Of a stretch of 64,000 nucleotides of DNA, positions 1 to 64,000 are shown in pieces; the first letter of the stretch is position 1, and every line of letters starts with the position of its first letter. The stretch spans positions 3,184,762 through 3,248,761 of the forward strand of contig RPFO01000156.1 in NCBI GenBank assembly GCA_009746045.1, written 5' to 3'. The notes beneath the pieces were generated by a model. The model had not been told where the DNA came from. It did not search any database and worked only from the letters and a program-made list of their open reading frames with translations. The translations under genes and the position numbers were made by a program. This DNA is from Mesostigma viride (Eukaryota; Streptophyta; Mesostigmatophyceae; Mesostigmatales; Mesostigmataceae).

Positions 1-2157
1 TCAACGGTCACGGCCTTGTGGCGTGCTCAGGCGCTTAAAGCGAAAGCTGCATCAGGGGTGGCTCAGGTCAAAACTCTCTCACAGGGGGTCAGGCCGGTTA
101 AGTCAGCCTTGTTTCCTACGTGTAGACCGTGGCAGCTGGTGGCTGTGGACACGCAAGCATCCGTGTCTATTATCTCTCGTCGGGCAGCCACCCTGTATCC
201 AGTGCTAGAGTCGCCGTACAAATCGGTGACCGACTTTGCAGGCACTTCGGCATATCAAGTTACCGGGATGGTGGTGCTGCCGGTGTTGGGCATTGACACG
301 CCGTTTCACGTCGTGGATGGCTACGAGGATGTGGCCTTGCTGGGCGAACCTTTCGTATCATACCCGGGGTTCTCAGTGTCCGCTGACTTGCTGTCAGTCG
401 CGGGGGTGGGCAGCATCCCGCTTCGCGAGTACCACGCTCCATTGGGGGTGGTGGTCGGGCAGCCCGGCGTCGTGCGGCGCTTACCGATGGCGGCGTTTTC
501 CACACCGCCGCTCGTCCAGTCCATCATTCAGCCTCAGGATTGGCACCCGCGCAGCTTCGGCCTCCACTCACACTCACTGGCGGCGGATAGCCCTGTGACG
601 TGGGAGCAACTTGTCCTGGACTGTCAAGATCCTCTCAAGTTTGCTTTGTGGCGCGACGCGTTCATTCGAGCCAAGGAGCAGTGGCGAGAGCGCGAGGTCT
701 ACCGAGGATTGGAGAGTGTGCCAGCCGGGGCCACGCGGTTGCGGTTGAAGTTCGTGCTCACCTACAAGCCGGACGAGACCAACTCTTCGGTGGTGTTCCG
801 GGTAAGGCCCGTGGTCACGGAGACGAAGGGGTCCTCCCCGCTGGACGCCAAGGATCTTTATACCCCTGGGCTCAACCATGTTTCGCATCGGCTACTGACG
901 GTCATCTACTTGGGCAAGCGGAACGCGGGCAAGGACTACGGGATGTGGTGCGGTGACTTTCAGCGGGCATTCCTCCACAGCGACGCTGGGGTCGCGCAGC
1001 AAACATGGCAAGGCACCCGCTACGTGGTGAAGGTCCCGGTGGTCTGGCAGGATGGCACCATTGGCAGCGAGTATATCGAGCTGTTGACAGGGGTGGAGGG
1101 GCTGCAGAGCTCTCCCATCATCTTCCGCATTTCCGCGGAGGAGGTCTTGCAGAGCTTAGGGGCCACGTACCATCGCGCGGATCCTAACTTCTTTGTGGTC
1201 CCCACCGGCGTCCCTGGCGAGCCAGCCCTCTTCGTGTGGCATGGCGATGACTTCAAGCTGGTGGCACCTCGCACCTTTGCTACCCAGTTTCTTGCTGCAG
1301 TGGCGGCTAAGTTTCCCCTGGGCAGGGCGGTGGATCATGAGGAGGGTAAACCCGTGGTGTTTTGCGGCGTGCAGTCTACGTTGCAGCGGGATTCGCGTTC
1401 TGGCGAATGGGTCATGCACATGCAGGATAGCCGCAACTATGTGGTTGACCTGCTGGCCGACCTCCCGTCCCCGCTGTTGGCAACCCATGGGCCCTCGGTT
1501 AAGGGCAAGCTCGGGTGGTTGGCGGACACGGTGGCACCTGATTTGGCAGTGCTCGCTCGCCTGCCCGATGATGTGCTGGAAGGACTAGGGTCCATTCATG
1601 TTCGGCGGCAGCTGGCCATGACGCCCGGCATTGTGCTTCGTGGGCTCGATTGCTCACAGCCGGTGCACCTCGAGATAGTGACGGATGCTAATCTAGAGAC
1701 GCGCACAGTCAGCCAAGTGCGGGCCCGCATGGGGGCACTGTTCTTTATCAGCAATGAGGGCCAGCCTGGCATGTTGTTAGATTGGTACTCGCGCTTGCAC
1801 AGCCGCATTGCCACTAGCCCCAACACGGCTGAATGCCGGGGCATTGTTTCAGCTATCTCACATGGCATGTGGCTGCGGTACTTGCTGGGTTGGGTATTTG
1901 GCTCGTGTGGGTTCACTCTTCACTGGACTAGCACGGTGCACACTGACTCACAAAGTTGTTTGGCCTTCCTTGACAATCCCTATGCGCGGTCACAGGACGT
2001 TGATTACCTCGTACTCGCTGAGGCGGCCTCCTGCGTCACGCGTCTCCAGCACATCGCGGATGAACTCAATCCCGCGGATGCACTCACCAAGGAGGCGCGG
2101 GAGGCTGCCCCGCAGTACGCAGTGTTGCGCAAGCGCATGACGATGCAACACCCGTGA
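1..2157 (+). CDS. Copia-like retrotransposon pol, 5'-partial (protease-RT-RNase H)
   Basis: This reading frame is open from the window edge to a stop at 2155-2157, so the N-terminus lies outside. In order it shows a retropepsin-like segment (about nt 130-400), a roughly 130-residue linker, a Ty1/Copia-type reverse transcriptase (about nt 600-1500) and an RNase H domain (about nt 1670-2100). The protease active-site motif reads VDTQAS, where D-T/S-G is expected, and is followed by an ALLGEPF strand typical of the flap end. RT motif A is GDFQRAFL, motif B is EGLQSSP and motif C is HGDD at about 1240-1251. RNase H acidic residues are visible in TDAN, TAEC, HTDSQ and NPADALTK. An integrase (HHCC zinc finger, DD35E) normally separates protease and RT in Copia; there is no room for one here and none follows the stop. 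It is either a rearranged or integrase-less pol, or one whose integrase lies upstream. The RT assignment is firm; the family placement rests on motif resemblance. Confidence 0.85.
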   Translation, partial: STVTALWRAQALKAKAASGVAQVKTLSQGVRPVKSALFPTCRPWQLVAVDTQASVSIISRRAATLYPVLESPYKSVTDFAGTSAYQVTGMVVLPVLGIDTPFHVVDGYEDVALLGEPFVSYPGFSVSADLLSVAGVGSIPLREYHAPLGVVVGQPGVVRRLPMAAFSTPPLVQSIIQPQDWHPRSFGLHSHSLAADSPVTWEQLVLDCQDPLKFALWRDAFIRAKEQWREREVYRGLESVPAGATRLRLKFVLTYKPDETNSSVVFRVRPVVTETKGSSPLDAKDLYTPGLNHVSHRLLTVIYLGKRNAGKDYGMWCGDFQRAFLHSDAGVAQQTWQGTRYVVKVPVVWQDGTIGSEYIELLTGVEGLQSSPIIFRISAEEVLQSLGATYHRADPNFFVVPTGVPGEPALFVWHGDDFKLVAPRTFATQFLAAVAAKFPLGRAVDHEEGKPVVFCGVQSTLQRDSRSGEWVMHMQDSRNYVVDLLADLPSPLLATHGPSVKGKLGWLADTVAPDLAVLARLPDDVLEGLGSIHVRRQLAMTPGIVLRGLDCSQPVHLEIVTDANLETRTVSQVRARMGALFFISNEGQPGMLLDWYSRLHSRIATSPNTAECRGIVSAISHGMWLRYLLGWVFGSCGFTLHWTSTVHTDSQSCLAFLDNPYARSQDVDYLVLAEAASCVTRLQHIADELNPADALTKEAREAAPQYAVLRKRMTMQHP

Positions 2158-3036
2158 GCCACACAGGGTTACGGCTCGGGCGCTTTATGAATACAGCCAT
2201 AACTCACCCTGTGTTGCTAGCATTCACGAATATCATGGTGGTAGTTTTTTTGCTTGTCCTGACCATACCCTAGCCACGTTGGACGGTGCCTTGGGCCCGT
2301 CGGCGGGTCACTGGTCCTAATAAATGGGTCACCTTTTGTCTGGTGGCATAGTTGTTTTTTTCTCGCTACTTATTACATCACTATTCATGTGTGATCACAA
2401 GGGCGCGGGTCGATACCGTGGTGATTTTGACGGCCTTGAGGCCCCCTTGAGTTCCCTACCTTAGAGGGTTTTGTATGGTCTGCATTTGATGTAATTATTT
2501 TGATAATTAATCAAAGAACAAAAGAGTATGTCGGAGTTGAGTAACTCTAGAGCCCTAGGATCTGGCTCTGAGTTCCCCATGTCCATCCGCACGCCATCCG
2601 CTAGCGTCCGCTCAGCCGCCGGCTATAATCCGGCGGTCCGATGCGGGCGACCGGTCTAAGGGCGGCGCCTAGGGCCGGCGCCACCTAGGCCCCAGTCCGG
2701 GGCCTTATCCGGGTCAGTACGGACGGCTAGCTTGTCCCACGGTTACGGCTAACCGGATAGGGTTTGCTGGCTAAGACATAAACCAGTGGTGGGCCAGCTC
2801 CGACAGTAGTTCTCTGTGTTCACCTTATCCCAAGCTCAACGTGACCGACCGCCATAGCTGAGCCGGTCGGGCTTTAACTGTCCTTATCCTTCGGGTAGAA
2901 TGTAGTGGACCAGCGTGCATCTGTGCAATTGTAGGCGAGGGCCAGGTCGGCCCGAGCATGTTGGACCGTTGGTGACCATTTATGCACGTTCTACCCCTCG
3001 TGTTGGCACTCGGCGTGTGTTAAATGAATTAACACA
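2158..3036. other. Non-coding region 3' of the Copia-like pol, GC-rich and structured
   Basis: No convincing gene is seen. The stretch 2600-2720 is rich in short inverted repeats, including a perfect 7-bp stem around CTATAAT (CCGCCGG / CCGGCGG) and nested GGCGCC/GGCC palindromes. It probably contains the untranslated 3' part of the retroelement, but I could not define an LTR because the 5' copy is outside the window. An 8-bp-arm inverted repeat (TGTGTTAA / TTAACACA) lies near 3017-3036. Confidence 0.4.
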
Positions 3037-3038
3037 TA

Positions 3039-4813
3039 TTGTCTAATCACCAAGAAAATGTCCTCATATGAGGACATTTTTAAGCATGGATACCATTTGT
3101 AATAACTCACACATTTCAACATATCCATGGGTACGGCATGGAACCATGTTCATTTATGATATGTTCAAGAGTAGCAATGCTTAACATCCATGAAATATGC
3201 TCATTGTATAATTGTTTACGATTTATGAATGCAGGGGGGTCGCTACGCGAGTGACCAACAAGCACTCAAGTCAACAATATGCCCAGAAAGAAGGCAGGGC
3301 CAGGTCATGGCTGGTCCTGAAAATGCACCCAAGGTGCCCACAACATGTCTACATTACACCCTCGCTATCCTAGACCCTGCAGCCTGCCGGGGGGGGGCAC
3401 AAAATGTAACTGGCAGCCAGGGACCATGGTGCAGGCCAAATAGCAGGTGTAAAGCTAGCTCAAAGCTAGCTCAGTCCAAAGAATGAAATAAGAAGCAAAT
3501 ACTTGCCAAGGTTAGGTCTGTGATCGTTATTGGAGGCTTGGCTGCCACCACGGTGCTCGACGATGATGCTGAAGCAGATTCAATCATATATGAAGCAGAT
3601 ACTGCAAAGAGGCACAAATAGCAATACAAGCACAATGTAAGCATGAAAAGCTCAAGTTTCCAAGCCAGTCTAGCTCACTTGGACATGAGGTTAAGCGTTA
3701 GAAACACATGGGCAACATCCCAGCAAGCCTTGAAAAAGTTTTCAGCAACAAGGCAGTATATGTGTTAAATCAAACTACCACATTGCAACTAAGCACAGTG
3801 ACTTCTACTTGCTGCTGTTTTGACGACGCAAGGCCGTTTACCTTTTCATTGACACCACGGGAAAAGAAAGCATTACCCAGCAAACTTCCTTTAAGTTCCC
3901 CGGACATAGGCGTAATCACAACCACGACGTTGGGCATTGAAAAGAACCGGAATCATTAAGTCTGCGGGGGTTATAAGCTACGATACTCTTGACACGCTTA
4001 TTTAGAACGATGCGGTTGCGGATGACATCCGGAACCTTGTTCTTGACGTGCGCCCAGGCCGCCAGCTGCGCGGGACAGCTCAAGAAATATATATTAAAGG
4101 ACGGTGACGCCCGGGAAGCACCCAGCCTTGCGGCAAAAGTAAAATATGGCTCGCGCTCGCCGTGGTTTTCGCCAGGCGTGACTGCGATATCACGACGAAA
4201 AAATGGAGACTCTTTGACCCATCTAACTGCCCAGGTCCCTCTGTTGCCCGGGTCGCCCATTAACCCAGAAGCGTACCATAACCCATACTCGCGATATCCG
4301 CAGCTACTGGGCGGAAAAAGAAATTGTAAAACCGAACTGCATACTGACCTATCATGCCATCTACGTAGCTTCCAGATTTTCTTCAACGATGCCAAAATCC
4401 GTTCATGAACAATATTTTCGACATATACAAAGCACCTGCACGTCAAAAGCAGCATCTTCGAAATGACTAGATGATGATCTAAAGTTCTGTCTTCATTCGG
4501 GGCAAAATAATGGCCTATAACGTTCAGGCAAGCCTCAGAACTGGAACGACCCCATAGCCGTCACTCGACAAAATGCTCGATTACATTGCAACGTTCTTGC
4601 TGTAGTAGGTACTTTTCCTCGCCTCATATTTTCCAGGTACGGTCGGCCCCTGTCGACCCCGGGGGCTTGGCGCGCTCAGTACCTATCCCAGTTTCGCGCC
4701 AAAACCCACCAGGGATCCTCAGGACCAACTTTGGCGCCAAAACCGCCCCCCTGACCCCCCCCGTCTCAAACGAGGACTATGTCCTCAAATGAGGACATTT
4801 GGTTTTTGGACAA
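3039..4813. mobile_element. Putative TA-flanked DNA transposon with palindrome-bearing inverted ends
   Basis: The left end (TTGTCTAATCACCAAG, then AATGTCCTCATATGAGGACA) is mirrored at the right end, where the reverse complement reads TTGTCCAAAAACCAA and then ATGTCCTCATTTGAGGACAT. Both ends are bordered by TA (3037-3038 and 4814-4815), as in Tc1/mariner-type insertions. Each end carries a perfect GTCCTCA/TGAGGAC palindrome. The interior has a 179-codon minus-strand frame at 3916-4455 that I do not recognise; no transposase motif is visible. The TIR is imperfect, so the class is tentative. Size is about 1.78 kb. Confidence 0.5.
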
Positions 4814-4815
4814 TA

Positions 4816-6614
4816 TAGGCTTGGGTCACGGCAGTGTAGTGTGTTTCCTTCCTCTATTCCTGGAATAAACGGGTTCGGGTAAATGGTTGTATGGCGTATT
4901 ACAGTAATACATACGTGAATGCATTGAGATCAGCTCCGTCTCGTTCGTCTTTCGCTAGGGGTTTGAGTAGAGGAGGCCTGACTAATTTAGGTTGGGTTAG
5001 GCCAGGTAGAGGTAGAGGTGGTGGTAGAAGTTTAGGACGTAACAGCAGATGACGCCTAAGGATCAGGTGACAGACAGTAATGAAGGCCACCACCCCGTGG
5101 GCAGTCGGTGGGGCCTCCGCATGTGATTAAGTTTGGCATGCATAGCGCGATTCGGGTCGTGGTGCCTGCAATTAACCCTGTCACTAGGAACTAGACATAG
5201 CTACATCCATCCACCCCATCCCATATTCATGTCCCTGAGGACTCATGCTCACGTGACGCAGTTACGTGTAAATAAGTAAATACTTCTATATTAATTAATT
5301 AATTAATTAATTAAAATCATAGCTCCGTGGGGAGCATATGTAACACATAGCCCTGAGAAAGGGGCATCTATGGGTTTGTAATACAATCAGGGCGACAACC
5401 TGCAGGTGTAGGATGTACAACTATCACCTGCTCTGGGTGCACTAGGTGCACCTGCACCTCCATGGTGGTTCATGCCTCCTAATCAAGCACAGGCACCCAG
5501 GGGGGGCTTGAGGAGAGGGCCTAGAAGGCCTGCATGACATATGGGGTGGAAGGTATGTGGCTAGGCTATAGCTAGGGTACACATGGCCTCTCAGCAGGGA
5601 GTAACTCCCTGCATGGGCAAAGCATGACTCGAAATTGCTACGGCTATTGCAAGGGCGGGTGTGGGCCCGTCACGTAGGCATACATTCTGATCAGACACTC
5701 CGCAAAGGTGAAAACATGTGTGTAGGCATACATGGCCACGTCACTAAGCTTTCTAGTCTACACTACTGCTATATAGTCCCTAGGCTGGGGTGGCTGGGGT
5801 GGCTGGGGCGGCAGGGGTCGCCTGCCAGGCACTTCTATATTAATTACGTAATGCTTTCATCCACTATGCTATGTCGAAGCTTTATTGCACCCACAGTAGT
5901 TGCTAGACTCTCCCAGCGAGTCATTTGATTAACTGGACATGTGACCTGCCTTGCAAGGCAAGGAAAGAAATGAATTAGAAGCGTCGTGCATGTAGGAAAT
6001 CCGTTTTGCCTCATTTTTGGTGACCAGTCATAAGCCCATGGCACTAAATCATAGTTAGTGTTGTGGCTTGTTCAACTTACAACGGCCCGGGGCATACCCC
6101 ACTTTGGTCGCCATTTTCGATGACAATGCATCTTAGTTGTGAGCTGTTAGTAAAATTATGACCAAATAATGACCTTTCTGATTAGCCGAGCTTCCAGCCC
6201 GCCTTTTATGTTTTAGCCAACACCTCCCAAGGCTGGCTTACATGTGATCGGTTGTTGGCCAGGTCTATTTGTCACAGGCCCCGTGCTGTTGCCATGCTTT
6301 TATCAGGCCGTGATGGAGCTGCTGCAAGTACCAGCCATCATTGCGAATGGCCCAGAATGCATGTCAAAAGCCAGTTCAACACAAAGATGTAATGGCTGTG
6401 ATTACCTCACAGCCTTTCCATGGCATAGCGCCAGTGGTGCATATGCTGCCAAGGGTACTCATGCAGTAAATTCGGTATGCGGTACATCTTCAGAATGCCC
6501 ATGGTAGGCGGGTCGATCCATGGCAGGTGCATGGTAAATGGCAACCATGAGACTTGATATGAGGCTGTGCCACAAACCAATCCAGCTCATCAGAACCAAC
6601 TTTTGATTTATGAA
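4816..6614. other. Intergenic region downstream of the glyoxalase II gene
   Basis: No gene is recognised. It holds a short TTAATTAA tract and a copy of dispersed repeat R1 (5291 to about 5640, listed separately). On the minus strand a TGTAAG motif at about 6236-6241 lies roughly 375 nt past the glyoxalase stop codon and is a candidate polyadenylation signal. Confidence 0.4.
5291..5640 (-). repeat. Dispersed repeat family R1, copy 1
   Basis: Read on the minus strand, this matches about 12680-12882 plus 14235-14312 over its whole length: shared blocks include TTTGCCCATGCAG, CACCTGCAGGTTGTCG and a CTCCCCACGGAG-type hairpin. It ends in a (TTAA)n tract. The simple-sequence 3' tail suggests a SINE-like or non-LTR-derived element, but no RNA polymerase III boxes were established. 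This copy is uninterrupted at the site where copy 2 carries a TTAA insertion. Confidence 0.6.
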
Positions 6615-9600
6615 TTAAAACTTGTCCTTCCGGGCTCGAATAGCAGCCATGGCTTGAACAGGGTCTGTGCACCCGGCAGACGCCTGGCATGCAGCGCATT
6701 CATGAATGGTTCAGGCCCACATAGCCACGGGAGCGCGCCCATTCACACAAATGTGCGTGTGGGCACACACTACATGAGAAGGTGCGCAACCATTGTTAAA
6801 CAGCAAGTGGAAATACACATATGGGATTGATTAACAAGGTCATGGAAGACCGTGCTTGCAATGAAAAACCTACAACTCATAGCCACGCAGCCTAGTTACC
6901 TGAATTGATTGCAAACGCATCAACATGGTGCACGCAGCAGCATGTCACCAACAATAGCACTCATACATACCATGTTTCGAAACTTGATGAGTATTGAAAA
7001 ACCAACCCAGAAGCGGGGCGACGAAATAAAAGAACGTCACAAAGAGCCAGCGCAGCATAATATTTCCCAAAGCAGAATAGCAGTATTTCTCTAGTGACTC
7101 CGGTCATGCTAGCTCATCTGACTGCTTAGTTGTCGCGCCGACATCACTCCAGTGTGCTCATCATGCTGGCTCATCTGACTACTTAGTTGTCGCACCGACA
7201 TCACTCCGGTGTGCTCATCATGCTAGCTCATCTGAATGCTTGATAGCAGTAGCGCCAATATCACTGTTGGACATGGCACTCACATTTTGATAGCATAAGA
7301 CCATGATATTTGTACATGGCATGCATCTGTGCAGCACATGTACAGGCTATAGATAGAGCACAACTCACGTTAATTATATAGCACAGCACGTACACCGATG
7401 CTACAGTACAAATGCCAAGGTGATTGGTATTACATATACAAGAATGTATAATCACAGCCGCGCGTAAAACCATGGAAGGTCGTATAAGTAACTGATTTCA
7501 TAAACAACCACGTCGGACTCAAGAAACATACCGGCTACCACAAAGATAAGATGATTGACTTGTATACTTATTAAAATGAGTAGATGGCACGAGAATAGGC
7601 TAGCCCGCTAATTAAAAGCCATGGCCAGCCTCTGTGTCCTATATAATGCTTAACTTTTAGCTTCCTGAAATTACCAACATATTTAGCACTACTGGTACAG
7701 TTATAACAAATACATACTAGTATGATAACGTGAGGGTGTAACCCCAGGGGACTTGAGGTCACTCAAAAATTGCCAGTATTACTGAAATCATGCTCCTAGC
7801 TATTGCCGATTTTAAACCACATTGCTAGAAACTGACGTTGTGGACGACGACTTGCACTTTTTTTACGGCTTTGGTGACAGCATATGGCACACGTACAACA
7901 GCCTCCTGGAGACACGTACTGCAGGTAATGGTCATACGATCACTAGCAGCAGACTATACCGCATTGCGAGATACCACAGTTGACACATGTGCCGACAGCA
8001 TTGCATATATAGAGCCCTAACAGTTTGTTAAAAACACATAAGCTATCGAGCTCTAACCCATTCTGTAGGTAAAAGCTAGTACGCGGCGCACTGCATGGTG
8101 CACTTTCAGAACAGCAACGCATAGCCTGCAAGCCAAACTGTTGACTGTCCATTCGCAACATTGAAGTAAAACTAAGCCTTAACGGATTCGCGCTGGCTTC
8201 CAGCGCTGTGCGACTGCGTTAGCACGTCCATGTGACAATACAACAAGACGGTCATTCCCCACGGCGCCGTGATCAATCACTGGCCTCACCATCCTTCCAG
8301 ACACACTGGCATGCATTTCATGCTGGACCAGTCGAACATACCCATTTTCTGTTCAATGTGCACAGCAGACCACTCATCCCCGACATCCCCATGGCCACCT
8401 AAGAATCGCCATCGCACACATTGCATCCCTCAATTCTCCATCCTCCCCACTGCGCCCCACAATCTCCACGCCTGCCCCGGCTCCTGCTTGCGTGCTGGCT
8501 CTCGTGACAGTGATCCGCCATGCCATTTCAATCTAGAATCAGAAGTCGATGCATCGGTGAGCCTGGGCGGCAAATCAAAACAGCAAAACAAGTCTGACTA
8601 TACCGCACTAATAAAGTCCCAAGCTTGTGCTGGCAATTCTACGTCACCATCCATCGTCTCAAAGCAGGGCCTGACCCCTACAGTCACGCGATGTGCTAAT
8701 TGGCTGCGCGGTCGCATCAGGGGTGGCCCCCTATTAGTAGGCCTTCACTTGCACATCCAGTCTTGCCCAAGGCGTACCTTCAAGGCCGGTTCCCGCACCC
8801 GAAGAAAAGGGTTATACGTAAGCTCCTGCCCCATCGTGGACGGCACGGTCGGGCGACCACCCCGGAGCTGTTCCACCACCCACGCGAGCTTTTCGTGGAC
8901 CGCCGTGTTGTCGGCATCCACCGTGCGTGCAAACTCCAGGTTTTTCTTTGAGTACTGCGAGCCAGGTGTCAGAAATGCCAGCGCAGATGAGGGCATGATA
9001 AACAAAGCTGCAGTATTGGACCAGGAGGTTAAGTCTAATATTTCTAGCTAGTCTGCGCCGGGTATGCTATTCCAACCAATCTGAGCACTGATTGGAGTGA
9101 GTAGTCTTCATCATGGTAATTTATACCAGGATTAACAATCATGCACGTAATGATGGCACGCACTATATAAACCTGTATGGTAGGGAACACATATACACAG
9201 GAGTGGAAACGAAAACGGTAACGACATCTGGCTGGAAAAATGTACATCTGGTTGACAAATGTTGTACATAGTAATGTCAGAGCACAGAGCTCTAGATAGC
9301 AATGCCTAATTGTGTGAGTTACTTGAAAACTTGTTATACTTGAAATGGATGAATGAAATCTTAAGCTGCTTGGAATGAACGGTGGGCGTTAACAAAAAGA
9401 ATGCCAGATCGGATGGCTGAGTCGGATGGGGGAGGGTGCATGCATGGGTGATTAAGGCGTACTGCTGGATATGATGATCACCTCATGTGCCAGTTATAAT
9501 ACGATGTTACTTTCACCTCTGTCATCGATTCCTTCTTTCCCCCCAAAATTATCTGACATTAATAATTCCAATGTTGAGTTGCTTTACCTCCAATATGCCA

Positions 9601-12600
9601 GCTTATTTCGATTTGTCGGCTTGTGTGTCGGATGAAAGAACTAAACATGGTCCATGTGTCAGCAGTTTGGCTTGTGTGTCGGATGAAAGAACTAAACATG
9701 GTCAATATGTCAGCAGGAATACGCTAACAGCGCAACATAGTGCATGCACACCATGCCTGCATCAATACCAGCGTTCATGCGTATGGGCAGAATCATACAC
9801 TGCCTCCCTCGTGGGATATGGTCACTTATAGCGCACCTCGTGCCCTCAGCACGTGCATCGCCAGTGCATGGATTGATTTGTTGATTAAAACCCACGTCGG
9901 ACTGCGTCATGTGAGTCCCAAGACAGGAGATTTCAATATTTGAAACACCACAAGAAGCAGAGTCAGAGCGCCCTACCTTTTCTCACAGCCTAGACGGGCA
10001 GGCCGCAGATCGAGAGAGTACTCTCTCTGCATCATTGAAGGTGCAGGTGCCACAACTATGGACCCATGCTGAATGAGACCTCGCGTTTGTTAGCACGTGG
10101 CGGGATTCTTCAGTCCACATGCCACCTACATGGGCCGCCAGTGGGTCACTTTTGGGTCACCCTTCGGTCAGCCTTGGGTCAGCTCCCATCCATCCCATGA
10201 TCGATGGCTCAGAATCAAGCTTCATGACTCAAGCAGACCCAAGGCTGACCGGGGCGCGGCCCATGCGCTCACGGGCATATTTAGTGATTGTCTCCCCAGT
10301 ATTATATAGTGCTTGAACCTGATTAACACCTGCTGATAGCTTACCTCGTGCCTGGCTGCCCGCAGCACACCAGTCCATGCATGTGGCCAATGGGCATATT
10401 TGTTGACCGTTTCCCCCATGCAGGACACCATGTACTGTACCCCCGACATCGAGTACGTCGTGATCGCAGTACAAAAGTCCACGTGGCCAATGGGCATATT
10501 TGTAGACCGTTTCTCCAGCACACCATGTACAATACCCCCTAACGCCTACTATAGCATACCTCGTGGCCGCAGTACACCAGCGTGTCGGGTGGCAGCTTGG
10601 CAAGCACCCCATTGAGTGCGTGGTCCATGTCTGCTGGGGATCCTTCGAAGAACCGGCCACACCCGGCCACAAACTGCAACCGGCCGTCCAACGGCATGCA
10701 CCATAAATAGCAGCATAAATAAATAGCAGCGGATTAAGCCGACACTGCTGTAGTCAGCAGCCCGGTCGGCATTGATTAGATAAAGATGGAGGGTTAGATC
10801 AAGATCGAGGGTAAGTAGATATAACGATCGAGGGTAAGTAGATACGATCGAGGGTGATTCGATAACGATCGAGGGTAAGTAGATAACGATCGAGGGTGAT
10901 TAGATAACGATCGAGGGAAAGTAGATAACGATCGAGGGTGATTCGATAACGATCGAGTGTAAGTAGATAACGATCGAGGGTAATTAGATAACGATCGAGG
11001 GAAAGTAGATAACGATCAAGGGTGATTAGATAACGATCGAGGGTAAGTAGACAACGATCAAGGGTGATTAGATAACGATCGAGGGAAAGTAGATAACGAT
11101 CGAGGGAAAGTAGATAACGATCCAGGGAAAGTAGATAAGGATTGAGGGTGATTAGATAACGATCGAGGGTAAGTAGATAAGGATCGAGGGTAATCAAGTT
11201 CGGCGGCTCAAGCCTGGCTGAACAGACACCTCAGAGCAGCAAGGCAGTTCAGAAAAAAACTAAGGATGCATGCATGATAGTTGGTTGGAAAGCGCTGGAA
11301 AAACCAAATGCCAATGGCTGAATTCTGGAGCCACGTTAGGCTAGGGATTCGGCTGCGTTGGAAAGCGAGTATCGCCAGGGACTGGTAAGTTTTTGGACTC
11401 CCTTGATTGGATCCCAGATGCATGTGGCGTAATACTCAATGATCGCTGTCAACTGACATTCTGTCATGATTTGCTTGCAAAGTGTAATGCTGATTGCTGA
11501 ACTATGTCTACACTGAGCTTTCTCTACCTGGCCAGCAAGATCATGCTCAAGCGCCAGTGCACGCTGAAGTAGCTGCTTCTGGATGGACAGCAGTCTAAGG
11601 GCACCCCACATGCAAGCCGAATGATAGAACAGTCTAAGGGCAAGTCACATGCCGAATGATAGAACTGTGTGGCCAGCCATGCAAGGGTCAGGGTTACTAT
11701 CGCAACCATGTCTGCTGACAAATCCTATCTATCGCCAGCCACGCAATGATGCATGAGGTCGGCAAGTGGGATGCAGTTGACATCCACGAATGTTCTGTCT
11801 GTTTATTGACATAAACCCAACATGAAAAGTGCTCACATATAAAAATATATACTACTAAGCCCAACATGCACAGCGCTCACAGGCACACTTGAAGGCGGGT
11901 TGTACGATGAATGGTAAGTACTAAGAGATAGTGTATCCCCCTTCTACAGTGACCAAGTTATGATGCACCATGTTAATGGTTCCCTGCACGAACCTCTCCG
12001 CCATATTTAAAATCTAGCATTTGTGACAGCCGAGGCAGCTCCGCCTTGACAACCAACGAGTACCAACAAACACGCCCATGCAGTTCCCACGTACACAGCC
12101 AGCCTCCCTCTGCGCCCTGGCAGCGATGCCCCAGCTGTTCTGGGCCGACCCCCGGGCTCGGCTAAGCGACCTAATCCTGCCCTAGCACAATATAACACAA
12201 CCAGCAGCCTCAGTGAGTGCTCACGAACCGACCGTTAGTATGTTGGTCAACTAATTACATCACTCCGCGGCCATTGGTTTCTGATGGAAACAGGAAACCA
12301 AATTATGGTGCATCTACCCTGTGATTGTATGCAAAAACTAAACTATAACCCAGGATGCCTCGCCTCACGTCCCTCTAATAATCCATTTTGCTCTTCATGC
12401 TCTTCATTTGCTCCATGCGAAGCTCTAAGAACACCATCCCGACCTTCTCACAACACTCACAGTTCTCACAGCGTGACACCCACCCTATAATATAGTTCAT
12501 CATGGCCAACTTGGGGGGTTGTGGGTTGTGGGTTAACCCTGGGTATGCCCCTAAAAACCCTCAGGCTCCGGGAGAGGCCTTTATACTCAGACTCCCAAAC

Positions 12601-15600
12601 TGGCGCCTCTAAATGTGATCCAAGCCTATCTGTGGGCTCTGGACCATGGGGCAGCCTTACTGCATCCGCTATGAGTCAGCCATGCTTTGCCCATGCAGAG
12701 AGCCACTCCCTGCTGAGACGCCATCATGCCCTAGCCATTGCCTAGCCATGATCATCTTCCACCCCATGTCCGCAACTTTGCACAGCTGCTGGAATACATG
12801 GTGGTGCAGGTGCACCTCAGTTGTGCACCCCGAGTAGGTGGCAATTTACACCCACCACCTGCAGGTTGTCGCCTAGAATGTATTAACCCTTAGTCGGGAA
12901 ACTACCCGACCTGTCGGGTAGTTTGACTAACGGTCGAATTTCGCGCCGCGCCGTGAGCGCCGCGCCACCTGTGACGGATGTCAGTGGTCCGGTGGGTCCG
13001 GGAACACTTATGGACGAGGGTGATGCATAGGTTTGGGGGTAATATTCGCCATAGCTTGGTAATTACAACGTGCATTGAGCAGGTATCACGTGACTTTGGC
13101 GGGAAATTTTCACTCGCGCGCGCGCGTAACGAGATATGGCTGCCAGCATGCCGTTCTCACGGAAATTTTGCGTGTCGAGGCTAGAAACGGTTCAGAATTT
13201 TGCTCAGAATGACTATGCGTGATTTTCGTAGGTCAGGCATGGCCAAACTTGTAGGATTGGGAAAATTCAGGTAGGAAAATACTGCCTTCTGGGTCGTCAG
13301 TGCCAGATGAGTAATCGCTTATCATATTTCCATTTTATCCTCATGGCCGGGCAGTCTGCGCAAGCCCAAGCATCCAGATTTGGTACCGGATGTCCGCTGA
13401 TGCGTTTGCTGGGAATGCGGACGCGTTTACAGGTAATATTTGAACGGAGCATCAACCTTGTAATAATAAAGGATGCATGCATGATGCGGCTATGGCGACC
13501 TATGCCTGTAAAGCAATGGTATGTGTGAGATATGAGGGTCCCGGCCAGTGAAATCCGGGCAGGACGTGAACGAGCCAGGTACGGCAACGTGTTTGCGTGT
13601 CCTTTGCAGCGGATTACGTCTCCCATGCATTATATTTGACGAGCTTTTTAGTGCACCTTTCAGCAAGCCTCCATGCCTGCTGTAAAGAGGGGTATTAGCC
13701 CTGAAAGTGACCAGTTTATGGCATTTCTTTGGAGCATATCATTTCGTTAATGCAGGTAGGCAACATGTTTGTATTCCAGCACCTTTGGCAATCTTTTATA
13801 GCTTGTTATAATGCATTCTTGTATTGCATGTCATAGATGGCTGTTTACGCGCGCGTAACCCACACACATGTATGAGCACCTTATATAGGTCTAATGGGTT
13901 ATCCGGGTGGTCTGACCCAAGGAAAGCACCATTGGACTATCCAACTAAGTTGTCCAATGTTGTTGTTGAGGTTCCATACCCTCCCTGGGAAGTTAGGTGG
14001 GGGTTCACTTTTCCTTGGGCAAAAAAGATCGTCTTTTGGCCAAGTTTGACTGGAGCTATCATCCAAATGCTTCGATAAACCTGTGGTATTATTGCATATT
14101 CTGAAAGCCCTCGAAGTGTAGATACTCCTAGCATCTTGGTTGGGGGCATTTGGAGTTGTGGCCTGTGAGTTATGATTTTTCTCATTTTCAGGGGTCTGAA
14201 AGTGCCAAAAATGGTCCTCCCGACTAAGGGTTAAAAACCATATGCCCCTTCTCAGGGATATGTGTTACATATCCTCCCCATGTGCGGAGGTATGTTCTTA
14301 ATTAGTTCAACTTCTACTTTCTAGGGATATTGAGGCCATTAATGCCAACGACTTACCAGGGTGTCCCCGGTGAACACCGCCCCAGGCTCGTTGGGCGTGC
14401 GCTTGTCTGTCACGTAGTAGCAGATGTGGCCACCCGTGTGGCTGCCCGCCGGGGACCAGCATGCGACGCAGGGTGCAAGCAATGCAAGGGTTTCCAGCGG
14501 AGCAGCGGATGGCACTTGGTGAGGACGATAACGATTTCCGAGGATGGAGTTATTGCTGATGCAGCACATGAGATATGTAATTTAAGTCCTCCATTATGCA
14601 GTATATTTTGTAAAATGAGGCAGTACAAGCGTTACCTGAGACCTTAAAAGATGTTCCTAGGGTCTTGCTCACAAGCTCGACTCTTGTTTCCCACAGATTG
14701 ATCCTTTAAAAAGCCAAAGCCAATCCCATCAGGGGGTTGATGAGCCGCATGAACTTGGCTACTAGCTAACACGTTCAACTGTCCTCACGTGTACGCACCC
14801 TCGTCATACTGGGAGCGCCATGCTCTATCTGCCTATTTCTACCCGCCCTATACCACCTGTCCACGGGGGGGACTAGGACAAGAAGGCGGCAGATATCTCT
14901 AAAGCAGAGCACCGCGGAGTGCCACGTATAGGCGATCGACACGGAAGAATACAGCTGCAGGCTAAATATAGAGTAACTCAAAGCCACAGGATGTGACTGC
15001 ACAGAGATACGAGACAACCAACATGAGGCACTTCATCAATAATTGCAGTTGTGTCCCCACTCAATACATGCGCCGCACCGGTCACGCGACTGCCGGTGTC
15101 TGCCTCACAGCGGAAGCAACGGACGTAGACCAAAATCACATTTTGGCGAGAAGGGCGAGCTTAAAATTGTCTGCTATTATGTCACATGGTGCAAAAAGTC
15201 ACTATTAATAACGGCCAACAGATGCAGGTCACTATGCTGGGTGCAAACAATTCCAATAATTATAGCTAATGCACAACTCAGCAGGACAGGATGGCCGAGC
15301 CGCTTACCATGCATGCGCACATTTCATCCCTCATCATGGTCATCATGCAGCCACACACGTTATTGTCCCCCGATGGGTCCCTGGCATGCTCAAGGATTCG
15401 TACGAGGTTTTGAAGAAATACCCACCAGGGTGTGTGGAGGCAGGTGACCTCCAGGGAGGATGCCAGGGTGAACGTGTCGCCATGCTGGACGGGCTTGGTG
15501 CAGGCAGGGACCTTGTCCAGGGTGCCGCCCACGATTGTAACACCTGGCAGGGACGCGGCCATCGTCTCGTTCCCCCCCGCGTGGTCCCTGGGTGGTTGAG

Positions 15601-18364
15601 TGGGTGGAGGCGCCGAGAGAGTTGGGACGCACCCCATTCGTGCAAAAAGGCAGAAAGGCATTAGGCTACACATTAGTCGATAATGCTCTGACACTCACGC
15701 AAGTCATTACAATCAAAATCAAATCAACAGGCCCAGCCACACCAACAAGCCCAGCCTGCACAGCCAGCCACACCAACAGGCCTGGCCACAACCATCCACA
15801 CCAACAGGCCTGGCCACACCCAGCCACACCAACAGGCCCGGCCACACCCAGGATGTCAGGTTTCTCTTCACATGATCCACAGGCAATTGTGCTGGGCGTC
15901 GCGAGGGCTACCCCTTCCATAAGGGGTGAGGGGTCATTCTGCTTAGTTCTAGTTACACGGCACCACTAGCATTATATAATGTGATGTCCAGTTGAGCTTC
16001 GCGAGGGCTACCCCTTGAGGGGGTAGGATTCCCTAGTCCCTCGTCCTAAAGGGAGCTTACCAGTGCCGGTGCGTGGTCAGGTCCTAAAGGGAGCTTACCA
16101 GTGCCGGTGCGTGGTCAGGTCCTATAGGGAACTTACCAGTGCTGGTGCGTGGTCAGGTCCTACAGGGAGCTTACCAGTGCCGGCACGTGGTCAGGTCCTA
16201 AAGGGAGCTTACCAGTGCCGGTGCGTGGTCAGGTCCTACAGGGAACTTACCAGTGCCGGTGCGTGGTCAGGTCCTAAAGGGAGCTTACCAGTGCCGGTGC
16301 GTGGTCAGGTCCTACAGGGAGCTTACCAGTGCCGGTACGTGGTCAGGTCCTACAGGGAACTTACCAGTGCCGGTACGTGGTCAGGTCCTATAGGGAACTT
16401 ACCAGTGCCGGTACGTGGTCAGGTCCTACAGGGAACTTACCAGTGCCGGTACGTGGTCAGGTCCTACAGGGAGCTTACCAGTGCCGGTACGTGGTCAGGT
16501 CCTACAGGGAGCTTACCAGTGCCGGTACGTGGTCAGGTCCTACAGGGAACTTACCAGTGCCGGTACGTGGTCAGGTCCTACAGGGAGCTTACCAGTGCCG
16601 GTGCGTGGTCAGGTCCTAAAGGGAGCTTACCAGTGCCGGTGCGTGGTCAGGTCCTACAGGGAGCTTACCAGTGCCGGTACGTGGTCAGGTCCTATAGGGA
16701 ACTTACCAGTGCCGGTGCGTGGTCAGGTCCTACAGGGAGCTTACCAGTGCCGGTGCGTGGTCAGGTCCTACAGGGAGCTTACCAGTGCCGGTGCGTGGTC
16801 AGGTCCTATAGGGAACTTACCAGTGCCGGTGCGTGGTCAGGTCCTACAGGGAGCTTACCAGTGCCGGTGCGTGGTCAGGTCCTAAAGGGAGCTTACCAGT
16901 GCCGGTGCGTGGTCAGGTCCTACAGGGAGCTTACCAGTGCCGGTGCGTAGTCAGGTCCTAAAGGGAGCTTACCAGTGCCGGTACGTGGTCAGGTCCTACA
17001 GGGAGCTTACCAGTGCCGGTGCGTGGTCAGGTCCTACAGGGAACTTACCAGTGCCGGTGCGTGGTCAGGTCCTATAGGGAACTTACCAGTGCCGGTGCGT
17101 GGTCAGGTCCTACAGGGAGCTTACCAGTGCCGGTGCGTGGTCAGGTCCTACAGGGAGCTTACCAGTGCCGGTGCGTGGTCAGGTCCTATAGGGAACTTAC
17201 CAGTGCCGGTGCGTGGTCAGGTCCTACAGGGAACTTACCAGTGCCGGTGCGTGGTCAGGTCCTACAGGGAGCTTACCAGTGCCGGTGCGTGGTCAGGTCC
17301 TACAGGGAGCTTACCAGTGCCGGTGCGTGGTCAGGTCCTATAGGGAACTTACCAGTGCCGGTGCGTGGTCAGGTCCTACAGGGAACTTACCAGTGCCGGT
17401 ACGTGGTCAGGTCCTACAGGGAGCTTACCAGTGCCGGTACGTGGTCAGGTCCTACAGGGAACTTACCAGTGCCGGTGTGTGGTCAAGACGGTCGTGATCT
17501 GCACGCCTTCTGCCTTCGCAGCACTGAGCACCTTCTCGGGCCCTGCTGGGTCAACGGCGGCCGCCTGCTTGGTGCTGTCGTCCACTACCCTGTGGAGTAG
17601 TAGGGACACACATGCGCCTGAGTGAGTGCATTCCCAGCGTAAGTTGTGAAATTTTAGGCGCAGGGAAATTTCCATGCAAAGCGTTGAGAAAAACAAGGCG
17701 CTGAGAATCGTCGTCGTCACGCCAGCTAGACGTATAGTCGGCCCGTGGTCCCGGCGTGCTGATTCGGACGTGCCTCACCTGCCGGCCATGGGTGACTATC
17801 ACACACAATATATATATATATATTGCAACGGATAGCAATCAAAGTCAGGCGAATGACCTGACAGATAACAAATATCAACATCTTGAACATACATAAAGCT
17901 ATATAACTTAGTAATTTCATCTAACAAACTACAACAAAAGAGCCCCCTCCCCAGGCATTTCTAATTCTAAGCGATTCAACTTGCATAGTGGAAATTCAGT
18001 GGAAAACACTAGTCGACGCAATACTTCCACGAAGATGACATTACTACTACATTAACCAGAGCGACAACTCTCCCCTTAACAAATAGCGAAAGAATGCGTA
18101 TATACAGGATACTGTGATGCCGACCAGTGAGCTGCAAAGTAGCAACTTATTAATTTCTTGGGTCGTTAGCAAGGTTACACTTTTTCATTACATTGTCGAG
18201 ATAGTTTCCCACACTGAGCAAACAAGTCACGTGGGGTAGAACGCTCAGTGAGGTGCTGCGAAGTATATATCATCCATAGCAATTTATCGGAATGCTACCT
18301 CGACAAGATCCACTTACAGGTAGGAAAAATTATCCTCTAGGACCGGGACAATAACAACTCTCAT
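6615..18364 (-). CDS. GLX2: Glyoxalase II (hydroxyacylglutathione hydrolase), 7 exons
   Basis: It hydrolyses S-D-lactoylglutathione to D-lactate and glutathione, the second step of methylglyoxal detoxification. The minus-strand join is 18364-18318, 17589-17467, 15587-15426, 14441-14357, 10673-10560, 8954-8778, 6683-6615; 777 nt, 258 aa plus stop, close to the 260 aa of the human cytosolic enzyme. All introns are GT-AG and phases close. The metallo-beta-lactamase metal site is complete: T53-H-R-H-W-D-H59, H112 in TPCHTGGH, D137 in FTGDT and H176 in CGHE. The glutathione-binding region reads GCGRFFEG, with Arg and Phe where the human enzyme has Lys and Tyr, followed by Y178SKKNLEFA. The C-terminus is [16 protein letters not shown]. 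The protein begins [16 protein letters not shown] with no transit-peptide-like extension, so it is probably cytosolic. Intron 2 holds a 38-bp minisatellite that amplifies the exon-2 donor; intron 4 (3.7 kb) holds a 21-bp satellite and a TTAA transposon. A LINE ends about 245 bp upstream of the start codon. Confidence 0.95.
7085..7268. repeat. Tandem repeat, about 66-bp unit, 2-3 copies (GLX2 intron 6)
   Basis: Units share GCTCATCTGACTGCTTAGTT and CGCCGACATCACTCC blocks with a few substitutions; the last copy is degenerate. It lies wholly inside the intron and does not touch an exon. Confidence 0.8.
9612..9716. repeat. Tandem duplication, about 50-bp unit (GLX2 intron 5)
   Basis: Two near-identical units contain GGCTTGTGTGTCGGATGAAA followed by GAACTAAACATGGTC. 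Purely intronic. Confidence 0.85.
10260..10575 (-). repeat. Tandem repeat (about 107 bp) spanning the GLX2 exon-5 donor
   Basis: The block GGGCATATTTGTTGACCGTT occurs three times (near 10270, 10390, 10495). The flanking block that forms the end of exon 5 and its donor (plus strand ATACCTCGTGG then GCAGTACACCAG, 10557-10580) is copied at about 10341-10370 and, degenerately, at about 10447-10470. The 5' splice site and exon terminus are therefore part of the repeat unit. Confidence 0.75.
10776..11191. repeat. 21-bp minisatellite, about 19-20 copies (GLX2 intron 4)
   Basis: The unit is GATAACGATCGAGGGTAAGT plus A, with variants GTGATTA and GAAAGTA in its second half. Each unit carries the palindrome CGATCG. 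Because 21 is a multiple of three, it generates a spurious repetitive reading frame. Confidence 0.93.
12500..14312 (+). repeat. Dispersed repeat R1, copy 2, split by a TTAA insertion
   Basis: About 12500-12882 plus 14235-14312 form one R1 copy when the intervening element (12887-14230) and one TTAA are removed. It begins near a GTGGGTTGTGGG stretch and shares GGCGCCTCTAAATG, CCAAGCCTATCTGTGGGCTC and GGACCATGGGGCAGCC with a copy at about 45165. The left boundary is approximate. Confidence 0.6.
12887..14230. mobile_element. piggyBac-like non-autonomous element, TTAA target duplication
   Basis: The 13-bp terminal inverted repeat CCCTTAGTCGGGA is perfect at both ends (12887-12899 and 14218-14230). 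TTAA flanks each side (12883-12886, 14231-14234). The R1 copy at 5291-5640 preserves the uninterrupted site, so the insertion is exact. TTAA duplication with a CCC-starting TIR is the hallmark of the piggyBac superfamily. At 1344 bp with no long reading frame it would depend on a transposase elsewhere. It sits in GLX2 intron 4. Confidence 0.85.
15736..15858. repeat. Short tandem repeat of CACACCAACAGGCC-type units (GLX2 intron 2)
   Basis: Four to five irregular copies of an approximately 27-bp unit containing CACACCAACAGGCCTGGCCA, just inside the 3' end of intron 2 as transcribed. Confidence 0.75.
16045..17484 (-). repeat. 38-bp minisatellite amplifying the GLX2 exon-2 5' splice site, about 38 copies
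   Basis: On the coding (minus) strand each unit reads CTGACCACGCACCGGCACTG followed by GTAAGCTCCCTGTAGGAC. The genuine exon-2 end is TTGACCACACACCGGCACTG with donor GTAAGTTCC at 17466, so the unit consists of the last 20 nt of the exon plus the first 18 nt of the intron. The array runs without interruption from the exon into the intron. Substitutions among units are few (A/G in CGCACC versus CGTACC; TAAA, TACA or TATA before GGGA), suggesting recent expansion or homogenisation. Nearly every unit retains a consensus GTAAG donor. Confidence 0.96.
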
Positions 18365-18608
18365 GGTGTCGATTCTTGGCGCAAGGGGCTCGTAATTCCG
18401 TCCCTTGCAAACTGGGAAGCAGGCCCTCGATTACTGGGCATACCAAGATGAGTATTGAGAGCTCTATCCTGTAAACATTGGGTGATGATAATTGTTGACG
18501 GCCTGCTACCAGCTTGCAACTTGCAACCAAAATGTTGCGTAGCGCTACTGTAGCGCATCGGCCGATCGGAATCGAGATTGCTAATTCTGATTGCTCCAGA
18601 ATTGCCAT
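18365..18608 (-). promoter_or_regulatory. GLX2 upstream region, abutted by a LINE 3' end
   Basis: Only about 245 bp separate the GLX2 start codon from the LINE target-site copy at 18609-18621. The promoter and 5' UTR are assumed to lie here or in the LINE. I see no clear TATA box. Confidence 0.35.
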
Positions 18609-18701
18609 CGCCAACATTTTCCAGGTAAATAGGTGTACGTTTATTCCAAATATAGCCAGTAGGTAATCCCTGCTAAGCCTAGGGTATCAAGATGTCAGTG
18701 G

Positions 18702-21700
18702 CTAAAACGGAGCCTTACTAGACCACGGAAGCCACTGGACTTCTAATGGGTTGTCATTGGGCATGTGGGTAAAGATCCTGTTTTTGCCCATGAGGTCATG
18801 AAAGATCTCAAGTGGGCTGGGCTTATCCTGGTCCGCGCCAGGGTCCCAGATTTTGTTTTGTTCATTTGCAACCATCCAGTAGCGTCGCATGCCGGAGTTC
18901 CATAGGTAAATGAAGCGTGAGAGAACCCCAGCTTTGTCGAAAACTGTGCGCCTATTGAACACCACATCGTTTCGCACCGTCCAGATTGTATATAACATGC
19001 ATGTGCGGAGCCATATCCACGCTTGTTGTGAAAAGGTGAGCTCAAGGCCAGGGGTGCCAGTGATGCCAAAGATAATTGAGCGGGTAGACACCGGTATGAT
19101 AGGCTCAGACGTCCAGGCTGCCCATAAACCAATCAACCAGGTCCAAACTCCCTGGAGGTTACACCATAAAAATCGGTGTTCCACAGTTTCAGTGGGGTTG
19201 GTACATAAACATGTAGCAGGGTGTTGAAATCGCCGGTGGAGGATCTCCCCGACCCCGATGGACCGGTGCATCAAGAGGTGTTGTACGTCGGTCGCGCGGC
19301 GATCAATCAGCGGGTGGTCAACGGCGAGGGTGATGTTGCGGACCCAGGTGTGGCCAGGCCACTCAAAAGCGCCCCAGCGTGTCCGTCCGGGGTGGAATTG
19401 ATGGTTTTTATGCAAGAGCATTGTGTAGCCCCACTCTGCCGTGTACTCGTAAAGGCCTTTTACAGTTCTGCTGTCACCCTGATTTAGCACCCAGCCAAAT
19501 TCCACTGGATCCAATGACAACATGTCCAGGCGGGTTGATCCCACATGTAGCCAAATAATAGCAGCGTCTGGAAGGTTGGGGTTGGGTTGGTATACACATG
19601 ATTGTTCAAGGGACCAAGGTACAACCCGAATCCGGTGGCATAGCTGGGTGGGGAGGAACACCACTGCAGTTGTAAGTTGAGCCAGACTGCCATTGTGGCC
19701 GCTCAGCGGCGCCAGTAGTTGAACGTGCAGGGTTCCAAGGGGGAGTTCTGCGATCACCTTCCCCGAGCATGTTGCGGTCGTGCTGTATGGACAAAAGCAG
19801 CACCATTCACCAGCTTTATAGGGGGCACGGGGAGAAGTCATGAGTGTGTGCCAGCGGGGGGGTATGGCTTGTACTAGCGCGGCCCAGGCAGCATAAGTAG
19901 GCATATTGGGGACCCAGGCAGCCAGTTCGTTATATGTTAACACGTCCCCTGTAGAAACTCAGTCCTAAAAATAGGACTGAGTATACCATCTTTGAGATCA
20001 TGTGGCGGTAAGGGTAGGGGGGTACCCCATATATTTGATATGCATCATAGCACTCAATATCATGCTAATGCTTGGGTATGTGCTTAAAAAATCATATGTT
20101 GACCAAATCATGTAAAATTATACATGACTCTCAACCCTTACTCGCGATTTTGGAATTTTCTGTGGAAGCACGAGTGTGTAAAATCCAATAAAATCCATAT
20201 TCACTATTAAAAATCATAGGCGTGTAGATATTAGAGTTCTTGAACTGTGGAAAAAAACTGGACTCAATTCGGCCACTGGCACTGCCTGAAACATGCAAAA
20301 CACTGCCAGTCCTATAAATAGGACTGGGCCTTGGTAACAAAATGCTAGCATGGGAGTGCGGTCGTACTACACACCACCGTGGCCACCAACCATGCCAATC
20401 AACTCATTTCCCTTCCAGCATAATAGGACAACATGCTTGCATCATCATATTGCAGTTATATTATACCTTATAATGTGTGAGAGCCTATGCAAGCACGTAG
20501 GGAATGGGTTTGGATACCTACCCACGAAAGGTTTTTTTGTGTGTGTTAACCACCAATGTATTGGGCAGGTTAAGCATATTTCAAGTGTCTCTAACAAGAA
20601 TGGACATGGATGAAACTGTTTTGCCTTGCCATGGCATGGCCAACATACTTGCTGGCACATGATGACAGTGGTTTACCACCAAGATCTTTCACTCACCCAT
20701 ATAAGCTTGAAAGCACCCTTGACGAGGCCCATGGCCACACAATTATGCAGTATGAACGTAGCAAAAGAACAACTAACATCTATGAAGGTGTTTAAACCCA
20801 TACAGCGCCTAAAAACCTGCACAACTACACCAGGGCAAGGCAAATGCCTGGCAACATCATCTAAAAAGGGGGTTTTGGAGAGGGGCAGGCAACGGTCAAG
20901 AAAGAGCATCAAGACTCGAAACTGGCAACACCTCGCAAGCTTAAACTCATGTAAGAACATCAAGAAATGATGAGACAACGATATTCCGGCTTTACCTTGC
21001 ATGGCTGGCGTTACCTTGGCCCAGGCGGTGCCCGCAAAAGTGGAACTTTGAGGCACACACACCATGAAGTGACAGAGTGGTCGAAATCATCAAATCTATA
21101 CTGCCACTAAGTCAATTCTATGACCATGCATGATAACAAGTAGAAAGAAACCTATAAACCCTTTGACTTGCGCCGGAAAGCAGTTGTAGTAATCAATTCC
21201 GTCGGCCTGCCTGATCGCAGCTTTTTCCAGCAAGAACGGTGCCGACACCTAGTAAATCGCATTTCCGCGAGCTGAAAATTGACTTGTATCATCTCTATGA
21301 TATATAAAAACTATTTCCTGAGTTTGGCCAGCTATATCGTCGGAAAACGTAAACTGCATGCATGGGCGCAAGCCGCCATGGCTAGGTCGTGCATTTCCGG
21401 AACGCACGTTTCATGTGGAAAAGTACCCTTACCACCTGTTCTTTGACCGTACATTTAGCCGCTCATACCAAATCCAAAAAAATCGCAAAAATATGTCCAA
21501 GAAAGATCTTTTCACGTAGTATTTGAATAAATTTTGAGGGAATTTTTTTGACAAACCTTCCGATCGGGGCAAATTTTCTACGAAACCCCAAATCTCAGTC
21601 CTAAATTTAGGACTGAGTTGAACTCAGTCCTAAAAATAGGTGTGGCTACAGACGACGTGTTAAGAGGCGGTAGCAGTCACCGTGGAGAATATACAGGTGG

Positions 21701-24700
21701 AGAATAGTGGTTACAGGGTGGGGGGATGTTATGAAGCCTTCATAGGGGTTAGGGCCACTTAAGCATCCAAAGGGGCGATTAAGGGGGTTGAGGTATATAT
21801 CATTAAAGAATAGGGGTTGGCGTGCAACTTCCTCACGTAGTGTGGGGAATAGTAGGCGGTCGGGTTTAAGTGCCATAAAGCCTTGCCATATACGAGCCCA
21901 GTACCAAGGAAGACCTCTGGTGAGCTTCGGGGAGGGGAGGCGAGCAGTAAGCAGTGCGGCTCCAGAGTGCCAGGAAATACCATTGGAGTGATGAGTAAGA
22001 CGTGAGAGGGTTACACGTGCCAGAAGACATCCAGGGTGGGTGTTGACACCAATGTGGGCAGAGATAACTTGTTTGGCATACACAGACCATAAACGCCATT
22101 GCATATTGTGTAAGCCTAGTCCTCCAAGAGGCCACGGCATAAAAGACATTGACTCTCTGATCCATCCGTGTACCTGGCGGCTGAGATCGCTCGATTTTTT
22201 CCAAACAAAGTTATGCCCCAGTCGTTGAATAAGAGACACGGTGTGTTCATCCGGTGGGTGGGCCTGACCGAAGTACAGCAGCTTGGAGAACAGCAGCTGG
22301 TTCGTAACGAGGACCTTGCCCCGGAGGCTGAGGCGGTGTACGCCAGCCCAGCGGTTGGCCACCTGTTGTACACCAGTAAGTTTGCCCAGTTGTTGTGATT
22401 CGTCGTATAAAAAGGTTTTGACTTCCAATAACCTCCCTTCGGCTGTCCGACCGATAGGGCAGTTATGCAAAAGGTGGTATCCTCCTGGCGGGACCCATGT
22501 CACCGCCAGGTTAGTAGGTTGGAGAGTCGGGTTGGTTGTTCTGCCAATATGCAAGCCCGTGGACTTTTGCACGTTGCAGCGTTGTTGGGAGGCGGTACAG
22601 TATGTAGATATGTTCTCAAGCACAGCATCAACATCACGCAGGGAGGTGCAAATGTTAGTAGTGTCATCGGCGTAAGCAGTTTGAAACAGACCACGTGTGT
22701 GGTGAGGGAGGGGGTAGCCTTGAATACGGCTGTCCTGTTGATGAAGAAAGAAGAGGCCAGCGTGAGCGAGCAGAAAGAGAAGGGGAGAGAGACAGTCGCC
22801 TTGTGGGAGAGAGCGTGTGCTATGGCCTATTTGGGATTTATGTCCATTAATTAGTAGGTGCCAAGTGAGGGATTTGATCATGCCTAGACTGACCTTAATA
22901 AGTTTAGGTCCAAATCCAAGCCCGTGTAGTATAGCCTCGAGGTATTTCCAACATATGCGGTCGAATGCCTTTTCAAAATCCCAAAATAAAATAAGACCTA
23001 TAATATTGTTGCGCCATGCGTCATCAACAATGTCCATGATCATGGTGATGCTGTCGCTGATGTGTAGGTTGGACCTGAATCCAACTTGTTCCGGGCCGAT
23101 CAGATTATCTAGTACACTGTAGAAACGGCGTTGCAAGAGTTTGCTGGCTAGTTTGTAAGGGACTGTGAGCATGCGAATGGGTCTATAATTTTTCCAACTT
23201 GTTTTATCCCCTTTTTTGTGTAAGAGGATGAGGATTGTTTCCGACCACTGGCCCACAACAGTTTCGGTGTTCCAGATTTCCAGGATGCATTGGTATAGAT
23301 CCCTGCCTATGAGGGGCCAGAACGTTTTAAAAAACTCTACTGGAAGGCCATCTGCACCAGGTGCGCTACCGGTTTTGAGATGTTGGAGTGCTAGAGATGT
23401 TTCTTCCATAGTGGGGCTGGCGTCTAGTAGAGCTTGTTGTGACGGAGAGAGGCGGTGGGGAATTGCATCGAGGATTTTTTGTGTGGCTGTATTTGCAGAG
23501 GGGTCGGGTTCTGTCCGGAACAGGGTGGAGAAAAAAGCATGTCCAGATTGTAGGATGTCTTGGGGGGTGGTATGGGTGCCAGTCTCGTCTGTAATTTCTG
23601 TGATGGTGGTTTGTGAGCGCGGGGGTGGGATAAATGCAAAGAATTCCTTATTCATTCGTTCACCCTTGACATGCCACCATGTATTTTCCACATCTAGGGC
23701 TTCTGCGTGGCGTTCAAGGCGTAGCTTATCCATCTCAGTCTGGCACAGTTGCAGTCGTGTTAACTCGTGCGGGGCTAGGCGGGGTTTGGATTGCAACATA
23801 GTAATAACGCGTTTGTAGTAATTGTAGTCTTTGCCTTTTATGCGGCGTTGTTCTAGATCGTAGGCCTTAGAGGAGTCAAGGATGTGCGAGAGGCATGCTT
23901 GCATCCAGAGAGTAGTGCTTGGGTATTCTACTTGCTTGGTTTTCCAGTCCCGCCATTGTTCTCGGACTAGGGGCGAAAGGCGGGGTCAGCCAGCAGCTTT
24001 TTATTGAGGCGAGGGACGCCTGGTCCTCTGGGGGGGCTGGAGTGATACACCATGGTGAGAAGGCAGGGGTAGTGATCAGAAAAAACTGTGGAGCGTATGA
24101 CCTCTGCGTGACAAATGAGGGATGCCCAAAAAGGTGACATAAATATGTAGTCTAGACGGCTAGTGATGCGGGTGCCCTGACGAGTGGACTCTCGAGTATG
24201 CAGATGGTCGCGAGGTTTGATAACATCCTGTAGTGAGAGGCGTGTGAGGTGGTTGGCTAACGAGGTCGTCTCAAGCCCAAGGCCATGGTCTAGGTCAACA
24301 TTAAAGTCACCCATTAGTATGACCTCATGAGATTGGTCCAGGAGGGGGGCAACCATAGCAAACAAATCATCAAAAAATTTTATACGGTCAGAGTGTTCGT
24401 TGGGGGCATATACCGATATAATATAGCCAGTCTTACCGCCCCAGGAGATGCATTGCCGGGTCCAGCGACCCTGCCATGTGTTGGGAGCAGTATCTGTGTG
24501 CTGGGCCCATGGGTGCAGTTGAACATGAGGGTGTGGCGGACGTCGATATTGTAGCAATGCAGTGCCTCCACTAGTCCCCCGTGCCCATGCCCATCTGCGT
24601 TCCATGTCTGGGGTGCGTCTTGTAAAGGATTGTAGCGCTTTGGCGTCTATTCCAGGAAATTTATGTTCTTGTAGGCCTACCCAGATTTCATGAGATGGGC

Positions 24701-24827
24701 CGACATAGGGTTGGGTGATACTGGCTAGTTGTGCCTGGAGCGCAGATATTTTAGACTGTCCCTGGGTGCGAACACCATAAGTATTTAAACCCTGAACGTT
24801 CCAAGATATTATAGTAAGTTGACTCAT
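18702..24827 (-). pseudogene. LINE-A ORF2 polyprotein (endonuclease-RT-zinc finger), one frameshift, one insertion
   Basis: The ORF starts at 24827 with the endonuclease: SWNVQGLN, LQEHK, MGDFNVDLD, SRLDYIFM and FSDHYP are its catalytic motifs. A single frameshift near 23966, after LLADPAFRP, separates it from the RT reading frame (to about 21664). RT motifs are NYRPIRMLTVPYKLASKLL, FWDFEKAFDRICWK (motif A), SLPQGDCLSPLLF (motif B) and AYADDTTN (motif C). The frame then meets the TTAA insertion (19941-21659) and resumes at 19936 with the residues TYNELAAWV, ending at 18702. This C-terminal part has a zf-RVT-like finger, CLCTNPTETVEHRFLWC. Without the insertion and one TTAA the ORF is 4403 bp, about 1467 codons, a normal LINE ORF2 size. 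It would be inactive as read here. Confidence 0.88.
19941..21659. mobile_element. TTAA-flanked DNA transposon (1.72 kb) inside LINE-A
   Basis: TTAA at 19937-19940 and 21660-21663 brackets a sequence with inverted ends CACGTC (left CACGTCCCCTGTAG, right-end complement CACGTCGTCTGTAG). Removing the element and one TTAA restores the LINE frame YRLLTYNELAAW, matching LINE-B. Each end carries palindromes of the type AGTCCTAAAAATAGGACT (19961-19978; about 21596-21617; a half-palindrome at 21624-21640), and another lies at about 20308-20328. No transposase is seen, so it is probably a non-autonomous piggyBac-like element of a different family from the one at 12887. Confidence 0.85.
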
Positions 24828-24879
24828 AAGTTAGTAGAAGGGGAGAGAATGCAGAAGGATGCGAGCGTTGGCGTACCTC

Positions 24880-25089
24880 TCATGCCTTGGAAGACGACGC
24901 ACGCGCCCGCTTGGTTGCGTCGGCTGTGGTGACCGTTGGCTGCGCCCGTTTGGCCGAGGGGTCGTCCTGCGCTGTCGCTTCCTCGAGAGAGCCAGTTGAG
25001 GAGGGCATCATGTCGAGATCATGGGGTAGGACCGGCAGCCGTGCCGCCGGAGCAGGTATGACAACGAGGACAACAGGAGCAATAAAGAG
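24880..25089 (-). pseudogene. Possible LINE-A ORF1 C-terminal remnant
   Basis: About 70 codons run from an in-frame stop at 25090-25092 to a stop at 24880, ending 52 nt before the ORF2 start. The peptide is rich in Ala, Pro, Thr and Ser and ends in a basic, low-complexity TKRARASSSKA. No zinc knuckle or RRM-like motif is visible. Assignment to ORF1 rests on position only. Confidence 0.35.
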
Positions 25090-27049
25090 TTAGATAGCGA
25101 AAAAAGGTGTCCCATTCCAGGGGTTATGCTGGGGGAAGCCTGCATTGCACCATCCGTGACTGCAATGTCAGGTTGGGTCTGTATCGGGTGTCATGGTGAC
25201 TTCCGGTCACCGAGTTATGCGAGAGCCTGTTCCTCAGCAGGATCGCATGGTTAAAGGTGTAAAGGGTGAGTAGAAACAGCACTACCAGGAAGCGTCCAGC
25301 TTCCTGAGCTGTTCTACCACTATTCCAGGTCCATTTGTAGTGAGCCGTCACGCTATTCTGTATGCCTCTAGGCATCAGCCGTACTTCCTGTACGCCTTGC
25401 CAGCCGACATCACAGATAGCGTGGCGGCTCAAGGACCAAATGAAAGTTGCTTATATGGGTATCGTTAGACGCACCTTTTCACGGCGAATCCGTTGGTATG
25501 TCGCTGGTCGCGGATGGCCGAAGCTATCGCCTGCTATCCTCTACGCCAACATTTTCGGGGAAATGGGTATATTTTATTAGCCAATTATGGACCAAAGAGG
25601 TGAGAGGGGAAATGAGTATCAGCGAATCCTAATGAAGGTGGGCACACACACGTGTGGCGGTGACAGGTGAAAGGCTAACAGGGCGCGTTATTAGACCAGG
25701 GAAGCCATTGGACCTGAGTAATGTCGCCATGAGGCATACTGGTGAATACCTGATTACGGCCCAGTAGATCATGAAAAAGCTGGAGCGGGCTGGGCTTGTC
25801 GTTATTGGGCCCTGGGTCCCACACCCTGTGTTGTTCCTGAGCTAACAGCCAGTAGCGGCGCATAGCCGCATTCCATAGGTATATAAAGCGCCGGACTACG
25901 CCGCCGCGGGTATACTCCTCGCGGACCTTAAAGACTGTCTCGTTGCGTATGGTCCAGATCGCGTATAGCATAGTAGTGCGTAGCCATATCCATTCTGCTT
26001 GGGAAACTGAAAGCTCGGTCCCTGGCGTGCCAGCAATACCGAAAATGATGGTACGCACGCTAATTGGGAGAGTGGGTGGCGATGCCGTCCATGCGGCCCA
26101 GATGTTAATGAGCCACGTCCAAACCCCAGGGAGATTACAGTAAAGAAACCTGTGCTCAATGGTTTCACTAGGGTGCGTGCACAGGCATGATGCATCATGA
26201 CCGAAACGCTCGTGGAGCGTAGCGCAGACCCCTATCGCCCTATGCATCAAAAGATGTTGTACATCAGTGGCCCTGCGGTCCACGAGAGGGTGGTCTACCG
26301 CCAGGGTAATCATCTTGACCCAAGTGTAGCCCGGCCAATGTATTCCCCAGCGGGCTCGGCCCGGATGGGGCTGATGGTACTTATGCAACAAGATATCATA
26401 ACCCCAATCTGCGGTGTACTCAAAGATACATTTGCTGGTTCTGATGTCCCCCTTGGTTAAGACCCATCCAAATTCAACCGGGTCCAGATGTAGTAGATCG
26501 AGCCGTGTGTTGCCCACGTGTAGCCATGTAATGCTCTCAACCGGGGATAATGGGTCCGGCTGGATCATGCAAGATCTTGGCACAGACCATGGGACTACGC
26601 GTATGCGGTGACACTGGGAAGCTGGCGTGTACGCATATAAGGTGGATAGTTGATACAGACACCCATTGTGGCCAGAAATAGCTTCCAGCAGTTGTAGTTG
26701 GAGCCCCTCATGTGGCAGAACCGTCACGACTAAACCCTTGCACGCAGGCGTGACTCCGTCGGCGTAGAAGCTAACCCAGTCGCCGGTTATAATTGGCTTG
26801 CGTGGGGCAGTCATCAATGCATGCCACGCAGCTGGTATCGCACTTATAAGAGTTTGCCACGCTTGCAGGGAGGGCATGTGGGAGACCCAAGTGCTGACCT
26901 CGTCGTAGCTGACACATCAATCCGAAAACCCATTTTCTTCCCCTGGAAAATATTTGGAGATGGAATAATGGTCAGTTTGACCTCAAATTTGGCACCAAGG
27001 TTCCTTATCAGATATCTTATGATGTCATGTGGTCAAAAAAATTTTTGGG

Positions 27050-27820
27050 AGTTGGCAGCATGGTAACATGGTGACATTTGCTAGCAAAAAATACCGTATT
27101 TTCAGCACTTTCTGGCATGTATGCATATATAATGACATCAAATGAACTCAGTTGGGCCTGGAACTTTGCACATGTTCTAAACACATCCCATGCAGCATGC
27201 CCACAAAGTTTCAGGCTGGTTGGATGACACATTGGTGACAAATGCTAGCATAAATACCCAAAAAATGCAGTTTTTCATGGTTTTTTAAGGGTTTTATCAC
27301 ACATATGCATACATAATGACACCAAATGAACTCAGTTGGGCCTGGAACTTTGCACATGTTCTAAACACATCCCATGCAGCATGCCCACAAAGTTTCAGGC
27401 TGGTTGGATGACAAATTGGTAACAAATGCTAGCATAAATACCCAAAAAAAGCAGTTTTTCATGGTTTTCCAAGGGTTTTATCACACATATGCATACATAA
27501 TGACACCAAATGAGCTCAGTTGGAGCTGGAACTTTGCACATGTTCTAAACACATCCCATGCAGCATGCCCACAAAGTTTCAGGCTGGTTGGACGACAAAT
27601 TGGTGACAAATGCTAGCATAAATACCCCAAAATGCAGTTTTTCATGGTTTTCCAAGGGTTCCAACACATGGGTGCCTATATCAATGAACTCTGAACAGCC
27701 TAGAACTTTGCACAGCTCATAAAAACATCTATGTTAACTGCCCACAAGAAATTCAGACTATTTGCATGACCAATAGGTGACAGATGCTAGCAACATTGCA
27801 CAAAAAATGCAGTTCCTAGT
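27050..27820. repeat. 183-bp tandem repeat, about 4-5 copies
   Basis: Units share ACAAATGCTAGCATAAATAC, TGCAGTTTTTCATGGTTTT, AACTTTGCACATGTTCTAAA and CAAAGTTTCAGGCTGGTTGG. The spacing of the first block (about 27237, 27420, 27603) gives the 183-bp period. The two outer units are more diverged. Confidence 0.92.
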
Positions 27821-28032
27821 AATTGTTTTTCAAGGGTTTCATCCCATAGTTGCAAGTCAACCATTCCAGTTTGGGATATATAGTCAGGTTCCCAACAACA
27901 CATCTTGATGATATATTATGTGATATTGCAGGAAGGCAGACTTAGGGGCACACGCCCATGATACAACGTCAACATGTACATCAACAACACACACGTAACT
28001 TAGCTAATCATCATAATAAAAAGCACACCTTC

Positions 28033-29011
<979 letters not shown>

Positions 29012-32000
29012 CCCCATCAATCATGCATCCATTCATTCATGCATGCATCCACTCATTCATGAACATGCCTCCGTTGGCCAGGGGTTCAAAATGATGCAAC
29101 AGGCACCAAAAAAGGGAGAAGGAGCCGCCTCCCCAACGTGCCGCCCGGCGACGGCAGCGATGGGCCCAGGGGGGGAACAGTGCGCTTTGTCTTGTTCGCC
29201 GGGGGTGAGCCGGCGGGGTGCGGGCACTGTCGCGTTTTATTTAGCCCGCCCGCCCCAGTCCTTCTCGGAGTGCCTTCTCAGGCCATGGCGTCAGGGTAAG
29301 AGTTCGTTTCGCCCGTCGCCGGACGCTTAAACCACTAGACTACGCCGGTTAATTACGACAAGAAAGCGGGTTACGACGATAGAAACCAGTAGATGGTGGT
29401 TCTCCCGCACCCCGGGCACACCAGCGACGTCGGCAGCGAGCCCCGCCCGCAGGTTATGCAGCTGACGATGTTGCTCTGCCCAAGGGAAGTCATAAAGCTG
29501 CAAAAAAAGGGGTAAAAGCGATTAAATCCACGACATGCATTTTTGCCCCTGTCAGCGCTCCTATAAATCTGACTTTTACGGGAAAATTGCGTGCAACATG
29601 GAAACGCAAAATTAAGGGAATCGCTGTGCTGGATTTCTTCGAAATGATATAAGGAATCGTTCGAAAGTGTGCCCTCCCACCAGTAGCGTCTAATCTGTGC
29701 TAGCCATTACCTTGAACACGCAGGGGTGGCTGCGCTCGGCGCGCGAAACTGGCCACTGCTGCGTGTTTGCCCTCGCACACACACACAAAAAAACTGTTTA
29801 CCGACCTTTTTTTTGCAGAATAAATTTCCTTACGTCAATGCCGATCGAACAAGCGAAATCCGGTACAAAATGGCTTCGTAATCCGTGCACAGTAAATTTT
29901 CACGCCACCATAGCCTTCGCAATGAAATTTGCACTCAACATCTCCCGCGCGCACCGAATTTCGTCAATTTCACCCCGGATTTGCCGCGGACACTTCGGCG
30001 CGGCGTCGGATTGATGTGGAGCCGTCGATACGTAGCGCCGTGCCCCAGGTAGAGGTCCAGCACCCTGACAATCGGCGGTGACGCGCGCAGAAAGCCATCA
30101 TACGGGTTGTGTCCGTGGAGATTGCCAAGGGGCTTGTTAGTAGCGTCTGTGATTAAGTCATTAAAAAAGAGTGGCTGCCGTGCCACCTCCTCTCGAGTAG
30201 TAGGAAAGACTAGGCGACCCGGCTTGAGCTTATTGTAACCTGTCCATATGCGCTGCCAGTACCATGGGAGTCCTTTGTACGAAATAAGGGTGCTGCCCAG
30301 TATGCCCGCCCCCAGTACGTTGCCACGAGGTGCCACTAGCATGGGTGGAAAGAGAGGCTAGCGTTTCACGTGCAAGCATGCAGCCAGGGTGTGTGTTAAC
30401 GCCCATAAAAACGGATATCACTTGTTTAGCATACAGCGACCACAGACGCCATTGTATGTTGTGGAGCCCGAGGCCCCCGTGCACCCATGACATGAAGGAC
30501 ATCTCTCTGTTGATCCATCCGTGGACCGTGTGGGAGATTAAGCCTTTCTGTTTCCAGACAAAATTGCTGCCAAGGCGTTGGATGAGCTGTGTGGTGGCAT
30601 CATTGGGTGGGTGTGCTTGGCAATAATACAAGACCTTAGAGAACAACAGTTGGTTGACGATCAGGGTTCGCCCTCGTAGGCTCATGCGGTGGACGGCCCC
30701 CCAGCGCCCTGCGGTAAGGAGAACGCCTGCAAGCTTGCCCACGTGGTTGGTTTCATCATACATGAAAGAACGTTGTTCAGCCAAGCGTCCCTCGGGTGTG
30801 CAGCCGATGGGACAATTGTGCAAAAGGTGGTGATCCCCCGGCTTGACCCAGGTCACAGCCAGGTTGGGGAGGGCGTAGCGTAGGGTGTTGGTTTTGCCGA
30901 TATGCAGTCCCGTGGACTTGAGCACATTGCATCGTTGTTGTGTGGCAACAGAATAGGTAGTGATATTATCCATGACAGCATGCACTTCAGGCAGAGAGAT
31001 ACAAACATTTGTTGTGTCATCCACATAAGCCGTTTGGAATATACCTTTACCGTTACCTGTCGGGAAGCCCCGAATGCGAGGATCGTTCTGGTGTAGCCAG
31101 TAGAGTCCTGCGTGGGCCAGAGAAATAGAATAGGGGACATGCAATCTCCTTGTGGTAGCGATCGTGAGCTAGCGCCGGTCGCTGACTTGTGTCCGTCTAT
31201 TAGTAAATACCAAGCCAGGGATTTGATCATACCCATAATGACGGTCATGAGTTGTGGGCCAAATCCTAGTGCGGTTAGAATGTGTTCTAGGTATTCCCAG
31301 CACATACGGTCAAAGGCTTTTTCAAAATCCCAAACAATATGAAACCCTCTATATCGTCGCGCCAGGCTTTTTCCACAATGTCCATGATGAGGGTAATGCT
31401 GTCGTTGATGTGGAGATTGGCCCTAAAGCCCACTTGCTCCGGACCAATGAGGAAGTCTAGGACGGTGTATAAGCGTCGTTGGATTATTTTACTGATGATT
31501 TTGTACGCTACCGTAAGGAGACGGATTGGGCGGTAGTTTTTCCATAGAGTCTTGTCTCCTTTTTTGTACAGTAAGATAAGCGCAGATTCAGCCCATCTGC
31601 CGCTCACCTTACCGTGCCGCCAAATTTCAAGAATACATTCGTAAAATCTATGTGTAGAAGGGACCAGAACGTTTTCCAGAATTCAATAGGCAGACCGTCG
31701 ACCCCGGGGGCGCTACCGGTTTTGATGTGTTCCATAGCTGTTGTGGCCTCTTCCATGGAGGGGATTTGATCGAGTTCCTGCTGTTGAGCTGGTGTAAGGC
31801 GACGGGGAATGGCATGTAGGATTTTTTGCATGGCTGCAGATGAGTCAGGATGGGGTTCGTTTAGAAAGAGAGCTGAGTAGTAACGGTGACCACTCTGTAG
31901 TATGGAGGTGATGTCTCGGTGGCTGCCGTGTTCGTCTTGGATTTCCGTGATAGAGGAGTGAGCTTTAGGGGTAGGAATCAGAGCAAAGAACTCTTTGGTC

Positions 32001-33957
32001 ATTCTTTCTCCTACCTGGTGCCACCACAGATTTTCTGAGTCTAGTGCTAATGTGTGACGCTCGAAACGTAGTTTGTCAAGTTCGGTCTGAGCTCTTTGAA
32101 GTTTTGTTAGTTCCGATTGATACAGGGTAGGCTTCGCTTGGAGTTTATTCACTATGCGTTGGTAGTACCGATAGTCCTGTCCTTTCTGGCGGCGGATATT
32201 TTGTGAATACAGTTGGGAAAATTCTAGAATGTTAGCTAGGCCCTCCTGCATCCAGCTGCAGCAGTCTGTGTAGCTACCCTTGCTGGCTCTCCACGACTGC
32301 CAGCGTGTCATGATCTCAAAGTAGTACTTATCGTCCGCGAGTAGGTGTTTGTTTAAGCGGGGAATGCCGGGGCCCCGGGCGGAGTTGGTGTGATGGGCAA
32401 GGGTAACGATGAGTGGGTAGTGATCAGAAAAATTAACAGAACGGTCGACCGATGCGTAGCAAACTAGGTCCGCCCATGCGGGTGTGATGTAGATTTTATC
32501 AAGACGACGAGTAGTGCGTACATTTAAACGTGTGGCCAGCCAAGTGGGCCCGTGGTCTCGTGAGCGGATGACATCCTGTAAGTTCAGGTCCATGATCTGT
32601 TTACTGAAGGCCGCTGTGCGTATAGGGGGGTGTTCATCCAGGTCTATATTGAAATCGCCCATCAACACAATTTCGAACCCCTGTGAGATAAGGTCAGCGG
32701 CCATTTTGAAAGGGAAGGGTAGAATGAGGCTTGATCCGTTGGCTCGGTTGGGGCATATACACTAATAATGTATCCCTTATTTCCTGCCCATGTAATGGAC
32801 TGCCGCGTCCAACGGCCCTGCCATCTAGCCGCGCTGTGTCGGTAGCTATAGCCCAGTCCTGGCATGTCAGCGTAGGGTTGGGAGGTTTACGGTATTGAAT
32901 GAGGGCAGTGCCCCCTTGTGTACCGCGTGCCCATGCCCAACGGTGAACTGTCCTAGGTGCAAGTGCTCTAGCAGCTCTAAGGGCTGTGCGTGTGGCAGCT
33001 TCTTGGATTTTATGTTCCTGCAGTCCTATCCAAATTTCATGCGGGGCCCACGTAACGCTCGAGCAAGTTGTGTAATGCATTTGCTAATTCTCGTGTGCGA
33101 GGTATTCGCTGTCCCTGCCCTGGTGTGTGTGACCCGTATGTGTTCAGCCCCCTGACATTCCACGATACCAGTGTTAGTTGACTCATGTCATTGCAGGGCT
33201 CCAGCGGACCAGGCCGGGTAGGTTCCGTGTAGGTCCCCATGGCGAGGTGAGATTGGACCTGCGAAAGGTGAAAGACACGGCACAACATGACAGGGCGTGG
33301 GCGTGAGATAGTCATTAAAAGAGAGACCTACTGTGCAGTGTGCTGTGAGCAGAACCAAAGCGATTGGAAAGGCTGCATTACACCCACGTTTGGGTAATGG
33401 CAGCAGGTATTGAGAAAAGTCGTTATGGAGGTGTCTTGGTGATAGCGGATCACCTGGTGTGGCGATAACTATTCCATAGTCATTGCGCCTGTGAAAGGGT
33501 AACCGAGGGTACAGGAGGTCACGCTCCAAGGAGACTACTCGCCCACCCAGGTGGAGGGGCCCAGGCCAAGTCCATCCTGCCGATGGGTTTTCGAATCCGA
33601 GCCGTGGCTCACTGACCGAATGCCATAATGGGGTAGCCGTCACTAGAAACAGTGAGGCGAGGGGCGGACTTACGAATTTCGTAAGGCCTGCTCCTTCTAC
33701 CCACACGTTTCAAGTGACGGCTAGCTTTTCCGCCCCTCAAAAGAGATGGCTAGACGTACCTTTTCGTGCTGAATCCGAATCTGCCCTTTGTTTCGCGTTT
33801 AGATTACTACGTAAGGTGCTATCTCGTCCGCCGTCAGGGCCACCATAGCCAGCTGGTGAGCATAGATTCTATAGTTATATATATTCATTGCATATAGTCA
33901 TGAGCATAGATTATATAGTTATATATAGTCATCGCCAACATTTAATATTTATAACTG

Positions 33958-34063
33958 CCAAGTGCAGTTGCAGTTGTTGTTGTTGTAGGTTGTTGTTGTT
34001 GTTGTTGTGTCCCACGCCGCACATGGGCAGCAGAGATATAGTGGCCGAGGGCCGGATATATGT
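33958..34063. repeat. GTT-rich duplicated segment, copy 1 (copy 2 at about 39440-39521)
   Basis: A (GTT)n tract followed by GTGTCCCACGCCGCACATGG, GCAGCAGA and TATAGTGGCCGAGGGCCGGA is shared with about 39460-39521. Both copies lie to the right of LINE-B family sequences, so they could belong to one mobile unit or reflect a local duplication. Confidence 0.75.
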
Positions 34064-34418
34064 TAAAAATATAATTACTTACAGCAGAGTGAAATCACTC
34101 AAACCAAAGCAAACGCCCAGCTATAAACCTATATACAGAGCCATGTCAAAGCTCTATACTACGATAAGACCAATGGAAACGCCTAACGGGAGGAACCTAA
34201 TAGCCCTGCTGCACCGCAAAATCAGCCCGCGTACGGCGGAGCATGATGTCAGCCATGGCCCGAGTCAGCGCCACCGACAAGCGCTGACGCCAATATGACG
34301 TCCAGGTCCGCGCCGACCATGGGGCCCGCTGGCCCTCCAGGTCCAGCCGGTCCTCCCGGAGCCGGCAACACTCCTTGAAGAAGGCGGAGGTCAGGGGCCC
34401 CATGGCCCCAAACTCCTC
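34064..34418 (-). pseudogene. Retroposed transcript 3' end with 14-bp target-site duplication
   Basis: The 355-bp insert is flanked by direct repeats GGCCGGATATATGT at 34050-34063 and 34419-34432. On the minus strand it encodes the last about 70 residues of an unrecognised protein (containing PLTSAFFKECCRLREDRLDL and ending MLRRTRADFAVQQGY, stop near 34197), then a 3' UTR ending in TGTAAGTAATTATATTTTTA. The TGTAA motif about 15-20 nt from the junction is the usual volvocine polyadenylation signal. This has the signature of a 5'-truncated processed copy made by LINE machinery. The source could be a host gene or another retroelement. Confidence 0.7.
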
Positions 34419-34449
34419 GGCCGGATATATGTAGTAGTTGCAGCAGTAG

Positions 34450-34603
34450 TTGTTTTTTTTTTTTTTTCGGGGAAACGGGTATATTTTTATTAGCCAATTA
34501 TGGACCAAAGAGGTGAGAGGGGAAATGAGTATCAGCGAATCCTAATTAAAGGTGGGCACACACACGTGTGGAGGTGGCAGGTGAAAGGCTAATAGGGCGC
34601 TGG
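34450..34603 (-). mobile_element. Severely 5'-truncated LINE-B copy (about 150 bp)
   Basis: A 15-17-nt T tract (the poly-A tail on the element's strand) is followed by CGGGGAAACGGGTATA and the LINE-B 3' UTR as far as AAAGGCTAATAGGGCGC. Only the terminal 150 bp or so are present. Confidence 0.85.
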
Positions 34604-34623
34604 TCGATACGTGGTACCTCTAA

Positions 34624-37318
34624 ACACTCCGTCTGTAATTTCGGGCGTGGCCCGTATTACGGGCGTGGCCCGTAATGGAGGCATGGTTTTTCTATTGGTG
34701 GTTACTAATGTACTAATTGTCAGAATGCGCTTTTTATTGGATAGGATGAAAGCTGACTTCAAGGCCTAAAAGAATATCTAATTTTCACGGCCACCCCATG
34801 TCAGATGCTCCGTGGCCACCCCATGGAAAAAAGGTGCTTTTTTGGACTTTCTTGGGCTTTCAATCGGACCGCCGAATGCCAACAACGGTGCAGATGCAGG
34901 CAAATGCTAGCAACGTCGGCTGCAGAAGGAGACTGTCTTTTCGTCACGACTGCTTCGGTCGCGATGTCGTATGCCGAGGTATCCTCGGGTGCTCCTAATC
35001 TTGGCACTGGCGATGAACTGTACGCAGTCCTTGATGGTTGGGCTGTGAGCCTCGGCTTTAAATCATGAGGATTTTTGGCGGCCGTGTTGGGCGATTGATT
35101 GATCAAGACACGTCCTTTATCACGTAGTAGGGTCCTGCTTGGTCGAAGGAGCAAGGAGCAGCAAGGAATTCAGATTTCACTCGAGGCGATGGGTAGCGAA
35201 CCTTACGTAGACTTGGGAGACTGAAGACCTCGCTCGGCCAGGCAGTGTCGCTGAGGTTACGTACTTCATGCTCAAGAAAAGGTGGCCCGTCGAGGACCGT
35301 ACCTTAAGTAGCTAGTGCGCGCTTCATGATTCCGGGTGTCGAGGCGTGTGAAGATTACCTGCATCCGGCTGGGAGAAGGTTTATGGCAACTTTTGGTTCG
35401 TAACTCTGCCAGTTTTTATCACATGTGATCACGGCACATGGCCGCTGTGATTTCAAGGCAGGTTATTGCATAATGCTGCGCTCTGCGGCTGCGCCCCGTT
35501 GCGTAAACGTGGGTGCTTTCTCTAAGATGCATGACTGGGGATCCCCTCTGTCAGTTCCGGCTGCTACGTTGCCCATGTCACAAGCAAGCCTTGCAAGACG
35601 GTCCCCCAAAGCGAGGTAGAGGTTTAGAGAACTGGGTATGGGTGTCCATTCATGCTTGTATCCATATCTTGCCTGATGCTATTCTTGTCCTACCTTAACG
35701 GCAGCACCTTGTCATAAACTCTGATATTTGAATCGGTATTTGGGCTTGGTTTGCGAAGTTAAGCGCTTGGAAGTTCACAGCTGTCATTATAATGCATGAA
35801 CCTTTTGCGTGTTTGTAATAGAGGCTGTGGATTCCTCGTAGTAACATGCAATACCCATGGCAGGCTATTACTGCCTGCAGTGCTTTGCGACAGCCCCAGC
35901 CGTGCATGTGTGTGTGCGGTCCCTTGGGGAGCATGCCTTGCCATGCTAACCGTATCGCGGGCAAACCTCGCAAGGCCCGAAAGATATTTGCGGTTAACCG
36001 ATGTTCCCGGACATTCATGGTATGCACGTGGCCATGAGTTTCTCAGGCTATATTGTTGCTTCGTATGCGTTTGCCTGTCAGACAGGCACACAAGAAGATT
36101 AGTATGATGATATGGCGATGCCTTTCTTTTCAACATTTTCAGAATGTGGACTTGCACCACGTCGTGGATTTACATGTGCTGCCGTCTTATGCATTGACAG
36201 TTGTGCTGCACCACGTGCGGTGGGTTATTATCTATGCATTTGTTTATATAGCATGGTGCATGCTATGAGCTGGACCCTCATTGCAAGTGCCCTATATTTG
36301 ATAGCTTTAGTAATCATATTTCTTGTGAAATAGCATCATCCTAGTGTGTCCATTTCAACACCATATCATTTCAAAATAGAGAGGATGTGCCATGGCACCA
36401 TAGACGGCCATGCCACATGCACGGCGCATTTGACCCATAGCATGGTGCGCCCTATGGGTTGAACCCTCATTGTGCCCTACATTTGATAGCTTTAGTAAAT
36501 TATTTCTTGTACAAAAGCATGTCCTATGTGCCCATTTCATCACCATATCATCCTCTAATGAGAGGATGTGCCATGGTACCACAGATGGCCATGCCACATG
36601 AATGGCACGCCCAAAGGCTAGAATGGAGCATTCTAGTTGTTATTACGGGTGTCACCCGTAATGGTTTGAGTCCCTAGATATTTGGAAGCTTGTTCATGAT
36701 TGATGCTGAATTTCTCACCAAGCGTCCATTATGTAGTGTACTTTTGGGTTTAGGAGGTTTTTGGTGCCCTCAACTTTATCATCATACCCAAATTTTGAAC
36801 CATCTCATCACCCCTTTTTTGTTAACATTTGTAGCCAAACCCCCTCATATTAAATTAAATTAAATTAAATTATAACATGCCTCCGTGGGGAGGTCATGTA
36901 GCACATATTTCATGATGGATGGGGTGCATGGAGGAAGCCGCGTGATCGAACTATCCTAACTCTATCTAGAAAATCCTAACTACACTACTCATCAAAACGC
37001 CTCCTCCGCTTGGGGGGAGGTGGCTTGCCCACAGGGTCGGGCGTGTGCGCCTTGACAATCTTCTTCCACCGCGTCTTGTCCTGCATGGCAGGCCAAAGAC
37101 GGGAGTGGCATCCCCTCATATGGCAACGTGCAATTCACCAATACTTGTTATCCAAAAAAAAATTAAAAATATATTAAAATAGCCCAACATTGGATCTCGG
37201 ATCCCATCGAACCGTTTTTCCGGATTCGGCGCGACGCTTCGGCACCCGCATCTGGCGCGATTCTGCATTCTACGAAAAATTACGGGCCACGCCCGTTATA
37301 AGTTCACAGACGGAGTGT
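34624..37318. mobile_element. PIF/Harbinger-like non-autonomous element, TAA target duplication
   Basis: Perfect 13-bp inverted ends ACACTCCGTCTGT (34624-34636; complement 37306-37318) are flanked by TAA (34621-34623, 37319-37321). Just inside both ends is CGGGCGTGGCCCGTAAT, part of a near-perfect palindrome ATTACGGGC-GTG-GCCCGTAAT, and a related palindrome ATTACGGGTG-T-CACCCGTAAT lies at about 36643-36663. A 3-bp TWA duplication is characteristic of PIF/Harbinger. No transposase was recognised in the 2.7 kb. It also contains an R1-like end at about 36840-36915. Confidence 0.82.
36248..36612. repeat. Tandem duplication, about 190-bp unit, two copies
   Basis: Two adjacent units share ATTTGATAGCTTTAGTAA, GAGAGGATGTGCCATGG and GGCCATGCCACATG. 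They lie inside the TAA-flanked element. Confidence 0.85.
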
Positions 37319-37358
37319 TAACCTAACGATCCTATTGGTTAATAAAAAATACCCATTT

Positions 37359-39367
37359 TTTTTTCGGGGAAATGGGTATATTTTATTAGCCAATTATGGA
37401 CCAAAGAGGTGAGAGGGGAAATGAGTATCAGCGAATCCTAAGGTGGGCACACACATGTGTGGAGGTGACAGGTGAAAGGCTAATAGGGCGCGTTATTAGA
37501 CCATGAAGGCCAGTGGACCTGAGTCATGTCGCCGTGAGGCATAATGGTGAATACCTGATTACGGCCCAGTAGATCATGAAAAAGCTGGAGCGGGCTGGGC
37601 TTGTCGTTATTGGGCCCTGGGTCCCACACCCTGTGTTAATGTTCCTGAGCCAACAGCCAGTAGCGGCGCATATCCGCATTCCATAGGTATATAAAGCGCC
37701 GGACTACGCCGCCGCGGGTATAGTCCTCGCGGCCTCGCGGACATTAAAGACTGTCTCGTTGCGTATGGTCCAAATCGCGTATAGCATAGTAGTGCGTAGC
37801 CATATCCATTCTGCTTGGGAATCTGAAAGCTCGGTCCCTGGTGTGCCAGCAATACCGAAAATGATGGTACGCACGCTAATTGGGAGATTGGGTGGCGATG
37901 CCGTCCATGCGGCCCAGATGTTAATGAGCCACGTCCAAACCCCTGGGAGATTACAGAAAAGGAACCTGTGCTCAATGGTTTCACTAGGGTGCGTGCACAG
38001 GCTTTTTGCCTTTACACCGTGTGCAGTTCTTGGACGTTTGGAATCATGGCATGGCTAACGTGATGACTGACTAGCTACCTTTTCAGTGGTTTTCCATTTG
38101 CGGGTATTTCCTCGTAAATGGTGGGAGAGCGATCGCAGCAATGGTGCTCACCACCAGACACTCCCGGCCAGCTAGGCTCGAAACACACGCCATGATCAAG
38201 CATGCTGTTTCCGGCCCCACCGTCTAGGTCATCTAGTCGCTCTACACGTAAGCCAGCCATAATTTCAATGCACACGGATACACATTTCCATCACCATTCA
38301 TATTCATCATCTTGAACGACTCGAACACGCGGACAAGATAACGGCAGGCTCGAGCTACCATGGTCCGGATTCTCCCGATTTCTGGCCTGCGCTGGTTGTC
38401 TCCTTGATGATGCATCGTGACCAAAACGCTCGTGGAGCGTAGCGCAGACCCCTATCGCCCTATGAATGAGAAGATGTTGTACATCAGTGGCCCTGCGGTC
38501 CACGAGAGGGTGGTCTACCGCCAGGGTAATCAACTCAACCCAAGTGTAGCCCGGCCAATGTATTCCCCAGCGGGCTCGGCCCGTATGGGGCTGATGGTAC
38601 TTATGCAACAAGATATCATAACCCCAATCTGCGGTGTACTCAAAGATACATTTGCTGGTTCTGATGTCCCCCTTGGTTAAGACCCATCCAAATTCAATCG
38701 GGTCCAGATGTAGTAGATCGAGCCGTGTGTTGCCCACGTGTAGCCATGTAATGCTCCCAACCGGGGATAATGGGTCCGGCCGGATCATGCAAGATCTTGG
38801 CACAGACCATGGGACTACGCGTATGCGCTGATACTGGGAAGATGGTGCGTACGCATATAAGGTGGATAGTTGATACAGACACCCATTGTGGCCAGGAATC
38901 TATAGCCGGCTTCCAGCAGTTGTAGTTGGAGCCCATCATGTGGCAGAACCGTCACAACTAAACCCTTGCACGCAGGCGTGACTCCGTCGGCGTAGAAGCT
39001 AACCCAGTCGCCGGTTATAATCATGGGCTTGCGTGGGGCAGTCATCAATGCATGCCACGCCGCTGGTATCGCACTTATAAGGGTTTGCCACGCTTGCAGG
39101 GAGGGCATGTGGGAGACCCAAGTGCTGACCTCGTCGTAGCTGAGCCGTCGACTGATACGTGGCGCCGGCCGTGCCCCAGGTAGAGGTCCAGCACCCTGAC
39201 AATCGGCGGTGACGCGCGCAGAAAGCCATCATACGGGTTGTGTCCGTGCGGTGGAGAGCGCCCGCGAGCCGGAGGGGCTTGTTAGTAGCGTCAGTGATTA
39301 AGTCATTAAAAAAGAGTGGCTGCCGTGCCACCTCCTCTCGAGTAGTAGGAAAGACAGCTAGGCGGGT
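37359..39367 (-). mobile_element. 5'-truncated LINE-B copy with 17-bp target-site duplication
   Basis: The element is flanked by identical 17-bp direct repeats ATAAAAAATACCCATTT at 37342-37358 and 39368-39384. Its 3' end (T tract then CGGGGAAATGGG) matches the family terminus. The 5' end stops within the RT C-terminus, at LAVFPTTREEVARQPLFF. It preserves the junction between RT and zinc-finger parts that is interrupted in LINE-B, and so proves that the two parts were once one ORF. It carries many small indels and a 404-bp insertion at 38003-38406. It is a dead copy. Confidence 0.92.
38003..38406 (-). pseudogene. 404-bp retroposed-looking insert inside the truncated LINE-B copy
   Basis: Comparison with LINE-B places the insertion between AGGC and ATGATGCATC. 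On the minus strand it has a short frame ending near 38242 (RRPEIGRIRTMVARACRYLV followed by a lower-complexity tail), then non-coding sequence ending in GGTGTAAAGGCAAAAA. The TGTAA motif followed by a short A run at the junction suggests a transcript-derived insert, but no clear target-site duplication is visible. The product is not recognised. Confidence 0.5.
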
Positions 39368-39384
39368 ATAAAAAATACCCATTT

Positions 39385-40358
39385 ACCCGGAAAGGCTAAT
39401 AGGGCGCGAGTAGTTGTTTTTGCCCATGCCGCAAGTGTAGTTGAAAGTTCTGTTGTTGTTGTTGTTGTGTCCCACGCCGCACATGGGCAGCAGAATCTAT
39501 AGTGGCCGAGGGCCGGATATATCAAGTTCTGTAGCTTAAAACTGTAACGGATAAGATACTTTTAGTTTCTGCAGTTCGTGGCCGCTATTTTCACAAGACC
39601 GTTGGCTTCCGGTACCGTCCATAAGTGTCGACCCTCGGGTACACGTGTCAATAGGCAAGACTGCCCAAGGAAGGAAGTTGACAGTTGACAGCAAATATCA
39701 CTTTGTCGTCTCGTCAGAAAAGCGCGGGGAAAACACATAATTCGACGTGACGAGCCAGGTGCCGGCCGAGGTCCTGAATCACAGCTGGACTTGGCGTATG
39801 TAGGTAATTAGGGATTTTACGCGGGTGAGTGACGAACCAGGTTGTGGCCTTGTGGGGACAAGCGAAGGGTGTGCAGTTGGTTACCCGCGCGACAGTTCCA
39901 GTGATTAAGCTTCCCTCAGTCTCGCCAGCATGCCAGCAAATTGCTACCCGCTAGCATTTTAGGTCCACCTCGCAGGCGGAGAATCGGTAACAGGACGAAT
40001 GACCGGAAGCTAGGGCATGAAGGTCCGAGGCGTGGGGTACCTGCCCGCAATTCAGAGACTGTCGCTTTGGTCAACGCGAATAGGTGCCGTGCAAAAGGTT
40101 TCTGTAGTGTCTCTGCATGTATATGCACAGGGGGGAGATGAGCGACCGCGAAGCTTTGCTATTTTGTCGAGGGGAAGCGATGATAACTTGATTTGCCGAA
40201 ATCGAGTCGCGTATTCATCAAGAGAATTTAAGCCAATGTACGACGTTCTGGATTAGACGCTTGGCTCGATGATATGCCATCATCCGTGCGGTAGCTGAGG
40301 CGTGCTCCTGTTCTTAAGTTTGGCTTGTCAGCACCTTTACGACTGTCGACACGTTGAG
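39385..40358. other. Intergenic region upstream of HUS1
   Basis: It begins with a very short LINE-B scrap (GGAAAGGCTAATAGGGCGCG at about 39390) and the second copy of the GTT-rich segment (to 39521). The remaining about 840 bp presumably include the HUS1 promoter; I see no clear TATA box or other gene. Confidence 0.4.
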
Positions 40359-43300
40359 ATGAAATTCAAGGCGATTTTCAGAGAGCATGGGGCCGACATC
40401 CTGGAAAAGAGTACGTGGCTAGCTATGTATATTTTTTTCTCCTACTCAAAGTTTCTGCCCGCAAAAAAGGCGAAGCATGTCCGTACCTGCCCCCTCAAGC
40501 TGCGGCATTTGACGTGTCGCTAATCACTGCACAGGGTTCCTCCCAGCTCTGGATAAGATTGGGAAGATGTGTCACGTCTACCTCACGCCAACTCGGCTCG
40601 CCTTGATCCAGAACATGCTGAACGCCGACGGCGTCCAGGTGGTGGCACAAATTGCCAAGGTAAGCGGCTTTTGGGAAGCTGCTACCTCCTTTTCTGAAAG
40701 GAGTGAGCCGAGCGGTCTGGGTCTTTTCCCTGTTTATGAACTGACCGTTAGCCCTAGCCCAGGAGCCGCCTTAAATGCTGCCCGCTGTTTGTCGAGCTAC
40801 GCCAATTCGCCTGCATTCCTGTGCCAGGTACTTTCAATGCTAAAAATAAAGGCTTTGGGACTAGTCCAGCCGTTTTGGGGCAGTAATCCTGACCGGCAAT
40901 AACGTGGCGCCAGGTACTAGTGAATCATCGATTTTTTCATAAGCCTTTTTTCTTTCTTTTTTTCAAAGAACAGCTCACTGTAGGCTGAACGTCCACCAAA
41001 CGCGCTTCCTTGGGGAAAATTTTTGTTCGTATAATGGGTAAACTAATACATGGTCGCGTTGGATCAATTAATCACCTGTTTATTTTGTGAGCATGCTTGC
41101 TTATTGCCTGGACTACTCGCTGCCAATGTCTTGCCTGAACTTGCCCACCGGTCCAAATGGTCCCATTCACCACCTCCAATACTTGCCCCATTGCAGCAAC
41201 AGCTTCATACGTGACTTGCACGTTCATTCTTCCCATTCTAGTTGCTGACGTTCTCGCCCTGTCTCTTATACTGTGCTTGCCTCACCAGTAGCAAAAATCC
41301 ACCGCTGATACTCGTAACTTTTTTTTTTCTTTGGACTTGCTTTTAACTACTTGTTCATCCCTCCCATTCCTACTGTGCAACTGTTCTTGCTCCTACTTAA
41401 AGCACCTAATAGGCTCTTCTCTATTAATATTTTCTTTCAGTGCTTTCCCCCCCAAACCCCTTCACCCTCCTACCCCCCCTCTCCCCCCACCCCCAGGATG
41501 CCCTCTTCCAGGAGTACGTCATCAGCAGCGCCAACGAGGATAAGATCGCGTTCCAGGTGGACGTCCCCTTGCTGCTGCGTGCCGTCCGCAGCGCCACCGC
41601 CATGGAGCGCTACAGCGTGGCCATCAAGCTGGTCAAGAAGAAGTCGAGCGCCACTGCAGATCGGCCGCAGCCCTTTCTCGCGCTGGAGAGCAAGGTGGGG
41701 CGCTCATGGCAGCATTAGTTAGTACTCTGTAGAAGGTGCCGGTTGTTTGTGGTGGGCGCTGAAGATCAAGGTGGGGCGCTTATGGCAGCATTCGTCAGGG
41801 CTCTTTTTAGGCTGCTGGTTTTTTGTAATGGGCCTAAAGAGCAAGGTGGGGTTCTCATGGCAGCATTACTTGGGGCTCTTTTTGGGCTGCCGGTTGTTTG
41901 TAATGGACCTGATGAGCAATCTGGGGTTCTAATGGCAGCATTTGTCAGTACTCCGTATACCGTGCTGTTTGTTTGTGGTGGGCCTGAAGGGCAAGGTGGG
42001 GCGCTTGCCCTTCCCTGGGTAGGATGGCGTTAATACGTGGCTCCCCAACGGGAGTCATTGCGTGTTCATCATGTCATTGATTGGTCATGTCGGCATTAGA
42101 TAGGGCTCTTTATGGTGTCGGTTGGGTTGCCATTTGTGGTGGGTGCCAGACAGGAAGGTTGGGGCTGGTGGTCTAGCTATGTTAGAAAACTTTGCAGTAG
42201 TGAATTACCTTGATAGGGCGTTGGTTGGTTTGTTGTTACTGTTGGGCGCTGGAGTGCAACGCGGGGTGTAAATTTCTGTCCTCGTAACATGCTGCCAGGT
42301 GCTCCTGTCAGCATGGCTGACTGGCAGCCAGGTGCTCCTGTAGGCATTATTGACAGGCGGTCAGGCTAGCCGTTGCTTGTGTCGGGCGCTCTTGGGCGGA
42401 AAGCAAGATGCCCTACTCGCTTGCATCACCTTCCTTTCCAGGATGCCCCTTTTGCTTGCTGCTTGTAATGGCCCCCAAGTCTATTTTCATCCTCCCAGGT
42501 ATGTGCTCGTTCATGCTTTCCCTATGCCCGTGCTCGCTCCGCATTCGCCTTGCCTGTTCTCCGTTGCGCTAACCTGCTGTCCCTTCCGTTCAAGTCCATT
42601 CCCTCCCTCCCCCCTGCCAGGGTGACTCGTCGGCGCTCCTGCAGGACGTGCCCATCAGCAACCCGCTCCTGCGCGCAGAGATGGAGGAGCTGGAGGCTGC
42701 CGTCTTCTCCACCATCTCCGTGCCCAAGGTGGGGCACTACTTCTTATGCATGGGCCGGTCAAACAGTGCCCAAGGTGGGGCACCTTTTGTGAGGATCCCA
42801 CCTGTATGGGTGCAAGGTGCCGTGTCCACTCTCTCCTCCCTCCACCGTCTTCAGTCTTCTCCACCATTTCGGTGGCCAAGGTGAGCCGCTACCTCTAATG
42901 CCATTCCAACCGTGGCCCAGGTGCCGCGTCCACGCCCTCACCATCTGCCGTCTTCTACTATCATCTGTTACTATTCTCCTCCACCCTCGGTGCCGGAGGT
43001 GGGCCACCGTGATATCTGCCATAAACAAGTGCACGGCGCCGTGTCCACTTCCTCACCATCTGCCGTCTTCTCCTCCGCCTGAAGTCAAGGTGGGGCACCT
43101 TTTGTCCCACTATCACCACTGTATGGGTGCAAGGTGAGGTTTTTACCCTCTTATCACCTACATGGAATACGTGCAAGGTGCCGTGTTTACTCTCTTATTT
43201 TCTACCGTCTTCTCCTCCACCTCTGTTTCATGCAGGGTGCTACTTTTTTACCACTGCTTGTTTTCTCAGTGGTCAAGGCGGGGTACAAGTTTTCTGTCAC

Positions 43301-46300
43301 TGCCGTTCTCTTGGAAATGCTTTCGCATATTCTGTAGTTGAACACCGTGCATTACACTTTTCCCTTCATAGACAACGGCTGTACCTGTTTCTATTTTCAT
43401 CCCGCCAGACCATCATTCGCATGCCCGCCCTGGCCTTGCTTACCATCGTGCCTACTGCCATATCCCCTATTCCTGTACCTGTTTCTATTTTCATCCCGCC
43501 AGACCATCATCCGCATGCCCGCCCTGGCCTTGCTTACCATCGTGCCTACTGCCATATCCCCTATTCCTGTACCTGTTCTATTTTCATCCCGCCAGACCAT
43601 CATTCGCATGCCCGCCCTGGCCTTGCTTACCATCGTGCCTACTGCTATATCCCCTATTCCTGTACCTGTTCTATTTTCATCCCGCCAGACCATCATCCAA
43701 ATGCCTGCCCTGGCCGAGCTTACCATCGTGCCTACTGCCATATCCCCTATTCCTGTACCTGTTCTATTTTCATCCCGCCAGACCATCATTCGCATGCCCG
43801 CCCTGGCCTTGCTTACCATCGTGCCTACTGCCATATCCCCTATTCCTGTACCTGTTCTATTTTCATCCCGCCAGACCATCATCCGCATGCCCGCCCTGGC
43901 CTTGCTTACCATCGTGCCTACTGCCATATCCCCTATTCCTGTACCTGTTCTATTTTCATCCCGCCAGACCATCCTCCGCATGCCCGCCCTGGCCTTGCTT
44001 ACCATCGTGCCTACTGCCATATCCCCTATTCCTGTACCTGTTTCTATTTTCATCCCGCCAGACCATCATTCGCATGCCCGCCCTGGCCTTGCTTACCATC
44101 GTGCCTACTGCCATATCCCCTATTCCTGTACCTGTTTCTATTTTCATCCCGCCAGACCATCCTCCGCATGCCCGCCCTGGCCTTGCTTACCATCGTGCCT
44201 ACTGCCATATCCCCTATTCCTGTACCTGTGTCTATTTTCATCCCGCCAGACCATCATCCGCATGCCCGCCCTGGCCTTGCTTACCATCGTGCCTACTGCC
44301 ATATCCCCTATTCCTGTACCTGTTTCTATTTTCATCCCGCCAGACCATCCTCCGCATGCCCGCCCTGGCCTTGCTTACCATCGTGCCTACTGCCATATCC
44401 CCTATTCCTGTACCTGTTTCTATTTTCATCCCGCCAGACCATCATCCAAATGCCGGCCCTGGCCGAGCTTCAACGCGTGGTCGAGCGGCTGAAGACCATC
44501 GGCGATGTGCTGGGCTTGGCCGTGTCCGGGTGGGGGGAGCTCCACCTGCGTGTCTCCACCACGTTCGTTTCGCTGGGCGCTGACTACCGCAATCTGCGCA
44601 CCGTCAAGGGGCGAGGTGAGTGGGGGGGGAGCGGGGAAGGACGGTACATGGAGGGACTGCAGCGAAAACGCTGCATTTTGATGGTATCACAAATGGTCAC
44701 TGTCACGATCCCGTGAAAGTCTAACGCTGCGTGGGCTTCCTCATCCAGCGATCAAGTTGATGAGAGAGAGGCCCGCGTTTGTGCCGAGTCCCTCAACTCT
44801 CTCCGAGTCGTGCCTATTCACCAGCCACACGATTGTGGTGGGTTGCGCCAACCTAGCCCAATGACGTTCTCTAAGCCATACTGGGAACCAAGGATGTATT
44901 ATTAGCTATGGGCCATTGGAGCACCAAACCCTACCATGAGAAACAACTTTATTACTACAACGATGTTTGTGTGCTGAGCCAAACTGGGACCCAAGCATGC
45001 ATGTGCGGGGGGCTACTTGTGGGTCATGGGGTGGTCCCACATGGAGGTCCCTTCAGTCTATACCAGCAAGGGGGTGTGGCAGGTACCTATTTAGCAAATG
45101 ATCGATCGACTCTACCCCTGAGTTGACCCTGTTATGTATAATACCAATATATATACTCCGGCGCCTCTAAATGGGTTCCAAGCCTATCTGTGGGCTCTGG
45201 ACCATGGGGCAGCCTTACTGCATCCGCCATTCTTTATAATGCCGAAGCTTAATTGCACCCATAGTTGCGCCCGCACCATGATGCGGAGAGAGGGCTCTGT
45301 GGTCTGCCCACTTAGGGCAGTGAGAGAAGCTTGGGCGCCCTCCCTCCTTCTCATTGTGTGTGGGGGTTGAAGGTTCCGTTACTGGTACCCACGTGAAACA
45401 GTCTACGTGATCATTCATGCATTCATGCATTCGTGCTACTATGTACTACTATATATTGGTCTTACAGCTGCATATTATTATTATTGTATATATATTGGTG
45501 TTACAGCTGCATATTGGTATTAATATTATTATATATATTGGTGTTACAGCTGCGTATTGGTATTAATATGATTATATATGTTGGTGTTACAGCTGCGTAT
45601 TGGTATTAATATTATTATATATGTTGGTGCTACAGCTGCGTATTAATGCATATTGGTATTAATATTATTATATATATTGGTGTTACAGCTTACAGCTGCA
45701 TCCGCTCCCAAGGCAAGCATCCCTGCATCACAACCTTCAAAACATCCATGGACCCTCAGATACCTCTAAAATAAGCCGATAACTGCATTTTTTGGGTGGA
45801 CCAGGGCACCCTCGTGATCGTACCCAGGGTGTTTATCCTGGTCCAGTGGTCAGGTACGGTCAGACAAGTGTGCTACGCGCTGTACGGATGTAGAGTTCTA
45901 GATCTACCGATAGAGACCTAATGTTTTCCTGCGAAATCATTCCGGCGCAATCTGCAATTCTGCCACAAACTCACGCCAGTTTCTGGTCATGAGTCAAGTT
46001 CATGGTCAAAAGTCTGCATGAGGACGGTTTGGAGGCCTGCTTCAAGCCTTGCTGCTAATGTTGCAGGCAACAGCTTCATGATGTCACCAGTTTCCTTTGC
46101 TGGCACTCATCCGCTTCCTCGTTACCCTTTCTTCAATTATGCCACCAGCCACGGCGCCGCCCCTCTCCAACTCGATGGACGCGGCCGAGCGGTTGGAGGC
46201 GGCGATACGTGCGGGCGACGCGCTGGCGGCGGATGTGAGCATGAAGCACTTCACCAAGGCCATGCACTGCCAGCTGGCGGCGCCGGACGCGTGCTTCTGC

Positions 46301-47621
46301 GGTACGGCTGGCTGCATTGATGACGATGACGTGATGTCACACGCGTAGCGATGATGTCACACGCTCGGTGATTTTTTTGTCCGATGAATTTTTTATCCAT
46401 CTTAAAACACGTCACTGCTTTATTTATTTTCCTTTTTTGCGTACTATAACTTTCCCAGTGAGGGTTGTAATGATCCAGTTTGTGTCAGAATGCCGCGTGC
46501 CCATGCGTGGATTCAACCCCCAGAGTTTGAGACGGGTAGGGTAGAACCTGGTAAAAAATGTACTCGTCGTTTTAATGTAATCGGCTTGTATGTGCGCAGT
46601 CTAAAGCGCTGCTGCCAATTGCTGCGTCGAGCTTAGCTGGCAAGCAGGGGAGATGTTTTTTAGAAAACCCTACCCTGTACTCCTTACCAGTGTGGAAGTT
46701 GCCCTGTGAAATCTTGCAAACATGACATGGGCCTCTTGGCCCATATGATTGCAACCTTCCCTATCTCTCATATGCAAGAGAGAGGTAGGTACCTAGGCCC
46801 ATACTTTTTCAGCTTCTTGGCATCTTGAACATGCACCGTCAACACAGCATTTGTGCGTGCATCATAGTGTCAAGTGTGCTCGAAATAGCGGGGGAGTGAC
46901 AGAACCCACCGTACTAATTTTTCACTCCGTCTGCTCGTGCAGGCAGTTTAGGTCTCCGTGATAATGATGCATGCACTCACTAAGCACTGACTAGAACTAG
47001 GGCTTGATATTCCAAGGAAAGTTGCAACAGGCGCTTTGCCCCAGCTTACATGTGCATCTGATGCGTTTTCCGATGAAGATTGTGCTTTTCTTTGTATATT
47101 TAACATAATGCGCTGGTTGTCTCTTTTATAATAACAATGCTGTTTGCATAACCCTGTGTGGTTTTAATATCCACGTCGTTGGTTGTTGGCCACATCAAAC
47201 TTGCCCACATCAAAGTTGCACTTGAATACTCTCAAATTTTATAGGCAAAGAGTTGTAGACAGGTGCCTGATGCACGAGCTGATGCATTAAACTGAAGCAA
47301 ATCAAGCTATGGGCTTATGGGACTTCGCCACAGCGTAAATCCTCACAGAGATTATGCATGCTTGGGCACTACTCCTGGGTTTGAGGCCAGTCTGCTATCC
47401 GAAAAACACTACTGGCTCCCCTGGGCACCTGTTCTCTCCCTGACTGACACACCCTCACAAAATACACGGGGTGCGATGTCGTGACGTGCGCAGGCATCAT
47501 GGAGAACAGCGCGGGCGTCCTGCTCATGTTCCAGTTCTGCCAGCCGGGCACCAAGCGCACCGACGAGCAGTTTGAGCTACAGTACCGGCTGCCAGTGCTC
47601 GAGTCCGACATGCTCGAGTGA
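40359..47621 (+). CDS. HUS1: HUS1 checkpoint clamp subunit (9-1-1 complex), 7 exons
   Basis: HUS1 is a PCNA-fold protein that forms the ring-shaped 9-1-1 clamp with RAD9 and RAD1, loaded at damaged DNA to activate ATR signalling. Exons are 40359-40410, 40547-40659, 41497-41694, 42621-42728, 44438-44615, 46149-46301 and 47494-47621; they sum to 930 nt (309 aa plus stop), all introns are GT-AG and phases close. Family landmarks are the N-terminal MKFKAIFREHGADILEK, the segment NEDKIAFQVDVPLLLRAVRS, the DVPISNP strand, LAELQRVVERLKTIGDVLGL at the second-domain helix, and a C-terminus FELQYRLPVLESD comparable to LQYFIPAL of animal HUS1. Length is near plant and animal homologues (280-320 aa). The exon-3 and exon-4 donors and the exon-5 acceptor are each embedded in tandem repeats. 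Neighbouring genes are unrelated. Confidence 0.92.
41683..42010 (+). repeat. Tandem repeat (about 76 bp) starting at the HUS1 exon-3 donor, five copies
   Basis: The exon end GAGAGCAAG with donor GTGGGGCGC (41695) is followed by copies at 41771 (GATCAAG-GTGGGGCGC), 41846 (GAGCAAG-GTGGGG), about 41920 (GAGCAAT-CTGGGG, donor lost) and 41996 (GGGCAAG-GTGGGGCGC). Units also share ATGGCAGCATT and GGTTGTTTGT blocks. Confidence 0.92.
42700..43250 (+). repeat. Irregular repeats of the HUS1 exon-4 end and donor
   Basis: The exon-4 terminus (CGTCTTCTCCACCATCTCCG, TGCCCAAG, donor GTGGGGCAC at 42729) is echoed at 42775 (GCCCAAG-GTGGGGCACC), 42881 (GTCTTCTCCACCATTTCGG, GGCCAAG-GTGAGCC), about 42998 (GTGCCGGAG-GTGGGCCACC), 43090 (GTCAAG-GTGGGGCACC) and about 43132 (GTGCAAG-GTGAGG). 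Spacing is variable, so this looks like an older, decayed array. Confidence 0.8.
43383..44470 (+). repeat. 93/94-bp tandem repeat containing the HUS1 exon-5 3' splice site, 12 copies
   Basis: Each unit contains a pyrimidine-rich stretch, CATCCCGCCAG, then an exon-like ACCATCATCCGCATGCCCGC and CCTGGCC. The last copy (acceptor ending at 44437) is the real exon-5 start, encoding TIIQMPALAELQ. Eleven upstream decoys encode TIIRMPALALLT, except one at about 43692 encoding TIIQMPALAELT, closest to the genuine exon. Long frames through the array are artefacts of the period. Confidence 0.96.
45165..45360 (+). repeat. Dispersed repeat R1-related segment (HUS1 intron 5)
   Basis: It shares GGCGCCTCTAAATG, CCAAGCCTATCTGTGGGCTC and GGACCATGGGGCAGCC with about 12602-12668, and CCGAAGCTTAATTGCACCCA with about 5875-5895. 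It is a partial or mosaic copy; boundaries are approximate. Confidence 0.6.
45455..45690. repeat. AT-rich tandem repeat, about 44-bp unit, about five copies (HUS1 intron 5)
   Basis: Units contain TTGGTGTTACAGCTGCGTAT and TGGTATTAATATTATTATAT with small length changes. Each includes a TTACAG that resembles a 3' splice site, but no exon sequence is present. Confidence 0.85.
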
Positions 47622-47949
47622 CCTGCTTATTCATGAATTAGGTATATCATGATCAATGAGACTGGTTGTCTCATTGATACTTGTGACTTGCTCGAACTAG
47701 GGACCGGGAAAAGTAACCGACTTGAGATTCATTTAGTTGATTTGGTTGAGTAATTGTAGGGACCGCTTGAGGGACGGGATGTCATGGGTATAAGATGTGA
47801 GCGGACATGATCGAGTGACACGACAAGTGCATCAATTCATTTGGATGCACTCATCTCTTGGATGTTTGATTACGAATGCCCCGGTAGTAGCAGGTTCATT
47901 TACACGTAGACTGCGTCACGTGAGCATAAGTCCTCAGTGGGATGGATAT

Positions 47950-48370
47950 GGGATTTAATAAAACACGTGCTCCCGTTGGGGGATTAATAAAACACGGAGC
48001 ACCTAAGTGCTTTTAATCCCTGAGTGTGCACAACGGGTAGGGGGGCAGAGACCCCCCCTTTCCCTCACGCCACAGGCATGCCACAGGGTGCTCAATCGGA
48101 CCCGTCTAACTTGAAACGATCCGGGGCATCCCCTGTGGGTGCAATATGTCCCGTGTGAGCATTGGATTGCTATGGAGACGTCAGCAAACAAGCACTGCTA
48201 GGCGAGGCGCATAACTAGGCTGGCTGATGCCTGTTGGCTACTGGTTAGGCTATGGGCAATTGCGTGGCTGCATTCTACCCTGCATCGGTGTTGCACTATT
48301 AAAATTAAATTTAATTATAACATGCCTCCGTTGGGAGATCATGTAGCACATACTCCTTGCTGGTGTTGCA
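47950..48370 (+). repeat. Dispersed repeat R2, copy 1
   Basis: It shares AAACACGTGCTCCCGTTGGG, GAGCACC-AAGTGCTTTTAATCCCT, GGCATGCCACAG, GATCCGG and GTGGGTGCAATA blocks with about 63600-63800. At about 48300 a further R1-like end (AATTATAACATGCCTCCGTT) is present. It lies just downstream of HUS1. Confidence 0.65.
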
Positions 48371-48462
48371 CTATGGGATGGCGATGTCCAGGTTGCATCA
48401 CCCGAGCATAGGTGTGGCTACATGGCTAGTCTAGCCCGTAGGGGCCTTCCACAGCTGTAAGA

Positions 48463-51216
48463 AAGTAAGTAAGTAAGTAAGTAAGTAAGAAAGTGAGTGA
48501 GTGAGTGAGTGAGTGAGTGAGTGAGTGAGTGAGTGAGTGAGTGAGTGAGTGAGTGAGTGAGTGAGTGAGTGGGTGGGTGGGTGGGTGGGTGGGTGGGTGG
48601 GTGGGTGGGTGGGTGGGTGGGTGGGTGGGTGGGTGGGTGGGTGGGTGGGTGGGTGGGTGGGTGGGTGGGTGGGTGGGTGGGTGGGTGGGTGGGTGGGTGG
48701 GTGGGTGGGTGGGTGGGTGGGTGGGTGGGTGGGTGGGTGGGTGGGTGGGTGGGTGGGTGGGTGGGTGGGTGGGTGGGTGGGTGGGTGGGTGGGTGGGTGG
48801 GTGGGTGGGTGGGTGGGTGGGTGGGTGGGTGCGTGAGTGAGTGAGTGCGTGAGTGAGTGAGTGAGTGAGTGAGTGATCGAGTGAGTGAGTGAGTGAGTGA
48901 GTGAGTGAGTGAGTGAGTGAGTGAGTGAGTGAGTGAGTGAGTGAGTGAGTGAGTGAGTGAGTGAGTGAGTGAGTGAGTGAGTGAGTGAGTGAGTGAGTGA
49001 GTGAGTGAGTGAGTGAGTGAGTGAGTGAGTGAGTGAGTGAGTGAGTGAGTGAGTGAGTGAGTGAGTGAGTGAGTGAGTGAGTGAGTGAGTGAGTGAGTGA
49101 GTGAGTGAGTGAGTGAGTGAGTGAGTGAGTGAGTGAGTGAGTGAGTGAGTGAGTGAGTGAGTGAGTGAGTGAGTGAGTGAGTGAGTGAGTGAGTGAGTGA
49201 GTGAGTGAGTGAGTGAGTGAGTGAGTGAGTGAGTGAGTGAGTGAGTGAGTGAGTGAGTGAGTGAGTGAGTGAGTGAGTGAGTGAGTGAGTGAGTGAGTGA
49301 GTGAGTGAGTGAGTGAGTGAGTGAGTGAGTGAGTGAGTGAGTGAGTGAGTGAGTGAGTGAGTGAGTGAGTGAGTGAGTGAGTGAGTGAGTGAGTGAGTGA
49401 GTGAGTGAGTGAGTGAGTGAGTGAGTGAGTGAGTGAGTGAGTGAGTGAGTGAGTGAGTGAGTGAGTGAGTGAGTGAGTGAGTGAGTGAGTGAGTGAGTGA
49501 GTGAGTGAGTGAGTGAGTGAGTGAGTGAGTGAGTGAGTGAGTGAGTGAGTGAGTGAGTGAGTGAGTGAGTGAGTGAGTGAGTGAGTGAGTGAGTGAGTGA
49601 GTGAGTGAGTGAGTGAGTGAGTGAGTGAGTGAGTGAGTGAGTGAGTGAGTGAGTGAGTGAGTGAGTGAGTGAGTGAGTGAGTGAGTGAGTGAGTGAGTGA
49701 GTGAGTGAGTGAGTGAGTGAGTGAGTGAGTGAGTGAGTGAGTGAGTGAGTGAGTGAGTGAGTGAGTGAGTGAGTGAGTGAGTGAGTGAGTGAGTGAGTGA
49801 GTGAGTGAGTGAGTGAGTGAGTGAGTGAGTGAGTGAGTGAGTGAGTGAGTGAGTGAGTGAGTGAGTGAGTGAGTGAGTGAGTGAGTGAGTGAGTGAGTGA
49901 GTGAGTGAGTGAGTGAGTGAGTGAGTGAGTGAGTGAGTGAGTGAGTGAGTGAGTGAGTGAGTGAGTGAGTGAGTGAGTGAGTGAGTGAGTGAGTGAGTGA
50001 GTGAGTGAGTGAGTGAGTGAGTGAGTGAGTGAGTGAGTGAGTGAGTGAGTGAGTGAGTGAGTGAGTGAGTGAGTGAGTGAGTGAGTGAGTGAGTGAGTGA
50101 GTGAGTGAGTGAGTGAGTGAGTGAGTGAGTGAGTGAGTGAGTGAGTGAGTGAGTGAGTGAGTGAGTGAGTGAGTGAGTGAGTGAGTGAGTGAGTGAGTGA
50201 GTGAGTGAGTGAGTGAGTGAGTGAGTGAGTGAGTGAGTGAGTGAGTGAGTGAGTGAGTGAGTGAGGGAGTGAGGGAGGGATCGAGGGAGGGATCGAGGGA
50301 GGGAGGGATCGAGGGAGGGATCGAGGGAGGGAGGGAGGGAGGGAGGGAGGGAGGGAGGGAGGGAGGAGGGAGGGAGGGAGGGAGGGAGGGAGGGAGGGAG
50401 GGAGGGAGGGAGGGAGGGAGGAGGGGGAGGGAGGGAGGGAGGGAGGGAGGAGGGAGGGAGGGAGGGAGGGAGGGAGGGAGGGAGGGAGGGAGTGAGTGAG
50501 TGAGGGAGTGAGTGAGGGAGGGAGGGAGGGATCGAGGGAGGGAGGGAGGGAGGGATCGAGGGAGGGAGGGAGGGAGGGAGGGAGGGAGGGAGGGAGGAGG
50601 GAGGGAGGGAGGGAGGGAGGGAGGGAGGGAGGGAGGGAGGGAGGAGGGAGGGAGGAGGGAGGGAGGGAGGGAGGGAGGGAGGGAGGGAGGGAGGGAGGGA
50701 GGGAGGGAGGGAGGGAGGAGGGAGGGAGGGAGGAGGAGGGAGGGAGGGAGGGAGGGAGGGAGGGAGGGAGGGAGGGAGGGAGGGAGGGAGGGAGGGAGGG
50801 AGGGAGGGAGGGAGGGAGGGAGGGAGGGAGGGAGGGAGGGAGGGAGGGAGGGAGGGAGGGAGGGAGGGAGGGAGGGAGGAGGGAGGGAGGGAGGGAGGGA
50901 GGGAGGGAGGGAGGGAGGGAGGGAGGGAGGAGGGAGGGAGGGAGGGAGGGAGGGAGGGAGGAGGGAGGGAGGGAGGGAGGGAGGAGGGAGGGAGGGAGGG
51001 AGGGAGGGAGGGAGGGAGGGAGGGAGGGAGGGAGGGAGGGAGGGAGGGAGGGAGGGAGGGAGGGAGGGAGGGAGGGAGGGAGGGAGGGAGGGAGGGAGGG
51101 AGGGAGGGAGGGAGGGAGGGAGGGAGGGAGGGAGGGAGGGAGGGAGGGGAGGGGAGGGAGGGAGGGAGGGAGGGAGGGAGGGAGGGAGGGAGGGAGGGAG
51201 GGAGGGAGGGAGGGAG
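48463..51216. repeat. 2.75-kb composite tetranucleotide array
   Basis: Successive blocks are (AAGT)n from about 48463, (GAGT)n from about 48491, (GGGT)n from about 48569 to 48829, (GAGT)n from about 48834 to 50264 (roughly 355 units, nearly perfect) and (GGGA)n from about 50266 to 51216 with GAGGG phase slips and a few GATC-containing units. All long reading frames here are low-complexity artefacts. Confidence 0.98.
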
Positions 51217-53932
51217 CTCAGCCTCCAGATTCTTAGGGTCGAGTGCACGTTAACAGCACGCTATTGACCGAGTACAGCGGGGTTGTGCCGAACATCTCGA
51301 GTGCATCTCCTGGTTGCAGGCTTATTAACCGGCCACTGCCCTTTCTTTACTCACAAGCGCCACCAAGCCCCATGGCATGGCGTTAAAATCTCCAGCAAAA
51401 ATACTGGAATCTAGAAAATCAGGTAGCAAGTAAGCTCTCTAATAATTACCCGCGTTACTTCTTTCTAGTTACGTGGGTTGAAAGTCACAACAAAAAAAAG
51501 TTAGGATGGCAGACCGCAGGCACCCCCACACACTTATGCATCACCACATGCCCTACAACGAGAAGAACACCGCCTGAACCTGATAAGCGGGTTAAGATCA
51601 CAAAAGCGGAAAGGAATCATTAGTTCACATTGCAGTGACACTAGGCGCAGGGGCTGTAATAACTTCGGCTCATAATGTGCACATCGGGAACGGGCCGATA
51701 AGGCTGCGTCTTCTCAACGCACATGCTATGCCGGGCGAGGAATGTGATAACGAGTACGGGCTGGCAAGTGGGGTTGTTCAGCAAGGCGAAACAAGTCTTC
51801 ATGTTATTATGCGCCACTTGAACAGGAACCCAAATAAGGATTTTGTGGGCGCAACGCCTCACCTAAGGCAGACATCCAAACGATGCCGTTGACCAACCGG
51901 TAGGGAAACCGCGAGAAGGGCCACCACCACACCCTGCCTGCTGCTGTTCAAGCAGCAAATTAAATGCTGCCGGGACGGGCCGGCGCGGCCATGAAATCTG
52001 CGAATCGTGAGCTCGTTGTTGCAGTGGATGTCAACAGCCGGCTCCCCCCCCGCTTCGAGCACGAAAGGCGAACAGGAATTTGAAAGCAAAAGATGACGGT
52101 CACACATAGCAAACCTACCCGCCCCTGCGCAGCTTACAAGATTTATTCCAGGAACTGATCTTAATTACAACATATTTCGCCTTTTCGTCGTGCCGATTCA
52201 GATGTTGCACACACCGGTAAACCAGTCATCTAGTTACAAGAAGCGTGAAGAGGAATACATGTAGAGGGTGCCACGAACTTGAGTGCCAGCGAGCTCGAGT
52301 CTGGCGAGTAGCATCACAATTCAACGATGTCCTCCATGGTCGTGACTCGTGACTCGTAGCACCAACTTGTGAAATTTGTGATCTAGGTAAAACCTGTCAC
52401 AGCTGTTTTTAATTTACGCGCCAAAGCTCGCGCCAAACATGGACACAGGCGCGTAGGGTTTAGGGTTTAGCTCCTCGTCGGCGCAGCGCTTGGTCCTGAA
52501 ACTGTAAGTGCGGTAGTGCGCCGGACCTCCGCACTCGCCCCCGCACAAGAGTTTTCTTCATCCTGGCCCGAATAGGAGCTTCCGGCGGCAGCTACAGTCT
52601 ACACTCTACAGTTCTGTAACCTTGGCAAATATAACAAATTCCTTATACTACCGTAACTGAAAGATGCCAGATTCCATAGACATATTCGATTCAAGGGTTT
52701 TGATCGAGAAGCCTTGTGACGACTACCGAGATGGCCGGGGAAACGACAAACGACTGAAACGACTTGACCTGACCAATGGCCACGCGTGTTAGCGGAACCA
52801 CACGTGCGTTTTTCATGGCCTTTTCCCACGTGGACCAATCGAACGATTCGTTCCCTGGTTGTCAGTGAAGTTCAGTTCCACTTGGCATCATTTCATCCAA
52901 AGATAGCAAGAGCAAGGTAGATGAGCACGCACCTGTGACGTAATACAGACAAAATAATCTTATGGAGCACGTGCCTGCGGACTGATCATGAGCTGTGCGC
53001 AGGAAACCACGAAATCACACCTAGCTGTTATACGCCATTTTCCTCGGCTGACCAACGTGCGATGCAAGAGCCAGTCGGGAGATAACACTTGCTACCCTGA
53101 GTGTAACCTGTAGCTGCTACCCGCATGATGCGCGAAGGCAAAGGCAGTTTACAATTCCGTTGCTGCACGGTCATTCGGCCTTGACTTACAAATATACTCT
53201 AGGCGAAAGTGCTGTAAATACGTATACCCACGAACGAGGCAAGCAGCGCGCCTGAATATATTGCTATTTCGGCAATATTGGCACTGTAATATATTGGTGG
53301 CCGGACTGTGCTCTTGCGCACGGCTTACCCATGTTCGACACCAAGGAGACAAGGTCCGAGCGTAACTAAAGTCAGACATGCATATTGCTCACTGGCGCAT
53401 TCACAGTCGATGCCGGCCCCGTCGCGCCCAGTTCAATAAATAGATAAAGTTTCGGCCAGTCGATCAGTTGTTAGCGGATACGCCCGGCGCTTGGGACATG
53501 ATCAGTCGGCGCTGCATGTTAATCGTGTGGCAGTGTCAGTAGACACATGAGCTGCGGGCCCGTGTTATTATGAAAACGTCGTTCCACTAAGCTTTTAATT
53601 GTGGAAGGTGAGTAAATCGGCGCTTTCTCGACGCAGTTATGCTTTATTAGTGACGTTACTTCTCGAGCTAGCACTGCAGGCGCTCGCCAATTACCTGCGG
53701 GGCTGCAGGCCCGGTTCGTCGATTGTAATTTGGACGACTCAAATGTGTGTTTAATTGTTTGTGAAGCGCGCCCGCAATCCACGTTTGCCCCAGCTACGTC
53801 GTACTACTGGGGAAGCGTACGTACGTACGGGGGCAGTTGGTTTCGACGGGTGCTGCGCATGCCAGGAAACGTACGGGGACTTGCTGCCGAATATAAAACG
53901 CGTGTCTGGGGGTCACCCTCGCGAAGCCTAGC
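51217..53932. other. Intergenic region between the tetranucleotide array and the transporter gene
   Basis: No gene could be assembled. A short minus-strand stretch at about 51990-52070 (FVLEAGGEPAVDIHCNNELT) looks somewhat protein-like but lacks recognisable neighbours. Two units of TTTAGGG occur at about 52456-52471. Confidence 0.35.
53891..53898 (+). promoter_or_regulatory. TATA-like box upstream of the transporter gene
   Basis: TATAAAA at 53892-53898 lies 35-41 nt upstream of the proposed start codon at 53933. This is a correct box but would leave a very short 5' UTR. It may alternatively serve a start in exon 2. Confidence 0.4.
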
Positions 53933-56900
53933 ATGGCCCATACGATTCCGCCTCCATCCGACGTGTCGATGTTTCCGAATCAAGCAAACTTGGAGATGTC
54001 GCAGCAGCGTGATGGAGATGTAAAGTATTCTCTGGGAAACTCAGCCCAGGCCACGTCAAACAGCTCTTCCAATGTACGTAGGTCCGCAGCCTGTACGTGT
54101 TGGGTGCTCACTTTACAACATACCTCTGCACTTCATTTACAACTTACCTCTGCTTCAACATGCATCGGTTCTCGTTTCAACCCAGTTGCCTTATTATCCT
54201 CTAATCTCTGTAGATCCCTTAATTAGAATCCACTAGCTTCTCTGGATCCGCTCGTCCTGCTATTCAAGTACTACTAATTAGTAAAGTACTATTGAATAGT
54301 ATTCCTTCACACCCTGCTCCATACCGTGGCCAGTGGCCCTCTTTCCACGAAGCATCATGACTTCTTGACCAGGGGCGTTATTGTGAACGCTAGAAGCAAA
54401 TCGTAGAGCTGCTGGGTCATGTATCAAATTCGTGGGTGGGCAGCCCAACGGCCAGTCCATGATGTACAGCATCAATGTGTATTCAGCATGCATGCGCTGT
54501 CTATTTCTTTTTTCAAATTACGTGTCGTTCTATTATAACAAAAAAAATTGCTGCCTTTGTCTGCATTTCAATCGGCTCGCTGGGGATGGAATGAACGCTC
54601 AGGACGTACGTGCAGATTCCCAGGAGCAATCCATGGTGACCTTTGCGACCCACCCAGCCTCAGGGGGCTCATCAGCTCCGCCGGTGTCGGATGCCAGTCT
54701 CTCTCTCCCCTCCCGCGGCAACGGTAACCTGGCAGCCCCCAGCCTATCGTCCAGCGGGCAAATAGCATTCTCCATTACATCACCGCCAGCTGGCGGCGCG
54801 ACAAGTGCCAGGGGGGCCGATGCCGAGTCCGCCACCCATGAGCTGAAGATGGGCCACGTGCTGGAGGTGGAGGCGCCCAGCGAGGGGGTCCCTCTGCTTG
54901 GGGCCAGGAATGACAGCTCTGATGTTGTGGACATGGCCAGTGACGATGGCGCGGTGCAGCTGGCCAAGGGCATGTCACGGTACGCCAGCTGGCGCAAGGA
55001 TACTACCTAGATTAGACCTCGTCGTTAGACTTGTGGTGGAAACTATCAAGCTTAATTGTGTTTACAGCATTTGTTTTTTTGGCCAGTTTGATGACAACTT
55101 GACCTTGAATTTTTGTAAGCTGTTCTAGCGTCGTTTAGAAGCTTGCAGTTTGGAATGGATGCCTCTGCCGGTTAAACCAGGCATTCGCACTTTCGCACGG
55201 GAAGGGAGCCCTTTGTATATTTTATTTCTGTGTAGCGTCCTGCCACTGTCTGCATGTTCTGCTCAGTGACCCTCTGGTACCCCCCCTGTCTCTTATAAAA
55301 ACGCGCCGGACAGCCTCTCAATGATCAATGATGGTCCCTGTATTGTTCTTCTCAACCTGTTATGGCTGCCTCCTGTATCATTTCCTTTCATTTCCGTTCA
55401 TTTCCTCGGTCACACACGTGCCTTTCATTTCCTGGGTCACACATCCGCTCTTACAATGCCCTTGGTCATCACTGTGCACCCACCCCCAGACTCCAAGGTT
55501 GCAGCCAGCCGACATGGCTGAAGGCCGCTATCCTCGTGCTGGTGGTCACTACAGCGTTGGGGGCGGGCGTCACTGTAGCGGTGCTGCCCCACGGCTGGGA
55601 CGACATCGTCGCGTTTTGCTCCAAGTCGGGTCTTGCTGCCGCCTTCTCCCTCATCTTTGTCTCCGAGATCGGTGACAAGGTGCGTGCCATGCTAGCATGT
55701 TGCACTCTAGCTAGCAAGTACCAAGTACAAATACTACCAAATACTAGTAGAAGTATGTGTCCACGTATAGCACTCCACGTATAGCACTCCACGTATAGCA
55801 CTCCACATATAGCACTCCACGTATAGCACTCCACGTATAGCACTTTCTCCCTCATCTTTGTCTCTGAGACGGGTGACAAGGTGTACACGTCGCCGGCATG
55901 CTGCACGCGATGCCAGCAAGTACGACATACTCTGGCATGATGCTTCATAGGTGCGGGCGATGGTAGCGAATTACGCGCAATGCTAGCAATTTGTCTCTCC
56001 ATCTCAGTACCATTGCTTGTTTCGGATATATCTTTTGACGTTGTTCATGCGATGGAGACTTTCTCGAGCTTTTTCACGTGTGGCAGACGTTACTGTAGCA
56101 TGCAGGCCGCAGGGCTCGCTCGTTATAACCTTCGTGTATGCGGTTACCCAACACAGTCCGAGAACGAATCCAGTTTACTTCCTCTAATAGGCAGTTTTTC
56201 CTGTCGCACCTTGGCTCCGCAGCATGACTGTAGTGCAAAGGCACTGAAGATGAATCCGCTTGTCAACTCTGTGTGTGCTGGCACTCATGCGAGCTCTCTG
56301 CCCCGGGGCCTTGGTCCCCTCTGCCCTTTCCTGATTCCTCCCTATCTACCACCACACCGACTCCCTCACTCCTGGTCACCCCCCCCCCCTCACACCCTTC
56401 CACCCCCCCCCCTCCCCTTACGCTTTGCAGACCTTCTTCATCGCTGCGCTGCTGGCGATGCGCTACTCCAAGTTGCAGGTGACGGCAGCCGCAGGGGGTG
56501 CCCTTGCACTCATGACGGTCATCTCCACCGCGCTGGGGTACCTGTTCAAGAAGGTGCCAAACTCCATCGCAACCAGTACGTCAGGGGTTGTGGGGGCTAA
56601 TAATCGTACAATAACTGAGACTATCTTATTAATGTACTCTCCACCGCGCTGGGGTACCTGTTGAAGAAGTTGCCTAAAGTCCTTCATCGCAACCAGTACG
56701 TTGTGCAACACGGGACTCTCTACTTTTCATGCTGAATTTGTTGTGGGAAAGCTAGATCTGTGTTGAAATAGTTGTCGTCTATTTTACTGTTCAACTTTGC
56801 ACGCAGCCGTCAGCGTAGCTGGATGGTCCCTGAGGCAGTCGACAAGTACTTATTTTGGTGTAGATACTCCAGATACTATATTGTATACCATACTTCAGAT

Positions 56901-59900
56901 ACTATATTGTACAAGTGAGTGTGATCGTGCTATTTTCTACCTCTATCGTGCCTTGGCATCGGGCACTCCACGCCTGGCACTGCTTACCAGCCTTTCCTGC
57001 ACCGTGCACACTCAAGGCAAGTAGTCCATGCTAGTAAACACTGTTATGTCTGGCTGCTCCTTCCACTATCTTTTCACCAGCTACGTTTCATTCCTGCAGC
57101 TATGGCTCCTCAGCTCGCGTTCTGCCAGCCTGAGGTTGGATGTGTCTGTTGAAGCTCGCGGGCCCCCCATATGGCCAGCGAGGCAGCATCAGCGGGGAAG
57201 ACCTACTGCCAACCCATCCAAAGGCTGTGGGATGCCATGCATGCAATATGCATTTCATATCTTATGGTGCCCTTCATTTCATGGCATGCACCCTTCATTT
57301 CATGGCATGCACCCTTCATGTCATGGCATGCACCCTTCATGTCATGGCATGTGCCCTTCATATCGGTCCCCAAATATAACAATTCCGTCTGTCGGGCCTG
57401 GCTTCGCTGCGCGGAGTATTCCACCCCACCCCTTCCACCCCCACCCCTTCCACCCCCACCCGGTAGCTTGGCGTGCCTGATTGCAGCCAGTCTATGCACC
57501 TGATATCCGCCGTAAGCTTCCTGTTGAAAAGTAGTCTTGCATTAATGCCATGTGCTCGTGTGTGGACGTGCCTCTGCTATGGGTCCCCCCCCCCGCCTTC
57601 CCCCTTCCCCCCCCCCCCCGCAGGCGCCCCCATCGGGGAGTACGCGGCGGTGGCCCTGCTCCTCTTCTTCGGTGTGCGCACATTGGTGCAGGGGCTGGCG
57701 ATGAAGCCAAAGGGGAATAAGGCGCACGAGGGGGAGGGCAGGGAGCAGGGGGGGGAGGGGGGGGAGGAGGAGGAGGAGCAGGAGGAGGACTCCGAGTTGC
57801 AGGACGCCGCGCAGGTGGTGTCAGAGGCAGAGGTGAGCTGTTAGACATCAGCTAGGTTGCCGCGCTGCTTGGTGGTATTGATGGCAGAGGCGATCTATGC
57901 ATTAAGGGGGTTGCATGCTGTACTTGCGGCATCAGAGGCAGAGGTGAGCTGTGGATAATCGGGTGTCAGACGGTGCTGGTGTCGCAGGGTGTGATTGGTG
58001 ACGCTGCTGTGTCTTGTTAGCAGCTAGGTGCCAGCAGCCCAGATTCCTGGCTCGTGTTGGGATAATCGGGACGGGGCATCAATGGCAGTTGATTTACGAG
58101 TCAAAATGTACATTTCCAGTATTTCGTTACTATGGTGCAGTACGTTAGCAATTCCAGGAAGAACATCTCCATGGCATCCTGTAAAGCTGCTGCAGGATGA
58201 TTGGCACGTTGGAATTTCTGAGACATGATGAGGAAATGGAGACCGCTCATTGCGGCCCTTTCTTTTCCCTTTCTGATTCACTGTTTGTGGGTAGCCAAAA
58301 TTTTGCAATGTCAAGGCTCGAACGTTTTCTTTACTTTGTCATGTTTGGCCCACTTGTTCCTCTTAAGTGCCTCGGCTCCCTGTCGCAGCAATTTTATGAG
58401 CTGCCCATCCCACCATGGCTATCTGTCCTGCAGTATCCTGGTTGAGCTCTCCTTATTCGTCTGCCCATCCCACCATGGCTATCTGTCCTGCAGTATCCTG
58501 GTTGAGCTCTCCTTATTCGTCTGCCCATCCCACCATGGCTATCTGTCCTGCAGTATCCTGGTTGAGCTCTCCTTATTCGTTCGTCACACTCGACTTTTCC
58601 CCCTATCCTCACCCCGTATATCGGATCAATGACCACGGCCTCCCTGCAGGCCTCTTTGCGTGACGAGTCCTCTGCGTTCGCTATCATGGCAGAGGTGTTC
58701 ACGCTCGTATTCGTCGCGGTGAGCCCCCGTCATCTGGGCCCCCATAAAGCCCCCGCATAGATATAGCAGTTGTAGCTGCAGTGAGCCCCCGTCTCACCTT
58801 CTAGTTCCCCACATTGGCCCCATTAAGGATTTATTACAGTCGCGGTCAACCCCCCAGCCGTATGGCCATATCGATAGCCTTATGGCCTGCATATGGCCCG
58901 TAACTAGAGTTTTACCGTTGCAGTGAGACCCCATAAGGCCTGACATATGGCCCCCACATAGGGATTGCACTACTGTACTGCATGACTAGTATAATGGCTC
59001 TATGGTCTCTATAGTATGTAATGCCATATAGTATAATGGCTCTGTGGTCTCTGTAGTAAATAATGCCATATAGTATAATGGCTCTGTGGTCTCTGTTGTA
59101 AATAATGCCATATAGTATAATGGCTCTGTGGTCTCTGTAGTATACAATACCATATAGTATAATGGCTCTGTGGTCTCTGTAGTAAATAATGCCATATAGT
59201 ATCATGGCTCTGTGGTCTCTGTATTAAATAATGCCATATAGTATAATGGCTCTGTGGTCGCTTCCGCGCGTTCATGGTGTTGGCGATCTCATCCCCGTAA
59301 TTTATCATGGTCAATGAATATAGATAGCAGTTACAGTATCATTCCAATGAATATATAGCAGTTAAATAGTCGCGGAGGGTTCCTCATTTCGCCGCATGTA
59401 GCCCCCCGTATGGGCCCCAAGTAGCATTCTATAGTCGCCATAAGTCCTCTTATGGCCGTATGCAGACCCCAGTTAGCCGTCATTTAGCACCTGCAGAAGC
59501 ATTGATTCATGCCGGCCAGAATATTACCAGGCGTGTGTTATAGATGTATTCAAAGGCCACCATGGCGTGCGATGCATCACGATTTTGTACCCCGCATGCT
59601 GTGTAGAGAGCTCTTCGTGCGTCCTCTGCGTTCTACGCTCACGTGTCATCGTCGAGTTTAAGCGCTGAACGCAAAATTGCCTCTCATGTCCCTTAGTTGA
59701 TCCTTCATGCCCTGAGTCCACGCCCTGAGTCATACTTTGGGGGGCGCTCTGTGCGTGTCATCAATTTGGTAGTTCCTCCTTCTCTGTTCACCGCTGAGTT
59801 GCCAGCTATGGACATGGCTGGAAAGCAGTTAGAGGTGCCAAAGTTCTCCCAGACACCCGGACAGAGGCACCTGATTCGATGGATGAAGGAATGAACGTGG

Positions 59901-62900
59901 GCTGACAAAATGAAGGAAACAAGCAAAGAAATGAAGGAGCTAATGAAGGAAGGGAAGAATATGGACTCTTGAATAAAGCAATTAACATAGGGATGCATGT
60001 TTGTCTGCACATGAACCCTCCCATGAATGCAATCTCTTTCCTCGCTTCGTCCCCATCCGCAGGAGTGGGGCGATCGTTCCATGCTGGCCACTATCGCACT
60101 CGGCGCGACGCAGGTGGGTGCAGGGATTAACGCATTAAACACACAGCATGCACACCACGGTGCATCTGTCAGAAGTATATGTTCATGCGCATATGCGAGG
60201 TGATTGTGGCTTTCAGGTATGCGTATTCTTTAGCCACTCCGTACACATGGGTGCCAGGAAAGCGAACATCGAAGAAGCACGCCTTCACTTGCGGTGCATA
60301 TTTGCTGTCTGGGCCTTTATTACCTTCCTCTGCACCGCTAGCTCTGCCTTCTGCCTCGCACCTTTGTGCCCTCTCTGCCACATAGGGAGTTTGGGGCCCG
60401 CTGTAGTTGTGGGTCCTGGCTACGAATGGAAAAGGAACTAGCTCACGTCTTTCATCCCATGCCCGCACTTAGTGAGTATGTCCACACTTAGTGAGTATGT
60501 CCACACTTAGTGACTATGTCCACACGTTGTGAGTATGTCCACACGTAGTGAGTATGTCCACACTTAGTGAGTATGTCCACACTTAGTGACTATGTCCACA
60601 CTTAGTGAGTGTGTCCGCACGTAGTGAGTATGTCCACACTTAGTGAGTGTGTCCACACTTAGTGAGTGTGTCCACACTTAGTGAGTGTGTCCACACTTAG
60701 TGAGTGTGTCCACACTTAGTGAGTATGTCCACACTTAGTGAGTATGTCCACACTTAGTGAGTATGTCCACACTTAGTGAGTATGTCCACACTTAGTGAGT
60801 ATGTCCACACGTAGTGAGTATGTCCACACTTAGTGAGTATGTCCACACTTAGTGAGTATGTCCGCACGTAGTGAGTATGTCCACACTTAGTGAGTATGTC
60901 CACACTTAGTGAGTATATCCACACTTAGTGAGTATGTCCACACTTAGTGAGTATATCCACACTTAGTGAGTGTGTCCACACTTAGTGAGTATGTCCACAC
61001 TTAGTGAGTATGTCCACACTTAGTGAGTATGTCCACACTTAGTGAGTATGTCCACACGTAGTGAGTATGTCCACACGTTGTGAGTATGTCCACCCTTAGT
61101 GAGTATGTCCACACTTAGTGAGTGTGTCCGCACGTAGTGAGTATGTCCACACTTAGTGAGTATATCCACACTTAGTGAGTGTGTCCACACTTAGTGAGTG
61201 TGTCCACACTTAGTGAGTATGTCCGCACGTAGTGAGTATGTCCACACTTAGTGAGTATGTCCACACTTAGTGAGTATGTCCACACTTAGTGAGTATGTCC
61301 ACACTTAGTGAGTATGTCCACACGTAGTGAGTATGTCCACACTTAGTGAGTATGTCCACACTTAGTGAGTATGTCCGCACGTAGTGAGTATGTCCACACT
61401 TAGTGAGTATGTCCACACGTAGTGAGTGTGTCCGCACGTAGTGAGTATGTCCACACTTAGTGAGTATATCCACACTTAGTGAGTGTGTCCACACTTAGTG
61501 AGTATGTCCACACTTAGTGAGTATGTCCACACTTAGTGAGTATATCCACACTTAGTGAGTGTGTCCACACTTAGTGAGTATGTCCACACTTAGTGAGTAT
61601 GTCCACACTTAGTGAGTATGTCCACACTTAGTGAGTATGTCCACACGTAGTGAGTATGTCCACACTTAGTGAGTATATCCACACTTAGTGAGAATGTCCA
61701 CACTTAGTGAGTATGTCCACACTTAGTGAGTATGTCCACACTTAGTGAGTATGTCCACACTTAGTGAGTATGTCCACACTTAGTGAGTATGTCCACACTT
61801 AGTGTCGGGCTTTAGAGCGCTCACAAGCCGTGACGTCTCTCCAATTAGACTGTGATGACCTCTCTCCAACGGGAGCACATGAGTGTCATCAAGTTTGCGA
61901 CGTTGTTTGCAAAGCCTTGTGCAAAGTCTCTCTTTTGCGTGACCAATCCGCATGCATGTCATGAGCTGCCACTATCTTGGCTGTAAGCATGGGCCCACCC
62001 CAGTTGTTGTTTTCCTGAAGCATGAGCCACCCCAGTTCTTTGTTGCGCACTGACCTGGCACACAGCTGTTCGTCTGGACTGTGCGGGCGCTGCCACTTCA
62101 TGCCTTTGCTTATCGCTACTGCGCTGGCGCATGGCTTGGCGCTAGCGGTGACTTGGCCTTGGCATGAGCATATTGAATGAGTGCATTTGCGGTGGCTGGG
62201 GGGGGTATCCTGAAGTGTTTGACCGGATAACCCATGACATCCCGAACCGGGTGATTTAACATTTCTGCCCTCGTGGAACCCTTGTGCTGCAATCACCTGT
62301 GCATGCAATGCTACGTTGCGCTCGTGGTCATCCCTGTGTTCTTCCTTTTTTCCGACTGTGATTTGTCCAGTCACCCTGGGGTGTCGCGGCAGGTGCGACC
62401 GCGGGTCACCTGCTGGCGACAACCATCGCCGTGATTGGCGGATCCATCCTTTCCAAGCATATTTCGGAGCGGGTGGTACGTGCATGGGAGTCGGAAATGA
62501 CCGGCCGGATGGAGGTGGGAAGTACCCCCTTGACACTTTCAAACTAGCTAGATCTCGTATTCGTAATAGTAAGAAGATGGGTGTCTATTTTTTGTATGGA
62601 AAGGAGCATTTCTTATTGGGAATATGGTGCGGGGCATTTATTATTGGTAATAGTAAGTTTGTGAGACACTTACTATCAGTACTGGCAAGAGCAGACAAAC
62701 ATTGTAGGTAGCACTAAAACCGGAATGAGACGTCCATTGTAATCACTAGTGAGACGAGGCATGTTCTTCTAATCTACAATGCTTTTCACTAATGCACTAA
62801 TGGTAATTTTTGTACCAGTGCCAAGCATGAGGGTCGGCATGTTCATGAATATCTGAGATTGCTCCAGGCGATCCCTGGGCATTTGTTAAACCAACCCGGT

Positions 62901-63032
62901 TTGATCTAATGTGTTTCCCCCCCTTCTCTTGCCGGATGCTGTGCTTGAATCTGCATGCAGGTGTCCATCGTGGGCGGCGTACTTTTTCTAGTCTTTGCGG
63001 TGGCGACACTTGTTGGCATCCTGGTCTCATGA
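53933..63032 (+). CDS. PAM71/CMT1-type UPF0016 (GDT1 family) Mn2+/Ca2+ transporter, 9 exons
   Basis: Members of this family move Mn2+ or Ca2+ across chloroplast or Golgi membranes; the chloroplast forms supply manganese to photosystem II. Exons are 53933-54073, 54603-54979, 55505-55679, 56431-56575, 57624-57832, 58650-58718, 60063-60113, 62371-62475 and 62961-63032; 1344 nt, 447 aa plus stop, all GT-AG, phases closing. Both signature motifs are intact: E227-I-G-D-K-T232 (across the exon 3/4 junction) and E373-W-G-D-R-S378. Hydrophobic segments flank each, and an extra helix (LKAAILVLVVTTALGAGVTV) precedes the first. The loop between the two halves is strongly acidic (about residues 314-342). 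LPIGEYAA-like and AEWGDRSMLATIALGA wording is of the chloroplast/cyanobacterial type rather than Golgi type, but I cannot separate PAM71 from CMT1. Exons 1-2 (172 residues, Ser/Ala/Pro-rich, acidic) are the least certain; an ATG at 54591 is an alternative start. Confidence 0.88.
55643..55905 (+). repeat. Duplication of the transporter exon-3 end and donor, with a 14-bp repeat between
   Basis: The exon end (TTCTCCCTCATCTTTGTCTC, then GGTGACAAG, donor 55680) is repeated with donor GTGTAC at 55881, about 201 bp downstream. Between them lie about six copies of CACGTATAGCACTC (55761-55845). Confidence 0.92.
56541..56702 (+). repeat. Duplication of the transporter exon-4 end and donor (120-bp offset)
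   Basis: CCACCGCGCTGGGGTACCTG, AAGAAG and TCGCAACCA-GTACGT occur at the true exon end (donor 56576) and again with the donor-like site at 56696. The copy has an indel in the middle. Confidence 0.92.
57262..57365. repeat. 21-bp tandem repeat, about five copies (transporter intron 4)
   Basis: The unit CCCTTCATTTCATGGCATGC plus A alternates TTTCATG and TGTCATG variants. It does not overlap an exon. Confidence 0.93.
57818..57960 (+). repeat. Duplication of the transporter exon-5 end and donor (111-bp offset)
   Basis: TCAGAGGCAGAG-GTGAGCTG occurs at the exon end (donor 57833) and again with the site at 57944; a weaker GGCAGAGGCGA occurs between. Confidence 0.88.
58396..58580. repeat. 60-bp tandem repeat, three near-identical copies (transporter intron 5)
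   Basis: The unit includes CCCATCCCACCATGGCTATC, TGTCCTGCAG and TATCCTGGTTGAGC. Each copy carries a TGTCCTGCAG resembling a 3' splice site about 60-190 bp before the genuine exon-6 acceptor, but the following bases are not exon 6. Confidence 0.93.
58708..58930 (+). repeat. Degenerate repeats of the transporter exon-6 donor
   Basis: The donor GCGGTGAGCCCCCGTC (58719) recurs as GCAGTGAGCCCCCGTC with GT at 58781 and GCAGTGAGACCCCAT with GT at 58924, along with partial CCCCCATA/TATGGCC blocks. Confidence 0.7.
58981..59262. repeat. 42-bp tandem repeat, 6-7 copies (transporter intron 6)
   Basis: The unit contains TAATGGCTCTGTGGTCTCTG and TAGTAAATAATGCCATATAG. The period is a multiple of three and yields spurious frames. 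Confidence 0.93.
60466..61804. repeat. 19-bp satellite, about 70 copies (transporter intron 7)
   Basis: The unit GTCCACACTTAGTGAGTAT recurs with a few variants (GTAGTG, TTGTG, GTGTG, GTATA). Every unit contains GTGAGT, a consensus 5' splice site, but no exon sequence, and it sits well inside the intron. Confidence 0.96.
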
Positions 63033-64000
63033 GATGTAAGAGGCCAACAATCTGCTTCCTCACGGGCCGGACCGGTGATATGCATGTCAGCATCCTGCGA
63101 CTGCACGCTCTTGTCGTGCATGGTGAAAAGACTCAGTATGACATATACTGATCTGACCCGGTGATAGCCGGATGCCACATTTATTTCCATTGGATAGTAT
63201 GCGTTTGTGAAAACAGCCCTTTACATTGGATGCGGGCCCCCTTTTGTGTGTTGCAAGGCTGGCAACCAGTAGGGGATCTACTAAGTTTTGTTTTCCCTAG
63301 CAATTCTGTTACGCCGATAACGAGGCTTTTTGTTACACTTGTAAGGCATACCAGCTCCCACGGCAGTCTGTGGGGGTGGGGGTCGAGAAGTACAGTCTAG
63401 TGATGAGTGCAAGCATGTTAGCCGGCCGTAAAAAATCTTGCCCACTGAGATTATGGCTGGGCCGAAATGGTGCATGCATGTTCTGGGGCAGGTTTAGAGA
63501 GGAGATCCTCGTGAGGAGACCCTCGGTTACATAGGAGATCCCCGTGAGGAGATCACGCCGACTGGGTGCCACGCACTGCAGGGCATGTATTAATTAATTA
63601 ATTAAAACACGTGCTCCCGTTGGGGAGTCACGGAGCACCGAAGTGCTTTTAATCCCTGTTTGTGCACAACAGGAGAAAGGGCAGAGACCCCCAGTCTCCT
63701 TCATGTCAAAGGCATGCCACAGCTGCATTCGGGCGCGCTAGCTAAAAGGACATGCTACCGATCCGGCAAACTGTGGGTGCAATAAGACCCATGTGAGCGA
63801 GGCATAACAAGTAGCATGGGCAAGCGATCTGAACATAGCCAGGGCGTAGCATGGCTGTACGAGGACTAGGCTAAGGCTATGGCTGGTTGTGTACCGTGCG
63901 TTGGCGGCACGTGACTAGGTATGTTGGCACAGCTAGGCAACATTCTAACTACCCTGTAAGCATGGCTAACTACACTGTAAGCATGGCTGCCTTAGCGGCA
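63033..64000. other. 3' flank of the transporter gene with dispersed repeat R2, copy 2
   Basis: TGTAAG motifs occur at about 63035 and 63337, candidate polyadenylation signals on the plus strand. From about 63587 a TTAATTAA tract leads into the R2 repeat described at 47950, continuing towards the window edge. No gene is seen. Confidence 0.5.

Follow-up and report, generated by a model that had tools for sequence, protein, structure and literature searches.

About one third of the introns that we sampled in Mesostigma viride carry at least one copy of the adjoining exon edge together with its splice site. These copies are in excess at exon-intron junctions, they lie almost exclusively in the intron that adjoins the junction, and they run in direct orientation. 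The explanation that we favor, with confidence only slightly better than even, is that short direct duplications straddling the junction arise repeatedly and persist in the adjoining intron, and that the exon part of the copy is later refreshed.

The window, by which we mean the whole stretch of 64,000 nucleotides analyzed (assembly GCA_009746045.1, contig RPFO01000156.1, 3,184,762-3,248,761 of the forward strand; coordinates below are window positions), contains three genes, and the exon models proposed for them from the letters alone (the sequence-only reading) hold to different degrees. The model of the HUS1 checkpoint gene (40359..47621, forward strand; seven exons at 40359-40410, 40535-40659, 41497-41694, 42621-42728, 44438-44615, 46149-46301, and 47494-47621, from a public protein and spliced alignment) agrees fully with the public one. 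Spliced by hand, it is 100% identical to jgi/Mesvir1 Mv00761-RA over 313 aa, and spliced alignment with a Klebsormidium protein recovers the same six introns. The transporter gene (53933..63032, forward strand; nine exons at 53933-54073, 54603-54979, 55490-55679, 56431-56575, 57624-57832, 58650-58718, 60063-60113, 62371-62475, and 62961-63032) belongs to the GDT1/TMEM165 family, with PF01169 present in its homologs. This model rests on homology because no identical public protein appeared in the search, only paralogs at 76% and 51%, and the start of its exon 2 had to be corrected to 54603. For GLX2, the hydroxyacylglutathione hydrolase gene (6615..17589, reverse strand), exons 7 to 2 (6615-6683, 8778-8954, 10560-10673, 14357-14441, 15426-15587, 17467-17589) form a single open frame, and inspection by eye did not find exon 1. 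The public model jgi/Mesvir1 Mv24162-RA matches it at 99% identity over 76% of the query; it is partial, without exons 2 and 7 as modelled here.

We compared the junctions of the 19 complete window introns by gapped local alignment, and counted a copy when it included at least 12 nt of exon. Donor copies appear in seven of the 19, with 12-40 nt of exon each in these alignments. The sequence-only reading had claimed splice-site copies at 8 of 20 introns and had described them as tandem. Most of the copies are borne out, but the one claimed for GDT1 exon 6 is not: the weak match at 58778..58793 (forward strand) shares 3 exon nt with a score of 27, below the 8 nt that the reading itself had asked for, and is left uncounted. 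True arrays number three, and the rest are single or few spaced, decayed copies. At GLX2 exon 2, a 38-mer repeated 38.0 times (16043..17485, reverse strand; score 73) bears the last 19 nt of the exon and the donor. At HUS1 exon 3, a 75-mer repeated 4.3 times (41683..42005, forward strand; score 55) has a first unit that begins 12 nt within the exon and includes the donor. At HUS1 exon 5, a 94-mer repeated 11.6 times (43379..44464, forward strand; score 101) bears the acceptor and the first 33 nt of the exon, and the same intron also has decayed copies of the HUS1 exon 4 end and donor (42850..43240, forward strand; copy junctions near 42880, 43000, 43091, and 43233; score 54). The decayed copies of the GLX2 exon 5 end and donor (9830..10360, reverse strand; copy junctions near 10345 and 9837) are the weakest of the set, with a score of 32. 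In GDT1, all on the forward strand, we find 36 nt of the exon 3 end with the donor and some intron (55844..55922, copy junction near 55880; score 63), 54 nt of the exon 4 end at identity 0.95 followed by GTACGT, without the intron sequence that comes next (56638..56700; score 61), and 12 nt of the exon 5 end with the donor (57932..57952; score 42). A stricter ungapped test within 400 nt retains 6/19 donors and 1/19 acceptors. For the window junctions, the observation is partly confirmed.

The sequence-only reading had also proposed that such duplication is a recurring mode in this genome, and copies indeed extend beyond the window genes. Our main sample (n = 87) joins the 19 window introns to 68 confidently modelled introns of conserved genes, obtained with eight E. 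coli query proteins (clpB, fusA, gcvP, carB, purL, gltB, acnA, and valS). There were 174 predicted introns outside the window, of which 98 failed the flank filter, 8 were shorter than 80 nt or contained N, and 68 were kept; left out were matches on C2011 (a contaminant), a gltB without introns on C557, and the single matches found on C1513 and on C1835. Junction copies occur at 27 of the 87 donors and 12 of the 87 acceptors; each of the three window genes has at least one copy, as do 11 of the 14 gene segments sampled elsewhere. The 98 introns that failed the filter have copies at 11 donors and 10 acceptors, and the totals without the filter are 32/166 and 21/166. With a flank score of at least 40, the donor rate is 9/24; adding ten later paralog introns to the main sample gives 27/97 donors and 12/97 acceptors. 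Intron 0 of purLa shows striking copies, but its exon calls lie inside a repeat and have poor protein similarity, and it stays outside the filtered set.

How much of this should be expected from repeats alone? With a naive null based on repeat coverage, a spanning match of at least 30 exists downstream of 24% of random intron positions, mostly inside long arrays, which would make 7/19 unimpressive. Since no copy of an array but the first can contain a junction, we replaced this null by one restricted to first copies; for window donors it stands at 5.0% (97/1929). Random positions in the 78 longest introns (200 draws) produce on average 3.33 donor-like and 3.05 acceptor-like matches, with maxima of 9 and 8, versus 27 and 11 observed; a 60-draw version gives means of 3.45 and 4.27 and maxima of 8 and 9. 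The proposal would fall if, genome-wide, junctions overlapped repeats no more often than repeat density predicts, and in our sample, with 27/78 donors versus a null mean of 3.3, it is not refuted. Window acceptors are not enriched (1/19 vs. a null of 5.2%). When junctions are compared with introns of other genes, the fraction of trials that reach the threshold is 0.0000 for donors and 0.0004 for acceptors. Elsewhere in the same gene, donor junctions match 0/75 upstream introns, 0/73 next introns, and 0/819 other introns, and acceptor junctions 0/73 and 1/894, for a total of one match in 1934 comparisons; among 75 introns checked there are no inverted matches. A profile of 30-mers across the donor shows 26% at -20..+10, 10% at 0..+30, about 2.7% (first copies) beyond +90, and none in exon windows that begin at -80 or farther out. 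Part of the junction excess is easier recognition of conserved exon copies: because the conserved exon makes old junction events easier to see, the rates differ by less than the 8-fold excess suggests.

The nearest copy lies a median of 106 nt from the donor. The exon part of the donor unit has a median of 26 nt and a maximum of 54 nt, with a mean ratio of 0.26 (KS p = 1.6e-5 vs. uniform, n = 23); duplication of whole exons was rejected on the donor side, as 23 of 25 exons offered at least 100 nt. In 14 of the 24 tested donor copies the exon edge is preserved but the intron part has no detectable similarity (p > 0.05), so plain tandem duplication followed by neutral decay does not suffice. Nine of these 14 have an exon identity of at least 0.87 (one of the nine with 12 exon nt only), and in carB 11, clpB4 5, GDT1 exon 4, and valS 2 it reaches 0.91-1.00. 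In simulated neutral duplicates with 70-nt spacers, the signal is kept in 60/60 at 0.12 divergence and in 44/60 at 0.20. Intron similarity is found at p < 0.05 in 9/24 copies, and at p <= 0.007 in six: carB 5, valS2 9, GLX2 exon 2, HUS1 exons 3 and 4, and GDT1 exon 3. Read by eye, the spacers between copies look unrelated.

In the explanation that we favor, the first step would be a tandem duplication across the splice junction, the unit comprising the splice site, some intron, and no more than about 54 nt of exon edge. Such a duplication would be tolerated because the intact exon is still joined at the outermost site, whether first donor or last acceptor. Some of the units would expand to arrays of up to 38 copies. 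With time the exon-derived part would stay recognizable and the intron-derived part would often be lost, with array turnover or gene conversion renewing the copy from an exon that selection keeps intact. Copies of one junction have a common exon-side end, as array expansion predicts; at valS 14, an intron outside the filtered set, five copies end at +28 or +29. Against this explanation, conversion would be a rescue for the copies that lack intron similarity where simulated neutral duplicates mostly keep it; the small exonic share of the unit is not predicted by plain tandem duplication, even if matches also become shorter through decay; no copies occur in ten paralog introns; and high-identity acceptor copies show no clear excess. 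Tolerance at junctions, which the sequence-only reading had offered as a cause, does not suffice: alone it predicts no excess over intron interiors, and part of the excess reflects the longer recognizability of a conserved-exon copy.

Could the duplications instead be ordinary ones, occurring at the general rate of the genome, with junctions looking special as the conserved exon keeps old events visible? We consider this unlikely. It agrees with exon-intron matches diverging on one side only, with intron starts (windows 0..+80) whose mean of 6.0% is only about 2-fold over the 2.7% of deep intron, with high-identity acceptor copies at 2/56 versus 26/1875 first-copy positions (1.4%), and with window acceptors equal to the null. 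High-identity donor copies depart from it, with 6/56 versus 31/1846 first-copy positions of the same identity (1.7%), and 5/19 in the window versus 63/1929 (3.3%), exceeding even the any-identity null (3.0% and 5.0%); and it leaves the exon matches of at least 0.91 without intron similarity unexplained. Those matches, and the 54-nt limit on the donor exon part, would follow if a repair or RNA-templated event copied into the intron nothing but the exon edge and the splice-site bases, stopping at about +6 for donors and -3 for acceptors, with a spliceosome- or U1-protected RNA fragment as a possible template, a mechanism that we rate as unlikely. The match ends are consistent with it: right ends fall at -7..+10 in 34/52 exon-touching donor matches and left ends at -9..-2 in 16/29 acceptor matches (a count that allows more than one match per junction and takes in introns rejected by the filter, but not simple or array-like matches). 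These limits, however, coincide with where constraint on the functional copy stops, the nine copies with intron similarity speak against it, the common exon-side ends are those of array expansion, and siting in the adjoining intron in direct orientation fits tandem duplication. A bolder view, which we also rate as unlikely, is that junctions are hot spots of copying coupled to transcription or splicing, where the exon edge and splice-site footprint, and not the flanking intron, would be returned to the intron repeatedly, with introns as a layered record of their own edges.

The sequence-only reading held that the copies supply spare splice sites and enlarge introns, and neither idea finds support. 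Copy offsets show no frame preference (10/6/11 modulo 3), in the public HUS1 protein splicing takes the outermost donors and the last acceptor and passes over the copies, and the median intron length is 610 nt with copies versus 665 nt without (p = 0.92). That copies are retained for function, whether as reserve or decoy splice sites, as sites of U1 binding, or as points of recursive splicing, seems improbable to us in view of the frame and HUS1 results: GT is retained in 22/27 donor copies, though the search favors GT, and some copies resemble the exon more closely than neutral decay would permit, but GT is gone in clpB4 5 and carB 11 (read by eye), and the GDT1 paralogs have no copies. Nor do we give any real credence to the idea that the introns were born when exonic AGGT segments duplicated in tandem, with the copies as what remains, a mechanism of intron birth known in single genes (PMC4974935). 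Over the 87 introns, exon end versus intron end identity is 0.280 (control 0.291) and exon start versus intron start identity 0.245 (control 0.255), and two GDT1 paralogs share five of five intron positions compared by eye, with junction copies in 0/10 of their introns (chance about 0.02 at a rate of 0.31). Read most simply, the two paralogs suggest that for three GDT1 introns the copies arose after the introns themselves. As a whole, the earlier interpretation is partly supported.

To our knowledge, the pattern of junction copies is peculiar to Mesostigma. The 38-, 75-, and 94-mer arrays are minisatellites, as found in other introns, but they are anchored on exon edges, and most copies are not head-to-tail: near-identical head-to-tail units occur in the three window arrays, and elsewhere copies are mostly spaced, 14/24 without spacer similarity. 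Intron birth through tandem duplication with splice-site sequence, including a potato case crossing an intron-exon boundary, also involves direct duplication; in contrast to the cases in PMC4974935, the Mesostigma copies make no new intron, lack the register of birth, and are widespread among the sampled genes rather than isolated. Drosophila near intron pairs, attributed to proto-splice sites duplicated in tandem, likewise turn a duplicate of exonic sequence that includes a splice site into intron (PMC2891723); there the intron position shifts, whereas in Mesostigma it is unchanged, as the GDT1 paralogs indicate. The direct repeats near intron borders of Rogers and Bendich 2025 (PMC11782384) also touch splice sites; the partners in those pairs are the 5′ and 3′ borders, whereas in Mesostigma a border pairs with copies inside the same intron. 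Introner elements (PMC9860276), intronic repeats with splice sites that are similar across genes, share the splice sites, but the Mesostigma copies match the adjoining junction; an introner was rejected, with 0/819 donor and 1/894 acceptor matches within the gene and, against introns of other genes, a match rate no higher than 0.0004.

Individual duplications that span an exon-intron border have precedents; a genome where about one third of the sampled introns hold copies of their own edges is seemingly unreported in the CC-licensed literature searched. Gene annotation may be disturbed by such copies, as the public GLX2 model lacks exon 2, which precedes the 38-copy array. Mesostigma offers a natural setting for testing how the spliceosome, faced with many near-identical sites, settles on the outermost, whether local duplication is triggered by splicing or by R-loops, and how introns turn over.

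Copies of the exon edge and its splice site inside the adjoining intron are common in the sampled Mesostigma viride genes: among 87 introns, 68 outside the window and 19 within it, 27 carry one at the donor and 12 at the acceptor. A copy was found at either junction in 34 of the 87 introns and at both in 5 (cluster bootstrap ranges 24-38% for donors, 6-21% for acceptors and 31-47% for either). Introns with a donor copy alone outnumber those with an acceptor copy alone, 22 vs 7 (p = 0.008). Copies are present in 14 of 17 gene segments overall and in 11 of the 14 outside the window, so the recurrence proposed in the sequence-only reading extends beyond the genes where it was noticed.

The genes outside the window come from a reference set of E. 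coli K-12 proteins chosen for conservation without regard to repeats (8 of 29 prepared were used). Exons were placed in the genome by similarity to the reference protein and supplemented with some further stretches, and introns were modelled with a purpose-written spliced-alignment program, which recovers the same six introns of HUS1 from a Klebsormidium protein. We kept 68 of 174 predicted introns: those with both flanks similar to the protein, of sufficient length and free of N. A copy is called when an ungapped alignment that has to cross the junction covers 8 nt or more on its exon side and 4 or more on its intron side, scores 13 or higher and lies within 400 nt; low-complexity matches are discarded. 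Poor gene models are not the source of the copy rate, because donors are copied in 9 of 24 introns under the strictest filter and in 32 of 166 with the flank filter removed. Three loci (L018, L019, L076) lie on C2011, a 1.49 Mb contig whose long intronless ORFs resemble bacterial proteins (ClpB, 861 aa; EF-G, 696 aa; aconitase, 901 aa); this part of the assembly is probably bacterial contamination.

Could such matches arise by chance? When junctions are compared with introns of other genes, the threshold is reached in 0.0000 and 0.0004 of trials. When the target is instead the gene's own other introns, donor junctions match in 0/75, 0/73 and 0/819 cases, and acceptor junctions in 0/73 and 1/894. 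Every match is direct in the 75 introns searched on both strands. Random positions in the 78 introns of at least 330 nt, counted only within the first copy of an array, give over 200 draws a mean of 3.33 donor-like copies (maximum 9) vs 27 observed, and 3.05 acceptor-like copies (maximum 8) vs 11 observed. The nine introns shorter than 330 nt hold no donor copy and one acceptor copy.

On the donor side, 26% of 30-mer windows at -20..+10 have a copy, 19% at -30..0 and 10% at 0..+30; windows that start -80 or farther into the exon have none. At acceptors, copies are most frequent (13%) for windows that end at +20. With the exon conserved, copies of it should stay recognisable for roughly double the time of intron-intron copies; a hot spot is more fairly judged from the intron start and from high-identity donors. 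The intron start has an excess of about 2-fold over deep intron (mean 6.0% for 30-mers starting at 0..+80, 2.7% for first copies beyond +90). High-identity donor copies number 6/56 vs 1.7% of first-copy positions, and 5/19 vs 3.3% in the window; for acceptors the figures are 2/56 vs 1.4%, an excess that is not clear.

In the three window genes, donor copies with at least 12 nt of exon occur at 7 of 19 complete introns and an acceptor copy at 1 of 19. The claim of tandem copies at 8 of 20 introns thus survives in part: the GDT1 exon 6 donor drops out, having just 3 exon nt in common, and three of the eight copied junctions carry true minisatellites (38-mer x 38.0, 75-mer x 4.3, 94-mer x 11.6), while the other five (GLX2 exon 5, HUS1 exon 4, GDT1 exons 3, 4 and 5) have spaced copies, not arrays. 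The hand-spliced HUS1 protein is identical to eukprot jgi/Mesvir1 Mv00761-RA over 313 aa. The public GLX2 model (P0204, 196 aa) begins just upstream of exon 3 and lacks exon 2, the exon directly preceding the 38-copy array (region 15426-17589 of the window); its C-terminal residues are unlike those of exon 7 as modelled here. Other repeats lie nearby. GDT1 intron 7 holds a 19-mer x 70 array (60466-61804) whose unit includes the donor-like GTGAGTATG, with no exon sequence seen, and 3' of HUS1 a 2.7 kb tetranucleotide array (48457-51216) opens with GTAAGTAA repeats, which give way to AGTG and AGGG. Retroelement-like open frames, named by eye, occupy 1-2157 (copia-like, forward strand) and 21646-24830 (LINE-like, reverse strand).

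How the copies arise can be approached through their intron part, which tandem duplication demands be similar beyond +7. It is similar (p < 0.05) in 9 of 24 donor copies tested; one is too short, and similarity was not detected in 14, nine of these at exon identity of at least 0.87. Simulated neutral duplicates retain the intron signal in 60/60 cases at 0.12 divergence and 44/60 at 0.20. A bold alternative is that the copying was itself limited to the junction from the outset. Match ends bunch at the functional limit: with copies pooled, introns that failed the filter included, and simple and array-like matches removed, 34 of 52 donor matches have their right end at -7..+10 and 16 of 29 acceptor matches have their left end at -9..-2. 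The exon part of a copy has a median of 26 nt and a maximum of 54 nt, the offset a median of 106, and the ratio of the two averages 0.26 (KS p = 1.6e-5, n = 23). Multiple copies of one junction end alike on the exon side, as in valS intron 14 (not one of the filtered introns), where five acceptor copies extend to +28 or +29; neighbouring copies, read by eye, have some spacer in common, as in an old array. Given these common exon-side ends and partly common spacers, we favour tandem duplication with later turnover or conversion: a duplication would first span the splice junction, and turnover or gene conversion would then keep the exon part of the copy fresh.

The consequences proposed for these copies are not supported here. 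Spare splice sites had been proposed; the offsets of the 27 donor copies have no frame preference (10/6/11), and GT is retained in 22 of 27 in a search that itself favours GT. Nor is intron enlargement supported: lengths with and without copies do not differ (610 vs 665 nt, p = 0.92). An upstream acceptor copy may be a more dangerous competitor than a downstream donor copy, and the donor surplus would fit this view.

The published M. viride genome (441.8 Mb) has introns with a mean of 1142 bp and repeats in 30.1% of intron space (PMC6947507). Passages of that paper leave junction repeats unmentioned, and 'splicing' occurs 0 times in its main text. The closest known cases are duplications across single exon-intron borders (PMC4974935; PMC2891723) and direct repeats pairing an intron's two ends (PMC11782384). 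Searches of CC-licensed papers gave no report of a genome-wide habit of junction duplication.

Two GDT1 paralogs on another contig, C114, agree with GDT1 of the window in the position of all five introns compared, and have no junction copy at 10 introns. Read most simply, the window copies at three of those GDT1 introns are younger than the introns themselves; possibly, copies were instead lost from both paralogs. Intron birth by duplication was considered and set aside; the register it predicts is absent. With their common intron positions, the three GDT1 paralogs (L096, L097 and window 53933-63032) are a natural experiment on intron turnover.
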